NCBI GenBank assembly: GCA_017550535.1
Contig: JAFZOS010000083.1
Span: 1-58,098, forward strand
Origin: Lachnospiraceae bacterium
GTDB lineage: Bacteria > Bacillota > Clostridia > Lachnospirales > Lachnospiraceae
Length of the DNA: 58,098 bases
Reading direction: 5' to 3'
The notes beneath the pieces were generated by a model that saw nothing but the letters and a program-made list of their open reading frames with translations, was not told where the DNA came from and did no database searches. The translations under genes were made by a program, and so were the position numbers. Shown here in pieces: positions 1 through 58,098 of the stretch. Every line of letters begins with the position of its first letter. Position 1 is the stretch's first letter.

Positions 1-1
1 A

Positions 2-481
2 GATAAGGACTTATCCGCGATAAGGTGTAAAAAGATAGGTTTCGTGTTCCAGACATATAACTTAGTTGCCCGTACCTCGGCGCTTAAAAACGTTGAGCTT
101 CCGATGCTCTACGGCCAGGTCCCCATGAAGCAGCGCAGCAGGCGTGCAAAAGAACTGTTACGGCTAGTTGAGATGGAGGACCGCATGAAGCATCAGCCCG
201 ATGAATTATCGGGCGGACAAAAGCAGCGTGTAGCTATAGCACGTGCGATGGCAAACGATCCTGCGATAATCCTTGCGGATGAACCGACGGGTGCCCTTGA
301 TTCGGTTACGGGACGTCTTATCATGGATATCTTCCACCGCCTGCATGATGAACAGGGTAAAACGATAATACTCATCACCCATTCACCTGAACTTGCGGGT
401 GAATGTGAGCGCATCCTTGAACTTAAGGACGGCCTTATCATAGATGAACGAAAGGGGAGTGGTAAACGTGCTGTTTCTTGA
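2..481 (+). CDS. ABC transporter ATP-binding protein, MacB/LolD type (5' partial)
   Basis: ATPase subunit of a MacB-type exporter, which energises the permease encoded next. The frame is open from the first bases of the window, so the start and the Walker A motif lie outside. Visible in order are the Q-loop (FVFQTYNL), the ABC signature (LSGGQKQRVAIARA), Walker B with the catalytic Glu (IILADEP), the D-loop (GALD) and the switch His (ITHS). Spacing matches the MacB/LolD/YtrE family. The 3' end overlaps the permease start by 14 bp, as expected for a translationally coupled pair. The exported substrate cannot be deduced; family members move peptides, lipoproteins or drugs. Confidence 0.93.
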   Translation, partial: DKDLSAIRCKKIGFVFQTYNLVARTSALKNVELPMLYGQVPMKQRSRRAKELLRLVEMEDRMKHQPDELSGGQKQRVAIARAMANDPAIILADEPTGALDSVTGRLIMDIFHRLHDEQGKTIILITHSPELAGECERILELKDGLIIDERKGSGKRAVS

Positions 482-1757
482 AAACCTTCTGCTCGCATTC
501 ACATCCCTGCTTACAAACAAGATGCGTTCCCTGCTCACCATGCTCGGAATAATCATAGGCATAGGTTCGGTCATAGCCATAGTCACGGTCGGCAATTCGC
601 TGACAAACTCCATCACCTCCGAAATGTCCGATATGGGCGCAAATAACATAACAGTTGGTATCCAGCAAAGGGAGAGCGAGGATGAGTCTTATGAATCGGG
701 CATGCGATTTGCAGGCTTAAATAATTACAAGGTCCCGACGGATGAAGATATGATAACCGGTGATATGATACGCGAGCTCATCGATGAGTTTCCCGATAAG
801 ATCGAAGGTGTGTCGGTCGATACCTCTTTGGGGGAGGCGAAGGTCGAAAGCGGAAGGAACTATGCCAACATCGAGCTCATTGGTGTCAGCCCGGGATATT
901 TTAAGGCTAATAATGTAAAGGTGACAGCCGGCAAGGAGTTAAGCTCCAAAGCCTACGAGGATGGAAAGGGTGTATGCATCGTATCCGACCGTTTCGTTTC
1001 AAATATGTTTGACGGCGATAACGATAAGGCGATAGGCCACGAAGTGGAGATCGAGTTAAACGGCGGCGGGCATAAGTATTACGTGTTCACTATCGTCGGC
1101 ATATATGAATATGAATCCCAGGGCTTTAGCATGACATCGGAAAAAGATATCCAGACGCCGATTTACATACCCTTGAATACAGCGCTTTCAAAGAATCACA
1201 AAAAGGGCTTTTATTCCTTTACCGTTATAACCGCTCCCGGTATTGACTCCGATGAATTTGCACTTGATGTAAAGGGTTTCATGAACCGTTACTATCATAA
1301 CAACAGGAACTTCACGATAACCACCTTCTCGCTCGCGTCGATGGTATCGGCGATGACTTCGATGCTCGGTACCGTTTCAACGGCGATATCCGTAATAGCA
1401 GCCATATCTCTGGTGGTCGGCGGCATAGGTGTTATGAACATAATGCTCGTATCAATTTCGGAGCGCACAAAGGAGATCGGTACCCGTAAGGCACTCGGTG
1501 CCACAAATGGTTCGATACGTGCCCAGTTTATTATGGAGGCTATCGCATTATGTCTTGTGGGAGGTGTGCTCGGTATTATAGTAGGCATACTCGGCGGGGC
1601 AGCAGGCGCCAAGGCCATGGGTTATGCCGCATCACCTTCGCCGGGAAGCATAGTGGCCGCCCTTCTTTTCTCGATGGCGGTCGGTGTGTTCTTTGGTTTC
1701 TATCCCGCCAACAAAGCCGCCAAGATGAACCCGATAGACGCTTTAAGGTACGAATAA
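468..1757 (+). CDS. ABC transporter permease, MacB/FtsX family
   Basis: Membrane subunit of the same exporter. It has an N-terminal transmembrane helix (about residues 15-40), a large extracytoplasmic MacB_PCD-type domain (about 45-290), and a C-terminal FtsX domain with three helices separated by the conserved cytoplasmic segment ISERTKEIGTRKALGA. The GTG at 468 is preferred because AAAGGGGAG lies 8 nt upstream; an in-frame ATG at 444 has no ribosome site. A hairpin terminator follows, so the ABC genes end a transcription unit separate from the giant gene downstream. Length of about 430 residues is normal for single-FtsX MacB permeases in Bacillota. Confidence 0.92.
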   Translation: MLFLENLLLAFTSLLTNKMRSLLTMLGIIIGIGSVIAIVTVGNSLTNSITSEMSDMGANNITVGIQQRESEDESYESGMRFAGLNNYKVPTDEDMITGDMIRELIDEFPDKIEGVSVDTSLGEAKVESGRNYANIELIGVSPGYFKANNVKVTAGKELSSKAYEDGKGVCIVSDRFVSNMFDGDNDKAIGHEVEIELNGGGHKYYVFTIVGIYEYESQGFSMTSEKDIQTPIYIPLNTALSKNHKKGFYSFTVITAPGIDSDEFALDVKGFMNRYYHNNRNFTITTFSLASMVSAMTSMLGTVSTAISVIAAISLVVGGIGVMNIMLVSISERTKEIGTRKALGATNGSIRAQFIMEAIALCLVGGVLGIIVGILGGAAGAKAMGYAASPSPGSIVAALLFSMAVGVFFGFYPANKAAKMNPIDALRYE

Positions 1758-1802
1758 GCACTTCGACCGGAACGGTCAATAAGTAAATATTGAGGCCGAG
1801 AT

Positions 1803-1848
1803 CAGCCGTTTGACAAAAATATATGTCAAGCGGCTGTTATTTTTGTTT
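1803..1848 (+). terminator. Rho-independent terminator after the MacB-like permease
   Basis: Arms of 13 nt (CAGCCGTTTGACA and TGTCAAGCGGCTG, one G-T pair) around an A/T-rich loop, followed by a T-rich tract. Confidence 0.85.
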
Positions 1849-1865
1849 ACAAAGGTAACAAATAG

Positions 1866-1895
1866 TTGACAGCGACACCCCTGGCGCGGTATTAT
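1866..1895 (+). promoter_or_regulatory. Sigma-70-type promoter for the giant secreted protein
   Basis: TTGACA at 1866-1871 and TATTAT at 1890-1895, separated by 18 bp. It lies directly after the upstream terminator and about 260 bp before the start codon, implying a long untranslated leader. Confidence 0.7.
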
Positions 1896-1901
1896 ATCCA
1901 T

Positions 1902-2150
1902 GTGTATCTATACCTTGGGAGCATTGTGCCCGTTTATACAAATCAACTATACGTTGATATCGTACACAGGCTCTATGAGATGGTCATAAGTGTCGGATTG
2001 AAACCAAATTAAAAGTTGCCGACCCGATCCGTTCCCCGGATTTGCTTTTCGATGAGCCATACGGGACACCAGGGCAGATACGGAGTAACTGTATCATGCG
2101 TTTCTTCCTATTATAAGGAGCACGCAGATACTAAATAATCTTTAAGGAGG
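1902..2150 (+). promoter_or_regulatory. Long structured 5' leader of the giant gene
   Basis: About 250 nt lie between the promoter and the start codon. Several local hairpins are visible: ATCAAC/GTTGAT (1942-1958), GTCGG/CCGAC (1992-2023), ATCCG/CGGAT (about 2026-2040) and GATAC/GTATC (2077-2095). I could not match it to a riboswitch class; the conserved core of the GEMM-I c-di-GMP aptamer is absent. It could be an RNA regulator or an mRNA-stabilising leader. Confidence 0.4.
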
Positions 2151-2158
2151 AAATGAAA

Positions 2159-5100
2159 ATGGGAAAATTCGCAAATGGATTTTCGAAGGCACTTGCACTG
2201 ATCCTTGCGGCAGCAATGGTCATGACAGGTGTTCCCACGTCGGTATTCGGTGCTGATGTACTTGAGCCGGCGGGTGAAAGCAGTACTGCTTTCGATCTCG
2301 ACGATATCTCTGGCGTCTCTGACGTAGCAGATACTGTCGATGATATTTCGACTTCTGAATCGTATGATTCAAACGATACATCGAGCATCGACGACCTCGA
2401 TGCTACTATGGAAAGAGAGGAGGGACCAGGAAGGGATAAAGAGACAGATGATATTGAGACGCTGTATTTCCTTAACAAGGGAACTGATACAGCTACCCCT
2501 GGAAATGAAGTTTATTTTGGTACAGATTCTCATGTAGCTATACTTGATCCTTTGTCAAGAAACGGCGAGACTGCTTATCTTGGTGCTGATGCTACACATG
2601 CAACGGCTGCATCAAAATGGGATGGCGATACAGACTTCAGTTTTGTTGTTGTAGCGGAGCCAGGATATTACATTGACCAGGAAGCTGTCCTTGTTAATAT
2701 CGGTCATGTAGCGGATATGTCGGCGGTGACAACTTCTTTTAATCCAGCAACAGATTTTGAGAATAATACTACCGCCAGGAAAGGTTTGGCTTATACAGTT
2801 GATGTTGCAGCAGACAAAGCTACTGCAACTATTACGATAAAAAGAGCATATCTTCAGAACTATAGGACGGTAAAGTCAAGCAAAAGTGTTAACTATGGTC
2901 TTTTGATTCAGATACCTGCAACTGCCGGAAAAGCTAAGTCATACACAATGAAGGTTTCACAGGATTATCCGGCTCCTATTCCGGAGAACCTGCTCAAAGT
3001 TACCGTTGGCCAGGCTTTCACGCCTATTACAAATATTCCTACGAACTATATAGTAGGTGGAAAAAAGATAACTGGCGTAAGAATTTTCATAGGCGATGGT
3101 CCAAATGATCCTACTGCCCCCACAAATGAGTTGGAAGAAGGAGGAGGAAAGGATTTCACATACTCAAGTGGAACCCTTACCATGCTTGCGGATGGTATAT
3201 TAGCGGGTGCTGAATTAGATGAAGGTCTTACGATAGTATTCCAGAGCAATACATATTCCATTACAGGTGGATTTGCAACAACAACTGCATGGGATGGTTC
3301 AGATTCTTCTCTTAAGTTTACAGAAGGCGCTGGTACAACAGGCATCTCAACATTTGATAAAAATGCGACTAATCAGGCTGATATAAAGGCTACTCTTGAG
3401 ACTGACAATGCCGACAGGATCCTTAAGAGCATAAAGGTTACTCATTTGGTTTCTAATGTAGAAAAGACGGCGACATTTACAAACACCGCTTCACCACTTG
3501 ATAAGGATCTTGTAATTCCAAAGAGCTATGGTGACGTAGCTAATCAGTCAAAATCCGGTACGGGTTGGGGAACAGAATTTGCAAGCAACCTTACAGTTGA
3601 AGCAGTTACAGCTGAAAAAGTTACCGCGACAGTTTCGGGTACTGGATATGTGATAACTAAGATCGGTGGCGAATCAGCAGCTTCTACATCTTATGCTCAG
3701 ACGGGTAAGGAACTTGTCATTGAAGCAAAAACTACCAGTGGTAAAAAAATATCCAAGATTGAGTATGTTCAGACCGTAAATGGAAGTGCGGTAACGAAAG
3801 ACGCTACAGATAATGGTGACGGAACGTGGACCGTTCCCGCTTCGGCAATGGTGCGCACTACCGAGATCAAAGTTACGGCAGAAGCAGACGAAGAAACAAC
3901 AAAGACAGTTAAAAAGGTACTTGATGCAACAAATAGTAAGAACACAACAGGTTCTGGTGCAATAGATATAGATAGTTTTGTTGTTACCGGTATCAAGTTT
4001 GGTTCTACTATAACTTCCTCAGGCGTACCTGACAAGCAGGATGGACAGGCTTATGCATTCAAAGTTAAGCCTACCAGCCCGGCAATAATTAAGGCCGTTG
4101 GATATCGTGAACTTGGTTCGACTGCAGATGCAACACCTCTTACGGCGACGAAGGTTGCTACAGATGGAACGGCTTTCTACAGTATTCCTGCTACATTTGC
4201 AGGCCCTGCAGAGATTGTTATCACAGGTAGCGCTGAGGTGGCAGTAACAAAGTCAGCCAATCCTAAGGTAGACATAATGGTAAATGGTACAGCACTTGGT
4301 ACCACAAATACAACAGAAAAGGGTGCTGCATTTACATTTGCTGTTGTTCCTAAGGCAAGCAACGTTACTGTAACCAAGGTTCAGTATAGTGTTGGCGGTG
4401 GCACAAAGGTTGACGCAGGTGCGCTCCGTACCGAAACGACCATTTCTGGCGCGGCAAATCCGTATACAATTGCAGCTGCTGAAGTTAGCGGCGCTGTTGC
4501 GATATATGTTCAGACTACTGAGGCAGTTACGGATGGCGGCGAGTATATTGTTGACTTCACCGGTAAGAACGCTCCAGGAAAGATAATTACAGCAACACCT
4601 GAAAATACCAATGTAAATTGGGATTTTGCGTATGATGCGACTACAGGTGGTTTGATAAATGATGCAACCGATATAACAGGAAAGAAGAGAAATTCAAATG
4701 CACTTCTTCTTAATCAGAATGCTACAGCAACCCTTACACCTCAGATATTAAAGAATGATTCTACATATGCTGATCAGGGTACGGTTGCTACAACAGAATT
4801 TGAAGTTTCTGACGGTAGTGAAGATGTTATCAAGGTAACGAGCGGTACAACAACAGGAACTGTTCAGGGTATCAAGTTCGGTTCTTCTAAGACAGTTAAT
4901 TATGTAGTTACAGAAGCGACTGCAGATGCTAATCAGGATGAAAACCTCATCAAGATAAGTGGTAGTCAGAAAGTTGATGTTAAGCCTCGTGCGGTTATAA
5001 TATTTGATACTCCTTCACAGGAATTTGTCGATAAGACCGGAAGAACAATCAGTGCATATGTTCAGAGCGGTGTTTCTGTAGGGTCGGCCACGAAGTATAC

Positions 5101-8100
5101 AAGTGAATCTGCTTTGACAGCTGGTCTTGGTGGATTTGCGAAGACAACAGTACAAAGTACTTCACCTTACAAGTGGACACCTGTAAATGGGTCCGGAGTA
5201 GCGGTATATGCAGATTGGGCAGAAGAGTTATCCACAACTGCGTATACAAGAAATGATTATAGCGAAGCTACAGATCCTACTGATCCTGTAAGTTTCAACC
5301 TTGAGCTTAAGGATTCTGATGGTACAGTATACAAGGCTGCAACTCCTGCAGTTCTGTATCCTATGGAAGTTAAGAATTATATCGCTGTTCCGGTTGTAAC
5401 AGTAACAGACGGGGGCGAGTACTACAAGGCAACATCAACGCAGGCTGGTACTGCAGTAACAATAGCAGTTGAGGATCTTAACAAGGCAGATATAACATAT
5501 ACTTTATATGAAGTATCTTCAGCAGTAGCAGCAGCTGATCTTGATACAGCTACTAAAGTAGCTACGCTTACTGCAGCAGCTAAAACCGCTACTAAATGGG
5601 CGCGTCCTGTAGATGCTACATGGACTTATTCAACAACTTCGAATCTTAGTGCATATGTGACCGGTAGCGGAAATGCAAATGTTTACAGCGTGGAAGCGTT
5701 AAAACAGACAGCTGTGTCTTTTGTTGTATCAGCAGAGGCCAAAGTTGGACATGTCAAGGTATATCCGCAGGATGTTACTTTCACTGTAGACAAGAACCAG
5801 GGTCTTAAGAAGATCCTTATGAAGATCAATGATGCTGCTCAGTTAGAATCTGATGGAACTACTGTAACAGCACTTGCACTTAACGATAAGTATTACGAGG
5901 TAAATGATACTTCTGTAAGCGTTACACCTGTATATACAAGTGGAACTCCGGCAGATGAGGATAAGGTAAATAATGGTTATACGTTTAGAGTAACGGCAAA
6001 TTCAGAGTTTACTCTTCCTACACAGGATGACTTTGTTTCGACCGATAAGAGTCGTGTGCTTGTAGGATGGAGTATAACAACACAAAATGATGATGACATT
6101 CTTGGTATGGATGCTGGAACAAATGAGTTTGCTCCTGGTGCCAAGGTAGTCGTAACAGGTGATTTGGCTACTGCAGGTGCAGACGGTGCACTTTCCTATG
6201 GTATTGCTCCTATTTGGGCTGACAGGTATTCAGTTTATACAAAGGATACAACTCCTGTGCCGTCAACAGTTGGAGTTGGAACCTTAACAACTGTAACAAC
6301 TGCTCCTGGTTTCTATATTGACCTCGGAGAAAAGGATAGTTCAGGAAATCCTGTTACAACTGCGAAGCTCGGTAGTGGTTCATCACCGGTTGTGAACACA
6401 CATGTTCGTAAGGACGGTAAGACACCTATCGGTGCTACGGTTGTTGAAAGGCTTGCGATGAGCACAGATGCTAGTGTAACAGCTGATTCGGCACTTACAT
6501 ATCCTGCGGCCGGAACAACAGCCGGAACGATTACATGGATCGCTTATGATGCTGCAAATTCAACTGGTTTAAATCCTGCAGGTATTGACACTAGGTCGAC
6601 AGCTTTGGCTGCAGCAGAGATCCTTAATCCTTCAGCAGCTCAGGCGGTTTCTCTTGGAATTAATACTGTACTTGATCCTACAGAGCTTGCTAAGGGTAAT
6701 CTGATGGGTAAGTCGACAGCGGATGGGACAGTTTCATCATGGTTACATGCAGTTTATAATTTCGCAGATGGTAAGAAGGTAGTTTCAGACCAGCCTGTAA
6801 AAATAACACTCGACACGACGGATGCAGCATATTCTGTATTTATTGATGGTCTCAGTACTGCAACCACAAGTGGCGTGGAAGTTGGTCAGACTATCCATGG
6901 TAGTTATGTAGAGATATTTGAAGGTGTAGTTTCTACTCCACTTGCTGATGGTAATAAATATGGATTTACATGGAAGGTAACTCCTGAAGATGCACTTACT
7001 ATTGAGCCTTCGGCAGATTCGTTTGCAGGAAATCTTGCACCTAATATTACAGTTAATAAGAAACCTGCGAATGGTAAGGTAAAGGTTCAGCTTACTTATA
7101 ATGATCTTTATGGTAAGTCTGCAACCTCACAAGAGATAGAATTTACAGTTAAGGATCCTTCATATCAGATCAAGCTTGTTGCTGACAGCATGGGAACAGC
7201 TATGACGACACCTCTTATTGAGGCAGAGATTGGTGGATCAACTAATTTCTATGTTCAGCTTCTTGATGGAACAGGTACTCCTGTTTCAGGTAGTGGTACG
7301 TGGGCGTGGACAAGTAAAGATACCGGTATAATTGGTGACAGTACTGAAACGGGTAATATTGCTCCTTCAACCGGCCTTGTTAAGACAGGTATTATAGCTA
7401 ATAAGACGGGTAATGCGGCAATTGATACTCTTGATGCGACAACCATCACACTTACTTATAAGACAGGATCAAGTGATTCAGTGCCGGCAAACACTGTGTA
7501 CACATTGTCAAATATACCTGCAAAGACATTTAGCACGGTAACGTTTGATGCCACAACACATGCTCAGCTTACAGCAGATACAAATGCACTTAACACAACG
7601 ACAGGAACCCCTGAAGCTACTAAAATTAGGGAAGTTCTTGGTGGGCAGCTTGATGATTCTGGTAAGATAACTGCATCTGTAAGCGGAACAGCGGAGGAAG
7701 CAGGAACATCTGCAATTAAGAAGTACTACAAAGATGATGTCGTAGGTGGAAAGTTTGTATTGGATACAACACCTTACACGGCAGCTTATACGGGTACAGG
7801 TAAAGAGTATATTGAATTTGCCGGGTGGCAGATTTCGACTACAAACAGTGGTATTATTAATACAGCTAATCCGGCAGTTACTAAGCTTGAAGTGAGTTCG
7901 CCGAATAAAGTAGTTCTGTATCCGAACTTTACGGATACTCCGGTCACTACGATTAGTACAAACGTAGATAAGATTGTGCTGGATAATGCAAAAACAGGAA
8001 CAACTGATTTTGAACTCTTTACAGTCAGCACAACTGACAAGACTACGATTGACAAGATTTACTTTACAAACAAGGGAGATTATCCTTTCGTAAAAGCAGC

Positions 8101-10744
8101 ACCGCAGAATGAATCAACAGCTCTTTCTGATGGTACAGGATTTACTCCTCAGTCAACAAGAAATACAAAGACGCAGATTACTTATTCTGCTGATCCTAAG
8201 GCAACTGATTCGAACCGTACATATGTATTTGGTGTATCGGCAGTAACTGGTCAGGCAGGTAAGGCAACATTTACACTCTCCTCGCAGAACTCAAGTGTAA
8301 CACACGATGTTACTGTAGTAGTAAAGGGTGAATATACTGCATCCGATAGCAAGAAACATTACATGCTTGAGAGCGGTGAGGACGCTAAGGATACTGCTGT
8401 AGAGATAACTGCAGGAACAGTTCACTACTATGATGCTGATGGCGCCGAAATAGTAGATGGTGTTGCAAAAGATGCAGATGGAAATTATGTAGCATTAAAG
8501 AATCGTGCGATCCAGAAGGGCTACCAGCCTAACGTAGACGGTAAAGGACATGCAACGTATTCAGATCCTACTACCGGGATCATCACACCTAATGCAGTAG
8601 CTAAGGTTGATGGAGTTAACACATATTTCATCGACGAAAACGGACTTATTGCAGTTCCTACACTTGCAGGAACAGATACTTATGGACTTATTGGTAAGGC
8701 TCCTACTCAGTATATAGCTGATTCTACAGGCAAGATCCTTACAGAGGCAGCATTCAAGGCTCTCGGAGTTGAGTCTGTAGTGATAGGTGATGTTGAGTAC
8801 ATAGTAGGTGCAAATGATCTTGCATTACCTGCTAAGGCTTACTACTACACAAGCCATAAGTTTACATGGAAGTGGAATACTTCAACACTTAAGCCTGATG
8901 TGACTGTAACTGTAAAGTATACGGCAGATGATAATTCAACTAGGGAAGATACTGACGTTACGGTAACGGATATCACGGCAGGACCGGTTAAGGGTAATTA
9001 CCAGCAGTTTACTGCAAAGTATGTAGCTAAGTATCCTGCTAAGGGAGCAACTACTCCTAAGGAGCTTTCGGAAATCAAGACTTATGATATTACAACAGGT
9101 AAGCCCGGTTCGGGCGGAGATGACGGTGAGAAGCCTTCACCTAGTGAGCCCGAACAGCAGTCAGAAGCAGTTGGTGCTAACTACAATCTGTTCTACAATA
9201 ATTCGGAGAATACGGTTGCTCTTGAAGTTCCCGCTCCTAATGATGTAGATGCGTCTAAGGTTTCAGAGCTTGCAAAGGCTGACAAGGCATGGACAACTTA
9301 CTGGACATATGACAGTGGTACCGTAACCCTTAAGGCTTCGACTGCTAAGGAACGTGCAGCGGCAGCTAAGTACAACACGATCGTACTTCCCAGGTACGAT
9401 GCATCTGATAACTTCATAGGTGATTTCGAGTATGCACTCCCTGTAACCTATGTAAAACCTGCACTTAAGCTTTCAAGCTCAGCAGGTATGGTTTATACCA
9501 ATAATTCAGAGGATCAGCCGATCTCTACAAGCGTAACGATGCTTGCAAGCTCTGGCCTGTATGAGCCTCTTGATCTTACAAGCTTTGATAATACAGCAGT
9601 TTCAAAGATCTTTACTGTAACAAAGGGTGATTCAGCAGCAACGGCTGAGGTAGATTCTACTGACGGCGATAAGGGTAAACTTAACATCGCTGCGAAGAAC
9701 GCGGCAAGCGGATTACTCAACATCAAGCTTGACAACTGGAGTGAGGCAATAACCCTTAAGTATGCTGTTAAGGCAGTAGCTAAGGATACCCTTACTGCAA
9801 CAGCTCCTGTTATAACACTTAACTCTAACGTTAAGGGTGTGACGGAAGAATTTGAGACAACGATCATGCTCAACGGCAAGCCGGTAGAGTCATCAGACAG
9901 TATTACTATCGAGCCTTCAAAGAACTGGGCAACCGGAAACTTCGAATATGATGATACTTTATTCGATACGACCGGAACGCTTAAGTTCGGTTATAAGACC
10001 GACAGCACGCCGGTAGCAGGTAAGTACTCACTTACATTCACAAAGGGTAAGGCTAAGACTGCTGTAACGATCGTAGTCAACAAAGCGATACTTACGAAGG
10101 CAGTAGCAGTTAAGGTTAAGACAACCCTGAACGCTGTAACAGGCCAGAAGATGGTCATCGTTCCTACACTTAAGGGAATAGGCGGACATATAACGGATGC
10201 TGAGATAGCAGACAGCTCATCTATTTACGAAGCAACATATGATGATGTTCGCAACCAGATAATAGTAGGCGTTAAGTCAGGCGAGACAGCAACCGCAGGT
10301 TCTGTATTCAACGAGACTATCAATATAACTGCAAGCGGAGTTGTATGTCCTGTAGCAGTAAAGACTAAGATAGCATCAGCTAAGATCGCAGTTAAGGTCC
10401 CGAAGGTAACACTTCCTAAGAGTAAGCTTTCATCAGGCGATGCAACAGGTGAGACCAACATCTTAGCTACCTACAAGATCGGTAAGAAGACCTTCACGAT
10501 CGATCCTACAGCCGTTAAGTTCATGGACGGCAAAGAAGAGGCTGCTGAGGATCCTGATAATACAGGATGGTACAAGATCACTTCTGCAAACGTTCGTGTA
10601 CAGTATGACAAACTGTCAGGAAAGATCGAAGTAGTACCGTTAAGCGGAGCACAGAAGGTTGGCGCGGTAGTAGTTAAGCTTACATTCCCTGGTAATCTTA
10701 CAGTGAATGCTAAGGTGCCTGTAACGATCAACAAGAATAAGTAA
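2159..10744 (+). CDS. Giant secreted repeat protein, about 2861 aa
   Basis: Predicted extracellular protein with an N-terminal Sec signal (hydrophobic stretch ALALILAAAMVMTG, likely cut near VFGAD). The body is rich in Thr, Ser, Ala and Lys and almost free of Cys. From about residue 500 to 800 it has at least three degenerate modules of 85-100 residues resembling bacterial Ig-like or InlB-type repeats (pattern GxAFTFAVVPK...VQYSVGGG...YTIAAAEVSGAV). A module near residues 1280-1360 (VLVGWSI...IAPIWADRYSVYT) and another near 1880-1925 (YIEFAGWQI...VVLYPNFTDT) recall InlB B-repeats. The C-terminal 500 residues are Lys-rich beta-type repeats. No LPXTG motif, transmembrane tail or dockerin is visible. 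The start at 2159 is preferred to 2153 because AAGGAGG (2144-2150) is then 8 nt away. Adhesin or surface-layer function is inferred. Confidence 0.85.
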   Translation: MGKFANGFSKALALILAAAMVMTGVPTSVFGADVLEPAGESSTAFDLDDISGVSDVADTVDDISTSESYDSNDTSSIDDLDATMEREEGPGRDKETDDIETLYFLNKGTDTATPGNEVYFGTDSHVAILDPLSRNGETAYLGADATHATAASKWDGDTDFSFVVVAEPGYYIDQEAVLVNIGHVADMSAVTTSFNPATDFENNTTARKGLAYTVDVAADKATATITIKRAYLQNYRTVKSSKSVNYGLLIQIPATAGKAKSYTMKVSQDYPAPIPENLLKVTVGQAFTPITNIPTNYIVGGKKITGVRIFIGDGPNDPTAPTNELEEGGGKDFTYSSGTLTMLADGILAGAELDEGLTIVFQSNTYSITGGFATTTAWDGSDSSLKFTEGAGTTGISTFDKNATNQADIKATLETDNADRILKSIKVTHLVSNVEKTATFTNTASPLDKDLVIPKSYGDVANQSKSGTGWGTEFASNLTVEAVTAEKVTATVSGTGYVITKIGGESAASTSYAQTGKELVIEAKTTSGKKISKIEYVQTVNGSAVTKDATDNGDGTWTVPASAMVRTTEIKVTAEADEETTKTVKKVLDATNSKNTTGSGAIDIDSFVVTGIKFGSTITSSGVPDKQDGQAYAFKVKPTSPAIIKAVGYRELGSTADATPLTATKVATDGTAFYSIPATFAGPAEIVITGSAEVAVTKSANPKVDIMVNGTALGTTNTTEKGAAFTFAVVPKASNVTVTKVQYSVGGGTKVDAGALRTETTISGAANPYTIAAAEVSGAVAIYVQTTEAVTDGGEYIVDFTGKNAPGKIITATPENTNVNWDFAYDATTGGLINDATDITGKKRNSNALLLNQNATATLTPQILKNDSTYADQGTVATTEFEVSDGSEDVIKVTSGTTTGTVQGIKFGSSKTVNYVVTEATADANQDENLIKISGSQKVDVKPRAVIIFDTPSQEFVDKTGRTISAYVQSGVSVGSATKYTSESALTAGLGGFAKTTVQSTSPYKWTPVNGSGVAVYADWAEELSTTAYTRNDYSEATDPTDPVSFNLELKDSDGTVYKAATPAVLYPMEVKNYIAVPVVTVTDGGEYYKATSTQAGTAVTIAVEDLNKADITYTLYEVSSAVAAADLDTATKVATLTAAAKTATKWARPVDATWTYSTTSNLSAYVTGSGNANVYSVEALKQTAVSFVVSAEAKVGHVKVYPQDVTFTVDKNQGLKKILMKINDAAQLESDGTTVTALALNDKYYEVNDTSVSVTPVYTSGTPADEDKVNNGYTFRVTANSEFTLPTQDDFVSTDKSRVLVGWSITTQNDDDILGMDAGTNEFAPGAKVVVTGDLATAGADGALSYGIAPIWADRYSVYTKDTTPVPSTVGVGTLTTVTTAPGFYIDLGEKDSSGNPVTTAKLGSGSSPVVNTHVRKDGKTPIGATVVERLAMSTDASVTADSALTYPAAGTTAGTITWIAYDAANSTGLNPAGIDTRSTALAAAEILNPSAAQAVSLGINTVLDPTELAKGNLMGKSTADGTVSSWLHAVYNFADGKKVVSDQPVKITLDTTDAAYSVFIDGLSTATTSGVEVGQTIHGSYVEIFEGVVSTPLADGNKYGFTWKVTPEDALTIEPSADSFAGNLAPNITVNKKPANGKVKVQLTYNDLYGKSATSQEIEFTVKDPSYQIKLVADSMGTAMTTPLIEAEIGGSTNFYVQLLDGTGTPVSGSGTWAWTSKDTGIIGDSTETGNIAPSTGLVKTGIIANKTGNAAIDTLDATTITLTYKTGSSDSVPANTVYTLSNIPAKTFSTVTFDATTHAQLTADTNALNTTTGTPEATKIREVLGGQLDDSGKITASVSGTAEEAGTSAIKKYYKDDVVGGKFVLDTTPYTAAYTGTGKEYIEFAGWQISTTNSGIINTANPAVTKLEVSSPNKVVLYPNFTDTPVTTISTNVDKIVLDNAKTGTTDFELFTVSTTDKTTIDKIYFTNKGDYPFVKAAPQNESTALSDGTGFTPQSTRNTKTQITYSADPKATDSNRTYVFGVSAVTGQAGKATFTLSSQNSSVTHDVTVVVKGEYTASDSKKHYMLESGEDAKDTAVEITAGTVHYYDADGAEIVDGVAKDADGNYVALKNRAIQKGYQPNVDGKGHATYSDPTTGIITPNAVAKVDGVNTYFIDENGLIAVPTLAGTDTYGLIGKAPTQYIADSTGKILTEAAFKALGVESVVIGDVEYIVGANDLALPAKAYYYTSHKFTWKWNTSTLKPDVTVTVKYTADDNSTREDTDVTVTDITAGPVKGNYQQFTAKYVAKYPAKGATTPKELSEIKTYDITTGKPGSGGDDGEKPSPSEPEQQSEAVGANYNLFYNNSENTVALEVPAPNDVDASKVSELAKADKAWTTYWTYDSGTVTLKASTAKERAAAAKYNTIVLPRYDASDNFIGDFEYALPVTYVKPALKLSSSAGMVYTNNSEDQPISTSVTMLASSGLYEPLDLTSFDNTAVSKIFTVTKGDSAATAEVDSTDGDKGKLNIAAKNAASGLLNIKLDNWSEAITLKYAVKAVAKDTLTATAPVITLNSNVKGVTEEFETTIMLNGKPVESSDSITIEPSKNWATGNFEYDDTLFDTTGTLKFGYKTDSTPVAGKYSLTFTKGKAKTAVTIVVNKAILTKAVAVKVKTTLNAVTGQKMVIVPTLKGIGGHITDAEIADSSSIYEATYDDVRNQIIVGVKSGETATAGSVFNETINITASGVVCPVAVKTKIASAKIAVKVPKVTLPKSKLSSGDATGETNILATYKIGKKTFTIDPTAVKFMDGKEEAAEDPDNTGWYKITSANVRVQYDKLSGKIEVVPLSGAQKVGAVVVKLTFPGNLTVNAKVPVTINKNK

Positions 10745-10858
10745 TAAAGGGAACCGATCCCTAACTAAAAGAAACACACAGCCGTAGGAGGGAACTCCGA
10801 ACGGACTGATAGGACTAGTCATAAGGAAACGATTTGATTCGGAACCTTACGACCAAAA

Positions 10859-10903
10859 ACGGGGAACCCGCCGGAGCATATCCGGTGGGTTCCCCGTTTT
10901 TTT
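10859..10903 (+). terminator. Strong Rho-independent terminator after the giant gene
   Basis: A 16-bp GC-rich stem (CGGGGAACCCGCCGGA paired with TCCGGTGGGTTCCCCG) with a five-base loop, followed by a run of seven T. Confidence 0.93.
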
Positions 10904-10916
10904 GACTTATTACAGT

Positions 10917-10950
10917 GGGACACGGGGACGGTTCTTTTGTCCCGCGTTTT
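10917..10950. repeat. Palindromic element, half copy, type B
   Basis: Only the left arm of the dispersed palindrome is present, ending with the type-B inner sequence TTCTTTTGTCCCGC. It lies just after the terminator of the giant gene and marks the start of the accessory islet. Confidence 0.85.
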
Positions 10951-11179
10951 GTATCTGTTCATTTATATGATGACAAGGTAATTTATATATGCTAGTATTA
11001 TCTTGTAAGCAGGTATTTTCACATAAGACAGGCAACACAGTCATCTTAAGATCGATTCTAAGTCGTTTCATGAATTCTTGCTTATAAACCCAATAGACTA
11101 TAGGCAGGAATTATGAAAGAAAATGTAAGTTTTTTCTACACTCATTTCCTGCCGAAATCAATCAAAAAGGAGGAATCAT
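10951..11179. other. Non-coding stretch upstream of the Rpn gene
   Basis: A/T-rich sequence without a plausible gene. It holds an inverted repeat, GGCAGGAA (11103-11110) and TTCCTGCC (11146-11153), with further short complementary segments inside. It ends in the AAGGAGG ribosome site of the Rpn gene. Confidence 0.5.
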
Positions 11180-12037
11180 ATGAGTGAACAGAGAAAGATG
11201 AGAAATTTTGATGAACTAAAGTTCAGTGATGACTTTATGTTCGGAAAGATCATGGAGGATCCTGAACTGTGCAGGGAAGTACTTGAGTGCCTGCTGGGGC
11301 GTCGAATAGGTGAGCTTAAGGAAGTTCAGACACAGAGGGAGTTTCGTTATACGGTTGACGGAAAACCGATAAGGCTTGATGTGTATAACGAGGATTCCGA
11401 TGGAACGTTATATGATGCCGAAATGGAAAACCTAAACCATAAGACGGTTGATTCTCATCAACTGCCTAAAAGAAGTCGTTATTATCAGGGTGCGATAGAT
11501 ATCGACTATATGGACAAGGGTAATTCGTATAAAAGGCTACCCGAAAGCAATGTGATGTTTATATGTACCTTTGATCCGTTTGGCTACGGATTACCGAGTT
11601 ACAAATTCAGGGAGCGATGTGATGAAAAGCCGGAGTTGACTCTTGGTGACGGTACAGTTAAGTTTTTTTATAATTGCGGCTATAAAGGCAAGGATATTTC
11701 GGATGGTCTGCGAAAACTGTATGATTACGTAGAAAGCGGAAATGCAGAAGACGAGCTGACTAAAAGGATTGATGCTGCCGTTGTTAAGGGCAGAAAGAAT
11801 GCTAGATGGAGGACGCAGTATATGAAGGAATGGGTTTTGCTGCAGGATGCGAGGGATGAAGGTCGTGAAGAAGGCATAGAACAAGGCATAGAACAAGGCA
11901 TTGAGCGGGGAATCAGAATTGGCATTGAAACAATGTTGAAAAACGGAAAGACAGTCGAGGAGATAGCCGATTTCTGTGGTTATCCCCCTGAACTCATTAA
12001 AAGTGTTGAGGAGGAGATGCTGGCTGAGGCGGAGTGA
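11180..12037 (+). CDS. Rpn family recombination-promoting nuclease / PD-(D/E)XK transposase-like protein
   Basis: Member of the Rpn (RpnA-like, PDDEXK_2) family, DNA nucleases linked to recA-independent recombination and, more recently, to phage defence. The N-terminal motif FSDDFMFGKIMEDPELC and the core IRLDVYNEDSDGTLYDAEME, holding the Asp and Glu of the PD-(D/E)XK fold, are clear at about residues 70-95. The C-terminal tail has a (GIEQ)n repeat (about 231-245) encoded by 12-bp tandem repeats, common in these proteins and probably variable in number. AAGGAGG lies 7 nt before the ATG. The 3' end overlaps a frame carrying what seems to be the tail of a second Rpn-like gene, so this locus has been rearranged. 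Confidence 0.88.
   Translation: MSEQRKMRNFDELKFSDDFMFGKIMEDPELCREVLECLLGRRIGELKEVQTQREFRYTVDGKPIRLDVYNEDSDGTLYDAEMENLNHKTVDSHQLPKRSRYYQGAIDIDYMDKGNSYKRLPESNVMFICTFDPFGYGLPSYKFRERCDEKPELTLGDGTVKFFYNCGYKGKDISDGLRKLYDYVESGNAEDELTKRIDAAVVKGRKNARWRTQYMKEWVLLQDARDEGREEGIEQGIEQGIERGIRIGIETMLKNGKTVEEIADFCGYPPELIKSVEEEMLAEAE
11873..11908 (+). repeat. 12-bp tandem repeat encoding GIEQ units
   Basis: Two exact copies and one diverged copy of GGCATAGAACAA in the Rpn gene tail. Copy-number change would add or remove four residues without a frameshift. Confidence 0.8.
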
Positions 12038-12062
12038 GGAAGAGAGAGCGGAGGTATTTGAC

Positions 12063-12338
12063 ATGTTTTTGGATGGATGTTCGGTTGAAGAATATACAAG
12101 GCTGCAGGTACGGGACCAGGTGGCGATAGCTACCAAGGAAGTGACCGAGAAGGTAACTCAGCAGGTAACTCAGCAGGTAACTCAACAGGTAACTCAGCAG
12201 GTTACACAACAGGGGATAAAAGCGCAGGTTAATAACCTTAAATCCTTAGTACCAGATATAAACACGGTTACCGAGATGATAAGGAAAAATGAAGGCTTTG
12301 AGAATGTGACGCTGGAAATGGTTAAAGAGTACTGGTAA
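12063..12338 (+). CDS. Small Rpn-like C-terminal fragment with VTQQ repeats, 91 aa
   Basis: Encodes MFLDGCSVEEYTRLQVRDQ, then five VTQQ-type repeats and a charged C-terminus. I read it as the C-terminal part of a second Rpn-like protein: the frame is open upstream and the residues before the ATG (SEEERAEVFD) look like part of the same domain, although they now overlap the previous gene out of frame. GGAGGT 7 nt upstream of the ATG at 12063 would allow separate translation. Either it is a decayed remnant after a deletion, or a small internally initiated product like those described for some Rpn genes. No catalytic core remains. Confidence 0.5.
   Translation: MFLDGCSVEEYTRLQVRDQVAIATKEVTEKVTQQVTQQVTQQVTQQVTQQGIKAQVNNLKSLVPDINTVTEMIRKNEGFENVTLEMVKEYW
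12153..12212 (+). repeat. Five tandem 12-bp repeats encoding VTQQ
   Basis: Unit GTAACTCAGCAG, five copies, the third and fifth slightly diverged. Encodes a Gln-rich, probably coiled segment and is expected to vary in copy number. Confidence 0.9.
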
Positions 12339-12422
12339 CAGGTCAAAGTAAACTAAAGGCAACCCGTTTTATCTGACTGATTATACGGACGGATATACAA
12401 TGTATGTACGGAGGTAATTACC

Positions 12423-12662
12423 ATGCGGTCACAAGTTAAAGCTTGGGGCAAAAGTCAAGAAATTAAAATTCCCAATGAAATACTAAGAGAAGCATCACTT
12501 TCAATAAATGGTGTACTGGATGTAAAGGTTTACAATGGATTAACGCTTGCAAAACCTTTCGGGCACATGACTCTCGAGGAGCGGGCTGAAAAATTTGGTG
12601 GAAAGTTAAAACTTGATGGGGAGTTTGACTGGGGTGCCCCTGCGGGAAGGGAAACATGGTGA
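12423..12662 (+). CDS. AbrB/MazE-like antitoxin, no adjacent toxin
   Basis: 79 residues beginning with the swapped-hairpin AbrB/MazE DNA-binding motif (SQVKAWGKSQEIKIPNEILREA), followed by a short acidic and aromatic tail of the kind that wraps a MazF toxin. GGAGGT precedes the ATG by 8 nt. The next gene is rubrerythrin, so no mazF is present. It may be a solitary autoregulator, a remnant of a pair, or partner of a toxin elsewhere. Confidence 0.72.
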   Translation: MRSQVKAWGKSQEIKIPNEILREASLSINGVLDVKVYNGLTLAKPFGHMTLEERAEKFGGKLKLDGEFDWGAPAGRETW

Positions 12663-12759
12663 TCGGTGGCCCGTTGTTATTTATCTGTTAATAATGTATA
12701 ATCGTATATGGTTACAGATACATCACACAAGGTAAGACAAGCGAAAGGAGAGGTATTGT

Positions 12760-13344
12760 ATGAAGTATGTATGTCAGGTTTGCGGTTACGTATATGAGGG
12801 AAATGAGCCCCCGGCTGAGTGCCCGGTATGTAAGGCAGGCTCCGATAAGTTTAAAGCCCAGGAAGGCGATATAAAGCTTGCTGCGGAGCATGAGTACGGT
12901 ATCTATGCTAAAACTGTTAAGAATAATCCGGATATCACGGATGAGGATAAGAAGTACATCTTTGAGCAGCTTAAGGCTAACTTCACAGGCGAGTGCTCGG
13001 AGGTAGGTATGTACCTTTGCATGGCACGTATCGCTTACCGCGAGGGATATCCCGAGGTGGGCCTGTATTGGGAGAAGGCTGCATATGAGGAAGCCGATCA
13101 TGCTGCAAGGTTCGCTGAGCTCCTCGGTGAGGACCTTGAGGCTAATATGAAGGCATCCACTAAAGATAACCTTAAATGGCGTGTTGACTGCGAATACGGC
13201 GCTACACAGGGTAAGTTCGACCTTGCTGCATGCGCTAAGAAGAACGGCCTTGATGCTATCCATGACACGGTACATGAGATGGCAAGGGACGAAGCAAGGC
13301 ACGGCAAGGCGCTGGAAGGATTATTAAACAGATATTTTAAGTAG
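12760..13344 (+). CDS. rbr: Reverse rubrerythrin
   Basis: Non-heme di-iron peroxidase that reduces hydrogen peroxide and oxygen in the cytoplasm of anaerobes. The rubredoxin domain is N-terminal (C5, C8, C21, C24 binding one iron), followed by the ferritin-like four-helix domain (about 40-194) with Glu and His iron ligands in the segments [17 protein letters not shown] and DEARHGKAL. This reversed order defines revRbr, typical of clostridia. GAAAGGAGAGG lies just before the ATG. A short hairpin terminator follows, so it is probably monocistronic. Confidence 0.95.
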
Positions 13345-13357
13345 GAAGTTGTTGTTT

Positions 13358-13391
13358 CGGGACACGGGTGAACGCCCGTGTCCCGATTTTT
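13358..13391 (+). terminator. Terminator after rubrerythrin, built from palindromic-element ends
   Basis: CGGGACACGGG and CCCGTGTCCCG form an 11-bp stem with a six-base loop, followed by six T. The outer sequence GGGACACGGG equals the outer end of the dispersed palindrome, so it may be a copy with its inner part deleted, or the ancestral form. Confidence 0.85.
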
Positions 13392-13409
13392 TAATAGGGA
13401 GAAGCATAT

Positions 13410-14792
13410 ATGTATTGTAGTAAATGCGGTAATGAAATAAAAGACGGGGCGAGGTTTTGCAAAGTTTGCGGGCAGGAGGTTTCGGACATGGGGACGGTTC
13501 TTCCGTCTGGTTTTTCGGGAAAACCAGACGGAAGAACCGTCCCCATGTCCGAAACCAAGTCCCACCGTCGTGCCTTGATCTGGCTGGCGGTTATCGCAGT
13601 GATCATGGTGCTTGCCGCCGTCATCGCGCTCGTTTTGGTCAAGCCATGGGAAAGCGATGAGGAGCCGGTAAAGGCGGTTAAGGAAGTCGAGAACAAGGTT
13701 GATAAGCCCAGTAAAAAGGAAGATAAGGCGGATGATTCTGCCATAAAGGATATAGTTGAAGAGGTAAAGGGTGATTCTGCCTATGATGCTTTTATTGATC
13801 GTGCTAAAGGATTTAAGTATATAAACGGGCTGGGCGGATATTTTGATGTGACGTCAGAACCTTTCAGCAATGATTCTACAGAGGATATTTCGGATATCCC
13901 GCTTGGTATGATCGATTGTTTCATTGAGGACTTTGACAGGGACGGTGCGGATGAGCTGCTTATGGCTGAGATGATCCGCGATGAGCATATATTATTTACC
14001 ATGTATGAGTATTACGGCAAGGTGGTGCCCTCAGGTGAATACGAGTTTGAATATCCCGTGATAACCTGCGGCGATAACAGTACGCATGTGTTTAGCTATG
14101 ACCATGACGGGAAGGAATGCATCGGGATATTTAATGATGTCGGGTACGGAATGGGCGTTGAGTACTACGGGACGCTGCAGTTTACGTGCCTTAAGTATGA
14201 CGGGAGCAGGTTTTCCGAAAAACATTATTACGGCTACGTCGGCTCGGACGGTGAGGTTGATACGGAATACTTCAATACTATAAAAGGCTGCGGGATAAAC
14301 CTCGACTGGGAGCAGATAGAGGGGCAGGGTGCCATAGGGAATATCATATCGGTAACGGGTGGAAAACGGATGTTTGACATCGACCTTCATGTTAACAATA
14401 AGTTTGGTGAAGGCTACTGTACGGTATGGTACGGCGGCAGTGCTGAGTTTTTCGGCTATTCGGGTTATGATTTTGCCATGGCCGATAAAAAGGATATTGA
14501 GGAATGGGAGTCGAGGAAGAAACAGCATGAGGCTTCCTATTATGTGATCCCGGACAGTTCCTTGCGGCTGCTTACCGAGGAGGACTTAGCGGGGCTTTCA
14601 AAGGATGATCTGCGTATAGCGAGGAATGAGATCGTGGCCCGTCATGAAAGGAAGTTTAAGGATAAAGACCTGCAGGCGTATTTTGATTCAAAGCCTTGGT
14701 ATAACGGCATGACCGACCCGGAATATTTTGACGAATCCTGCCTTAGCGACATCGAACGCAAGAACATGGATTTTATCAAGAAGCATGAGTGA
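13410..14792 (+). CDS. Zinc-ribbon, single-pass membrane protein with C-terminal YARHG domain
   Basis: The N-terminal zinc ribbon (C3, C6, C17, C20) is cytoplasmic. It is followed by about 24 residues encoded by a complete palindromic element (about 25-48), a transmembrane helix (about 55-76), a long extracytoplasmic acidic region and a C-terminal YARHG domain (about 385-460: LSKDDLRIARNEIVARHERKF...WYNGM). YARHG proteins are extracellular and of unknown function, often with zinc-ribbon anchors in Bacillota. The ATG at 13410 follows AGGGAGA. The ribbon and membrane helix are normally joined by a short linker, so the element probably lengthened that linker without harming either domain. Confidence 0.85.
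   Translation: MYCSKCGNEIKDGARFCKVCGQEVSDMGTVLPSGFSGKPDGRTVPMSETKSHRRALIWLAVIAVIMVLAAVIALVLVKPWESDEEPVKAVKEVENKVDKPSKKEDKADDSAIKDIVEEVKGDSAYDAFIDRAKGFKYINGLGGYFDVTSEPFSNDSTEDISDIPLGMIDCFIEDFDRDGADELLMAEMIRDEHILFTMYEYYGKVVPSGEYEFEYPVITCGDNSTHVFSYDHDGKECIGIFNDVGYGMGVEYYGTLQFTCLKYDGSRFSEKHYYGYVGSDGEVDTEYFNTIKGCGINLDWEQIEGQGAIGNIISVTGGKRMFDIDLHVNNKFGEGYCTVWYGGSAEFFGYSGYDFAMADKKDIEEWESRKKQHEASYYVIPDSSLRLLTEEDLAGLSKDDLRIARNEIVARHERKFKDKDLQAYFDSKPWYNGMTDPEYFDESCLSDIERKNMDFIKKHE
13481..13553. repeat. Palindromic element, complete, type A, inside a coding region
   Basis: Perfect 34-bp arms (TTCGGACATGGGGACGG... with its complement) around a five-base loop. It is translated in frame as about 24 residues of the zinc-ribbon/YARHG protein. 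Confidence 0.95.
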
Positions 14793-14802
14793 ATTCAGAA
14801 AG

Positions 14803-14817
14803 GGGGACGGTTCTTTT
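14803..14817. repeat. Palindromic element fragment
   Basis: GGGGACGGTTCTTTT, the core of a type-B left arm, directly after the YARHG gene. Confidence 0.55.
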
Positions 14818-14916
14818 TACTGATCATATTTTGAAAAAATGTCCATCTTTTCCTCTTTTCATGGGCATTTTGGTGATTTATAATATAAATGAAAGAATAA
14901 ATTGCTGGAGATAGTA

Positions 14917-15207
14917 ATGAAATCTGAAATATATGATTATATCGTTGAATGGGATGATGCCAAGAATGAGATAAATATTAATAAGCATGGTATAAGCTTT
15001 GAGACGGCAGCATATATTTTTAATGATGTTAACAGAATAGAGTACTATGATGAAGAGCATAGCAAAGACGAGGATAGATATTATACAATTGGAAAAGTAG
15101 AGGATGTTCTGTTTGTTGTATATACGGAGAGAGGTTCTTCGATACGCTTAATTTCAGCTCGATATGCGACCAAGAGAGAGGAGGCGATATATTATGGCAG
15201 TTGTTAA
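14917..15207 (+). CDS. brnT: BrnT family ribonuclease toxin
   Basis: Toxin of a type II BrnT/BrnA pair; BrnT has a RelE-like fold and cleaves RNA. Family hallmarks are VEWDDAKNEINI-KHGISFE near the N-terminus, HSKDEDRYYTIG in the middle and VVYTERG...IRLISARYATKREE at the C-terminus. The ATG at 14917 is preferred over a TTG at 14902 because GGAG lies 6 nt upstream. It overlaps the antitoxin start by 14 bp, the usual BrnT-BrnA order. Confidence 0.9.
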   Translation: MKSEIYDYIVEWDDAKNEININKHGISFETAAYIFNDVNRIEYYDEEHSKDEDRYYTIGKVEDVLFVVYTERGSSIRLISARYATKREEAIYYGSC

Positions 15208-15373
15208 AATGATGATAAAAAATACAGATAAACCTTCAAAAGAGCAGATACAGAAAATGCGAGAGGCAAAGAATAAGCCAATCGTTTTTGATGAAGATTC
15301 TCCTGAGATGACAGAATCAATGTTATCAAATTTTAAGAGAGTATATCCCCCAAAAGAAGCGGTAAAGCTGTAA
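15194..15373 (+). CDS. brnA: BrnA-like antitoxin
   Basis: 59 residues encoded immediately after and overlapping brnT. The ATG at 15194 follows AGAGGAGG by 9 nt; an upstream in-frame ATG at 15164 lies deep in brnT without a ribosome site. The sequence is Lys-rich at the N-terminus with an acidic centre (FDEDSPEMTESM), a segment typical of proteins paired with DUF497/BrnT toxins. Identification rests mostly on position; it is shorter than canonical BrnA and a full DNA-binding domain is not evident. Confidence 0.65.
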   Translation: MAVVKMMIKNTDKPSKEQIQKMREAKNKPIVFDEDSPEMTESMLSNFKRVYPPKEAVKL

Positions 15374-15386
15374 TGACGCTGAGATG

Positions 15387-15437
15387 ATAAATAAGCCCTT
15401 ATACATTTGCGAGGTATAAGGGCTTATTTATGTTTTT
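15387..15437. terminator. Bidirectional terminator between brnTA and higA
   Basis: An 18-bp perfect stem (ATAAATAAGCCCTTATAC with its complement) followed by six T on the plus strand and preceded by A/T-rich sequence serving the convergent gene. Confidence 0.85.
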
Positions 15438-15490
15438 TATGATTTTATATCTGCGACGGAGTCACCCTCGATAAGTGACCCATTAGTGTG

Positions 15491-15814
15491 TCACCCGTGA
15501 CTTACGTCCATGACAGATGGGAAAGGGATCACATTGGTTGGCTCATGTTGGCGGGCTTTCCAAAGGGTAAGTTTCTGCTGCATATTCATCCAACTTTCTA
15601 CGGACGTATTTGTTGCTTTGCTGATTCTTAAAGCCATTTCGGGACTGAGTGCAGCTTTTTCATTAATAAATTCTGATAAAGCTTTTCTGCTTACACCAAG
15701 CATATATGCTGCATCTGTAACAGTAAGATTAAGCGGGGTCATTACATCTTCACGAAAGATCGCCCCTGGATGAGTTGGTTTTCTTGTCGATTCCCTTTTT
15801 TGATCCGGTTTCAT
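15491..15814 (-). CDS. higA: HigA-type antitoxin, XRE family, no adjacent toxin
   Basis: 107 residues. The HigA/VapA-type domain begins KPTHPGAIFREDVMTPLNLTVTDAAYMLGVSRKALSEF and ends ESWMNMQQKLTLWKARQ. Start chosen at the Met of MKPDQKRES because AAGGA lies a few bases upstream and HigA proteins are about 100 residues; a longer frame to 15895 would add 27 atypical residues. No HigB is encoded upstream, where higB normally sits; an A/T-rich promoter-like region is found instead. A solitary antitoxin or regulator, probably a remnant of a pair. Confidence 0.82.
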   Translation of the reverse strand: MKPDQKRESTRKPTHPGAIFREDVMTPLNLTVTDAAYMLGVSRKALSEFINEKAALSPEMALRISKATNTSVESWMNMQQKLTLWKARQHEPTNVIPFPSVMDVSHG

Positions 15815-15974
15815 AGAAGTCCTTAAGACGTTTGTGAGTAAATGGTCACCTAGAATGATATAAGAAAAGGACTCTTGGCCCTTCGTTTTCAACAATGGGT
15901 CGAGTCCAATCTTAATTATATGATAGCATTATTTGGGAAAATGTCAATCTTTTGGAGGAAATTCTACAAGTCTT

Positions 15975-16006
15975 CAGACATGGGGACGGTTCTTCCGTCT
16001 GGTTTT
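15975..16006. repeat. Palindromic element, half copy, type A, at the 3' flank of the RAYT gene
   Basis: The left arm of type A (CAGACATGGGGACGG... to CTGGTTTT) with no right arm. It lies 20 bp beyond the stop codon of the RAYT gene. Confidence 0.9.
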
Positions 16007-16026
16007 GCTTGAAACACCATGCCCGA

Positions 16027-16779
16027 TCATCCCAGACTTTTAATATACTCAATCCTGTATTTGCTGATCCCTGTTATCCTGGAGAGTTGTCTTATTGCTA
16101 TGCCGGAACGTAAACACTTATTTACGGTGGCATTAAGATGCGTTTTATCCAGCCTGCACAAATCCTGTGGATTTACAAATCCGCTTGTTGATCTTATCAA
16201 TTCAATAGCATCTCTGTCATTCAACCTTATCGGAGCTTTGTCATCAAGATGCGAATTTAAGCATTCACCCTCGATAAAATTCAGAATTTCTTTTTGAGGC
16301 AATGATACATACTCACCAATATCATCTATCAGTTTGGTTACTTGCCTGATTCTGCTGCATTCAAGCCACTTATAATCGAATATGGAATTACACAATCCGG
16401 CCTTTATAGGATTATGGCATATGTATCGGAGGACATCGAGAAAATATGGATCTGACTCAACTGCTTCGCTTCTGAAGCGATCTTGAAAAAGATGCCCATA
16501 TAACTCATATTTCTTGTTGTAGTAAGATACGTATGATACGCCGATGCGTTTGAAGATAAGTTCAAGCGGTTCGTCCTGTTCCTTTATGAGCATATGAACA
16601 TGATTGTCCATAAGACAGTAGGCATATAGTTTGAAGTTTGACTTTTCCTTGGCTTTTTCTACCTTCTTAAGAAAGACGTATCTGTCCATGTCATCGGTAA
16701 AGATAATACGTCTATCCATTCCCCTCAGCATAATATGGTATAGTCCGGTACTGGATTTGATCCTTTGTGTTCTGCTCAA
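16027..16779 (-). CDS. REP-associated tyrosine transposase (RAYT), Y1/IS200-like
   Basis: 250-residue single-strand transposase of the HUH Y1 superfamily. The metal-binding HUH motif is DNHVHML (H60, H62) and the catalytic tyrosine is Y119 in RYICHNP. The N-terminal GLYHIMLRG and the FxxRF segment (FQDRFRSE) fit the RAYT family. A C-terminal helix-turn-helix-like region (IRQLSRITGISKYRIEYI) is present, as in many Bacillota RAYTs. RAYTs bind and cut REP hairpins. A half element lies 20 bp downstream and a full one about 190 bp upstream, so this is the natural candidate for moving the dispersed palindromes. Both strand orientations around it are otherwise empty of genes. Confidence 0.92.
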   Translation of the reverse strand: MSRTQRIKSSTGLYHIMLRGMDRRIIFTDDMDRYVFLKKVEKAKEKSNFKLYAYCLMDNHVHMLIKEQDEPLELIFKRIGVSYVSYYNKKYELYGHLFQDRFRSEAVESDPYFLDVLRYICHNPIKAGLCNSIFDYKWLECSRIRQVTKLIDDIGEYVSLPQKEILNFIEGECLNSHLDDKAPIRLNDRDAIELIRSTSGFVNPQDLCRLDKTHLNATVNKCLRSGIAIRQLSRITGISKYRIEYIKSLG

Positions 16780-16965
16780 GATTTGTTTTCCTTTTTGTTT
16801 TATGATATGGAGCTGTGTTTAAGCTCTGTATTTGGATGCGAGGTGATAATAGCACAGAATTCCTGGAGATTAAATAGAAAATAAGTGAATAAAAACGATT
16901 TGTAAAAGATATACAATTCTTAATACGTTTTATGTGATCGAAAATGAATGATTTTTGTTGAAATT

Positions 16966-17050
16966 GCTGGGTCAGACATGGGGACGGTTCTTCCGTCTGG
17001 TTTTTGTCAACAAAACCAGACGGAAGAACCGTCCCCATGTCTGACCCAGC
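16966..17050. repeat. Palindromic element, complete, type A, upstream of the RAYT gene
   Basis: Perfect arms extended outward by GCTGGG/CCCAGC, total about 85 bp, loop GTCAA region. It lies between the RAYT 5' end and the terminator of the GH94 gene. Confidence 0.95.
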
Positions 17051-17062
17051 CTGAATGCCAAA

Positions 17063-17084
17063 ATGCCCCGCGAAAGCGGGGCAT
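17063..17084 (-). terminator. Terminator of the GH94 gene
   Basis: A nine-base stem (ATGCCCCGC/GCGGGGCAT) with a tetraloop, 30 bp beyond the GH94 stop. The T-run on the minus strand is short, so strength is uncertain; the adjacent palindrome may assist. Confidence 0.7.
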
Positions 17085-17113
17085 TTCAAAGGAAGGAGAT
17101 TGGATGTTATAGA

Positions 17114-19549
17114 CTAACCCATTACAACTTCAACGTTGTATTCGGTTTTGCCTTCTTCATAGGGGATCACGCAGCCGTCAACTGCCTTGCCGTCAACGGT
17201 GAGTGACTTAACGCCCTTCTCAACATCTGAAGGGTTCTTAACATTGATATTATATGTAGCGCCGCGGAACTTACGCGTGATCTTGAAATCGCCGAATCCG
17301 TGCGGTACACAGGGATCAACTGAAAGTCCCTTATGCGTCGGATAAACACCTAAGATGTACTGCGAAATGTTGCAGAACGTCCATGCCGCGGTACCTGTAA
17401 GCCAGCTGTTCTTTCCTTCGCCGGGAAGGTATGCATCCGCACCCGCTACCATCTGGCAGTAAACGTAAGGCTCTGTCTTATGACGCTCGGATATTTCCTC
17501 GGTGTATGCAGGGCAGGTCTTCTTATATATCTCAAACGCCCTGTCGCCGCGTCCGATAACCGTCTCGGCGATCGAAACCCATGGATTGTTGTGACAGAAG
17601 ATACCCGCATTCTCCTTGTATCCGGGCGGATACGAGGTGATCTCGCCAAGCTCAAGGTGATACTTCGTATATGCAGGCTGTAAGATCATAACGCCGTAAT
17701 CGCAGTCAAGGTGCTTCTTGACAGAATCAAGAGCCTTCTCTGCAAGGCCTTCCTTAACACCGATTCCTGCGAGAGAACAGAAGCCGTTTGATTCTATGAA
17801 AATCTTACCCTCTTCACATTCCTTGGAACCTATCTTTTTGCTGTATGCATCATACGCGCGGACGAACCATTCGCCGTCCCAGCCATCCTTAAGAACAGCA
17901 TCGTACATAACCTTAACTTCGTTCCTTGCGCGCTCAGCCTCGGCAGTATCTCCGAGGAGTTCGGCGAGCTGTGCATATTCCTCGCCGTACTTAACGAACA
18001 TGCCCGCGATGAACACAGACTCAGCAACCGGGCCCTCCGAAGGACCGAAGCACTGGAATGATTCTCCGGGATGCTCCGAGAAGCAGTTAAGGTTTAAGCA
18101 GTCGTTCCAGTCGGCGCGGCCGATAAGAGGCAGCCCGTGAGGTCCCTTGTTGTTAACGGTAAAGTCAAACGACCTCTTAAGGTGCTCCATAAGCGTTGTG
18201 GCCTTGCTCATGTCATTATCGTAAGGCACCTGCTCCTTAAGGATCGAGGTGTCGCCCGTCTCACGTACATAAGCCGAAACGCCTGCGATGAGCCACAGAG
18301 GATCATCGTTAAAGCCGGAACCAATATCTGAATTACCGCGCTTTGTAAGCGGCTGGTACTGATGATATGCGCTTCCATTTTCAAACTGCGTCGAAGCGAT
18401 ATCGATGATACGCTCCCTCGCGCGCTCGGGAATAAGATGTACGAAACCAAGCAGATCCTGGTTTGAATCCCTGAAGCCCATTCCGCGGCCGATCCCCGAC
18501 TCATAATATGAAGCGGAACGGCTCATGTTGAAAGTAACCATGCACTGGTACTGGTTCCAGATGTTTACCATGCGGTTAACCTTGTCGTTGTTTGATTCTA
18601 ATGTATAGATAGAAAGCAGCTTGCTCCAGTAATCATTAAGCTCGGCGAAAGCCTTATCGACATCGGCATCCGTCTTGTACTTCGCAAGCAGCTTGTTCGA
18701 AGGATCCTTCTTGATGACGCCCTTGCTCTCCCACTTGTCGTCGTCGGGGTTCTCGCAGTAGCCGAGCACGAAAACGAATGATTTTGATTCTCCGGGTTTA
18801 AGAGTCACATTTATCTGATGCACCGCAACCGGCGACCAGCCGTGCGCGATCGAACCCGTGCACTCGCCCTTTTCACATACCTCGGGATTGCTGTTGTCGC
18901 GGTAAGCGCCGAGGAACGCATCCCTTGATGTGTCGAAGCCGTCAACCTTCGTATTTACCGAGAAAACGGCGTAGTGATTGCGGCGCTCCCTGTACTCGGT
19001 CTTGTGATAGATCGTAGAATCGATCACCTCAACCTCGCCCGTCGAGAAGTTACGCTGGAAATTCCTCGAATCATCGTCGGCGTTCCATAAGCACCACTCG
19101 ACGTACGAAAACAGTTTAAGTTCCTTTATCTCGTCAGAATCATTCGTAAGCCTGACCCTGTTTATCTCGCAGGTATCGCCCATCGGCACGAAAGCCAGTG
19201 TTTCGGCGCTGACACCGTTCTTTTTCGATGCGAACTTTGAATACCCCATGCCGTGACGGCATTCGTAAGAATCAAGCTCCGTTTTCGTCGGCTGCCAGCC
19301 GATGTTCCAAACGGTGTCGCCGTCCTTTATATAGTAGTATTTGCCGTTGTTGTCGGCAGGAATGTTGTTATAACGATAACGTGTAAGCCGCAGGAGCTTG
19401 GCATCCTTATAGAAGGAATAGCCGCCGCAGGTGTTTGAAATCAGTGTAAAAAAGTCGTTGCAGCCGAGATAATTGATCCACGGAAGCGGAGTTTTCGGCG
19501 TGGTTATCACGTATTCCCGGTTTTCGTCATCAAAGTATCCGAATTTCAT
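17114..19549 (-). CDS. Cellobiose phosphorylase-like glycosyltransferase, GH94
   Basis: Cytoplasmic phosphorylase that would cleave cellobiose with phosphate to alpha-glucose 1-phosphate and glucose. 811 residues, the usual length for cellobiose phosphorylase. The conserved block [15 protein letters not shown] (351-365), the segment [20 protein letters not shown] (386-405) and the general acid D483 in ADWNDCLN are present. The Met at 19549 is preferred to 19624 because AAAGGA lies about 9 nt before it and [15 protein letters not shown] is the conserved family start. It is divergent from the LacI gene, with an operator-like site between 19600 and 19613. Cellodextrin or other beta-glucoside phosphorylase activity is possible, but the sequence looks closest to cellobiose phosphorylase. 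Confidence 0.9.
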
Positions 19550-19599
19550 ATGCGCGTGTCCTTTCATTATAAATAATGTTAATGGCGGGCGTGGGTTTC

Positions 19600-19613
19600 T
19601 GAAAACGATTAAG
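19600..19613. promoter_or_regulatory. Candidate LacI-type operator near the GH94 start
   Basis: TGAAAACGATTAAG resembles the site at 19763-19776 (GAAAACG-TTAAG shared) and has the central CG of LacI-family operators. It lies about 50 bp upstream of the GH94 start codon. Confidence 0.55.
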
Positions 19614-19749
19614 TTAACCCACAAAAAAAATAAGAAACCTGATGAAATTATACAACAATGAAATCAATGATTCAACAGTATTTATCAAAAAATAATGAAA
19701 AATGCACAAAAGGTTTTATAATGCTATTGAAAAATTGGCATATTTGATA

Positions 19750-19776
19750 TATACTTGTTTTCGAAAACGTTTAAGC
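19750..19776 (+). promoter_or_regulatory. Promoter -10 and LacI-type operator of the regulator gene
   Basis: TATACT (19750-19755), with TTGAAA about 15-16 bp upstream, is followed at once by TTTTCGAAAACGTTTAAG, a partly palindromic LacI-family operator. The arrangement fits autorepression. Confidence 0.55.
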
Positions 19777-19797
19777 ACCATAACGGGGGATTAAGGG

Positions 19798-20805
19798 ATG
19801 GTTTCATTAAAGGATATCGCTGTAAAGTGCAAGGTTTCGGTAGCCACGGTAAGTAAGGCGCTTAATGACCATAACGATGTGGGAGCCGCCACAAAGGAGC
19901 TTATACGCAAAGCTGCAAGGGAGATGGGGTATTTCCCCAATTCTTCGGCACGGGCGTTAAAGACAAACCGTACCTATAATATAGGCGTGCTATTTGTCGA
20001 TGAGGCACAGAGCGGACTCACTCATGATTATTTCGCTCATGTGCTCGACAGTTTCAAGAAAACGGTCGAGGCAGGCGGATACGACATAACCTTCATAAAT
20101 TCAACGCACACCAAGCATATGTCATACCTTGAGCACAGTCATTATCGGGGTGTTGACGGTGTTGTCATCGCCTGCGTTGACTTCTATGATCCACAGGTAA
20201 TGGAACTTATCCATTCCGACCTTCCCGTTGTTACGATCGACCACGTATTTGATTACCGCATCGCGGTTTTATCCGATAATATACAGGGCATGCATGACCT
20301 CGTTGAATACGTTTATTCAAAGGGCCACAGGAAGATAGCTTATATCGCCGGCGACGACACATCGGTTACGAAAAACCGTCTGGGAAGCTTCTACCGCAGC
20401 CTTGAAAAGAAAGGTGTCGAAGTTCCCGATGAATATGTACGCCAGGCTTCATACAGGCATCCTGATATGGCTTATGAGCACACAAAGGAGCTGTTAAAGC
20501 TTCCCGAGCGTCCAACCTGCATACTTTATTCGGATGATTATTCTGCGATAGGCGGCATCAACGCGATAAACGATGCCGGGCTTTCGATCCCCGGCGACAT
20601 ATCCATCGCAGGATATGACGGAAGCTACATCTCACAGATAATAAGCCCCAGGCTTACTACTATAAAACAGGACACCGAAAGCATAGGAAGAGTTGCAGCC
20701 GAGAAGCTCATACACCTTATTGAGAACCCCAAGACAACTCTCATCCAGAGGATGCTCATAAACGGAACGCTTATCGAAGGCGACTCCGTCGCAGATATAA
20801 ATTAA
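19798..20805 (+). CDS. LacI family transcriptional regulator
   Basis: 335 residues. N-terminal helix-turn-helix (VSLKDIAVKCKVSVATVSKALN) with the minor-groove hinge helix (NSSARALKTNRT), then a periplasmic-binding-protein-like effector domain (about 62-335, with GVDGVVIACVDF and ISIAGYDGS). It is encoded divergently from the GH94 gene and just upstream of the GH2 and GH36 genes, so it is the likely local regulator; the inducer would be an oligosaccharide released from the substrate polymer. Confidence 0.93.
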   Translation: MVSLKDIAVKCKVSVATVSKALNDHNDVGAATKELIRKAAREMGYFPNSSARALKTNRTYNIGVLFVDEAQSGLTHDYFAHVLDSFKKTVEAGGYDITFINSTHTKHMSYLEHSHYRGVDGVVIACVDFYDPQVMELIHSDLPVVTIDHVFDYRIAVLSDNIQGMHDLVEYVYSKGHRKIAYIAGDDTSVTKNRLGSFYRSLEKKGVEVPDEYVRQASYRHPDMAYEHTKELLKLPERPTCILYSDDYSAIGGINAINDAGLSIPGDISIAGYDGSYISQIISPRLTTIKQDTESIGRVAAEKLIHLIENPKTTLIQRMLINGTLIEGDSVADIN

Positions 20806-20809
20806 AGAT

Positions 20810-20881
20810 TCGGACACGGGGACGGTTCTTCCGTCTGGTTTTGTTGACAAAACCAGACGGAAGAACCGTCCCCGTGTCTGA
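20810..20881. repeat. Palindromic element, complete, type A, before the GH2 gene
   Basis: Near-perfect arms beginning TCGGACACGGGG and ending CCCCGTGTCTGA. It lies between the LacI stop and the GH2 start; the GH2 ribosome site TGAGG begins about 4 bp after it. Confidence 0.95.
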
Positions 20882-20895
20882 CAAATGAGGTCTAT

Positions 20896-23451
20896 ATGGT
20901 ACGGATTGATAAAGACATTCAATGGAAAATGAGAATAGCAGGTACCGATACATGGTATCCGGCCACGGTCCCTGGTTCTGTTTATAATGACCTGTTAAAC
21001 GCGGGTGTGATGGAGGATCCGTACTGGCGTGATAATGAGGATGAGGCCCTTGCGCTCATGGATAATGACTTTGAGTATCGCGGAACGTTTGATGTGAATG
21101 ATGCCATGCTTGGGGATGTCACTGCCGACGAAGTCATCCTGCGTTTTAATGGCCTTGATACGATCGCAGACATATCATTGAATGGAGAATCACTCGGCCG
21201 CGTCAACAACATGCACCGCACGTGGGAATACCCCGTAAAACGTCTTCTAAGGGCCAAAGATAACGAACTTGTCATTATCTTTCATTCACCCGTTAAATTC
21301 ATCGCTGAAGAATATAAGAAGGATCCCGGTATCCTCGGTACAGAGGATGCCATGCTTGGATTCCCTCATATAAGGAAAGCCCACTATATGTTTGGCTGGG
21401 ACTGGGGCCCGAGGCTGCCTGATGCCGGCATATGGAGGAGCGTTGAGCTGCTTGCCGTAAGGGAGGCAAGGCTTGAGAACGTATATATCAGGCAGGAGTT
21501 TTCGCGGGACACGGGGACGGTTCTTTTGTCCTGCGAAAAACGCGGGACGAAAGAACCGTCCCCGTGTCCCGCCGGTGAGTCGTTTCGCCTTCTTATCACG
21601 GTGATCGATCCCAAAGGAAATAAAGTGTACGATAAAGTGGACATAACCTCGACGCCCATAGCCATAGAAAATCCAAGGCTCTGGTGGCCGAACGGGCTGG
21701 GTGAGCAGCCGCTGTATACGGTAACTGTCGAACTTGAGTTAATGAAGACGGAAGAACCGTCCCCGTGTCTGAAAAACCAGACGGAAGAACCGTCCCCGTG
21801 TCTGGATACATGGACCCGGCGTATCGGTTTGAGAAAACTTGAAGTAAGTACTAAAAAGGATGAGTACGGTTCGGAGTTTGCGCATGTGATTAACGGGGTT
21901 AAGTTCTTTGCGATGGGTGCTGACTATATCCCCGAGGATAATATCCTGCCGCGGACGAATCCCAAAAGAACACGCAAATTACTGGAGCAGTGCAAGGCAG
22001 CGCATTTTAACTGCATCCGTGTATGGGGCGGAGGTCTGTACCCGTCGGATGATTTTTACGATATCTGCGACGAGCTGGGGCTCGTCGTATGGCAGGATTT
22101 CATGTTTGCCTGTGCAAATTACAGGCTGACGGATGATTTTAGGGAAAACATAACCGCCGAGCTTAAAGACAATATAAGGCGCCTTCGGCATCACGCGAGC
22201 CTTGGGCTTTGGTGCGGCAACAATGAGATGGAACTGTTTGCCGGTGAAGGCCACTGGGGCGCCGATGATGACATAAGGCACGACTATCTTAAGATGTATG
22301 AGGACCTGTTCCCGAAGATCGTTAAGGAGGAGGATCCCGACAGGTTTTACTGGCCGGCATCGCCTTCGTGCGGCGGTGGGTTTGATTCTCCCAACGATCC
22401 CGACAGGGGCGACGTTCACTACTGGGACGTATGGCACGGGAACAAGCCGTTTACGGAGTACCGGAAGTTCTATTTCAGGTACCTGTCGGAGTTCGGCTTT
22501 CAGTCCTTCCCGTCGATAAAAACCGTCGAGAGCTTCACATTGCCCGGGGACCGCAACGTGTTCTCATATATAATGGAGAAGCACCAGAAAAACGCGTCGG
22601 CGAACGGCAAGATAATGAACTACCTTGAGCAGATGTTCTTATATCCTAACGACCTGGATACGCTAATATACGCATCGCAGATCCTGCAGGCCGAGGCGAT
22701 CCGCTACGGCGTAGAGCATCTAAGGCGCAACCGCGGGCGCTGCATGGGCACCGTGTACTGGCAGCTTAACGACTGCTGGCCGGTGGCGTCGTGGTCGTCG
22801 ATCGATTATTACGGGCGGTGGAAGGCGCTGCATTATTATGCGAAGCGGTTCTTTGCGCCCCTCGTGATCTCCTGCGAGGAAGAAGGGCTGCTGACGCAGT
22901 CACTTAATGTAAACGCCGAGCCTTTCCCGGTCAGGCGGTCGATACGCCTAAGCGTCGCAAACGAAACTTTAAGCGGTTTTTCAGGCACAGTATCGTGGCA
23001 GCTTCGAAGGCCCGACAGCAGTATAATAAGGGAAGAATCACACGCCGTAACTCTAAGCCCCATGTCCTCTTTATGGCTTGATAAGGTGGAACTGCCGGAA
23101 GCTGTTGTAAACGGCAAAGGATCCGGGGTATTATATAATGAATATGTAAGCTATCAGCTGCGCGAAAACGGTGCAGGTGATGATAATGAAGTGGTTTCCG
23201 AAGGCACGGTGCTTTTCTGTCCGCCAAAGCATTTTAAGTTTGAGGACCCTAAGCTTAGCTTAAGGATCGAGGGCGATGAAATCGTTGTATCGGCCGCAGC
23301 GTATGCAAAATCAGTTGAGATAAGGAACGAAAATGACGACCTTATCCTTTCGGATAATTTCTTCGACATGAACGCGGGGGAGAAGAGGGTTAAGATACTT
23401 AGGGGAAATCCGAGGGGACTTTCGGTACGAAGTGTATATAGTATAAGGTAA
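20896..23451 (+). CDS. Beta-mannosidase-like glycoside hydrolase, GH2, with two translated palindrome inserts
   Basis: 851 residues, cytoplasmic. Predicted to remove beta-mannosyl residues from the non-reducing end of manno-oligosaccharides. The GH2 layout is clear: N-terminal sugar-binding domain (about 1-190, ending FGWDWGPRLPDAGIWR), Ig-like domain (about 190-320), TIM barrel (about 320-640), then C-terminal beta domains. Acid/base E444 is in CGNNEME and nucleophile E532 in LSEFGFQ. The Ig-like domain is broken by foreign segments at about 203-226 (a type-B element) and 284-303 (two type-A right halves), both in frame and still open. They fall around surface loops and strand ends of this domain, so activity may survive, but this is unproven. 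The start has a weak site, TGAGG. Confidence 0.88.
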   Translation: MVRIDKDIQWKMRIAGTDTWYPATVPGSVYNDLLNAGVMEDPYWRDNEDEALALMDNDFEYRGTFDVNDAMLGDVTADEVILRFNGLDTIADISLNGESLGRVNNMHRTWEYPVKRLLRAKDNELVIIFHSPVKFIAEEYKKDPGILGTEDAMLGFPHIRKAHYMFGWDWGPRLPDAGIWRSVELLAVREARLENVYIRQEFSRDTGTVLLSCEKRGTKEPSPCPAGESFRLLITVIDPKGNKVYDKVDITSTPIAIENPRLWWPNGLGEQPLYTVTVELELMKTEEPSPCLKNQTEEPSPCLDTWTRRIGLRKLEVSTKKDEYGSEFAHVINGVKFFAMGADYIPEDNILPRTNPKRTRKLLEQCKAAHFNCIRVWGGGLYPSDDFYDICDELGLVVWQDFMFACANYRLTDDFRENITAELKDNIRRLRHHASLGLWCGNNEMELFAGEGHWGADDDIRHDYLKMYEDLFPKIVKEEDPDRFYWPASPSCGGGFDSPNDPDRGDVHYWDVWHGNKPFTEYRKFYFRYLSEFGFQSFPSIKTVESFTLPGDRNVFSYIMEKHQKNASANGKIMNYLEQMFLYPNDLDTLIYASQILQAEAIRYGVEHLRRNRGRCMGTVYWQLNDCWPVASWSSIDYYGRWKALHYYAKRFFAPLVISCEEEGLLTQSLNVNAEPFPVRRSIRLSVANETLSGFSGTVSWQLRRPDSSIIREESHAVTLSPMSSLWLDKVELPEAVVNGKGSGVLYNEYVSYQLRENGAGDDNEVVSEGTVLFCPPKHFKFEDPKLSLRIEGDEIVVSAAAYAKSVEIRNENDDLILSDNFFDMNAGEKRVKILRGNPRGLSVRSVYSIR
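21504..21572. repeat. Palindromic element, complete, type B, inside the GH2 gene
   Basis: 69 bp, exactly 23 codons, arms GCGGGACACGGGGACGG... and its near-perfect complement with loop AAAAA. Translated in frame in the beta-mannosidase. Confidence 0.95.
21746..21804. repeat. Two tandem right-half palindromic elements, type A, inside the GH2 gene
   Basis: AGACGGAAGAACCGTCCCCG occurs twice in direct orientation, giving the protein repeat TEEPSPCL twice. No left arms, so this is a partial or rearranged insertion. Confidence 0.93.
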
Positions 23452-23453
23452 AA

Positions 23454-23528
23454 GCCAGACACGGGGACGGTTCTTCCGTCTGGTTTTTGTCAACAAAACC
23501 AGACGGAAGAACCGTCCCCGTGTCTGGC
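23454..23528. repeat. Palindromic element, complete, type A, between GH2 and GH36
   Basis: 75 bp, arms GCCAGACACGGGG... and its complement. It starts just after the GH2 stop codon and ends directly against the AAAGGAGG of the GH36 gene, inside an apparent operon. Confidence 0.95.
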
Positions 23529-23540
23529 AAAGGAGGAATC

Positions 23541-25799
23541 ATGAGTACAATAAAATACCTTGCAAACGAAAAAATATTCAAACTCGATACGCCGGGATCA
23601 TCGTATGTCTTCGGCATCATCGACGAGGAGAAGTTCCTGCTGCATATGTATTACGGCGGCAGGATAAGCGACGATGATATAAGGTACCGTACAAGGACAA
23701 ATGACTATCCGTTCACGCCGGAGAAAAACAACAGGGACCGGGGCGCCTTCCTTGACAGTGCGTATTTTGAATATCCGACAGAGGGTGTCGGGGATTTCAG
23801 GGCAGGCTGTTTGAGGCTTCGTGATAATGATGGGCATGCGGGCTGCCAGCTTAGTTATGTAAACCATAAGATATATAAGGGCAAACCCGGGCTTGAGGGG
23901 CTTCCGGCAACTTACGTAGCTGACGCAAATGATGCGACAACGCTGAAAGTAAGGCTCGAGGATAAGCTTACCGGGCTGATCGTGACTCTTAATTACACCG
24001 TATTTGAGGACCTTGATGTCATCGCAAGGAGTGTTGGGTTTGAGAATGCAGGAAGGGACACGCTGTATCTTGAGAGTGCATTATCCCTTTGCCTTGATAT
24101 GGAAAATGAGGATTTTGAGATTATCACGTTAAACGGAAGCTGGGCCCGTGAACGTCACACAGACAGGACACGCATAGGATACGGAAGGCATGAAGTATCC
24201 TCAACACGAGGCGAAAGTTCGCATCAGGTCAATCCGTTCATGGCGGTCCTTAACCGTGAAACCACACAGACGTTAGGTGCGGTTTACGGCTTCAGCTTCG
24301 TATATTCCGGGAATTTTACCGCAAGTGTTGAGAGAAACCAGCATGACAGCCTGCGCTGCCTGATGGGCATAAATCCCAAAGGCTTTACATGGAAGCTTAC
24401 ACCAGGAGAAACCTTCACCGCACCGGAGGCCGTAATGGTGTATTCGGGCAGCGGCCTTGACCATATGACGCATACCTTCCATGACCTTTTCAGGGACCAC
24501 CTTATCTGCGGCGCAAACTTAAGCAGCAGGTACAAGGACGCACCGCGCCCGATCCTTATAAATAACTGGGAAGCAACGTATTTTGATTTTGATGATGAAA
24601 AGCTGTTATCGATCGCAAAAGAAGCGGCAAAGTGCGGCATCGAGATGCTCGTCATGGATGACGGCTGGTTTGCGAACCGCAGCTCTGACAACATGGCCCT
24701 CGGCGACTGGTACGTCAATGAGGACAAGCTAAAGGGCGGGCTTAAAAAGCTCGTTGACGCGGTAAACAATGAAGGCCTTAAGTTCGGTATATGGGTTGAG
24801 CCGGAGATGGTATCGCCTGATTCTGATCTTTACCGCAAACACTCCGACTGGGCGATCGCGATACCGGGCAGGCCCGCGACCCTTATGCGGAACCAGTATG
24901 TGCTCGATATGTCGCGCGATGAGGTCGCAGAGGAGATATATTCGCGCATTCACGCGGTGCTTTCGTCCGCAAACATAGAATATGTAAAATGGGACATGAA
25001 TCGGACACTTTGCGATCTTGGAAGTTATGCGCTTGATTCTGACAGGCAGGGCGAACTGTGCCACCGGTACATGCTGAACGTCTATAAAATGCAAAAGCGG
25101 CTGATGGATGATTTTCCGAATATCCTGCTCGAAAACTGCTCCGGAGGGGGCGGCCGTTTCGATCCCGGGATGCTCTATTACGGCCCGCAGATATGGTGCT
25201 CTGACGACACCGATGCGATCGAGCGCCTGCGCATCCAGGAGGGCACTGCGATCGTGTATCCGCTCTCGACGATGGGCGCGCATGTGAGCGACTGTCCGAA
25301 CCATGTAACGGGCAGGATCGCGCCGTTTGAGACCCGCGGCCACGTGGCGCTTGCCGGCACCTTCGGCTATGAGCTCGATATAACGAAGATAAGCGAAAAC
25401 GACAGGGCGCTTATCCCTGCGCAGGTTGAGATGTATCATAAGTATAACGAGCTTGTGCGCGCGGGCGATTACTACAGGCTTGCATCGTACGCGGATAACG
25501 GTTTTTACGATGCGTGGGAAGTGGTAAATAAGGAAGAATCACACGCCCTCGTTACCTACATAAAAGTCATGGCGCGCCCGTATACGCGAAGCAATGTCAT
25601 AAAGCCGCGAGGCCTTGATCCGAAACGCAGGTACATGGTAAGCTGCGACAAGAATATACTGGGGCTGGCGGGTGATTCTTACAAACCGCTCATACTGCAC
25701 GGCGATACACTCATGAACGCGGGGATCATGATAAACGAAAACGCCGAAGAAATGAAGGGCGATTTCCGCAGCGCACTTATAGAGATAAGCGCGGTGTAA
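23541..25799 (+). CDS. Alpha-galactosidase, GH36
   Basis: 752 residues, cytoplasmic tetrameric-type alpha-galactosidase (AgaA/MelA group), removing alpha-1,6-galactose from galactomanno-oligosaccharides or raffinose sugars. The nucleophile D485 is in VKWDMNR and the acid/base D555 in CSDDTDAIER, 70 residues apart as in the family. CSGGGGRFDPGML and WVEPEMVSPDSDLY are also typical. Start at 23541 follows AAAGGAGG; the frame extends upstream through the palindrome, but that extension is not part of the family. With the upstream beta-mannosidase it would allow full breakdown of galactosyl-decorated mannan fragments. Confidence 0.93.
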   Translation: MSTIKYLANEKIFKLDTPGSSYVFGIIDEEKFLLHMYYGGRISDDDIRYRTRTNDYPFTPEKNNRDRGAFLDSAYFEYPTEGVGDFRAGCLRLRDNDGHAGCQLSYVNHKIYKGKPGLEGLPATYVADANDATTLKVRLEDKLTGLIVTLNYTVFEDLDVIARSVGFENAGRDTLYLESALSLCLDMENEDFEIITLNGSWARERHTDRTRIGYGRHEVSSTRGESSHQVNPFMAVLNRETTQTLGAVYGFSFVYSGNFTASVERNQHDSLRCLMGINPKGFTWKLTPGETFTAPEAVMVYSGSGLDHMTHTFHDLFRDHLICGANLSSRYKDAPRPILINNWEATYFDFDDEKLLSIAKEAAKCGIEMLVMDDGWFANRSSDNMALGDWYVNEDKLKGGLKKLVDAVNNEGLKFGIWVEPEMVSPDSDLYRKHSDWAIAIPGRPATLMRNQYVLDMSRDEVAEEIYSRIHAVLSSANIEYVKWDMNRTLCDLGSYALDSDRQGELCHRYMLNVYKMQKRLMDDFPNILLENCSGGGGRFDPGMLYYGPQIWCSDDTDAIERLRIQEGTAIVYPLSTMGAHVSDCPNHVTGRIAPFETRGHVALAGTFGYELDITKISENDRALIPAQVEMYHKYNELVRAGDYYRLASYADNGFYDAWEVVNKEESHALVTYIKVMARPYTRSNVIKPRGLDPKRRYMVSCDKNILGLAGDSYKPLILHGDTLMNAGIMINENAEEMKGDFRSALIEISAV

Positions 25800-25918
25800 A
25801 CTTTTCGCTTGCGGCAGCCGATATATAATTTATAGAAATATCTGCTGGTTTCGAAACGGATTTCGGTCCCCGGGGCTTGACTTGGGGGATACTAAAGATC
25901 ATTCAAGGAGGAATGGCT

Positions 25919-26749
25919 ATGGCAATAAGTACCGCATCTGTTACTCAGGACATTGATAAGGTTTACGGTTCGAACGGTCCGTCCAAGGTTTCAAAACCCA
26001 AAAGTGAATACGGAAAAACAGTAGGCGAGCCCAAGCTTTCGGAGGAGGGCAAGAAGTACTACGAAGAGCTTAAGAATAAGTACAAGGGGTACGATTTTAT
26101 CCTTGTGAGCAAGGATCAGGTCGCAAACGCGAAGGCTTCTGCGGCGAAGTATGCAAACCCCTTAAAGCCGGTCGTGCTGATCGATGAGGACAAGATCGAA
26201 AAGATGGCGACGGATCCCGAGTACCGCAAGAAATACGAAGGGATAATAGCGGGCGCGGGCGCTGACCTTAACAAGCTTAAGAACAGCATCGCATCGACGG
26301 GAGCAAATGTTGCCGGCTTTGGCATCCAGGTTAACGATGCCGGCACGGCGAGCTATTTTGCGGTCCTTAAAAAATCGGGCGACGCTCAGAAGGAGCGTAT
26401 CGAGGCAAAGAGAGTAAAGGCCAAAGAGGCCGCAAAGGTTGCCAAAAAGAAAGCCGATAAAAAGCACCGGGAAGAGGAGATAAAGCGAAAACGGGAGGAG
26501 AGAAAAGCGGAAAAGCCCGACCTTACCGAAGAAGAGCTTGATAAGATAAAAGGTGACCTTAGGAAAGTTGCGGAGGAATACAAAGCGGCTCATCCCGGGA
26601 AAAAGGAAAATGACTTCGAGATAATAAGCGCTTCAAGCATAGAGGAGCTTACACAGAAGCTTGAAGATCATGTGCAGAATACGATGGTTGATTCTGTAAG
26701 GACCGAGCAGGAGAAGATGGTCGGTGGGACTATCGATTTTAAGGGTTAG
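25919..26749 (+). CDS. DUF6033-like protein, Lys/Glu-rich, unknown function
   Basis: 276 residues, no signal peptide. The central region is well conserved in style with a Lachnospiraceae protein family I recall as DUF6033 (YYEELKNKYKGYDFILVSKDQ... PVVLIDEDKIEKMATDPEYRKKYEGII). Residues about 155-220 form a highly charged helical or coiled segment of Lys, Arg and Glu. AAGGAGG lies 7 nt before the ATG at 25919; two earlier in-frame starts have poor spacing. Its stop abuts that of the convergent HD-domain gene with no gap. Function unknown. Confidence 0.75.
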   Translation: MAISTASVTQDIDKVYGSNGPSKVSKPKSEYGKTVGEPKLSEEGKKYYEELKNKYKGYDFILVSKDQVANAKASAAKYANPLKPVVLIDEDKIEKMATDPEYRKKYEGIIAGAGADLNKLKNSIASTGANVAGFGIQVNDAGTASYFAVLKKSGDAQKERIEAKRVKAKEAAKVAKKKADKKHREEEIKRKREERKAEKPDLTEEELDKIKGDLRKVAEEYKAAHPGKKENDFEIISASSIEELTQKLEDHVQNTMVDSVRTEQEKMVGGTIDFKG

Positions 26750-27229
26750 TTAAGTGCCGGATTTCCTGTGAAAAAGGGTTTCCCTTGCGGACACGATCTT
26801 GTCCGCGATACATACAAGGACAGCCTCCCTCGAACGGGGGAGGTTCCTTAATGTAAGGGGCCACATATGCGACTCGATCACGTGCTGTGTGTGCCTGTCG
26901 ATGTTGAAATATTTGACCGCGCGTTCCTTGGCGCGCTTTGCATGCGTGAAGCCGTGCATGTCAAAGAGCTTGCGCTTTACCTTGTCATTATGCCAGTCAT
27001 ATCCGAAAAAATCATGCAGCAGGGCGCCCTCGATGAGCGCCTTTTCGTTTATCTTAAGCCTGAGTCCGTGCGCGAGTTTATAAGCTGTGTGCGCCACCGA
27101 GTTGACATGGTCGTACACGGACACGTCTCCGTGCTGGACATAGTTCTTCATTTCCTGAACCTTGTGGTGGCTTAATACCCTGTGGGCATGAAAGTTAAAT
27201 TGTTTTTTGTGTTTCCGATTGAGAGTCAT
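26750..27229 (-). CDS. HD domain phosphohydrolase-like protein
   Basis: 159 residues with a compact HD fold: His in VYDHVNSVAHTAY, the HD pair in LLHDFFGYDWH, His in ESHMWPL and a late Asp in CIADKI. This arrangement binds divalent metal and would hydrolyse a phosphoester or nucleotide; the substrate is unknown. GGAGTAACGAAA precedes the ATG. It converges on the DUF6033-like gene and has a palindromic element in its upstream region. Confidence 0.85.
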   Translation of the reverse strand: MTLNRKHKKQFNFHAHRVLSHHKVQEMKNYVQHGDVSVYDHVNSVAHTAYKLAHGLRLKINEKALIEGALLHDFFGYDWHNDKVKRKLFDMHGFTHAKRAKERAVKYFNIDRHTQHVIESHMWPLTLRNLPRSREAVLVCIADKIVSARETLFHRKSGT

Positions 27230-27262
27230 TTTCGTTACTCCTTATTGTATATTATATCACAT

Positions 27263-27339
27263 TTTCAGACATGGGGACGGTTCTTCCGTCTGGTTTTTGT
27301 CAGCAAAACCAGACGGAAGAACCGTCCCCATGTCTGAAA
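27263..27339. repeat. Palindromic element, complete, type A, between divergent HD and malic enzyme genes
   Basis: Arms TTTCAGACATGGGGACGG... and its complement, loop around GTCAGC. It separates two divergent promoters. Confidence 0.95.
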
Positions 27340-27345
27340 GTTCCC

Positions 27346-27373
27346 TTGAAAAAATCAGCACATCCTGTATAAT
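27346..27373 (+). promoter_or_regulatory. Sigma-70-type promoter of the malic enzyme gene
   Basis: TTGAAA and TATAAT separated by 16 bp. The -35 box begins 7 bp after the palindromic element. Confidence 0.7.
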
Positions 27374-27415
27374 AAATTAGGTTTATTCACAGAAACAATA
27401 CACAAGGAGAATCAC

Positions 27416-28588
27416 ATGGACAAGAAAGAATTCGCACTTAAAAAACATGAGGAATGGAACGGTAAACTGGAGGTCGTACCGCGCTGTGAAGTTAACACGA
27501 TGGACGATCTGTCGGTCGCATATACGCCGGGAGTTGCCGAGCCCTGCCTTAAGATAAAGGATGATGTTGATCTAAGCTACAAGTACACCAGGCGCGGAAA
27601 CATGGTAGCCGTTATAACGGACGGTACCGCGGTGCTGGGACTCGGTGATATAGGTCCCGAGGCAGGCATGCCGGTAATGGAAGGAAAGTGCGTGCTTTTC
27701 AAGCGTTTCGGAGGAGTTGATGCTTTCCCTCTGTGCGTGCGCAGTAAGGATGTTGACGAGATAGTAAATACGGTTGCTCTGCTTGCGGGTTCGTTCGGAG
27801 GCGTTAACCTTGAAGACATTTCGGCGCCCAGGTGCTTTGAGATAGAAAAGAAATTAAAGGAGCGCTGCGACATCCCGATCTTCCATGACGATCAGCACGG
27901 TACCGCGGTAGTCGTTCTGGCAGGACTTATCAATGCACTTAAGCTTGTAAATAAGAAGATGGAGGATATTTCGGTAGTCGTAAACGGCTCGGGTGCGGCA
28001 GGCATAGCGATCACAAAACTCCTTATGAAGACGGGCCTTAAGAGCGTAGTTCTTTGCGATACAAAGGGCGCAATTTACGAAGGCAGGGACAACTTAAACA
28101 GCATAAAGGCCGAGATGGCAAAGATATCAAACCTTCAGAAGATAAAGGGCGGACTTGCGGACGTCATTAAGGGCGCGGATGTGTTTATCGGCGTTTCTGC
28201 ACCGGGCGTTCTGACGGCTGACATGGTAAAAACAATGGCCAAGGATCCCATAGTTTTTGCGATGGCAAATCCCGTTCCCGAGATCCTTCCCGAAGAAGCA
28301 AAGAAGGCAGGCGTTGCCGTAATGGGCACGGGTCGTTCCGATTACCCCAACCAGATAAACAACGTGCTTGCTTTCCCCGGCATTTTCAGGGGGACTCTTG
28401 ATGTACGGGCAAGGGATATAAATGATGATATGAAGCTCGCAGCAGCATATGCGATCGCAGGCATAATAAGCGATGATGAGTTAAAACCCGAATACGTTAT
28501 TCCCGACAGCTTCAATGAGAATGTAAGGGATGCGGTAGCAAGCGCGGTAGCCGAGGCGGCAAGAAAATCCGGAGTAGCGAGGATATAA
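27416..28588 (+). CDS. NAD(P)-dependent malic enzyme
   Basis: 390 residues. Oxidative decarboxylation of L-malate to pyruvate with NAD or NADP reduction. The short bacterial form begins with the conserved AYTPGVAEPC, includes the metal and substrate segment FHDDQHGTA and the dinucleotide fold VVVNGSGAAGIAI. GGAGAATCAC immediately precedes the ATG, giving a ribosome site at optimal spacing. It is transcribed alone from a clear promoter. Cofactor preference cannot be read with confidence. Confidence 0.95.
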   Translation: MDKKEFALKKHEEWNGKLEVVPRCEVNTMDDLSVAYTPGVAEPCLKIKDDVDLSYKYTRRGNMVAVITDGTAVLGLGDIGPEAGMPVMEGKCVLFKRFGGVDAFPLCVRSKDVDEIVNTVALLAGSFGGVNLEDISAPRCFEIEKKLKERCDIPIFHDDQHGTAVVVLAGLINALKLVNKKMEDISVVVNGSGAAGIAITKLLMKTGLKSVVLCDTKGAIYEGRDNLNSIKAEMAKISNLQKIKGGLADVIKGADVFIGVSAPGVLTADMVKTMAKDPIVFAMANPVPEILPEEAKKAGVAVMGTGRSDYPNQINNVLAFPGIFRGTLDVRARDINDDMKLAAAYAIAGIISDDELKPEYVIPDSFNENVRDAVASAVAEAARKSGVARI

Positions 28589-28601
28589 GAATAACAAGGG
28601 T

Positions 28602-28629
28602 GGGACAAAAGAACCGTCCCCGTGTCCCA
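28602..28629. repeat. Palindromic element, half copy, type B
   Basis: Right arm only (GGGACAAAAGAACCGTCCCC and onward), 14 bp after the malic enzyme stop. Confidence 0.85.
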
Positions 28630-28893
28630 CCACCTCGTGGTCCCAAATCTGGACAGTAAAGTAGCCCGAAGGGGGAACCAACGGGCTACGATGAGGGGAG
28701 TATAAATAATTAATAAGGGGTCGTAATCGAGAATCCTTTGAAGGGTTGATTCCCGTTTACATGTTTGATTATAGTACATAATCGCAAAAAACACAACAGT
28801 TTTTTAAAAATAGTGGCAACTTTTTTTGTAAACACAAAATGTTGTGGAATTCAGTAATAATGCGGTTTACATAAACATTACAGGACGACAAAA
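28630..28893. other. Non-coding stretch before the RNA methyltransferase gene
   Basis: Holds a hairpin with arms GTAGCCCG (28661-28668) and CGGGCTAC (28682-28689), a second small stem around GAATCC/GGTTGATTC, and A/T-rich sequence with several poly-A and poly-T tracts near the promoter. No gene visible. Confidence 0.5.
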
Positions 28894-30036
28894 ATGACAA
28901 AATTTGAGCTGATCGCACCCTGCCATTTTGGAATGGAAGCGGTGCTCAAAAGAGAGATATTTGACTTGGGATACGACGTCACCGAAGTGGCCGACGGGAG
29001 GGTGACTTTTGAGGGCGATGAGGAGGCTGTCGTGCGCGCCAACATTTCCCTTCGGACCGCCGAGCGCATCCTTATAAAAGCCGCGTCTTTTAAGGCGACG
29101 ACCTTCGATGAGCTGTTCGAAGGCACGAAGGCCGTGCACTGGGAGGATTACATCCCGAAAGACGGTAAGTTCTGGGCCGCCAAGGCCTCCGGCATAAAAA
29201 GCAAACTCTTCAGCTCATCCGACATCCAGTCGATCGTCAAAAAAGCAATGGTCGAGCGCCTAAAGCAGACCTATAACATAAGCTGGTTTGAAGAAACCGG
29301 CGCATCCTATCCCCTTCGCGTATCCATAATGAAGGATCTGGTCACGATAGGCCTTGATACGAGCGGAGAATCACTTCACAAGCGCGGTTACAGAAAGCTC
29401 GTGAGCAAGGCGCCCGTCGCCGAAAACCTGGCCGCCGCGATGATCATGCTCACTCCCTGGAATAAGGACAGGATCCTTGTCGATCCCTTCTGCGGCAGCG
29501 GCACCATTCCCATCGAGGCTGCCATGATCGCCTGCAATATCGCCCCCGGACTAAACCGGAGCTTTACAGCGCAGGACTGGGGTAATATCATAGGAAGTGA
29601 TATATGGGATGAGGTGCGGGAAGAATCACGCGAACTCATCGATTTAAGTGTCGAAACGGATATCCAGGGCTACGACATTGACGGTGATATAATAAAGGCT
29701 GCAAGGGACAACGCAGCTCTTGCGGGAGTAGCGGATAAGATCCATTTCCAGAGGCGTCCGGTAGCAGAACTCAGGCATCCTAAAAAGTACGGTTTTATCA
29801 TAACCAACCCTCCCTACGGCGAACGCATCGGGGATAAGGAAGAGATGGCCGGGCTTTACCGTGAGTTGTGTGATTCTTACAAAGGTCTTGACTCCTGGTC
29901 TGCATACATAATCACCGGGTTTGACGAAGTCGAGAAGATCATGGGCCGCAAGGCTGACAAAAACCGCAAGATCTACAACGGAATGATGAAGACATATTAT
30001 TATCAGTTCATGGGGCCCAAGCCCCCGAAGCGTTAA
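28894..30036 (+). CDS. THUMP-domain class I SAM-dependent RNA methyltransferase (RlmL/YpsC type)
   Basis: 380 residues. An N-terminal ferredoxin-like region and THUMP RNA-binding domain (about 1-160) precede a Rossmann methyltransferase with the SAM motif VDPFCGSGTIPIE and the catalytic NPPY motif (NPPYGERIG). This architecture matches the N-terminal half of RlmL and B. subtilis YpsC, which make N2-methylguanosine in 23S rRNA. It opens a run of closely spaced genes (16-35 bp gaps) containing rdgB and the phosphodiesterase, probably an operon. Confidence 0.92.
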   Translation: MTKFELIAPCHFGMEAVLKREIFDLGYDVTEVADGRVTFEGDEEAVVRANISLRTAERILIKAASFKATTFDELFEGTKAVHWEDYIPKDGKFWAAKASGIKSKLFSSSDIQSIVKKAMVERLKQTYNISWFEETGASYPLRVSIMKDLVTIGLDTSGESLHKRGYRKLVSKAPVAENLAAAMIMLTPWNKDRILVDPFCGSGTIPIEAAMIACNIAPGLNRSFTAQDWGNIIGSDIWDEVREESRELIDLSVETDIQGYDIDGDIIKAARDNAALAGVADKIHFQRRPVAELRHPKKYGFIITNPPYGERIGDKEEMAGLYRELCDSYKGLDSWSAYIITGFDEVEKIMGRKADKNRKIYNGMMKTYYYQFMGPKPPKR

Positions 30037-30051
30037 ATACAGAGGTAAACA

Positions 30052-30654
30052 ATGAAACAGTTATTGATGGCGACAACAAACGAAGGCAAACTTAATGAGA
30101 TAAGGATGATGCTTGAAGGAACGGACGTGGAAGTCCTGTCCCTTAAGGATGCGGGGATATTGACCGAGGTGGTCGAAGACGGAAAAACCTTTGAAGAGAA
30201 CGCACTTATCAAGGCCCGCGCCATTATGAAGGAGACCGGAAAGCTGACTCTTGCCGATGACTCGGGACTCGAGGTTGATTTTCTAAATAAGGAGCCGGGG
30301 ATATACTCTGCGAGGTACTGCGGAGTGAACACGCCCTACAGCATAAAGAACAGGAACATTTTGGAGCGGCTTATCGACGTTCCCGATGAGAAGCGTACGG
30401 CCAGGTTCGTGTGCGCGATCGCGGCCGTGTTCCCGGACGGGAGCGAAAAGACCGTGCAGGCGACTTTTGAGGGCAGGATCGGTTATGAGGAAAAGGGTGA
30501 GCACGGCTTCGGCTACGACCCGATCTTCTACCTTCCCGACAGGGGCTGCTATTCGGCCGAGCTTGAGCCTGAGGAAAAGAACAGGATAAGTCACAGGGGG
30601 AAGGCGCTTAAGCTCATGCTTGACGAACTTAAGGCGTGCGGGGCGCTCGGATAG
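30052..30654 (+). CDS. rdgB: Non-canonical purine NTP pyrophosphatase, RdgB/HAM1
   Basis: 200 residues. Hydrolyses ITP, dITP and XTP to monophosphates, keeping deaminated purines out of nucleic acids. Family motifs: MATTNEGKLNE at the N-terminus, LADDSGLEVD, GFGYDPIFY and the C-terminal SHRGKALK. It begins 15 bp after the methyltransferase. Confidence 0.96.
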   Translation: MKQLLMATTNEGKLNEIRMMLEGTDVEVLSLKDAGILTEVVEDGKTFEENALIKARAIMKETGKLTLADDSGLEVDFLNKEPGIYSARYCGVNTPYSIKNRNILERLIDVPDEKRTARFVCAIAAVFPDGSEKTVQATFEGRIGYEEKGEHGFGYDPIFYLPDRGCYSAELEPEEKNRISHRGKALKLMLDELKACGALG

Positions 30655-30670
30655 GAAGCGCCGGGACTAT

Positions 30671-31150
30671 ATGAAAGTACTTATCGTAAGCGACACCCAT
30701 GGATATGAGGGCAATATGTGGAAGGTGATCTACCGCGAGGAGCCGGTCGACATGTTCATCCACTGCGGCGACATCGAGCATATGCCGACGGAGCTTGTAA
30801 AATACTTCGACTGCCCGGTCCATGTGGTCAAGGGAAACAACGATTATATGCTGCGGCTGCCCGAGGTCGACCGCTTCGAGATAGCAGGGCGCCGGGTCGT
30901 GTTGACGCACGGCCATCACCACAACATCTACCGAAACCAGGACGCGATGTTTTATTTCGGCGAGGAGAATCACGCTGACATCGTCATCTTCGGTCACATC
31001 CACATGCCCATAATCGCAGAATCACGCGGGATCACGATCTTAAACCCGGGTTCGCTTTCACTGCCGCGCCAGGCCGGCGGAAGACCATCTTATATAATTA
31101 TGACAATTTCAGAGCGCAATGAATTCGATTTTGTGGTAAGATATATATAA
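30671..31150 (+). CDS. YfcE/MJ0936-type metallophosphodiesterase
   Basis: 159 residues. Calcineurin-like fold with all metal-binding motifs: SDTHGYEG, HCGDIEH, KGNND, LTHGHHH and FGHIHMP. Members hydrolyse artificial phosphodiesters; the natural substrate is unclear. It follows rdgB by 16 bp, a pairing common in clostridia. The ATG at 30671 gives the canonical start MKVLIVSDTHG; an ATG at 30620 would overlap rdgB. Confidence 0.93.
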   Translation: MKVLIVSDTHGYEGNMWKVIYREEPVDMFIHCGDIEHMPTELVKYFDCPVHVVKGNNDYMLRLPEVDRFEIAGRRVVLTHGHHHNIYRNQDAMFYFGEENHADIVIFGHIHMPIIAESRGITILNPGSLSLPRQAGGRPSYIIMTISERNEFDFVVRYI

Positions 31151-31170
31151 ATAAATTCAAGGAGGACACA

Positions 31171-31806
31171 ATGGACAAAACCAGGGAGATCCACGTAAGC
31201 AATGATGAAAAGACAACAGCGGCAGCGCTTAAGCTTGCCGATGATTTTATTGAACAGCTGGGACTTACCGGAAAGCCGGCGATCCGTTTCAGGCTTATTG
31301 CCGAGGAAACGCTCGGCATGGTCCGCGCGATGACGGGTGATTTTGATGCTCTGTTCTGGCTTGAAAACGAGGATGACAAATACAGGGTCAAGCTCATCGC
31401 TACGACCAAGATGGATATGGATAAGAAGGAAAGCCTCATAGCCGCATCCACTTCGGGTAAAAATGCTGCGGTAAAGGGCGTCATGGGCAAGATCGGCGAG
31501 ATCATCGAAAACGGCCTTTTAAACTACGAAGATGTGGCAAAGCTACAGCAGGAATACGGCACGGGCTATCTTGATTATGCGGCTATGGGATTTAACGTAA
31601 GTGCCGAATATATGACCGCGGGGGCACCGCTTGTCTGGTCGCTGAATAATTACAGGGAGCAGCTTGAGAATGCGGTTGAGACCGACGATCCCGCAAAGGC
31701 TGCATGGGACGAACTGGAAGAATCAATAGTGGCAAGCATTGCCGAAGACATAACGGTCGGCGTTAAGAAGGACCGCGTGGATATGACGATAACAGCAAAG
31801 TTTTAA
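31171..31806 (+). CDS. Uncharacterised 211-aa protein upstream of GGDEF-EAL
   Basis: Soluble, acidic, no signal peptide. The N-terminal part (FRLIAEETLGMVRAM) weakly recalls the N-box helix of GHKL-type ATPases, but a glycine-rich lid is not obvious, so this is only a suggestion. The C-terminus has VGVKKDRVDMTITAKF, a beta hairpin-like end also seen in such folds. AAGGAGG precedes the ATG. It lies 6 bp before a GGDEF-EAL gene, suggesting a partner role in c-di-GMP signalling. Confidence 0.6.
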   Translation: MDKTREIHVSNDEKTTAAALKLADDFIEQLGLTGKPAIRFRLIAEETLGMVRAMTGDFDALFWLENEDDKYRVKLIATTKMDMDKKESLIAASTSGKNAAVKGVMGKIGEIIENGLLNYEDVAKLQQEYGTGYLDYAAMGFNVSAEYMTAGAPLVWSLNNYREQLENAVETDDPAKAAWDELEESIVASIAEDITVGVKKDRVDMTITAKF

Positions 31807-31812
31807 TGAAAA

Positions 31813-33531
31813 ATGAAAGAAAACGAGCAATCAAATGTTTTAAATAAAACACTGGACAGCCTGACTAAGAACCGGCAGACACCAAAGAGCGTTTATGCTG
31901 CTTTGTGTGTGCTGTATATCGTCACTTCGGTGGCAGTCAGCATAACCGCGGGTTCCGGTAAGGTGATAATGCTTGGCAGCACACCGGTCCCGGTATATAC
32001 ATACGCAGGCGTTTTATCATCACTTGCTAACCTGTGCATCATACTGATCACGGTTTTTTTCGGCAAACTCGGGTTTGTGACATCCATAGCGGTAATATCG
32101 ATCCAGACGCCGCTGCTTATATACGGGATAATCGCAAAGCACCGGATGACAAGCCTTCCGGGCCTGTTCGGTTATCTTTTGACGGTCATTGCCGTTGTCA
32201 TGATCTACCGTAATAACAAAGAGGTGGCAAAGTACCAGTTAAAGCTTCGGGAACAGGCGACAACCGATATACTTACGGGACTGCCGAACCGCTTCGCGGG
32301 AGCGGAACTCTTCGACGATCTGATAAGACGCAACAAACCGTTTGCGGCGGTTGCCATTGATGTAAATGAATTCAAGAGCATAAACGATACAATGGGATTC
32401 AACATCGGCAACAAGGTCCTTATAGAGATCGGTTCACGTTGGAAGAAGATAGCCGACACCGGTCTTTCCGGGACCCTTGATTTTATCCTGCGCATAAGCG
32501 GTGATGAGTATGCGCTCATCATCCGTAACTATAAATCCGATGAAGATATAATAAATACGATAAAGCAGTACAATGCGGCGCTTGACGAAAAGATGTCCAT
32601 AGATGGTTATGATTTTTCCGTGACCGCAAGTTTCGGATATGCAAAATTCCCGGATGATACCGATAACAGGGATCTGGTCTTATCTTATTCCGCTACCGCG
32701 ATGAAGGAGATAAAGCGGTTAAAGAGCGGCGAACATATCATGCATTTTACTCCCGAGCTTCTTAAGGATCAGAATAAGATGATGATCGACGGCAAGGTGC
32801 GCGATGCCCTTGACAACGATACGATATACTATAACCTTCAGCCGCAGTATGATATGTCTCATAGGCTGCGCGGCTTTGAAGCCCTGGCGCGTATTAAAGA
32901 CGAAGCAGGGAACCTTATAAGCCCGGCTGATTTTATACCGGCTGCAGAGCGGATGGGACTTATCGACAGGATCGACCTGGCCGTGTATAAAAAGGCTGCG
33001 ATGTTTTTCGGCGAGCTTTTAAGAAAATCGGGCGCAAATATAACGTTAAGCATCAACGTTTCGGTAAAGCATCTTATGAAGAGCAGCTTCATGGATGAGA
33101 TAAGGAACATCCTTAAAGAAAGCGGCGTCCCGGCCGATAAGCTTGAGCTTGAGATCACGGAATCCATTATGATAGAATCAGCCGAAAAGGCTTCCGACTG
33201 TCTTAAGGAACTTAAGGAAATGGGTGTTAAGATCGCGATCGATGATTTCGGAACGGGCTATTCTTCCTTAAGCTATCTGAACAGCTTCCCTATAGATCTG
33301 CTAAAGGTGGATAAGTCATTTATCGATATCATGAATGAGAGTGATTCTTCCAAACAGTATGTCGAGGCTATCATTTCGCTTGGGCATATAATGGGCTTTG
33401 AAGTTATCGCGGAAGGCGTGGAAGAAGAAGCGCAGCTTGAAACGCTTCGCAGTATTAACTGTGATTATATCCAGGGATTCATTTGGGGACGGCCCCTCCC
33501 GAGTGAGGAAGCCGCCAGATTAATTGAATAA
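31813..33531 (+). CDS. Membrane GGDEF-EAL protein, probable c-di-GMP phosphodiesterase
   Basis: 572 residues. About four to five N-terminal transmembrane helices (residues 20-135), a GGDEF domain whose signature is degenerate (ISGDEY), and a complete EAL domain beginning FEALARIKDE with DDFGTGYSSLSYL and KVDKSFI. The altered GGDEF suggests lost cyclase activity, perhaps GTP sensing, while the EAL domain keeps its metal and catalytic residues. It directly follows the unknown 211-aa gene, with the ATG 6 bp after its stop and no clear ribosome site of its own, suggesting coupling. Confidence 0.9.
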   Translation: MKENEQSNVLNKTLDSLTKNRQTPKSVYAALCVLYIVTSVAVSITAGSGKVIMLGSTPVPVYTYAGVLSSLANLCIILITVFFGKLGFVTSIAVISIQTPLLIYGIIAKHRMTSLPGLFGYLLTVIAVVMIYRNNKEVAKYQLKLREQATTDILTGLPNRFAGAELFDDLIRRNKPFAAVAIDVNEFKSINDTMGFNIGNKVLIEIGSRWKKIADTGLSGTLDFILRISGDEYALIIRNYKSDEDIINTIKQYNAALDEKMSIDGYDFSVTASFGYAKFPDDTDNRDLVLSYSATAMKEIKRLKSGEHIMHFTPELLKDQNKMMIDGKVRDALDNDTIYYNLQPQYDMSHRLRGFEALARIKDEAGNLISPADFIPAAERMGLIDRIDLAVYKKAAMFFGELLRKSGANITLSINVSVKHLMKSSFMDEIRNILKESGVPADKLELEITESIMIESAEKASDCLKELKEMGVKIAIDDFGTGYSSLSYLNSFPIDLLKVDKSFIDIMNESDSSKQYVEAIISLGHIMGFEVIAEGVEEEAQLETLRSINCDYIQGFIWGRPLPSEEAARLIE

Positions 33532-33537
33532 ATGAAG

Positions 33538-33610
33538 TGAGCCACTGGGGATTCGAACCCCAGACAACTTGATTAAAAGTCAAGTGCTCTACCACCTGAG
33601 CTAGTGGCCC
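33538..33610 (-). tRNA. tRNA-Lys (anticodon TTT)
   Basis: Complete cloverleaf on the minus strand. Acceptor GGGCCAC/GTGGCTC, anticodon loop CTTTTAA, T-arm GGGGTTCGAATCCCC, discriminator A. CCA is not encoded. Confidence 0.95.
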
Positions 33611-33632
33611 ATGCATATTTAATTTCAAGCCG

Positions 33633-33672
33633 GTCATAAGGAATCCCCCACTTCGTGGTCCGCCCTTATGAC
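33633..33672. repeat. Hairpin between tRNA genes
   Basis: GTCATAAGG and CCTTATGAC-type arms flank an inner CCACTTCGTGG hairpin. A similar inner sequence (CCACCTCGTGGTCC) occurs at 28630-28643, so it may be another short dispersed palindrome, or a processing structure of the tRNA transcript. Confidence 0.5.
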
Positions 33673-33676
33673 GAAA

Positions 33677-33748
33677 CAGGGCTAGCCGGATTCGAACCAG
33701 CGAATGCAGGGATCAAAACCCTGTGCCTTACCGCTTGGCGATAGCCCT
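33677..33748 (-). tRNA. tRNA-Gln (anticodon TTG)
   Basis: Acceptor AGGGCTA/TAGCCCT, anticodon loop TTTTGAT, discriminator G as expected for Gln. CCA not encoded. Confidence 0.94.
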
Positions 33749-33785
33749 ACAAAAATCATTTGCCCTATTTATAATAGAGCAAAAG

Positions 33786-33860
33786 GGTGGGTAGAGGGAC
33801 TCGAACCCTCGGCCTCCAGAGCCACAATCTGGCGCGCTAACCAACTGCGCCATACCCACC
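33786..33860 (-). tRNA. tRNA-His (anticodon GTG)
   Basis: Acceptor GTGGGTA/TACCCAC with an encoded G at -1 opposite discriminator C, the His identity element; anticodon loop TTGTGGC. Confidence 0.95.
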
Positions 33861-33901
33861 ATATTACTTACTTAAATTTCATAGGGGCTATCGAACCCGA
33901 A

Positions 33902-33975
<74 letters not shown>

Positions 33976-34087
33976 ACAACCGACATAACATCGTTTCAAG
34001 TCAGCGCTAATCATTATATGCTATTTTTGATGATTTATCAAGCACTTTCTGATCATAAATTATGGGAAAAGAGGTTGATGAGCTGTC

Positions 34088-35488
34088 ATGGATTATCTTA
34101 AACTGATTGATTCTTTCCGCGGAGTGGCATGTGTGATCTCTCGCAGAAAGGCTAAGGAAGGCGGAGGAGACGAATATACAATTGCCGCTGCAAACAGGAA
34201 TTATCTTGCTTCCGTTAACAAGCTATCGGAGGAATTTGTTCCGGGCAGGTCTTATACATATTATGTAGCACAGGATTCCAATTTCGAAGCACTGGTAGAC
34301 AGCTGTATTTTGGGCGGAAAGATAGCGCATCATTATGTCAATGCCGACCTTTATAATGCATGGCTCGATCTTTATATGCTCCCCTTATGTGAGGACGGGG
34401 ACGGTAACGGATGCTGCCTGTTCACATACGAAATGAATTTCGAATCCGAATCCGACAAAATGATCGATATTTCGGCAACGACCGCATATCTTGTCCTGAA
34501 AACCTGTATCAAATTCAGGGAGAATTTAAGTTTTAAGGAAACGATGGATTCGATCGTAAAGGATATAAGGAATCAGTGTGAATCCGACGGCTGCGCCATA
34601 ATCCTTACCGACAATGCAAACAGGAGGATAGATATCTGCTGCTTTGACAGTGCAAGTGATAATGCGTTCGCCCCGCAGGATGATGATATCTTCTTCAAAC
34701 CGGAGTTTTACGATATCGTGACAGGCTGGCGTGATATCATGGGAGGTTCAAACTGCTTTATTATTTCCGGGGAAAAGGAATTAAAAGAAGTTGAAAAAAA
34801 AGACGTAAACTGGTACAGATCCTTAGTTTATACCGGGGTAAAGAGCCTTGTCCTGTATCCACTCAGGGTGCATGAAAACCTTTACGGATATATATTTGCA
34901 ACAAACTTCAATTCCGATAAGACTTCTTTCATAAGGGAAGTGATGGAACTTAATTCATTTATCCTTTCTGCTGAGGTTGAAAATTACAGGATGCGTCAGG
35001 AGCTTGAGAAGCTGAGCACTACCGATATGCTGACGGGATTATTGAACAGAAATGCGATGAGCAAAAAGGTACGGGAGCTTGAACTTGATGCCGGGAATAA
35101 GGAACATGGGCTCGGCGTGGTGTTTGTCGATCTTAACGGCCTTAAGGTAGCCAACGATCTGAAGGGTCATAACGAAGGCGATGCAATGCTAAAGAACGTC
35201 GCAAACAAGCTTAAATCTGTATACGGAGACAGGGGGATATACCGCGCCGGCGGTGATGAATTCCTGGTCATAACGGACGATATGGATCGGGATGAGTTTT
35301 ACTTGTATTATGATAAGTTAGAATCACTCTCAAGGGTTCCCGGCGAGCCCACTTTTGCACTCGGAGCCGATTATGATGATAAGGAAAAGAATATCGGAAA
35401 GATAATGCATAATGCCGATAAAAATATGTACAGGAATAAGGCGGAGTATTACGAAGCAAATCCCGAATTGGACAGAAGGGACTGTTAA
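34088..35488 (+). CDS. Diguanylate cyclase with N-terminal sensor region
   Basis: 466 residues, soluble. The first 300 residues appear to hold a GAF-like sensor (about 140-300, with CAIILTDNANRRIDICC and a hydrophobic core). The C-terminal GGDEF domain begins STTDMLTGLLNRNAM and carries an intact RAGGDEFLVI, so it should make c-di-GMP from two GTP; no RxxD inhibitory site is evident just upstream. It is followed after 45 bp by a giant secreted protein gene on the same strand, suggesting shared transcription of the signal maker and a surface factor. Confidence 0.9.
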   Translation: MDYLKLIDSFRGVACVISRRKAKEGGGDEYTIAAANRNYLASVNKLSEEFVPGRSYTYYVAQDSNFEALVDSCILGGKIAHHYVNADLYNAWLDLYMLPLCEDGDGNGCCLFTYEMNFESESDKMIDISATTAYLVLKTCIKFRENLSFKETMDSIVKDIRNQCESDGCAIILTDNANRRIDICCFDSASDNAFAPQDDDIFFKPEFYDIVTGWRDIMGGSNCFIISGEKELKEVEKKDVNWYRSLVYTGVKSLVLYPLRVHENLYGYIFATNFNSDKTSFIREVMELNSFILSAEVENYRMRQELEKLSTTDMLTGLLNRNAMSKKVRELELDAGNKEHGLGVVFVDLNGLKVANDLKGHNEGDAMLKNVANKLKSVYGDRGIYRAGGDEFLVITDDMDRDEFYLYYDKLESLSRVPGEPTFALGADYDDKEKNIGKIMHNADKNMYRNKAEYYEANPELDRRDC

Positions 35489-35533
35489 GAAATCTGAAAT
35501 GGAAATTTATGATTTCTGATGAAGGGGGAAGTT

Positions 35534-38500
35534 TTGAAAAACGAATTAAAAAGGAGAATAAGCAGTATACTGATAGCGGCGATGGTGCTGAGTACTATAC
35601 AGGGAAATGTTGTTGCCGCTGCTCCCGTTTCACTTGATTCGGAAGGGCCCGTCTTTAACGACTCGGTTTCCGGTAATGAGATATGCGAGATCGATGTCAG
35701 AGATTCTGATTATCCGGAGAGGATCGTAAGTGGCGGTAAAGTCAGCGTACATGATCTTTTTGTGACTCTTAATGATCTTTATTTAAATGGGGACGGCGTT
35801 GTAATAAGGAGTGATGATCGTCTTGAGTACAGCATCAATGCCGATAAGGATGCCGGCGGAAACTATGACGTGACCGTTCAGTTCTTCCAGGCGTCCGGAG
35901 CGCCGGCTGAGGAAGAACCCCAGATCGCGAGCGCGGAAGTTTTTCGTAACCCCGGATCTGCCGTTACAGGTGATGTTTATACGCTGAGTGCGGGTGATTC
36001 TCCATATAAAGAGCTTAAATTCACATTCTATGACACTGTGATGTGGATGCATGGCGCCGAGTATGCGGACGGTTCGGTTTCGCAACCCGGCTACGGCGGT
36101 TTTAAGACTGTAAGCGGCGCTGTTGTTGATGATATAGCCCCGACATTTGTTATAAACGGACATAAGCTTTCCGAAGCGATAGATGATTTCCCGGAGGCTG
36201 TGAAAAAGGGTTATTCAATAAAGCATTGGGAAGAAAAAAGTTATGATGTGGGTGCGCAGCCTGTCAGGATTACCCTTAGCAGCAATATAACCAAGCCTTT
36301 TATGCTTGTTACGGCAGTGTGGGAAGTAGCTCCGCATGTCCATGACTGGGAATTTGATAAAGTATCAGCTAATGTTGTGTGGACAGGCAATGATACTGAC
36401 GGATATACACAGGCGACCATTAAAAAACGCTGTAAAAATACTGCCGATCATAAAGTGGCTGTCGACGGTCCGATCGAAGTTGATGTGAGCACAAACAAAG
36501 TGACCGTAAGTCATAATGAGGCCTCATGCGGTGAGCGGGATATCCTGAGCTACACGGCGGTATTTGACAATACCGTTGATCCCGCGATAAAGGAGCCGTT
36601 CTCGTTTGTAAAGACTGTCAGCGGTCCTGTCGTGAAACATAAGTGGAAGGTTGCTTCCGTAAGTTCAAATGGCAGCTATGACTTTAAACCGACCGAGGTG
36701 TCCATGAATATCGTATGCGAAAGGGATGCCTCGCATAAAGAAACCGTCAGTGCTTCGAAGATAACTCTGTTAAACAGCAATACTACACAAAAGACCTATA
36801 AATATACCGGTACCGCAAGCGACGGCCAGGAGGTTGCGTATGAGGAAACCTTCACGCGTAATCATGTGCATGAGTGGAGGTTTGAAGGAGAGGTAGTATG
36901 GGAAGGCAATGATGATGACGGATATACCAAAGCATCCATAACAAAAACCTGCATCAATAATTACCATAATGATTTGATCGATGGGCCAAAGACAGTTTCC
37001 GTAAGCGTGGTTCCCAAAGTAAGCCACGGGACAAAGTGCGGCGAATATGAAATCGTTTATACTGCGGTATTTGACAGCAGTGTCGATCCTGCCATAACAG
37101 AGTCGGTCACATATATCAGGGCAGTTTTAAAAACGAAGATAAATCATATATGGAAGGTTGATTCTGTAAGTTCGAACGGCAGCTTCGAGAGTGCACCGAC
37201 TACAGCTTCATTGAATATAGTATGTGAAAGGGATGCCTTGCATAAAGAAACCGTCAGCGCTTCAAAGATCGAAATGGTAAGCAGTAATGAGCTTAAGAAG
37301 ATCTATAAGTATACCGGTACGGCAAGTGACGGACAGACGGTCAAGGGAACCGAGATATTTAACAGTCATAAAGATCATGACTGGAGCCTTGTGAAGTATA
37401 ACGAAATATGGAAGTTTGACTGGACCGGGACAACAAGCGAGAATTCAACGGCTAAGGCCAAGTTTGTCTGTTCTGTCGGTGGTGAAACTGAAGACGTGAC
37501 CGTGCCCCCGGGTAATGGTATTGAGCGTACTAAGGATGAAAGAAAGATTATGTACAAGGCGACCATCAGCGATCCGGCCGGTGTGAAAAAATACAGTGAA
37601 ACCTTTGTGTACAAGATAGATAAGAACGGAAAACTTATCGATCCCACCAAACCCGGTTATGGTGAGGAAATCTTTGGAGGCGGCTTCACTCTGGAGGGAC
37701 TTGAGGAAGAATATCTGTATACCGGTGCGGCCATTAAGCCCAGCTTTAAGGTAGTGGATAATGCTTCGGGTCTTATCCTTGCAAATGGTGTTGATTACAG
37801 CGTAAGCTACAAGGATAACAAGAAGGTCGGAACCGCGATCGTCAAGGTCAAAGGTAAGGGCAACTACAGCGGTACTAATGCAGAAGCTACATTTAAGATC
37901 GTAGATCCCAAGACGGATGTGGACGAGGATGATGTGGCAGACCTGAAGGGAGCAAAGATCACGGAGGTCAGTCCCGCAGCATTTGTCTATAACGGTGAGG
38001 CACAGTTCCCTGCGAGCATAACCCTGAAGCTGAAGAACGGAAACGCTGTGACCTACACGGGAACGGACGGCAAGAACTATGTGGATGCAGACGGAAACGA
38101 ACTGCCCGCAGTAGTGACCTTCTCCGGAAACGTGGATAAGGGTACCGCAACCGTACTGCTCTCCGGTAAGCAGGATGCGAAGAAGGCAACGAAGACGACG
38201 ACCGTGAAGAAGACCTTTAAGATCAATGCTGTTGATCTGAGCAAGGCAGGTACGCAAGACCTGGTTGTTACCGTTGACGAGAAAGTGGAATGGGCGGCTA
38301 AGGGAGCACAACCTGATGTAAAGGTTGAGTACAAGGGCAAAGAGCTTATGGCAGGCCAGGACTATAAGGTTAGCTACAAGAATAACAAGAAGATCCAGGA
38401 AGCACAGATCGATCTGAGCGGTAAGGGTAATTACGCGAAGGTCGCAAAGGCTGCAGCGAAGTTTAATATCGTAGCATTCGATCTGAGCCGGGCAGAGATC

Positions 38501-39010
38501 ATCGCTACCACTGCAGCAGAAGGCGTGAAGGGCAGTAAGGTTAAAGTAACGATCTTTGATAGGGCCGGTAATCCCATCCCTGCTGCCAAGATGTATGTCA
38601 CGGTTAAGAAGGGTGACGAAACTGTTACTGATAAGCTGACAGGCGGAGACGAAGTGACCGTTGAGGCAGATGCCAAGGGTCTGGAACTGAAGGAAACCTG
38701 CAGAAAGGATGTAACGGTTGCAGCAGACCTTGGTAAGGCCAAGATCAAAGTGAACGGTCTGACAAAGGAATACACCGGTGAAGAGATCACTCTGACTGCG
38801 GACGATATGAAGAAGGTAGCCGTGTCGCTTAAGATCAACGGCACAATGACGGATCTGACCTACAATGAGGACTTCGTTATCGCAGGCTACAGCAACAATG
38901 TGAAGAAGGGAAGCATGACTGTGACGATCGTCGGTAAGGGCGAAAAGGTGAGCGGCAGCAAGACCTTCAAGGTGAAGATCACGGCTAAGCCGATCGGAAC
39001 CAGCAAGTAA
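35534..39010 (+). CDS. Secreted surface protein with His/Cys repeats and YTG-type modules
   Basis: About 1158 residues with a Sec signal (ISSILIAAMVLSTIQGNVVAAA). Residues about 268-620 alternate two domains: type A with HxHxW and two Cys (HVHDWEF, HVHEWRF, HKDHDWSL), and type B with HxWKV and a CERDxxHKE motif, in order A-B-A-B-A. The paired His and Cys could bind metal. From about residue 725 are YTG-type Ig-like modules (YLYTGAAIKPSF...VDYSVSYKDNKKVG) repeated in diverged form to the end. No LPXTG anchor. A TTG at 35534 is favoured because AGGGGG lies 5 nt upstream; an in-frame ATG at 35519 lacks a ribosome site. Adhesion is a guess. Confidence 0.82.
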   Translation: MKNELKRRISSILIAAMVLSTIQGNVVAAAPVSLDSEGPVFNDSVSGNEICEIDVRDSDYPERIVSGGKVSVHDLFVTLNDLYLNGDGVVIRSDDRLEYSINADKDAGGNYDVTVQFFQASGAPAEEEPQIASAEVFRNPGSAVTGDVYTLSAGDSPYKELKFTFYDTVMWMHGAEYADGSVSQPGYGGFKTVSGAVVDDIAPTFVINGHKLSEAIDDFPEAVKKGYSIKHWEEKSYDVGAQPVRITLSSNITKPFMLVTAVWEVAPHVHDWEFDKVSANVVWTGNDTDGYTQATIKKRCKNTADHKVAVDGPIEVDVSTNKVTVSHNEASCGERDILSYTAVFDNTVDPAIKEPFSFVKTVSGPVVKHKWKVASVSSNGSYDFKPTEVSMNIVCERDASHKETVSASKITLLNSNTTQKTYKYTGTASDGQEVAYEETFTRNHVHEWRFEGEVVWEGNDDDGYTKASITKTCINNYHNDLIDGPKTVSVSVVPKVSHGTKCGEYEIVYTAVFDSSVDPAITESVTYIRAVLKTKINHIWKVDSVSSNGSFESAPTTASLNIVCERDALHKETVSASKIEMVSSNELKKIYKYTGTASDGQTVKGTEIFNSHKDHDWSLVKYNEIWKFDWTGTTSENSTAKAKFVCSVGGETEDVTVPPGNGIERTKDERKIMYKATISDPAGVKKYSETFVYKIDKNGKLIDPTKPGYGEEIFGGGFTLEGLEEEYLYTGAAIKPSFKVVDNASGLILANGVDYSVSYKDNKKVGTAIVKVKGKGNYSGTNAEATFKIVDPKTDVDEDDVADLKGAKITEVSPAAFVYNGEAQFPASITLKLKNGNAVTYTGTDGKNYVDADGNELPAVVTFSGNVDKGTATVLLSGKQDAKKATKTTTVKKTFKINAVDLSKAGTQDLVVTVDEKVEWAAKGAQPDVKVEYKGKELMAGQDYKVSYKNNKKIQEAQIDLSGKGNYAKVAKAAAKFNIVAFDLSRAEIIATTAAEGVKGSKVKVTIFDRAGNPIPAAKMYVTVKKGDETVTDKLTGGDEVTVEADAKGLELKETCRKDVTVAADLGKAKIKVNGLTKEYTGEEITLTADDMKKVAVSLKINGTMTDLTYNEDFVIAGYSNNVKKGSMTVTIVGKGEKVSGSKTFKVKITAKPIGTSK

Positions 39011-39016
39011 GTAACA

Positions 39017-39046
39017 AAAAGGGCTGCATTATTGCAGCCCTTTTAA
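39017..39046 (+). terminator. Rho-independent terminator
   Basis: AAAAGGGCTGCA and TGCAGCCCTTTT with a four-base loop, after the secreted protein gene. Confidence 0.93.
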
Positions 39047-39058
39047 ATACAGTCACAG

Positions 39059-39083
39059 TCGGGGTAACAGGATTCGAACCTGC
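39059..39083. repeat. Left attachment repeat: duplicate of the tRNA-Pro 3' end
   Basis: 25 bp identical to 40000-40024, the discriminator, 3' acceptor and T-arm of tRNA-Pro. The similarity stops abruptly within the T-arm side. It is a tRNA fragment, not a gene, and marks the far end of an integrated element. Confidence 0.88.
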
Positions 39084-39151
39084 ACCCCAAGACGCCTCAA
39101 ATCCAGTAAAGAAGGGACTAGCTTCGCGTCGTCGAGCATCCTCTCCCCGAA

Positions 39152-39181
39152 AATTAACCAAAAAATTAACCAAATTAACCA
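39152..39181 (+). repeat. Three AATTAACCA direct repeats at the left end of the integrated element
   Basis: Copies at 39152, 39164 and 39173, same orientation. Two more lie at the other end (39904, 39915). Spaced direct repeats near att cores are typical arm-type binding sites for tyrosine integrases. Confidence 0.65.
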
Positions 39182-39277
39182 AATCTCTTGAAGATTTACC
39201 GTATTTCAAATGAATACAAAAACTTGCAAATGCTTTACAACTGTGATACGATTTAAGTACAAAGGAGGTGCGTTAAG

Positions 39278-39535
39278 ATGGCTCAGGCAATGGTTAATTT
39301 TCGTATGGATGAAGCGTTAAAAGAAAACATGGAGAAAACCTGTAAAAGAATGGGGCTTACGGTAACTGCGGCATATACCATGTTTGCTACAAAGGTTACG
39401 AATGAGCAGAGAATACCATTTGAGATAACGGCAGATCCGTTTTATAGTGAAATAAATATGGAACGCCTTCGCAGAAATGTTGCTGAGATGGAGAAAACCG
39501 GTGGAACGGTTCACGAGGTGCCAATAGATGACTAA
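39278..39535 (+). CDS. relB: RelB/DinJ family antitoxin
   Basis: 85 residues with the ribbon-helix-helix start of RelB/DinJ proteins (VNFRMDEALKENMEKTCKRMGLTVTAAYTMFA), which dimerises and binds the operon operator, then a C-terminal arm that wraps the toxin. AAAGGAGGTG precedes the ATG. It overlaps the toxin gene by 8 bp. Pairing of a DinJ-type antitoxin with a YoeB-type toxin is a mixed but known combination. Confidence 0.88.
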   Translation: MAQAMVNFRMDEALKENMEKTCKRMGLTVTAAYTMFATKVTNEQRIPFEITADPFYSEINMERLRRNVAEMEKTGGTVHEVPIDD

Positions 39536-39791
39536 ATCATGGACTGATGATGCCTGGGATGATTTTCTGTATTGGACAGAGCAGGACAAGAAAACATTAC
39601 GTCAGATAAAGAAACTGTTGAAAGATATTGATCGAAATGGCTATAAGGGTCTCGGGCATCCGGAACCCCTTACCGGAGATCTTGCAGGATACTGGAGCAG
39701 ACATATCGATGAAAAGAACAGGATTGTCTATAAGATCGAGGATGGTATTGTGAAAATCATTCAATGTGGTTCTCATTACAGAGATAAGTGA
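39528..39791 (+). CDS. yoeB: YoeB/Txe family mRNA interferase toxin
   Basis: 87 residues. Ribosome-dependent mRNA endonuclease. Family motifs: SWTDDAWDDFLYW at the N-terminus, KIKKLLKDI-like helix, PEPLTGDLAGYWSRHIDEKNRIVYKI with the catalytic Glu and Arg, and the C-terminal His-Tyr (CGSHYRDK). Full length, so probably active. The pair is the only coding cargo of the tRNA-Pro element. Confidence 0.93.
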   Translation: MTKSWTDDAWDDFLYWTEQDKKTLRQIKKLLKDIDRNGYKGLGHPEPLTGDLAGYWSRHIDEKNRIVYKIEDGIVKIIQCGSHYRDK

Positions 39792-39903
39792 GAGGATGCC
39801 AATGATTTTAGTATAACAAAGAGAGCAGATTTTTTTGACTCTCTTTATGTTTACAGCCGTATATGCAGGAAGATAGGGATCAGGATATCACGTGAAGAGA
39901 CCA

Positions 39904-39923
39904 AATTAACCAAAAATTAACCA
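39904..39923 (+). repeat. Two AATTAACCA direct repeats at the right end of the integrated element
   Basis: Copies at 39904 and 39915 in the same orientation as the left-end group. Just beyond is AATTCGGGGA, the near inverse of TCCCCGAAAATT at the left end. Confidence 0.65.
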
Positions 39924-39999
39924 AAATTCGGGGATTTTTGATGAGGCGCAAAACCCTGGAAGCCGCATAAACACTGGGCTCCCGGTATCCGCCAAAAAC

Positions 40000-40074
40000 T
40001 CGGGGTAACAGGATTCGAACCTGCGACCTCCTGGTCCCAAACCAGGCGCTCTAGCCAAGCTGAGCCATACCCCG
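40000..40074 (-). tRNA. tRNA-Pro (anticodon TGG), integration target
   Basis: Intact cloverleaf on the minus strand. Acceptor CGGGGTA/TACCCCG, anticodon loop TTTGGGA, discriminator A. Its 3' 25 bp are repeated at 39059-39083. Confidence 0.95.
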
Positions 40075-40135
40075 TTATATGCGCAGTAACGCGCCCTGTT
40101 ATTCTATAATACCAAATATATGATTGTCAAGCTGT

Positions 40136-40199
40136 GGGACACGGGGACGGTTCTTTTGTCCCGCGTTTTTGGCAGGACAAAAGAACCGTCCCCGTGTCC
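40136..40199. repeat. Palindromic element, complete, type B, before birA
   Basis: Arms GGGACACGGGGACGG... with TTCTTTTGTCCCGC and its imperfect complement. It ends 3 bp before the GAGGAGA of birA. Confidence 0.93.
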
Positions 40200-40213
40200 G
40201 AGAGGAGAATCAC

Positions 40214-41098
40214 ATGCATTTAGATACGATCGATCCAATATACATAGAAAACAAATTAAAGTCGACAGTTTCGGGGATAAGAGTCATATTTAAGGATGAA
40301 ACCGGATCCACCAACGAGGATGCTTTAAGTATGCTTGCGGAAGGATCAGGTCCGGTACTTGTTATCGCCGATAAGCAGCTTAAAGGGCGTGGAAGGCGCG
40401 GGCGTGACTTTTATTCGCCAAAGGGAACGGGGCTTTATTTAAGCCTTGCGATGCCCGGAGCGAAGGAGCTTATGGAAACGGGCAAGGTTACGGCAACTGC
40501 GGCTGTTGCGGTTGCGACAGCCATTGACGAAGCCGTATTTTCGGGCATTTCGACCTCGTTGATCAAATGGGTCAATGACATTTATCTTGGTGATCGGAAA
40601 GTGTGTGGTATACTAACTGAGGCCCGGCTGCCTGTCTTAAGCGAGGCGAACGATGATACAAAAGATGATAAAGGCTGTGTTGTTGTCGGGATAGGAGTTA
40701 ACGTATATGAACCTGAGGGGGGCTTCCCCGAAGGGATAGCGGATAAGGCAGGGTATCTTATACCATTAGATAGGGTAGATGAAATGATGGGGCTTCGTGC
40801 GCAGCATGTCGGTGAACGGACAGATCACGCATTTATGCTCCGGTCCGAGCTTGCCGCAGGGATAGTACGTAATTTCTTTCATTATCTTAACAGACAGGAT
40901 GAGAGCCTTAAGATATACAGGGAAAAGTCAAACCTTATCGGTTCTGCTGTTAGGATCAATACGTTTGCCGACCCTGATATTCCTCAAAGGATTGCAACGG
41001 TACTTGGTATCGATGATGACTGCGGACTTATCGTTGAATATGAAGATGGGAGCAGGGAAGTGCTTTCATCGGGGGAAGTAAGTGTTATCAAGAATTGA
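40214..41098 (+). CDS. birA: Biotin-protein ligase, single-domain form
   Basis: 294 residues. Adenylates biotin and attaches it to biotin carboxyl carrier proteins. Motifs: DETGSTNEDA, the biotin-binding KGRGRRGR, the catalytic KWVNDIYL and GIGVNVY, and a C-terminal SH3-like domain. It lacks the N-terminal helix-turn-helix of repressor-type BirA, so it should not regulate biotin genes. The ATG at 40214 follows GAGGAGAATCAC; the frame extends upstream through the palindrome, which is not part of the protein. Confidence 0.93.
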   Translation: MHLDTIDPIYIENKLKSTVSGIRVIFKDETGSTNEDALSMLAEGSGPVLVIADKQLKGRGRRGRDFYSPKGTGLYLSLAMPGAKELMETGKVTATAAVAVATAIDEAVFSGISTSLIKWVNDIYLGDRKVCGILTEARLPVLSEANDDTKDDKGCVVVGIGVNVYEPEGGFPEGIADKAGYLIPLDRVDEMMGLRAQHVGERTDHAFMLRSELAAGIVRNFFHYLNRQDESLKIYREKSNLIGSAVRINTFADPDIPQRIATVLGIDDDCGLIVEYEDGSREVLSSGEVSVIKN

Positions 41099-41107
41099 AA
41101 CACAGTG

Positions 41108-41168
41108 CAGACACGGGGACGGTTCTTCCGTCTGGTTAAACCAGACGGAAGAACCGTCCCCGTGTCTG
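41108..41168. repeat. Palindromic element, complete, type A, between convergent genes
   Basis: 61 bp, the most compact full copy, arms CAGACACGGGGACGG... meeting at TTAA. Placed between the convergent birA and Ala-rich protein genes where no other terminator is visible. Confidence 0.95.
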
Positions 41169-41184
41169 ATATCTCATACTGAGT

Positions 41185-41892
41185 TTAGTAATAACAATCA
41201 CACAGGCAGGGATTGTATCCTGCGGTGGGAAGCGTTGCCTGGAGTTTCTTTAAGGTCGCTTCCTTGGCGCTTGCGTCCGCATCCTGGTGCTTATACTGAG
41301 CTTCCAATGCGGCAGCCGTTGCGTTCAGCTCGTTAAGCTGCTGCATAAGCCCCGGATTCCCGTCTGCCTTGATGGCATCTATCCGTGCCTTTACATCATT
41401 GAGCCTGCTTAAGGTCGTGTTGGCAACGGCCCTTGCATTTGTTGCGGCCAGGCTTGCCTGATCGATGGTATTGATATTGTGCAGCAGTTCAAGGTTTCGA
41501 GCCTTGGGATCGACCGGTGTCTTGGGCTTTGTGGCCTGGGCGAACAATACGGGATTATTAAGAACTATCGTATTAAGGGCTGCCTGATTGGCAAGCACCG
41601 CAAGGATAGCTGCCTGATTTGCCTGATCCTGTTTCGCAAAAGCTGTCTGTGTTGCTGCGATCGCCGTAAGCATTGCCTTATCTGCCTGCTGCTGAGTGGC
41701 TATTGCATTCTGATTAGCTGCGGCCGCTGCCTGGTTTGCCTGTGCCGCGATTGCAGCCTTGTATTGGGGTGATGCCATTATGGCTGCAAGGATCGCAAGC
41801 TGCTGATCCGTAAGAGTGTTGGCCTTGACCGGGATGACTGCGACAAACGCCATCAAAACGGCCATTGCTATTGCTATGATTGATTTTTTCAT
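41185..41892 (-). CDS. Secreted Ala/Gln-rich helical protein with Cys-rich C-terminus
   Basis: 235 residues. Clear Sec signal (MKKSIIAIAMAVLMAFVAVIPVKA). The mature protein is rich in Ala, Gln and Asn with heptad-like helices (residues 30-110 and 135-215), suggesting a coiled coil, and ends NPCLCDCYY, where three Cys alternate with other residues. TGAGGTAAATTC precedes the ATG. I do not recognise a family. The Cys tail could bind metal, form cross-links or be a site of attachment. Confidence 0.7.
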   Translation of the reverse strand: MKKSIIAIAMAVLMAFVAVIPVKANTLTDQQLAILAAIMASPQYKAAIAAQANQAAAAANQNAIATQQQADKAMLTAIAATQTAFAKQDQANQAAILAVLANQAALNTIVLNNPVLFAQATKPKTPVDPKARNLELLHNINTIDQASLAATNARAVANTTLSRLNDVKARIDAIKADGNPGLMQQLNELNATAAALEAQYKHQDADASAKEATLKKLQATLPTAGYNPCLCDCYY

Positions 41893-41998
41893 ATGAATTT
41901 ACCTCACATTTAAAAGTTTAAAGAGTAATATAATTATATCATATTTAGCCTACAGAGGAACTCACAAGATATAAGGGCTGACTAACTATATATTGTGG

Positions 41999-42077
41999 AT
42001 TCGGACACGGGGACGGTTCTTCCGTCGGGTTGTTTATTGACAATACCAGACGGAAGAACCGTCCCCGTGTCCCGAAT
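41999..42077. repeat. Palindromic element, complete but diverged, type A
   Basis: Outer arms ATTCGGACACGGGG/CCCCGTGTCCCGAAT. The left inner arm has CGTCGGGT where others have CGTCTGGT, and the loop is longer. It lies just upstream of the symporter promoter. Confidence 0.92.
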
Positions 42078-42084
42078 TTAGGGG

Positions 42085-42113
42085 TTGACAGGGACGGGGA
42101 AGTTTATTATACT
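42085..42113 (+). promoter_or_regulatory. Sigma-70-type promoter of the symporter gene
   Basis: TTGACA and TATACT separated by 17 bp, the ideal spacing, 8 bp after the palindromic element. The 110-nt leader holds repeated CGCTTTAAA motifs of unknown meaning. Confidence 0.8.
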
Positions 42114-42223
42114 CACTTTAGCGCTTTAAACTGCAACGCTTTAAAGCGGCGAGCAAACAACCTTTCAAGCGGGCAAGCAAAAGCGCCGAAATCAGTAACA
42201 GCAGTTAATCGGAGGATAAGGAA

Positions 42224-43804
42224 ATGACAGTAGTATTAAGCAGTGTTCTTTTGATCATCTTTTTTGCGGTGATGGTAGGTGTGGGTATCTACACCAGGAG
42301 GAGTGCTACGGACGTTAACGGTTTCGTCCTTGGCGGCAGGAGCGTAGGCCCGTGGCTTACGGCGTTTGCTTTCGGAACATCCTACTTTTCGGCGGTTATC
42401 TTCGTCGGATACGCAGGACAGTTCGGATGGCTTTACGGTATGTCCGCTACATGGGCAGGAATCGGAAATGCACTCATCGGATCGATGCTTGCATGGAAGA
42501 TACTCGGCAGAAGGACCAGGATCATGACACAGTCACTCGATGCAAAAACAATGCCCGAGTTTTTCGAGAAGAGGTTCTATTCAAAGAACTTAAAGATCAT
42601 AGCTTCGGTCATCGTGTTCATTTTCCTTATTCCTTATACGGCTTCATTATATAACGGCTTATCGAGCCTTTTCGGTCTTGTGTTTGACATGCCCTATTGG
42701 GTAGTCATCGCGATCATGGCGGTACTCACCGGAATATATGTTATCTTCGGCGGATACATGGCAACCGCGATAAATGATTTTATCCAGGGAATAATCATGC
42801 TTATCGGTATCACGGCAGTCATCCTTGCGGTCCTTAACGGACACGGCGGACTGCTCGCTGCAACTCAGGAGCTCTCGGCAGTTGAATGCGAAGGCTGGGC
42901 AGGCGGTGCATATACATCGTTCTTAGGTCCCGATCCGCTGGCGCTTGTGTTCGTTGTGATTCTTACATCTCTCGGAACATGGGGACTGCCTCAGATGGTA
43001 GGTAAGTTCTACGCGATAAAGAGCGAGAAGGATATCCATAAGGGAACTATTATTTCCACATTCTTCGCTATCATAGTTGCTGGCGGCTGCTACTTCCTCG
43101 GCGGGTTCGGACGTCTGTATGCGGATAAGATAAGCTTCAACCCCGCAAACGGCAAGCCCCTGTTTGATACGATAGTTCCGGCGATGCTCTCAACGCTTTC
43201 GCCGATCATCATAGCGATAGTCATTGTGCTCGTGCTTTCGGCTTCGATGTCAACGCTTTCATCGCTCGTACTTACATCAAGCTCGACCTTCACGCTTGAC
43301 GTTATAAAGCCCGCATCAAAGAACGGTATGGATGAGAAGAAGCAGGTGTTCATCATGAGGATATTCATCGTATTCTTCATCCTTGTTTCCGCTATCATCG
43401 CGGGAGTTAAGGATTCATTCCCGGGCATCACCTTCATCGCTCAGATGATGGGTGTTTCGTGGGGAGCACTCGCAGGTGCATTCCTTGCTCCGTTCCTTTA
43501 CGGCCTGTACTGGAAGGGTGCCACTAAGGCTTCGGTAGCTGCATGCTACATCTGGGGCTGCGGCATCGCCATCATCCAGCTCATCGTGACTCTCGGCGGA
43601 GTTGATGTAAGCGGCTGGGGTCCGGTGTTTGGATACATCTTTAAATCATCGATCAATTCGGGTGTTGTCGCCATGGTAGGCGGACTCATCGTTGTACCTT
43701 TGGTAAGTAAGCTTACCGCTAAGGAAGATGAGAAGAAGATTGACGAAATGTTCACATGCTTTGATAAGAAGGTTGAGGTTCCTGTCAAGGAAGCACTCGA
43801 CTGA
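42224..43804 (+). CDS. Sodium:solute symporter (SSS family)
   Basis: 526 residues with about 13 transmembrane helices. The family start (GIYTRRSATDVNGFVLGGRSVGPWLTAFAFGTSYFSA), the sodium-site region ASMSTLSSLVLTSSS and GGYMATAINDFIQG are present. Family members import proline, pantothenate, sialic acid, sugars or short-chain acids with sodium; the substrate cannot be told. CGGAGGATAAGG precedes the ATG. Its 3' end overlaps the convergent GGDEF gene by 20 bp. Confidence 0.92.
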   Translation: MTVVLSSVLLIIFFAVMVGVGIYTRRSATDVNGFVLGGRSVGPWLTAFAFGTSYFSAVIFVGYAGQFGWLYGMSATWAGIGNALIGSMLAWKILGRRTRIMTQSLDAKTMPEFFEKRFYSKNLKIIASVIVFIFLIPYTASLYNGLSSLFGLVFDMPYWVVIAIMAVLTGIYVIFGGYMATAINDFIQGIIMLIGITAVILAVLNGHGGLLAATQELSAVECEGWAGGAYTSFLGPDPLALVFVVILTSLGTWGLPQMVGKFYAIKSEKDIHKGTIISTFFAIIVAGGCYFLGGFGRLYADKISFNPANGKPLFDTIVPAMLSTLSPIIIAIVIVLVLSASMSTLSSLVLTSSSTFTLDVIKPASKNGMDEKKQVFIMRIFIVFFILVSAIIAGVKDSFPGITFIAQMMGVSWGALAGAFLAPFLYGLYWKGATKASVAACYIWGCGIAIIQLIVTLGGVDVSGWGPVFGYIFKSSINSGVVAMVGGLIVVPLVSKLTAKEDEKKIDEMFTCFDKKVEVPVKEALD

Positions 43805-45698
43805 TAGATTTAATATTTGCTTTATTATCATACATTGCCTCATCCGCGCGTTTTGTAACATCCTGCACAAGCCTGTCGTTTTCGGGATCAAACTCGGCTA
43901 TACCGCAGGCTACGGATATATAATCCGGCGGAAGAGGCAGTTTTTCCGTATAGGGATGCATACGCTTTTCAAGCATTTTCGCCAGCTTGAATCGGTTTAC
44001 ATAATCTTCGCCTGTCAGCACTGCGATAAATTCATCGCCGCCAACCCTGAATACGGGACTGTGTTTGAAAACATTACAGATAAGGTGGCATGAGCGCACG
44101 AGATATGCATCCCCCGCATCATGCCCGTTTGTATCATTGATAAGCTTTAAACTGTTCACATCAAATACGGCAATGCCGAATTCAAATGCCTCATCATCGT
44201 TTATTTTGGCCTGCAGTTTCTTTTCCTCGTCTTCATAAGCTGTCCGGTTGTGTACATTCGTCAGCGGATCCACGCGCATTATCTCCATCAGACGCTTGTT
44301 AAGGAGATCAAGGCTTATCGCATGACGGAACTTATCAAAAACAAGGCTCATGCGGCTCTGGTAGGTCTGAAGGAAATGATTTGCGACTTTGTCCATGCAG
44401 TCACGGAACACCAGGTAGCCATATGCAAAAGCGCCTTCATGAAGGGGAAGCAGCACATACAGGTGATTCGGCCCCTCGCCCGTATAGCCCGGCACAAGGC
44501 AGCTTGAGCGGAACTGGAATTCCTCATAGGGCTTGCCGTCCTCCATTGAGTAAACCACCTCCATATACATACTGTAACCGTACCTGCGAAGCTGAAGATT
44601 GGAATCGTAGGTCGAAAGTCCGAAGTTGGGCTCCAATATGATATGGAAAGAATCACCCTCATAATCGTGATTCTTCATAAGGAGGTCACGAAGGCTGTCC
44701 TTGAATTCCTGGAAGGTCAGGCATGAAAGTACTGTGGTATCGATAAGGTTAAGCTTCCTGTTAAAGTAATTTGTCATCGAACGGTTGGAAAAGTTCTCGC
44801 GGCCGACACGGCGCCTTACTTTATCACTGTTCCTCAGTTCACTGCAGCCGCAGCTGTCGCCGGGAACGAATTCGCATGGGATCACGACAGAATTGCTGCA
44901 AGGGGCATTGAGGCTTAACTTGTGCCACAGCTGGCCCGCTGCGTAGCCCATGGCAGTAAAGCACTGATCCACCGAGGCGATGGACGGATCAAATATCTGA
45001 CTGTCGTCGATGTAGTCAAATCCGGTAACGATGACGTCCTCGGGAACGCGGTAACCGTTTGCGTTAAGAGTCACACAGGCCTCCATTGCAAGCCCGTCGT
45101 TCGCGCATATGAAAGCATCGGGCAGGTGGCGCCCCGACTTGCAGTAATCGGTTATGTACCGTGTTACTGCGGCATTTTCCCATTTGGTATATACGATATC
45201 CTTAAGATCTTCGATCCTGTCCTGTTCCGTAAGGTGATCGCGCACAGCCATAAGGCGGGTCTCAGAATCGAGTGATTCTTTTGTGCCCGCAAAAAATATT
45301 ATATCGCGGACATTGTGCTCATCCTGAAGATGCGTGCACATGTCGCGGACGGCCACGTAATTATCCGAGCCGACGTAATAAGCACCGCTGTGTTCGGCAC
45401 CCTGGATGATAGCCGGGATGCCCGCAAGCTTGCAGCGTTTTACAAGCTGATCGATCTCTTCCCGGAAATTAAGGCCGCTTCCGAATATAACGGCTCCTGA
45501 AAAATCCTTTAAATCAGGGAGCGAGAATATATTGAGCTCGCCGCGTTTTGTTTCGGGAGAATCAATATACAGCGGGTAGCACAGAAACAGGAATATATCC
45601 ACATAATCATCTATAAGGGCCTCCCGCATGCCCGTAAGGAACTGTGCCAGTATCTCACTGCCCCAGCCGGATGTAAATACCGCAATTTTTTTCTTCAT
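43785..45698 (-). CDS. Periplasmic-binding-protein-like sensor fused to GGDEF
   Basis: 637 residues, no signal peptide or membrane helix, so cytoplasmic. Residues 1-275 form a LacI/PBP type I effector fold (KIAVFTSGWGSEILAQFL, DAFICANDGLAMEAC, VIVTGFDYIDDSQ) without the DNA-binding domain. A middle region (about 300-470) of unknown fold with a Cys-rich start (GDSCGCSE) leads to a C-terminal GGDEF domain with intact RVGGDEFIAVL. It should link binding of a small sugar-like ligand to c-di-GMP synthesis. The ligand may relate to the convergent symporter, but this is only a guess. Confidence 0.88.
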   Translation of the reverse strand: MKKKIAVFTSGWGSEILAQFLTGMREALIDDYVDIFLFLCYPLYIDSPETKRGELNIFSLPDLKDFSGAVIFGSGLNFREEIDQLVKRCKLAGIPAIIQGAEHSGAYYVGSDNYVAVRDMCTHLQDEHNVRDIIFFAGTKESLDSETRLMAVRDHLTEQDRIEDLKDIVYTKWENAAVTRYITDYCKSGRHLPDAFICANDGLAMEACVTLNANGYRVPEDVIVTGFDYIDDSQIFDPSIASVDQCFTAMGYAAGQLWHKLSLNAPCSNSVVIPCEFVPGDSCGCSELRNSDKVRRRVGRENFSNRSMTNYFNRKLNLIDTTVLSCLTFQEFKDSLRDLLMKNHDYEGDSFHIILEPNFGLSTYDSNLQLRRYGYSMYMEVVYSMEDGKPYEEFQFRSSCLVPGYTGEGPNHLYVLLPLHEGAFAYGYLVFRDCMDKVANHFLQTYQSRMSLVFDKFRHAISLDLLNKRLMEIMRVDPLTNVHNRTAYEDEEKKLQAKINDDEAFEFGIAVFDVNSLKLINDTNGHDAGDAYLVRSCHLICNVFKHSPVFRVGGDEFIAVLTGEDYVNRFKLAKMLEKRMHPYTEKLPLPPDYISVACGIAEFDPENDRLVQDVTKRADEAMYDNKANIKSISRVLP

Positions 45699-45753
45699 AA
45701 AGCCTCCGGTAATTCGCGTGTGTTAACGACGTAATTATAACATATAATCCGGG

Positions 45754-45770
45754 CCATGGGGACGGTTCTT
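45754..45770. repeat. Palindromic element fragment
   Basis: CCATGGGGACGGTTCTT, part of a type-A left arm, upstream of tRNA-Leu. Confidence 0.65.
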
Positions 45771-45807
45771 GATATACCCCCCATTTTTTGGTAAAATCGT
45801 ACCGTCA

Positions 45808-45889
45808 GCGGATATGGCGGAATTGGCAGACGCGCAGGATTTAGGTTCCTGTGGGGAGACCCGTGCAGGTTCGATCCCTGTTATCCGCA
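45808..45889 (+). tRNA. tRNA-Leu (anticodon TAG)
   Basis: Acceptor GCGGATA/TATCCGC, anticodon stem CAGGA/TCCTG with loop TTTAGGT, long variable arm and T-arm GCAGGTTCGATCCCTGT. Discriminator A, CCA not encoded. It ends 30 bp before the start of a sigma factor gene on the same strand. Confidence 0.95.
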
Positions 45890-45919
45890 CTACCATATTT
45901 ATTATACTTAGGAGTACAC

Positions 45920-46474
45920 TTGCCTACCGACAGCGAATTATACAACCGATATCTGCGCGGCGATGAGTCGGCGATCGATGAGCTTATGATACGTTACGGC
46001 GACAGGCTCACCGTTTTTTTGAACGGTTATCTGCATAACTGGCATGACGCGGAGGATCTGACGATCGAGGCATTTGCGAGGATCGCAGTAAAGAAGCCGA
46101 ATATTAATGAGGGAGTGGGTACGTTCAGGGCGTACCTTTTTAAGACGGCGCGAAACCTTGCGGCCCGCCACAGATCCTTAGGGGCAAGAATGGAAGTGTT
46201 CAGCCTTGACGGTATGGAAGCTGAACTTTCGGGCGGCGGCGAGCTTGAGGGACTTATGCAGGATAAGGAAAGGCAGCAGGCTGTAAGGCTGTGCCTTGAG
46301 CGTATCGATGCAAGGCTTAAGGAGGTCCTTTGGCTCGTTTATGTTGAGGACCTAAGCTATAAGGACGCCGCAAAGATAATGGGGGTAAACAAAAAACGGA
46401 TAGACAATCTCCTCATAAGAGCGAAGGAGCATATGCGCAGGGAGCTTGACAGGGAAGGTATCAGTCAATGTTAA
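45920..46474 (+). CDS. ECF-type RNA polymerase sigma factor
   Basis: 184 residues. Region 2 (about 5-85: YLRGDESAIDELMIRYGDRL...DAEDLTIEAFARI) and region 4 (about 125-175: LKEVLWLVYVEDLSYKDAAKIMGVNKKRIDNLLIRAKEHMRREL) are clear. A TTG start at 45920 is chosen because AGGAG lies 5 nt upstream; the frame continues into the tRNA gene, which cannot be coding. The last 7 bp overlap the next gene. It would redirect RNA polymerase to promoters responding to a signal sensed at the membrane by the two downstream proteins. Confidence 0.88.
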   Translation: MPTDSELYNRYLRGDESAIDELMIRYGDRLTVFLNGYLHNWHDAEDLTIEAFARIAVKKPNINEGVGTFRAYLFKTARNLAARHRSLGARMEVFSLDGMEAELSGGGELEGLMQDKERQQAVRLCLERIDARLKEVLWLVYVEDLSYKDAAKIMGVNKKRIDNLLIRAKEHMRRELDREGISQC

Positions 46475-47097
46475 TTATCGCGGAAAACTCGATCCAACTG
46501 ATCTTTACGGCCGTCTGTACGGTTATGTGCGCATATTATATGTTGATAACAAAAAAACATGAGTGGGTGCTGCTTGGACTTGCTTCTTTTGTTTATTTTC
46601 TGGGCGATCTGTACATGCAGCTGTTCATGATCTTCTATGGAGATGAGCCGTTTTATTCATATATACCGTGGGTCGGATATTATGCCTGCTATCTTTTCTT
46701 TCTGCTGCTTATCTTTGAGATACGGGATACGCGTCCCTTAAAGAACAGCATAAGAACATTGTGGTTCATACCCGTATTTACCTTTGGCATGTGTGTATTC
46801 TTCATGAACTGGGGCGATTACATCAGCAACATAGTTGCTGCGATCCTTATGTGGCTTGTTTTCTGGGCGGATATTGACGGCCTTATTTCGATACATAAGG
46901 ACACCGGGGAGAATCACGCGAACCGCAATATCTATATCATTATCCTTATCTTCTGTCTGCTTGAATATACGATATGGACGATCTCCTGCTTCTCGAAAGA
47001 ATATACCATTTTAAATCCGTATTTCCTGTGTGAGGTTCTGTTGTCGGTGTCGTTTTTGCTGCTTCCGTCGGCCCTTAGAAAGGCGGTGGAAGCATGA
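46468..47097 (+). CDS. Polytopic membrane protein between sigma factor and PrsW-like protease
   Basis: 209 residues, almost wholly hydrophobic, six or seven predicted transmembrane helices with short loops. No zinc-binding anti-sigma motif (HxxxCxxC) or cytoplasmic anti-sigma domain is visible. Its start overlaps the sigma gene by 7 bp and its end overlaps the protease gene by 4 bp, indicating translational coupling. It could be an unusual anti-sigma factor, a signal receptor, or a partner of the protease. I do not recognise a named family. Confidence 0.75.
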   Translation: MLIIAENSIQLIFTAVCTVMCAYYMLITKKHEWVLLGLASFVYFLGDLYMQLFMIFYGDEPFYSYIPWVGYYACYLFFLLLIFEIRDTRPLKNSIRTLWFIPVFTFGMCVFFMNWGDYISNIVAAILMWLVFWADIDGLISIHKDTGENHANRNIYIIILIFCLLEYTIWTISCFSKEYTILNPYFLCEVLLSVSFLLLPSALRKAVEA

Positions 47098-47714
47098 CCT
47101 ATGTCGAGAATATTTTTATCTGTCTTGCAGCTCCTCTGATCATAGCCGCTTTGTGTACGCGCGGGCGTGCGAGGCGTGTCATAACATTTATAATAATCGG
47201 CATGGCGGCAAGCCTTGTAAGTTCATATATCAGCTCGTTTATAGCGGCGGTACAGGGCGCGACTCTTGATGCGGCATCACTTGAAATATCACCCTTTGTT
47301 GAGGAGATCATAAAGCTTGTACCGATTCTCTTTTATCTGATAGTCATCCGGCCTGAGCATTCAGATGCGGCAGAATCATGCATGATGAGCGCCATTGGTT
47401 TTGCAACCTACGAGAATGTGTGCTTTCTTCTGCAGAGGGGTGTGGGCAATCTTATGTTCCTGCTGATCCGCGGCTTCGGAACCGGCACTATGCATGTGGT
47501 GTGCGCGAGCCTTGTTTCCCTTGGCCTGCTGCGCGTGTGGAAAAGCGAATGGCTTCGCTTTGCCGGAACGGTCGCGCTTCTTTCTGCGGCCATCACTTAT
47601 CATGGTGTGTTCAACATACTGGTATCACAGACGGGAGCCCCCGCCTACGTCGGTTATTTTATCCCGTCGTTTACTGCACTTGTAAGCTTGATAATACGCA
47701 CCCGCCACGAGTGA
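47094..47714 (+). CDS. PrsW family-like intramembrane protease
   Basis: 206 residues, about seven transmembrane helices. The conserved polar residues of PrsW-type glutamic proteases and the related CPBP group are present: E70-E71 and K74 in PFVEEIIKL, E107-N108 in GFATYEN, H134 in GTMHVV and H170/N174 in ITYHGVFN. In B. subtilis PrsW cuts the anti-sigma factor RsiW to free SigW. Being in the same operon as an ECF sigma factor supports an equivalent role here, although no RsiW-like protein is adjacent. Confidence 0.82.
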   Translation: MTYVENIFICLAAPLIIAALCTRGRARRVITFIIIGMAASLVSSYISSFIAAVQGATLDAASLEISPFVEEIIKLVPILFYLIVIRPEHSDAAESCMMSAIGFATYENVCFLLQRGVGNLMFLLIRGFGTGTMHVVCASLVSLGLLRVWKSEWLRFAGTVALLSAAITYHGVFNILVSQTGAPAYVGYFIPSFTALVSLIIRTRHE

Positions 47715-47718
47715 GTTT

Positions 47719-47731
47719 CAGACACGGGGAC
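47719..47731. repeat. Palindromic element fragment fused to the terminator block
   Basis: CAGACACGGGGAC, the outer end of the element, 4 bp after the protease stop and directly against the next hairpin. Confidence 0.6.
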
Positions 47732-47732
47732 A

Positions 47733-47776
47733 AAATATTGCACAAAACTCAGCGATGAGATTTGTGCAATATTTTT
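47733..47776 (+). terminator. Terminator of the sigma/PrsW operon, copy 1 of a repeated block
   Basis: AAATATTGCACAAA and TTTGTGCAATATTT with inner CTCA/TGAG pairs and one A-A mismatch, followed by six T. Nearly identical to 55215-55258. Confidence 0.88.
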
Positions 47777-47853
47777 TATACCCAAAGCAAGGAATCTTTG
47801 GATTTTATGTATCTGTATAAGTAGAGGGATTCTTAAAGATAAGGAGGATCAAT
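47777..47853 (+). promoter_or_regulatory. Promoter-leader block copy 1, upstream of the 107-aa membrane protein
   Basis: Contains CAAGGAAT, then GTATCTGTATAAGTAGAGGGATT and the ribosome site AAGGAGG. The same order with small changes precedes the last gene of the window (55260-55344). Candidate promoter shared by two genes. Confidence 0.5.
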
Positions 47854-48177
47854 ATGATAAGCAACGAAGAACGTATTCAAAAAATGCATGAACGGGCGCG
47901 TGAGCTTAAGCGCAGGCGGGATAAGATGATAATAACGGCGTCTGCCGTATTAAGTGCGTGCCTTTGTTTGATCCTTATAGGGGTGATCGCCATATCATCT
48001 GTCCCGTCGGGAGGATATACGGGAAATCCATATGCCGGAGCATCGCTGCTTGATTCAAGCGTTGCGGGAGGATATATCCTGACCGCGGTTTTGGCCTTTA
48101 TGGCGGGAGTTGTCATCACAGTCGCGATCAGGAGGTACCGTGACATTGATAAAGAGAAGAATGTTGACAAAATGTAA
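47854..48177 (+). CDS. Small membrane protein, 107 aa
   Basis: A charged amphipathic N-terminus (residues 1-24, rich in Lys, Arg and Glu) precedes two transmembrane helices (about 26-48 and 72-93) joined by a Gly/Ser/Tyr-rich loop, with a charged C-terminal tail. It has a strong AAGGAGG site. It lies between the sigma/PrsW operon and a giant secreted protein gene and shares its upstream block with another surface-protein gene. Function unknown; a helper for export of the neighbouring giant protein, or a regulatory substrate of the protease, are possible. Confidence 0.65.
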   Translation: MISNEERIQKMHERARELKRRRDKMIITASAVLSACLCLILIGVIAISSVPSGGYTGNPYAGASLLDSSVAGGYILTAVLAFMAGVVITVAIRRYRDIDKEKNVDKM

Positions 48178-48261
48178 ATGTAACGGTATCGGTTGGTTGG
48201 AAACAAGAAAATCAGGAAACAATAGTATTGAAGTAATAAATGTATTGTTAAGGAGGAGATC

Positions 48262-51200
48262 ATGACAGCAAACAGATTAAAAAAGGCAGTGAAAAGGATA
48301 CTGGCTCTGCTTATGGCAGCGATAGTGCTGCTTACGATGGCGCCGGATACTGTGGAGGCTTATATCGGAGCCATCAGGGAAATAAACGAGACCGATCCCA
48401 AGGAAGCGCTGCGCACAGGTACTTTTGATTACGATGGCATGAAATATATGTATATCGAAAATGACTATATTCATTTTGATATATGTGTAGACGGTGCGGT
48501 TTTCCCGCTTGGTGCCACTTCTGTGGGGGTAAAGGGTCACACATTGCCTACAGCTGCTATTACGAGAGATAAGGATGGGAATCCTGTTGATCTTGATAAA
48601 TTCGGATATCAGTTATTTGATCATATGGTAGCAGAGGATTGCGCCGGTGGAAACGTTGAATTCAGTTCTTTAAGTGTGCTTAATTTAGCAAAATACAGCG
48701 CAAAGGGAGTTCCCGGGTTTGTCAGTGATGAAGTCCTTGGAAACAAGTGTATTTCGGTAACACCGAACTGCTTTCAAATGAGCAAGTACAGGGCTTTTTC
48801 CAAGCTAAGCAACCTGCTTAATGCAAAACCGGATTATAATATTACTACTTATTTTACGTTGGTAAAGCTTGACAGCGGGAGTATAGGCGAAGGTTTTTTC
48901 CCCAGTAGCCTCAATATCGCCCCCAATGATAAAAGTCAGAACTGGGGTGTAAGGGTAAGGAGTGTATGCAACGAGACAGACCCTGATCATTCGGGCAGGG
49001 ACAAGTTTAAGAATGATTATTACAGGTTGAATATGAGGTATGTGGGATTTCCCACTACAGGTCATAATGGTATAAGACTTAACGCCAGGGTCGGTCTGCA
49101 GACTGTCGATTACAGTAACTATGTTCCCGGTCAGGGTTACGGATGCAATTACCTGCCTGATATCAGTGAAGGACTGTCTCAGACCGGAAGTAATACCGTT
49201 CTTGAAGTGGGAAGTTACGGATTTAAGAATTCAACGCCGTTTGTGGCGGCATCGGATATGTACCGTTTTCGTCAAATTTTAGACCTGGGGGAAGCCGGAG
49301 GAGGTGTGTACGGACACAACAGCTGGTATCCCGAGTCTATTGAGTATGCTTCAAACGGGCTGCTTAAAACATACGGTGCGTATGATAATGATATTTCGGG
49401 CGGCGGTACCGGGAGCAGCTGCGCTCTCTGGGGTTTCCGTGATATTTCTGCATCAAAGCAGAGCGAAGAGGAATTTAACGAGGTAACGGTAGAGGGAAAT
49501 GATTATATCTATGTAGTAGATAAAACTATAACTAAAGGCGGAAGAGGAAGTGGTAAATCTGTACGTAAGAGAGTTGTAGGCCGATGCAGCAGTATTGAAG
49601 ATGTTCCCTCTGATGCGTTTGCATGTTACAGGGGAACATATGTAGATACAGGTGCTTCATACCGGTTTATTGACGGAGCCGTTGCGTTGAGTCCTACTAT
49701 CACCATGAGTTGGGATAAGGAGCAAGAGGGCGAGGGAACAGGGCAGATATGCGTGAAGCTTAATAAGAACGACGGAACACTGTCTTTCCCTGCCGATAAG
49801 GTAACGCTTAAAACTCCGACTTTCGATTTTTATAAGCCCAAGCCGGATGCAACAAGTGATGCACTGACTTTTAAGGACTATAATGCATTTGATTTCGACG
49901 CGGGAATGTCCCGGAAAGGCATCGTATTCAATATCGATCCCGCGCAGAATGACGCGATAGTAAATATTACCCTTCCGGGCAACGAGATATCAGTAAAAAG
50001 TGCTGCCGTAGAAAAAGACGGAAGCCTTGAATTTTCGGGAAAGTTAAGCATCGACTTGTTCCTTGCCGAATGCGATATGCAGGCTCTCAAAATGCGCAAG
50101 AAGCAGAATAGTGACAGCATGACTCTTGACGGGATCAAGGCAAGTGGTAAGCTGACCGCACCGAGCTCCGAACTTGATTTTAAGATATTCAATTTAAGCG
50201 GAAGCGAGATTTCCGCAGACATAGATACATACGGGGACGACAAACACTATAATTTCGATTTTAAACTCAGTGTCAGGGAAATGTTCTCGACTCAGGCGGT
50301 GCTCAACCTTAAGGAGCTTGATAACGGAGAACTGTGTCCCGATAAAATATATTTTGAGTTCGAGTCAACAAAAGACGGAGCGGGGATCGCTATATCACCT
50401 GCTGTCACCCTTACAGGCGGAGGCGGTGGTGTGGATCACCTTGCCGATCAGATACAGAAGAGCTATATATCCGTACCATGTGTGACTGTACAGATCACAG
50501 GAATAGGAAGGGTTGTAGAGGTGATTCATGGTAAACTCACTCTTGACGTAGGTCCGACCAAGCTGTCGCTTAATGCGAATGATGTAGGCTTCAAGATAAA
50601 AGATTATACGAAGATCAGCATTATCGAAGGGCTTGGTGCAGGCTTTGAGTTTAATGATTTTAAGAAAACATATAATGATATAGATTATCTTGGGTATAAG
50701 TTCGGAGGTTCTATGTGGTTTAACATAGGCATTATTCCGGAGACCTATTGTAAAGAATGGTATCAGAAGTTATTTAAGGATGCCATAACAGCTAACGCAA
50801 ATATTCAGGCCAATGTAATGGTTGCCGAAAATCAGGATAAAGGTATGCAATACGACTGCCTGGAACTTAAGGGGGATGGAGGATGCTCTATTAATCTTCC
50901 TTTCGGTCTTGGAGAGCTGGTCAGGGGAGATTTATATACTTCCATACGAGGCGAGGGAGCCGGACCGAGAAACAGCAATCCGTTTAACAATATGGAGCTT
51001 AAGGGCGGTATTGCGGCAACGGGAAAGTGTGCTTTGGGCTGGGGCCGGGCAATGTATATCATACCTGATAAGTTTGAGGCGGAGAAACATTTGTTTTCTT
51101 ATACCATCAAACCGGTGCCTTTCGCCAATGCCTCGCCGGTCGCCGATGGAATGCCTGAATTGGAAGACGGTATGTCATATATTTCCGAACCGATTCCGGT

Positions 51201-54200
51201 CACGCTTGAAGACGGAACAGAAGCACTCGCATTGTTTGCGTCCAACCTTTATCTTATCGATGCGGATGTAGAGGAAACGGCAAATACCGCTGCCGAGTAT
51301 GACAGCGTAACGGTTGCGGTACCTGAAGAAGAGGCACTGGGCGCTCCTGCCGGGATTGCCGAAGATATTGAAATGCTTGGTGAGCCCGCAGAGGATGAAG
51401 TAAGTATAGATAAAGCCGGAAGTACGAGTAAAAACATAAAGATAGCTCCTGCCGATCTGAGTGGTATCGCAGATGACCAGGGCGTGGTAGTCATGGTGAT
51501 TCCCAAGGATCAGGCAGACCTTGACGCCGTATTTAACAGCATAAGCGTAACCGGACTCAAGGATAACTTCAATATAATAAAGCCCGTATGTGAAACAGTA
51601 GGTTCAGATGTGTTCATTACAAACAACGAGGAGCTGAATGTATGGAGAGGTGCTTATGAGATAAGCGAGTCCGGAAATAAAAACTGTGTTTATGTATCCA
51701 TATACAAGAACCAGTTTAACGATGACGGGAAGTTTACTATCTCGGCTGATGCGGGTTTTGACATTGCAGTATCGGCTTCGGCACCTGTTACGGGCCTTTC
51801 GGGAAGCCTTTCTTCAAATAATCTGAACCTTAAGATAGATAATCCGGTACAGGGTGCGGCTTATAACCTGGATACATATTACGGAACAAAAGATGAAAAC
51901 GGTGATGTTCTTCATGAGTATCTTGTGGATTCGCATGAAGGTGTCAATACGGGCGCGGCATCGATCGTGTTGCCGTTAAAGGGTGAAGAGATTCCCACGG
52001 GCAGCTACTATGTAACCACGATGCTTACGGATAGTGAGGGACTTCCCATAGCATCATTTGTAAGTGATGATACGATAAGCTATACCAATACTTTTGCGCC
52101 GACGGCACCTGAAACCGTGACCCTCACCCCGAGTGGAAACGAGAGTCTTTTGGGTACATGGAGCGATGTGACATATGACAGGAATAATATGGCCCAAGTA
52201 GCAGGCTACAAACTTTCCATCTATGAGAACAGGAACGGTGTGTTCACCGATACCGGTCGCGGATATGATTACACTTCGGAAGAACTTGCAAAGCTTACGG
52301 ATAATGATCCGAATAATGATCCGCTTGGCATGTCGTATGATAAGGTAAATAAGGAATACAACATCAATATGGCAATTACCGTAAACGGCGATCCGATATC
52401 GGAGTTTGGCGGCTCGGGCGGAATTGGCAGGCTGGAACCCGGTAAGGAGTACAAGCTTGGGGTACGGGCATATTCGGCAAGGGAAGTCAAAACCATAGAT
52501 GAGAATGGCAATGACACCACAGTACATGTGCCCATTTACAGTACGGAGAATCAGTCGGATGCACAGTTGCTTGCTAAATACGAGCCGGTAAGTTTTGCGG
52601 TATCGGTCGGAAACAAAGCGGTTACCAGGAACAGCGAATCAAATATGTACGAATACGTCGGAAATGCAGAAAGAAAGTCCGTAAGCTTCAGTAACTTTAG
52701 GACTTCCACAGGAGCCGATGTTTCCGATATGGTAGATGTTAAGGTGACCTATACTGATGCAAACGGCAATGAAAAGAGCCTTACAAACATTGCAAACAGC
52801 TTTACGCTGCCTGATTTCTCAGGTGTACTCAGGCTTAGAGTAGATGCTGCATATAACCATGACGGAATGAGCGATGTAACGACCGAATATGTAAAGATTG
52901 AAAAGGATGATATCGCACCGGTCATTATACTTGATGATGATGTTGTTAAAACTGATGACGCAGGCGCTTATACGGTAACAGGAACTACCGAGGCGGGAAT
53001 GGATATTTATGTGGACGGAAACAAAAAGACGACCGCTGATGCAGAGGGAGCTTTTAAATTGACCGGAAGCATTGCGGACGATACCGTATTCCTTGCGATA
53101 AAGGCAGTCGATGCAGCCGGCAATGAATCCGATACTGTTGTTGCTGCAGTAACAAAGCCTGTAAAGAGGCCTCCCGAGGAGGAAAGTCTGATAGATGACA
53201 CTAACGGAGAATATACTCCGGATCAGATAAAGGATCTTGTTATCGAAACTGTGACCGATGAAGACGGTACAGTAAGGACAGTTACAAAACTGTGGATAGG
53301 CGGACTTAAGGACAGCTACAGGTATACCGGTGAGCAGATCAAACCGGCAATCCATGTATATGACGGACTTACCAGGCTTACAGAAGGTACGGATTATGTG
53401 CTGGGCTATAGTAATAATGTTAAAGTGAGTGACACAACGAAGAAGAACGGTAAAGCACAGCTTACAGTAGCCTTTATAGGGAATTACAAAACTAAAAAAT
53501 CGGTTTCATTCGAGATAGAACCTGCGGTTTTGGGAAATATCGGCGAGAAGGATGATTCTAATGTTAATGTGATCGCCGAGGATGTATTTGTCGTATCAAC
53601 CGGCCGATATCAGAAGCCGGTACCGGTTGTGTCATTTAGATCTGACGGAAGAGTCATTAACAAAAACGGCTTTGTTTATACCTATAAGGATGCGGACGGA
53701 AATGAGGTCCCGGCTGTTAAGGATGAGGGCGTGTATACGGTGACAGTCACACCGAAGAAGGGAAATAATAACTTTACCGGAAGTGCGACAGCGAATATCA
53801 CCGTGGTTCCTAAAGAAGAGAAGGGAATGCTGCTTAGCAGTGCGAAGGTTAAGTTTAAGCAGGGCAAGTACCTGTTTACCGGAAGTGCGATCGAACCCGG
53901 AAGTGATAAATATGTTGTTAAGCTTGGTAAAAAAGTACTGACCGCCGGCAGTGACTTTACGGTAAGGTTTAAGGATAATATCGAGCCGGGCATTGCAACG
54001 ATGATACTGACAGCTACTGACAACAGTGAATACTACGGAAGTGTGTCATGCAAGTTTAAGATAATAAACGGAAAGACACTGCTTACGCAGGGTGCGACGG
54101 GTTCCACGTTTACTTATGAATGGGATAAGTCGATGCCGTTTGCAATGAGCGGGGCGAAGCCCACTGTTAAGGTGATGGACGGTACTAAAGTACTTGCTGA

Positions 54201-54915
54201 AGGCATTGACTACAAACTTAAGTATTGGGGCAATACACGTATTGCTGCTGCAGATGCTAAGGATAAGAAGGGTAAGGATATAGCTCCCGGAGTATACGTG
54301 ATCGGAATGGGCAGGTACAATGGTTGCGTTAAGCTCAACTTTGGGGTGACCAAACAGAATATCGCCAATACTGCCATCTTTGCAGACGATAAGGTTGAGT
54401 CTAATAAGGGCTATAAGAATCCAAAAATCACGATAACGGACGCTGACGGCAAAGTACTTAAGCATGGCAGAGATTATGAGATAGCAGGATATCAGATAGT
54501 TGGGACCACTAAATCGGTTGCCGATGTAGGCGATAAGATAGCTGTAACGATCAAAGGCAAAGGCTGTTACGAAGGAACTAAGAGCGTGGAATACTACTAT
54601 ATCTCAGCTTCTTCGCATCTGAAGAATGTAAAGGCTGCAAAGATAGCTCCCAAGTACTATACGGGCAGTGAGATCAGGTTGACCAATACCGAGCTTAATA
54701 CGCTGCTTTGCAAGGTTACTTCTGACGGAAAGACATATCTTGTTCCGGGAACTGATTTTGACGTAAGCTATGTAGGCAACGTCAAACCGGGAACGGGATA
54801 TGTGATCTTGCGCGGTAAGGCGCCGAAGTACGGTGGGACAATAATGATCCCGTTTAAGATAGGAACGAAGAACGACAGCTGCTTAGGTGCACTTATAAGA
54901 GGAATGTTCAGGTAA
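48262..54915 (+). CDS. Giant secreted protein with FN3/Ig-like and YTG-type modules, 2217 aa
   Basis: The Sec signal (LALLMAAIVLLTMAPDTVEA) is followed by a large N-terminal region of unknown fold (about 30-900), an acidic linker (about 1000-1070), beta-sandwich domains (about 1270-1600, including a Big-like domain TVTGTTEAGMDIYVDGNKK) and C-terminal YTG-type repeats starting near residues 1686 (YRYTGEQIKPAI), 1870 (YLFTGSAIEPG), 1955 and 2131 (YYTGSEIRLT). No LPXTG anchor or C-terminal membrane helix; it ends CLGALIRGMFR. AAGGAGG precedes the ATG. The C-terminal modules match those of the proteins at 35534 and 55345, perhaps a common wall-binding part. Confidence 0.83.
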   Translation: MTANRLKKAVKRILALLMAAIVLLTMAPDTVEAYIGAIREINETDPKEALRTGTFDYDGMKYMYIENDYIHFDICVDGAVFPLGATSVGVKGHTLPTAAITRDKDGNPVDLDKFGYQLFDHMVAEDCAGGNVEFSSLSVLNLAKYSAKGVPGFVSDEVLGNKCISVTPNCFQMSKYRAFSKLSNLLNAKPDYNITTYFTLVKLDSGSIGEGFFPSSLNIAPNDKSQNWGVRVRSVCNETDPDHSGRDKFKNDYYRLNMRYVGFPTTGHNGIRLNARVGLQTVDYSNYVPGQGYGCNYLPDISEGLSQTGSNTVLEVGSYGFKNSTPFVAASDMYRFRQILDLGEAGGGVYGHNSWYPESIEYASNGLLKTYGAYDNDISGGGTGSSCALWGFRDISASKQSEEEFNEVTVEGNDYIYVVDKTITKGGRGSGKSVRKRVVGRCSSIEDVPSDAFACYRGTYVDTGASYRFIDGAVALSPTITMSWDKEQEGEGTGQICVKLNKNDGTLSFPADKVTLKTPTFDFYKPKPDATSDALTFKDYNAFDFDAGMSRKGIVFNIDPAQNDAIVNITLPGNEISVKSAAVEKDGSLEFSGKLSIDLFLAECDMQALKMRKKQNSDSMTLDGIKASGKLTAPSSELDFKIFNLSGSEISADIDTYGDDKHYNFDFKLSVREMFSTQAVLNLKELDNGELCPDKIYFEFESTKDGAGIAISPAVTLTGGGGGVDHLADQIQKSYISVPCVTVQITGIGRVVEVIHGKLTLDVGPTKLSLNANDVGFKIKDYTKISIIEGLGAGFEFNDFKKTYNDIDYLGYKFGGSMWFNIGIIPETYCKEWYQKLFKDAITANANIQANVMVAENQDKGMQYDCLELKGDGGCSINLPFGLGELVRGDLYTSIRGEGAGPRNSNPFNNMELKGGIAATGKCALGWGRAMYIIPDKFEAEKHLFSYTIKPVPFANASPVADGMPELEDGMSYISEPIPVTLEDGTEALALFASNLYLIDADVEETANTAAEYDSVTVAVPEEEALGAPAGIAEDIEMLGEPAEDEVSIDKAGSTSKNIKIAPADLSGIADDQGVVVMVIPKDQADLDAVFNSISVTGLKDNFNIIKPVCETVGSDVFITNNEELNVWRGAYEISESGNKNCVYVSIYKNQFNDDGKFTISADAGFDIAVSASAPVTGLSGSLSSNNLNLKIDNPVQGAAYNLDTYYGTKDENGDVLHEYLVDSHEGVNTGAASIVLPLKGEEIPTGSYYVTTMLTDSEGLPIASFVSDDTISYTNTFAPTAPETVTLTPSGNESLLGTWSDVTYDRNNMAQVAGYKLSIYENRNGVFTDTGRGYDYTSEELAKLTDNDPNNDPLGMSYDKVNKEYNINMAITVNGDPISEFGGSGGIGRLEPGKEYKLGVRAYSAREVKTIDENGNDTTVHVPIYSTENQSDAQLLAKYEPVSFAVSVGNKAVTRNSESNMYEYVGNAERKSVSFSNFRTSTGADVSDMVDVKVTYTDANGNEKSLTNIANSFTLPDFSGVLRLRVDAAYNHDGMSDVTTEYVKIEKDDIAPVIILDDDVVKTDDAGAYTVTGTTEAGMDIYVDGNKKTTADAEGAFKLTGSIADDTVFLAIKAVDAAGNESDTVVAAVTKPVKRPPEEESLIDDTNGEYTPDQIKDLVIETVTDEDGTVRTVTKLWIGGLKDSYRYTGEQIKPAIHVYDGLTRLTEGTDYVLGYSNNVKVSDTTKKNGKAQLTVAFIGNYKTKKSVSFEIEPAVLGNIGEKDDSNVNVIAEDVFVVSTGRYQKPVPVVSFRSDGRVINKNGFVYTYKDADGNEVPAVKDEGVYTVTVTPKKGNNNFTGSATANITVVPKEEKGMLLSSAKVKFKQGKYLFTGSAIEPGSDKYVVKLGKKVLTAGSDFTVRFKDNIEPGIATMILTATDNSEYYGSVSCKFKIINGKTLLTQGATGSTFTYEWDKSMPFAMSGAKPTVKVMDGTKVLAEGIDYKLKYWGNTRIAAADAKDKKGKDIAPGVYVIGMGRYNGCVKLNFGVTKQNIANTAIFADDKVESNKGYKNPKITITDADGKVLKHGRDYEIAGYQIVGTTKSVADVGDKIAVTIKGKGCYEGTKSVEYYYISASSHLKNVKAAKIAPKYYTGSEIRLTNTELNTLLCKVTSDGKTYLVPGTDFDVSYVGNVKPGTGYVILRGKAPKYGGTIMIPFKIGTKNDSCLGALIRGMFR

Positions 54916-55147
54916 ACGATCCCGGCCCCATTATGTTTGTATGTAAAACGTGAGCGAATGCCAAAAAAACATATGAATAACGTGAAATAATATAGAACCC
55001 CTACGCTTAAGGCGCTATATTTGAGTTTCTGAAAAACCATTTTGTATACTTTTAGTATGCTTACATGATATATAAAACTAAGGTATAATAACATCTTAAG
55101 ATGGGGTAAACTTTGAGAACTGGAAAGTTATCACCGGAAGGAGAAGT
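54916..55147. other. Non-coding stretch after the 2217-aa gene
   Basis: No convincing terminator or gene. It ends in AAGGAGAAG, a ribosome site for the decayed reading frame that follows. Confidence 0.5.
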
Positions 55148-55213
55148 ATGATGAATAAGATGGGAAGGTATTATAGGAAATAGATAGCGCTCATAGCATC
55201 GGCTGAGATGATT
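55148..55213 (+). pseudogene. Decayed 5' end of a paralogous surface-protein gene
   Basis: ATGAATAAGATGGGAAGG and what follows align with the first 20 codons of the gene at 55345 (shared translated pattern K-GK..GK-IALI-SA-MI), but a TAG stop interrupts after ten codons and the similarity ends where the repeated terminator block begins. Its own ribosome site is retained. It looks like the remains of a duplicated gene whose body was deleted. Confidence 0.7.
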
Positions 55214-55214
55214 A

Positions 55215-55258
55215 GTAAATATTGCACAAAACTCAATGTTGAGATTTGTGCAATATTT
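55215..55258 (+). terminator. Terminator-like hairpin, copy 2 of the repeated block
   Basis: Same stem as 47733-47776 with only the loop changed (CAATGTTG for CAGCGATG), followed by five T. Here it stands between a decayed start and an intact gene. Confidence 0.85.
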
Positions 55259-55259
55259 T

Positions 55260-55344
55260 TGTGTAAAAATCAAGGAATTTTGCGGTTTTTTGTATCTGTA
55301 AAAGTAGAGGGATTTTTTCACGGATAACAGTAAGGAGAAAAAGG
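55260..55344 (+). promoter_or_regulatory. Promoter-leader block copy 2, upstream of the beta-helix protein
   Basis: CAAGGAAT, GTATCTGTAAAAGTAGAGGGATT and an AAGGAG site in the same order as 47777-47853. Confidence 0.5.
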
Positions 55345-58098
55345 ATGAAAAAGTTGGGAAAGCATTTAGGGAAAATGATAGCACTCATAGTATCGGCTGT
55401 TATGATCATATGCCAGATGGACATACCTGTATTGGCTGATTCTGAAGATTGTTATGAGATTTATGAATGGAGTGATGTATATTCGCGTTACTGTAAGAAT
55501 CATTATTCATTAGAATATATTACTAATAAGTGTGATGTGCTTAGTGCAGATTATACCTGGGAAGAATATAATAATTCTAACACATGGTATTTGGCTAAAG
55601 GATCAATTATTGTAGCAGGTCGTGTTATAGTTAACGGAAACGTGAATCTTTTGTTGTATGATAATTGCGTACTTAACATGCCTTACGGAATATATGTACC
55701 GGAAGGGAGCAGCCTTACAATCTATAATCAGTACGTCGCCGGAGTATCTTCGGAGAATAAAACATATGGCATACTGAATACGGGATTTGGTAATGGTATT
55801 AAAGAGTGTGAATCAAGTGATGCCGGAATTGGGGGAGGATATAGTAATATAACGGGTAGTCCTAATCCGAATTGCGGAAATGTCACGATCCATGGCGGAA
55901 CGATCAATGTAAAAGGAGGCAGGTATGCGGCCGGAATCGGTGGCGGGAGAGGCGGTAACGGCGGAACAGTCACTATCTACGATGGAACCGTTAATGTTGA
56001 AAAGGGTAATTATGCAGTAGGAATAGGTGGCGGCAATGGCTACGATGGCTACGATGGCTCTACCGGTGGAAATGGTGGTGCAGGTAATGGCATTACCGTA
56101 AATGGAGGCACTGTTACAGTTAAATGTGGGAATGACTCAACCGGAATCGGCGGCGGTCAAGGCGGCAGTGCCTCTGATACCGGCGGAAATGGCGGTGCTG
56201 GCGATAATATTAGCGTAAATGGAGGCACTGTTACAGTTGAATGTGGGCAAAATTCAACCGGAATCGGCGGCGGGCAAGGCGGCAATGGTTATACCGGCGG
56301 AAATGGCGGTACTGGAAATAACATTAGCGTAAATGGAGGCACCGTTACAGTTAAATGTGGTGACAAATCAACCGGAATAGGTGGCGGCAATGGCTGCAAT
56401 GGTTATACCGGCGGAAATGGTGGTGCCGGTAATGGCATTACCGTAAAAGGCGGAACCGTTACAGTTGAATGTGGTGGACTTTCAACCGGAATCGGCGGCG
56501 GCAAAGGTGGCTTTGGTAATTCTAATTCAGGAAGTGATGGCAGCGGTAATGTAGAACTCGGATGGACCGATATCAGTGACTCGATATCAGCTACTAACTA
56601 CACCGGTGATGTTAAATTAGCTTCTGTTAAGGATTTCTGGTATAAAAGCGGAGGCGCTTATGAGGGTGTAGAAATTAATAATAACCGAAAGGTTACTAGC
56701 GATATCGCCGGAAAGACTCTTTATCCTATAAATACTTATGCCATAACAACTACCCAGCCAACCGGCGGAACGCTTACAGCTAACAAAAGATCGGTGTCGG
56801 GGAATTCGATTACGGTAACCGGTGTTCCGACGGACAACAGTAATGAGCTCGGCACCCTTACTGTTACAAAAGCGGGCTCCGGTACTGTTACTGCAAGCGG
56901 CTCCGGTAATACCCGTACATTCGTCATGCCCGCAGATGATGTTACCGTTACCGGTACATTCGGAGCCCCGGCTGAAGTACCTGTGATATCAACGCAGCCG
57001 TCGAATATTGAATTAACCGAAGGATATACAACAGGAAATGTACTTACCGTTGCTGCGACTTGTGTAGATGGACATACATTGTCATATCAATGGTATTCAA
57101 ATACAACAAACAGCAATACGGGCGGAACTATAATATCAGGAGCTACGGAAGCAAGTTATACGATCCCCGCGGGCGGAACTGCAGGAACTGCATATTACTA
57201 CTGCGAAGTCACTTCCACCCGTACAGAGGGAGGGACATTTAAGACAGTAGCTTCAAATGCGGCAAAGGTGCAGATAACAGCTGCAGCACCTCACACCCAC
57301 ACCTACACCGACAGTATCAAAACCCCGGCCTCTTGTACTGAGCCCGGGGAGATGATGCACAGATGTACAGGCTGCGATTATTTCTATACATCGGTCATCC
57401 CTGCCCTCGGGCATGACTTTAGCGTGGAAGGCAGGGTGATAAAGCAGCCGACGCTGCTTACCGAAGGTGAAAAGGAACTCAAATGTTCGAGATGCAATGC
57501 CACAAAGACGGTAACGATACCGAAACTTCAACCTGAATCGCAGGAAGAGGCCGAGGCCATAAATGAGATAATCGAAGCCCTTACCGATGAGAACGGTAAC
57601 TTAAAGGTTGAGATCAATGCAACGACCGTAGAAAATGAAGACGGTACGACCGTGACAACGGTAACTATCGACGGGCAGGAAGTTATAAAGATCATAACCG
57701 ATGAAGACGGTGATGAAACGGTAGAATCAAACATCTGGACGATAGAAGAGGAAGATGATGATCTTAAATACACAGGTGCAGCGATAACTCCCGGTATCCA
57801 CGTATTTGATGGAATCCATAAGCTTTCCGAGGGAAGCGAGTACGCTGTCAAATACGGTAACAATGTAAATGCAAGTGAGAAGGCATGGATATATGTAAGC
57901 TTCGGCGGCAGCTATAAGGGTACTCCGGCCAAGACGGTATACTTTACGATAAAGCCGGCTGACCTTCAAAAGGATGTGTCTGCGGAAAACCTTGTCGTGG
58001 CTTCATCAAAGAAACTGCAGGCACCGATCCCGACGATAACCCTTTCAAACGGGACAGTGATCAATAAACAGCTTGCATACCGATACCTTGACAGCGAA
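55345..58098 (+). CDS. Secreted glycine-rich beta-helix protein with YTG-type module (3' partial)
   Basis: The frame is open from the ATG at 55345 to the window end, at least 918 residues. A Sec signal (MIALIVSAVMIICQMDIPVLA) leads to a region with repeated GIGGG turns (about 155-400), including four near-identical units (NGGTVTVxCG...STGIGGGxGG), which suggest a right-handed beta-helix. Then follow an InlB-like or Ig-like part (about 465-540), an Ig domain (WYSNTT...YYCEV, about 545-650), a HTHTY...C...C-C His/Cys domain (about 650-715) and a YTG-type module (LKYTGAAITPGIHVFDG, about 810). AAGGAG precedes the start. Probably a cell-surface or matrix protein; the end is outside the window. 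Confidence 0.85.
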   Translation, partial: MKKLGKHLGKMIALIVSAVMIICQMDIPVLADSEDCYEIYEWSDVYSRYCKNHYSLEYITNKCDVLSADYTWEEYNNSNTWYLAKGSIIVAGRVIVNGNVNLLLYDNCVLNMPYGIYVPEGSSLTIYNQYVAGVSSENKTYGILNTGFGNGIKECESSDAGIGGGYSNITGSPNPNCGNVTIHGGTINVKGGRYAAGIGGGRGGNGGTVTIYDGTVNVEKGNYAVGIGGGNGYDGYDGSTGGNGGAGNGITVNGGTVTVKCGNDSTGIGGGQGGSASDTGGNGGAGDNISVNGGTVTVECGQNSTGIGGGQGGNGYTGGNGGTGNNISVNGGTVTVKCGDKSTGIGGGNGCNGYTGGNGGAGNGITVKGGTVTVECGGLSTGIGGGKGGFGNSNSGSDGSGNVELGWTDISDSISATNYTGDVKLASVKDFWYKSGGAYEGVEINNNRKVTSDIAGKTLYPINTYAITTTQPTGGTLTANKRSVSGNSITVTGVPTDNSNELGTLTVTKAGSGTVTASGSGNTRTFVMPADDVTVTGTFGAPAEVPVISTQPSNIELTEGYTTGNVLTVAATCVDGHTLSYQWYSNTTNSNTGGTIISGATEASYTIPAGGTAGTAYYYCEVTSTRTEGGTFKTVASNAAKVQITAAAPHTHTYTDSIKTPASCTEPGEMMHRCTGCDYFYTSVIPALGHDFSVEGRVIKQPTLLTEGEKELKCSRCNATKTVTIPKLQPESQEEAEAINEIIEALTDENGNLKVEINATTVENEDGTTVTTVTIDGQEVIKIITDEDGDETVESNIWTIEEEDDDLKYTGAAITPGIHVFDGIHKLSEGSEYAVKYGNNVNASEKAWIYVSFGGSYKGTPAKTVYFTIKPADLQKDVSAENLVVASSKKLQAPIPTITLSNGTVINKQLAYRYLDSE
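56094..56515 (+). repeat. Four tandem repeats of about 115 bp in the beta-helix gene
   Basis: Units start near 56094, 56211, 56325 and 56439, each with GTAAATGGAGGCAC-GTTACAGTT and a GGAATCGGCGGCGG-type segment. DNA-level identity is high, so the array is recent or kept uniform by recombination. Confidence 0.88.

Follow-up and report, generated by a model that had tools for sequence, protein, structure and literature searches.

REPINs beside a RAYT gene in a Lachnospiraceae genome, with copies in frame inside genes and at the same sites in related species

The window analyzed here, a whole stretch of 58,098 nucleotides from a Lachnospiraceae bacterium, carries many short palindromic repeats, some of which lie inside protein-coding genes. 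One of the questions that this locus raises regards what these repeats are, what could move them and how they come to stand in frame in their host genes. Within the window we count 25 matches to the core GGGGACGGTTCTT, every one of them exact, and 105 in the 2.74 Mb genome, where the reversed control pattern has 0 occurrences; the repeats are thus as real as the original prediction described. Exact inverted core pairs number 45 genome-wide, and 58 places in this genome (G000), covering 104 of the 105 exact cores, were examined. The repeats are REPINs, two REPs in inverted orientation with an element length of about 70 bp, and are probably a family of short mobile DNA hairpins. Single REPs, among them the GGGAC-stem type, are also found. 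An Rfam scan of 13000-43000 returned tRNAs only. The features are as follows (strand in brackets where there is one).

16027..16779 (-), predicted RAYT, a Y1/HUH transposase-like gene (Pfam, NCBIfam, PDB profile and fold)
15975..16001 (+), single REP about 25 bp past the RAYT stop codon, core 15982-15994
16973..17043, full REPIN upstream of the RAYT, cores 16980-17036, flanks complementary 7 bp further
13410..14792 (+), gene with zinc ribbon, element, hydrophobic (probably transmembrane) stretch and YARHG (Pfam, translation)
13478..13556, full REPIN in frame between zinc ribbon and hydrophobic stretch (palindrome extent; copy noted earlier as 13481-13553)
20896..23451 (+), GH2-family (mannosidase-like) glycoside hydrolase gene (Pfam, translation)
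21504..21572, full 69-bp REPIN within a variable GH2 loop, in frame
21746..21804 (-), pair of tandem REP halves facing the same way, also in frame in the GH2 protein (sequence)
20811..20880, intergenic REPIN 5 bp past a predicted gene end (inverted cores, gene calls)
23456..23526, intergenic REPIN 4 bp past the GH2 stop codon (inverted cores, gene calls)
27266..27336, intergenic REPIN, divergent genes on either side (inverted cores, gene calls)
40136..40200, REPIN that either lies directly upstream of a biotin-ligase-like gene or overlaps the longest frame of that gene; excluded from the in-gene count (Pfam, cores)
41108..41168, intergenic REPIN, convergent predicted genes on either side (inverted cores, gene calls)
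42002..42073, intergenic REPIN, divergent predicted genes on either side (inverted cores, gene calls)
10917..10943 (+), single REP, GGGAC-stem type, core 10924-10936
28602..28628 (-), single REP, GGGAC-stem type, core 28609-28621
14794..14824 (+), single core at 14803-14815 whose stem differs from the others and is imperfect (TCAG.AA against TT.CTGA)
45758..45770 (+), lone core match without evident stem, perhaps a decayed REP

The gene that lies between the REP at 15975 and the REPIN at 16973 is, as judged from its sequence and modelled fold, a RAYT, a Y1/HUH relative of TnpA-REP. It matches Pfam PF01797 with 49.2 bits (cut-off 23) and is the sole Y1 (IS200-like) match detected in the whole genome. 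Against the NCBIfam model REP_Tyr_transpos (NF047646) it scores 76.1 bits, slightly below the cut-off of 80, and TnpA-REP (PDB 4er8) is matched by profile (E=2e-6) and as the best fold match (E=1.5e-8). Its conserved columns include HxH at residues 60-62 and an invariant Y119. The AlphaFold model places helices between residues 188 and 249 at the C-terminus; HTH_23 is reached by 10 of 32 proteins at E<=1 (best 0.00076), while the window RAYT has no HTH match. The protein appears to belong to subclass 2.1, or TIRYT. A further frame, 41185-41892, guessed from its position to be a RAYT, was rejected for having no Pfam match.

Each REP is a hairpin with a stem of 5-9 bp and a conserved 13-nt loop, which in this genome reads (A/G)GGGAC(G/A)GTTCTT. 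Across species the stem varies strongly while its pairing is kept, and the GGGGAC loop stays constant. Stems of at least 5 pairs flank 167 of 329 core matches, against 19.4 when flanks are re-paired between genomes (one locus is counted twice in this set, L077 and L146 being the same stretch), and when arms are picked regardless of stem, pairing peaks at only one register, that of the 13-nt loop. Covariation in the stem is 0.501, compared with 0.209 for shuffled stems and 0.153-0.215 for slid ones, and double-sided changes number 95 against 45.9. The canonical REP tag GT[AG]G is no commoner at the hairpin foot than chance predicts (9 of 103 arms in one set and 12 of 157 in another, with about 10% expected), and we therefore file these repeats as a variant and not as canonical GTAG REPs. 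Such a loop-tagged REP has apparently not been described before.

The association with RAYT genes extends to other genomes, all of them draft assemblies and many of the named ones MAGs. Of the best 80 named RAYT loci, 42 have canonical hairpins close by, with a density of 1.30 per kb compared with 0.082 farther off, and the reversed core gives 1 match in all. A relaxed motif is present at 16 of the 38 remaining loci, with the register shared in 12 cases and a density of 1.04 against 0.11 per kb, and 22 of the 80 have neither form within about 400 bp. In the relative G014 REPs are many, but the search for Y1 genes gave a single, distant match there (35% over 138 aa), whose examined flanks contain no core.

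Another question is how freely the element enters genes. Only 9 of the 58 places fall within genes, 8 in number, yet about 91% of the DNA examined is called coding; the spread through coding DNA that was originally proposed is thus not a free one. For this count, the gene caller marked 8 places as inside genes, from which L059:7462 was dropped (no coding signal upstream) and to which L054:4545 (MtaB, with a coding score to either side of the element) and window 13490 (preceded by a zinc ribbon) were added; another gene model gives 8 places, with window 13490 weak. Elements overlapped by the end of a gene (L039:3330, L043:2033, L063:4393) were left out, and so were places that are open upstream with no coding signal (window 40143, L049:6337, L051:4536, L058:4640, L035:5243). 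The extragenic copies lie mostly just behind stop codons, at a median of 9 bp.

The copies within the YARHG and GH2 genes are in frame as claimed (in the latter a full copy and two half copies), and such in-gene copies are open to being read as protein; judging from the frames, they would be translated together with their hosts. The four host genes that were tested (MutS2, histidine kinase, MBOAT and GH2) are conserved and under purifying selection, with dN/dS of 0.048-0.110 in 7 of 9 comparisons, the other 2 having saturated dS. Not all sites are interdomain: in the kinase the copy falls within the HisKA match, and in GH2 the full copy falls within the Glyco_hydro_2 match. Nor is every case a clean insertion. 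The MtaB element occupies residues 174-196, where MiaB has a linker of similar length, which makes it a replacement, and the same holds for the MutS2 of L064 compared with a solved MutS2. In the YARHG gene no clean empty site was seen among four re-aligned relatives (32-37% identical), and L325 has a proline-rich linker in place of the element; at the GH2 tandem halves, relatives that align across the stretch have a shorter linker. The segment is missing from many relatives that have no element, and those in which a similar segment exists carry a DNA hairpin of their own there.

By comparing the host genes with those of related species we found that the same sites are occupied again. The MBOAT site is filled in 5 of 15 genomes (one by a half copy) in phases 0, 1 and 2, which separate G000 and G003 from G014 and from G026. 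In MutS2, the site at residue ~633 is filled in 4 of 25 genomes (one half) and that at ~109 in 2 of 25, G009 and G032, in the same phase. The histidine kinase site is filled in 2 of 12 genomes and the GH2 site in 2 of 15, where G014 has its own REPIN in the same loop as window copy 21504-21572; a degenerate half in G003 GH2 (core exact, stem 2, left side equal to that species' GGTACCG stem) is reported apart. One-mismatch cores without stem at L064 residue 59, L289 and L103 (stem 2 each) were not counted. At all of these genes the relatives' REPs are of their own species' type, some in other frames, and across species all three host frames occur. Every in-gene arm of G000 (18 of 18) and G014 (6 of 6) carries an exact core and differs by 0-1 of 27 nt from some other arm of its own genome, while in the four host genes 50-64% of synonymous sites differ between these two genomes. 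The pattern is one of recurrent insertion at the same flexible protein stretches in several related gut bacteria, in which each insertion would be an independent event. The use of all three frames, together with a MutS2 linker in G009 that resembles a decayed element, indicates that the elements can supply linker sequence, and this part of the original prediction holds.

We are fairly confident in the following reading: the elements are REPINs which, most likely mobilised by the adjacent RAYT, recurrently enter the same permissive gene sites. The RAYT, a Y1/HUH enzyme, would mobilise them as single-stranded hairpins and would probably read the loop and a lineage-specific stem; the stem changes freely provided that pairing persists. 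Copies would pile up mainly directly behind stop codons, and an in-gene copy would survive only at a permissive site and only when it is open in the frame of its host. With survival limited in this way, the same few sites would be hit again in related species, each by its own REP and in whichever frame is open, and old copies may decay into ordinary linker sequence.

A competing option, which we consider possible but doubtful, is that ancestral in-gene insertions were inherited and then homogenised to the current REP by gene conversion or by RAYT-driven exchange at resident REPs. It would fit the shared phase of the kinase and GH2 sites in the close relatives G000 and G014, the shared phase at MutS2 ~109, and the in-gene arms, which are nearer to arms of their own genome than intergenic ones are (0.44 against 1.02 and 0.17 against 1.65 of 27 nt). 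An element remnant in G009 and core-like stretches at three mismatches in G023 and G035, all at MutS2 ~633, also speak for descent, but G014 and G003, close relatives of G000, have no core at this site even at three mismatches, and the three MBOAT phases are impossible by inheritance without paired compensating indels. That the repeats are simple misjoins of draft genomes (about 20 to 410 contigs in the same genus) is hardly credible: elements of ~70 bp are short for assembly repeats, the host genes match their homologues to the left and right of the element with the frame kept, and genomes that were assembled separately carry different REP sequences at the same sites.

It was also proposed that the arms were selected to be free of stop codons, so that a six-frame-open sequence evolved for life inside genes. 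The consensus arms of both types in G000 indeed have no stop in any of six frames, and the three frames are all used in host genes across species. The whole element is often not stop-free: 22 of 47 full copies are open in all six frames, and among 44 full copies checked at the trinucleotide level a stop falls in an arm in 2 and in the spacer in 21. Stop-free arms are not rare, since about 32% of random 6-bp stems placed round the fixed loop contain no stop. Among 101 arms from 65 genomes, 47 have zero stops against 47.1 with shuffled stems (1.16 against 1.21 stops per arm), and with so few copies in genes we regard such selection as very unlikely. Somewhat less remote, though still improbable, is that the repeats serve the host chiefly as transcription terminators and were spread or retained for this reason, with accidental in-gene copies. 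Their position behind stop codons agrees with this. In a pattern scan the arms, which have a T run on either strand, resemble terminators (36 terminator-like sites in 13000-29000 against 15.4 shuffled), and flanks lengthen the palindrome by at least 4 bp in 9 of 44 copies (1.1 expected). Termination leaves unexplained the linkage to the RAYT, the stems that covary round an invariant loop and the in-frame copies at matching sites.

The original prediction named the Rickettsia elements as the closest parallel and missed the neighbouring RAYT; given this gene, REPIN/RAYT and TIRYT systems are closer parallels. As in the REPIN/RAYT accounts consulted (Bertels and Rainey 2011, PMC3116915; PMC8266576), a single Y1/HUH gene is flanked by REPs, and inverted doublets exist in tens of copies, chiefly extragenic, with hairpin recognition expected; the differences are the foot tag, here replaced by a GGGGAC-start loop with a covarying stem, and the predicted C-terminal helical extension of the RAYT. 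TIRYT genes, probably the same as RAYT subclass 2.1 (PMC3733652, PMC6006769), are described as having an HTH-like C-terminus and belong to TIRtrons with terminal inverted repeats, some self-complementary or in dimers (PMC3733652). Their flanking repeats read GGGGWSAS, from which the window motif GGGGACGG is one letter off; GGGGACAG is present at L109, L132, L139 and L148. In contrast to those descriptions, the repeats here resolve into covarying REP hairpins in REPIN arrangement.

As far as its consulted text goes, a 2018 survey found no REP-like sequence for subclass 2.1, its second largest (PMC6006769), and the loop-tagged hairpins offer an answer to this gap. We lean towards the wider view that subclass 2.1/TIRYT RAYTs have loop-tagged REPs (GGGGAC, 13 nt) whose stems, being free to drift, serve as lineage codes, and that the MutS2, MBOAT, kinase and GH2 linkers are recurrent docking sites where mobile DNA is rewritten into protein. 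Published TnpA-REP assays would allow such a hairpin, with its loop tag and covarying stem, to be tested directly. The entry of mobile DNA at one and the same site of a protein, in different species and in different frames, also provides natural replicates, so that linker tolerance and the birth of linker peptides can be compared across species, with element-free relatives as controls.

Rickettsia RPE-4 and RPE-6, which are CGTC elements, are likewise palindromic and in frame within genes of known proteins; as described in the parts consulted, CGTC elements have no associated transposase, stems of 8-9 bp and loops of 4-5 nt (PMC3733652), whereas here a RAYT is adjacent, the loop has 13 nt and most copies are extragenic. 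Intragenic GTAG/CGTC REPs in coding frames of known proteins are reported in the same source, including different REPs at about the same recB site in two Xanthomonas species (PMC3733652). Compared with that case, recurrence at one site here reaches up to five species, with species-specific REPs and differing frames.

The core GGGGACGGTTCTT, which is the conserved 13-nt loop of the REP hairpin, was found 25 times in the window and 105 times in its genome (G000; 2,738,471 bases in 103 contigs), in which the reversed control pattern of the core gave no match. The host is probably a Lachnospiraceae species of the rumen: G035 belongs by kinship to the window's genus, and the DNA fetched around its RAYT is present without a single difference in a contig of Lachnospiraceae bacterium RGIG3628, which comes from goat rumen. 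Exact inverted core pairs occur 45 times genome-wide. The stretches that were fetched from this genome cover 104 of the 105 cores and resolve into 58 element places, 47 of which are full pairs (REPINs). Nine places are in genes, 30 lie between tandem genes, nine between convergent and seven between divergent genes, and three are at contig edges; the nearest upstream stop codon is at a median distance of 9 bp. The elements are thus strongly depleted within genes. Gene calls on the fetched DNA (373,654 bases, 91% coding) were made with a home-made caller, which overlooked the RAYT and MtaB genes and set the start of the YARHG gene too late, and the in-gene calls were therefore verified by coding score and by domains on both sides. 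The original prediction placed the elements correctly, with errors of no more than a few bases, and its reading frames were also confirmed.

Flanking sequence lengthens the palindrome by at least 4 bp in nine full copies out of 44, when 1.1 would be expected and the maximum in 3,000 shuffles was 5, which suggests that some insertions went into pre-existing hairpins. At L050:4479-4532, a locus of the fetched DNA, a REPIN is apparently nested within another REP-like palindrome, with 14 bp of extra flank complementarity; this suggests insertion into resident REPs. A strong terminator-like hairpin, TCGGGACACGGG...CCCGTGTCCCGA, is located at window 13357-13386 and has GGGACACGGG in common with the REP arm, so that, judging by sequence, it may possibly be the origin or a relic of the element.

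The family has a transposase-like gene as its neighbor, with elements on both sides:

about 15975-16001, single REP on one side of the RAYT
16027-16779, minus strand, RAYT, a Y1 transposase-like gene (PF01797)
about 16973-17043, full element on the other side of the RAYT

Genome-wide, no PF01797 match other than this gene was found. It scores 76.1 bits against the NCBIfam REP-associated tyrosine transposase model, slightly under the cut-off of 80. A profile search of the PDB matched only TnpA-REP (4er8), which is also the top structure match of its AlphaFold model (mean pLDDT 90.9). Two further genes, one for a BrnT-like toxin and one HTH/YdaS-like (window 14902-15207 and 15491-15895), separate the YARHG gene from the RAYT, and five tRNA genes are found on the minus strand at 33538-33975 and 40000-40074.

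The letters that flank the core pair with each other. The stems around the identical core of G000 are mainly of two types, CAGAC/GTCTG and GGGAC/GTCCC, and in relatives the loop is kept while the stem is often entirely different. A stem of at least five contiguous pairs was found at 167 of 329 core matches (93 labels), vs 19.4 when the flanks were re-paired between genomes. We also looked at a stem-blind sample. It comprises 105 different exact cores lying up to about 400 bp from a RAYT in a named genome, which come from 41 loci among the best 80 of at least 549. At the third to sixth pairs, counted from the loop, pairing there reaches 0.65-0.75, compared with 0.28-0.42 in the null, and the peak is confined to the register of a 13-nt loop, being absent in all four slid registers. 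A set of 42 arms, made up of the window's arm plus the one listed first for each of the 41 loci, has 65.3% of its cells paired and a covariation of 0.501, against 0.209 in shuffled and 0.153-0.215 in slid sets. The GT[AG]G tag that defines canonical REPs appears around these hairpins at chance level.

The best 80 of at least 549 confirmed RAYT loci in named genomes come, by title, predominantly from Bacillota; the others include a few from Bacteroidota and one from a Treponema. Of these 80 loci, 42 have a stemmed REP no further than about 400 bp away, and 24 of the 42 have REPs on both sides. REP density is 1.30 per kb near the RAYT vs 0.082 per kb further away. A relaxed motif, (A/G)GGG(A/T)(C/G) with a stem of at least 6, gave a hairpin at 16 of the 38 remaining loci, 12 in the same register; neither form was found at 22 of these 80. 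In G048, variant elements whose arms overlap and seemingly have one stem half in common (L081) are located near one of the eight RAYT matches of that genome.

Passages of PMC6006769 state that automatic and manual searches yielded no REP-like sequences for RAYT subclass 2.1, into which 20 of the 26 TIRYTs of PMC3733652 fall. They also state that GGGG[AT][CG]A[CG] is present in the majority of TIRYT flanking inverted repeats, and they call for further analysis. As described there, the search required a GTAG or GTGG foot and a loop of 2-5 nt, and because of this loop restriction a 13-nt loop would escape it. The motif and the predicted C-terminal helices point, without certainty, to subclass 2.1 for the window RAYT. 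Among CC-licensed PMC papers on Firmicutes REP/RAYT, intragenic REP and group 1 RAYT we found no description of this element, and the core string occurs there in four papers with titles on unrelated subjects.

The nine in-gene places of G000 are distributed over eight host genes:

zinc-ribbon/YARHG protein
GH2 enzyme, two places; full copy at residues 204-225, within the Glyco_hydro_2 match
MBOAT protein
histidine kinase; residues 254-276, within the HisKA match
DUF4910/HTH protein; residues 613-636, between DUF4910 and HTH_47
MtaB; residues 174-196, between UPF0004 and Radical_SAM
NADH-dehydrogenase/Mrp-like subunit
MutS2; residues 633-654, directly before the MSSS domain

Several elements fall between annotated domains, and the kinase and full GH2 copies fall within domain matches. 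For four host genes dN/dS was 0.048-0.110 in seven of nine comparisons, dS being saturated in the other two. In-gene places number 3 of 27 in the relative G014 and, in partly fetched genomes, 2 of 8 (G151), 0 of 10 (G328) and 0 of 9 (G274). A REPIN with another stem type lies within a very long coding frame in G151, which belongs to another family within the order (L238:3074-3119).

All three in-gene places found in G014 are in genes that also carry elements in G000 (GH2, kinase and MBOAT). At the best-matching loci that were examined, 5 of 15 genomes have REPs in the MBOAT linker (phase 0 in G000 and G003, phase 2 in G014, phase 1 in G026, a half copy in G035); the kinase site is filled in 2 of 12 and the GH2 site in 2 of 15, with a degenerate half in G003 in addition. 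In MutS2, 4 of 25 genomes (G000, G027, G026 and, as a half copy, G032) carry an element in the linker around residue 633, and 2 of 25 carry one in a second stretch near residue 109. In-gene stems are of the species' own type wherever its other REPs were seen. All in-gene arms of G000 (18/18) and G014 (6/6) have the exact core, and each differs by at most 1 of 27 nt from another arm in its own genome. Since 50-64% of synonymous sites differ between these two genomes in the four host genes compared, the present copies either postdate the split or were homogenized after it.

A MutS2 tree was built for 16 of the 25 genomes, with five inner forks open. The four genomes filled at 633 are not grouped together in it, and no core was found at this site in G014 and G003, both near G000. 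G009, the sister of G032, has an apparent decayed form of the G032 copy. A stretch that resembles the core but differs at three positions is present in G023 and G035, both close to G027. These stretches could be relics and so support an older presence at this site, as would be expected if the in-gene copies were ancestral insertions that were inherited and homogenized; this reading, set against repeated insertion, we consider somewhat doubtful.

All three phases are represented among the in-gene copies, and openness in all frames aids survival of the element within genes. It had been proposed that the arms are selected to be stop-free. This proposal was not supported, as stops in 101 arms from 65 genomes are as frequent as in shuffled stems, and the conserved loop, together with some of the stems, seems to bring the openness with it as a side effect.
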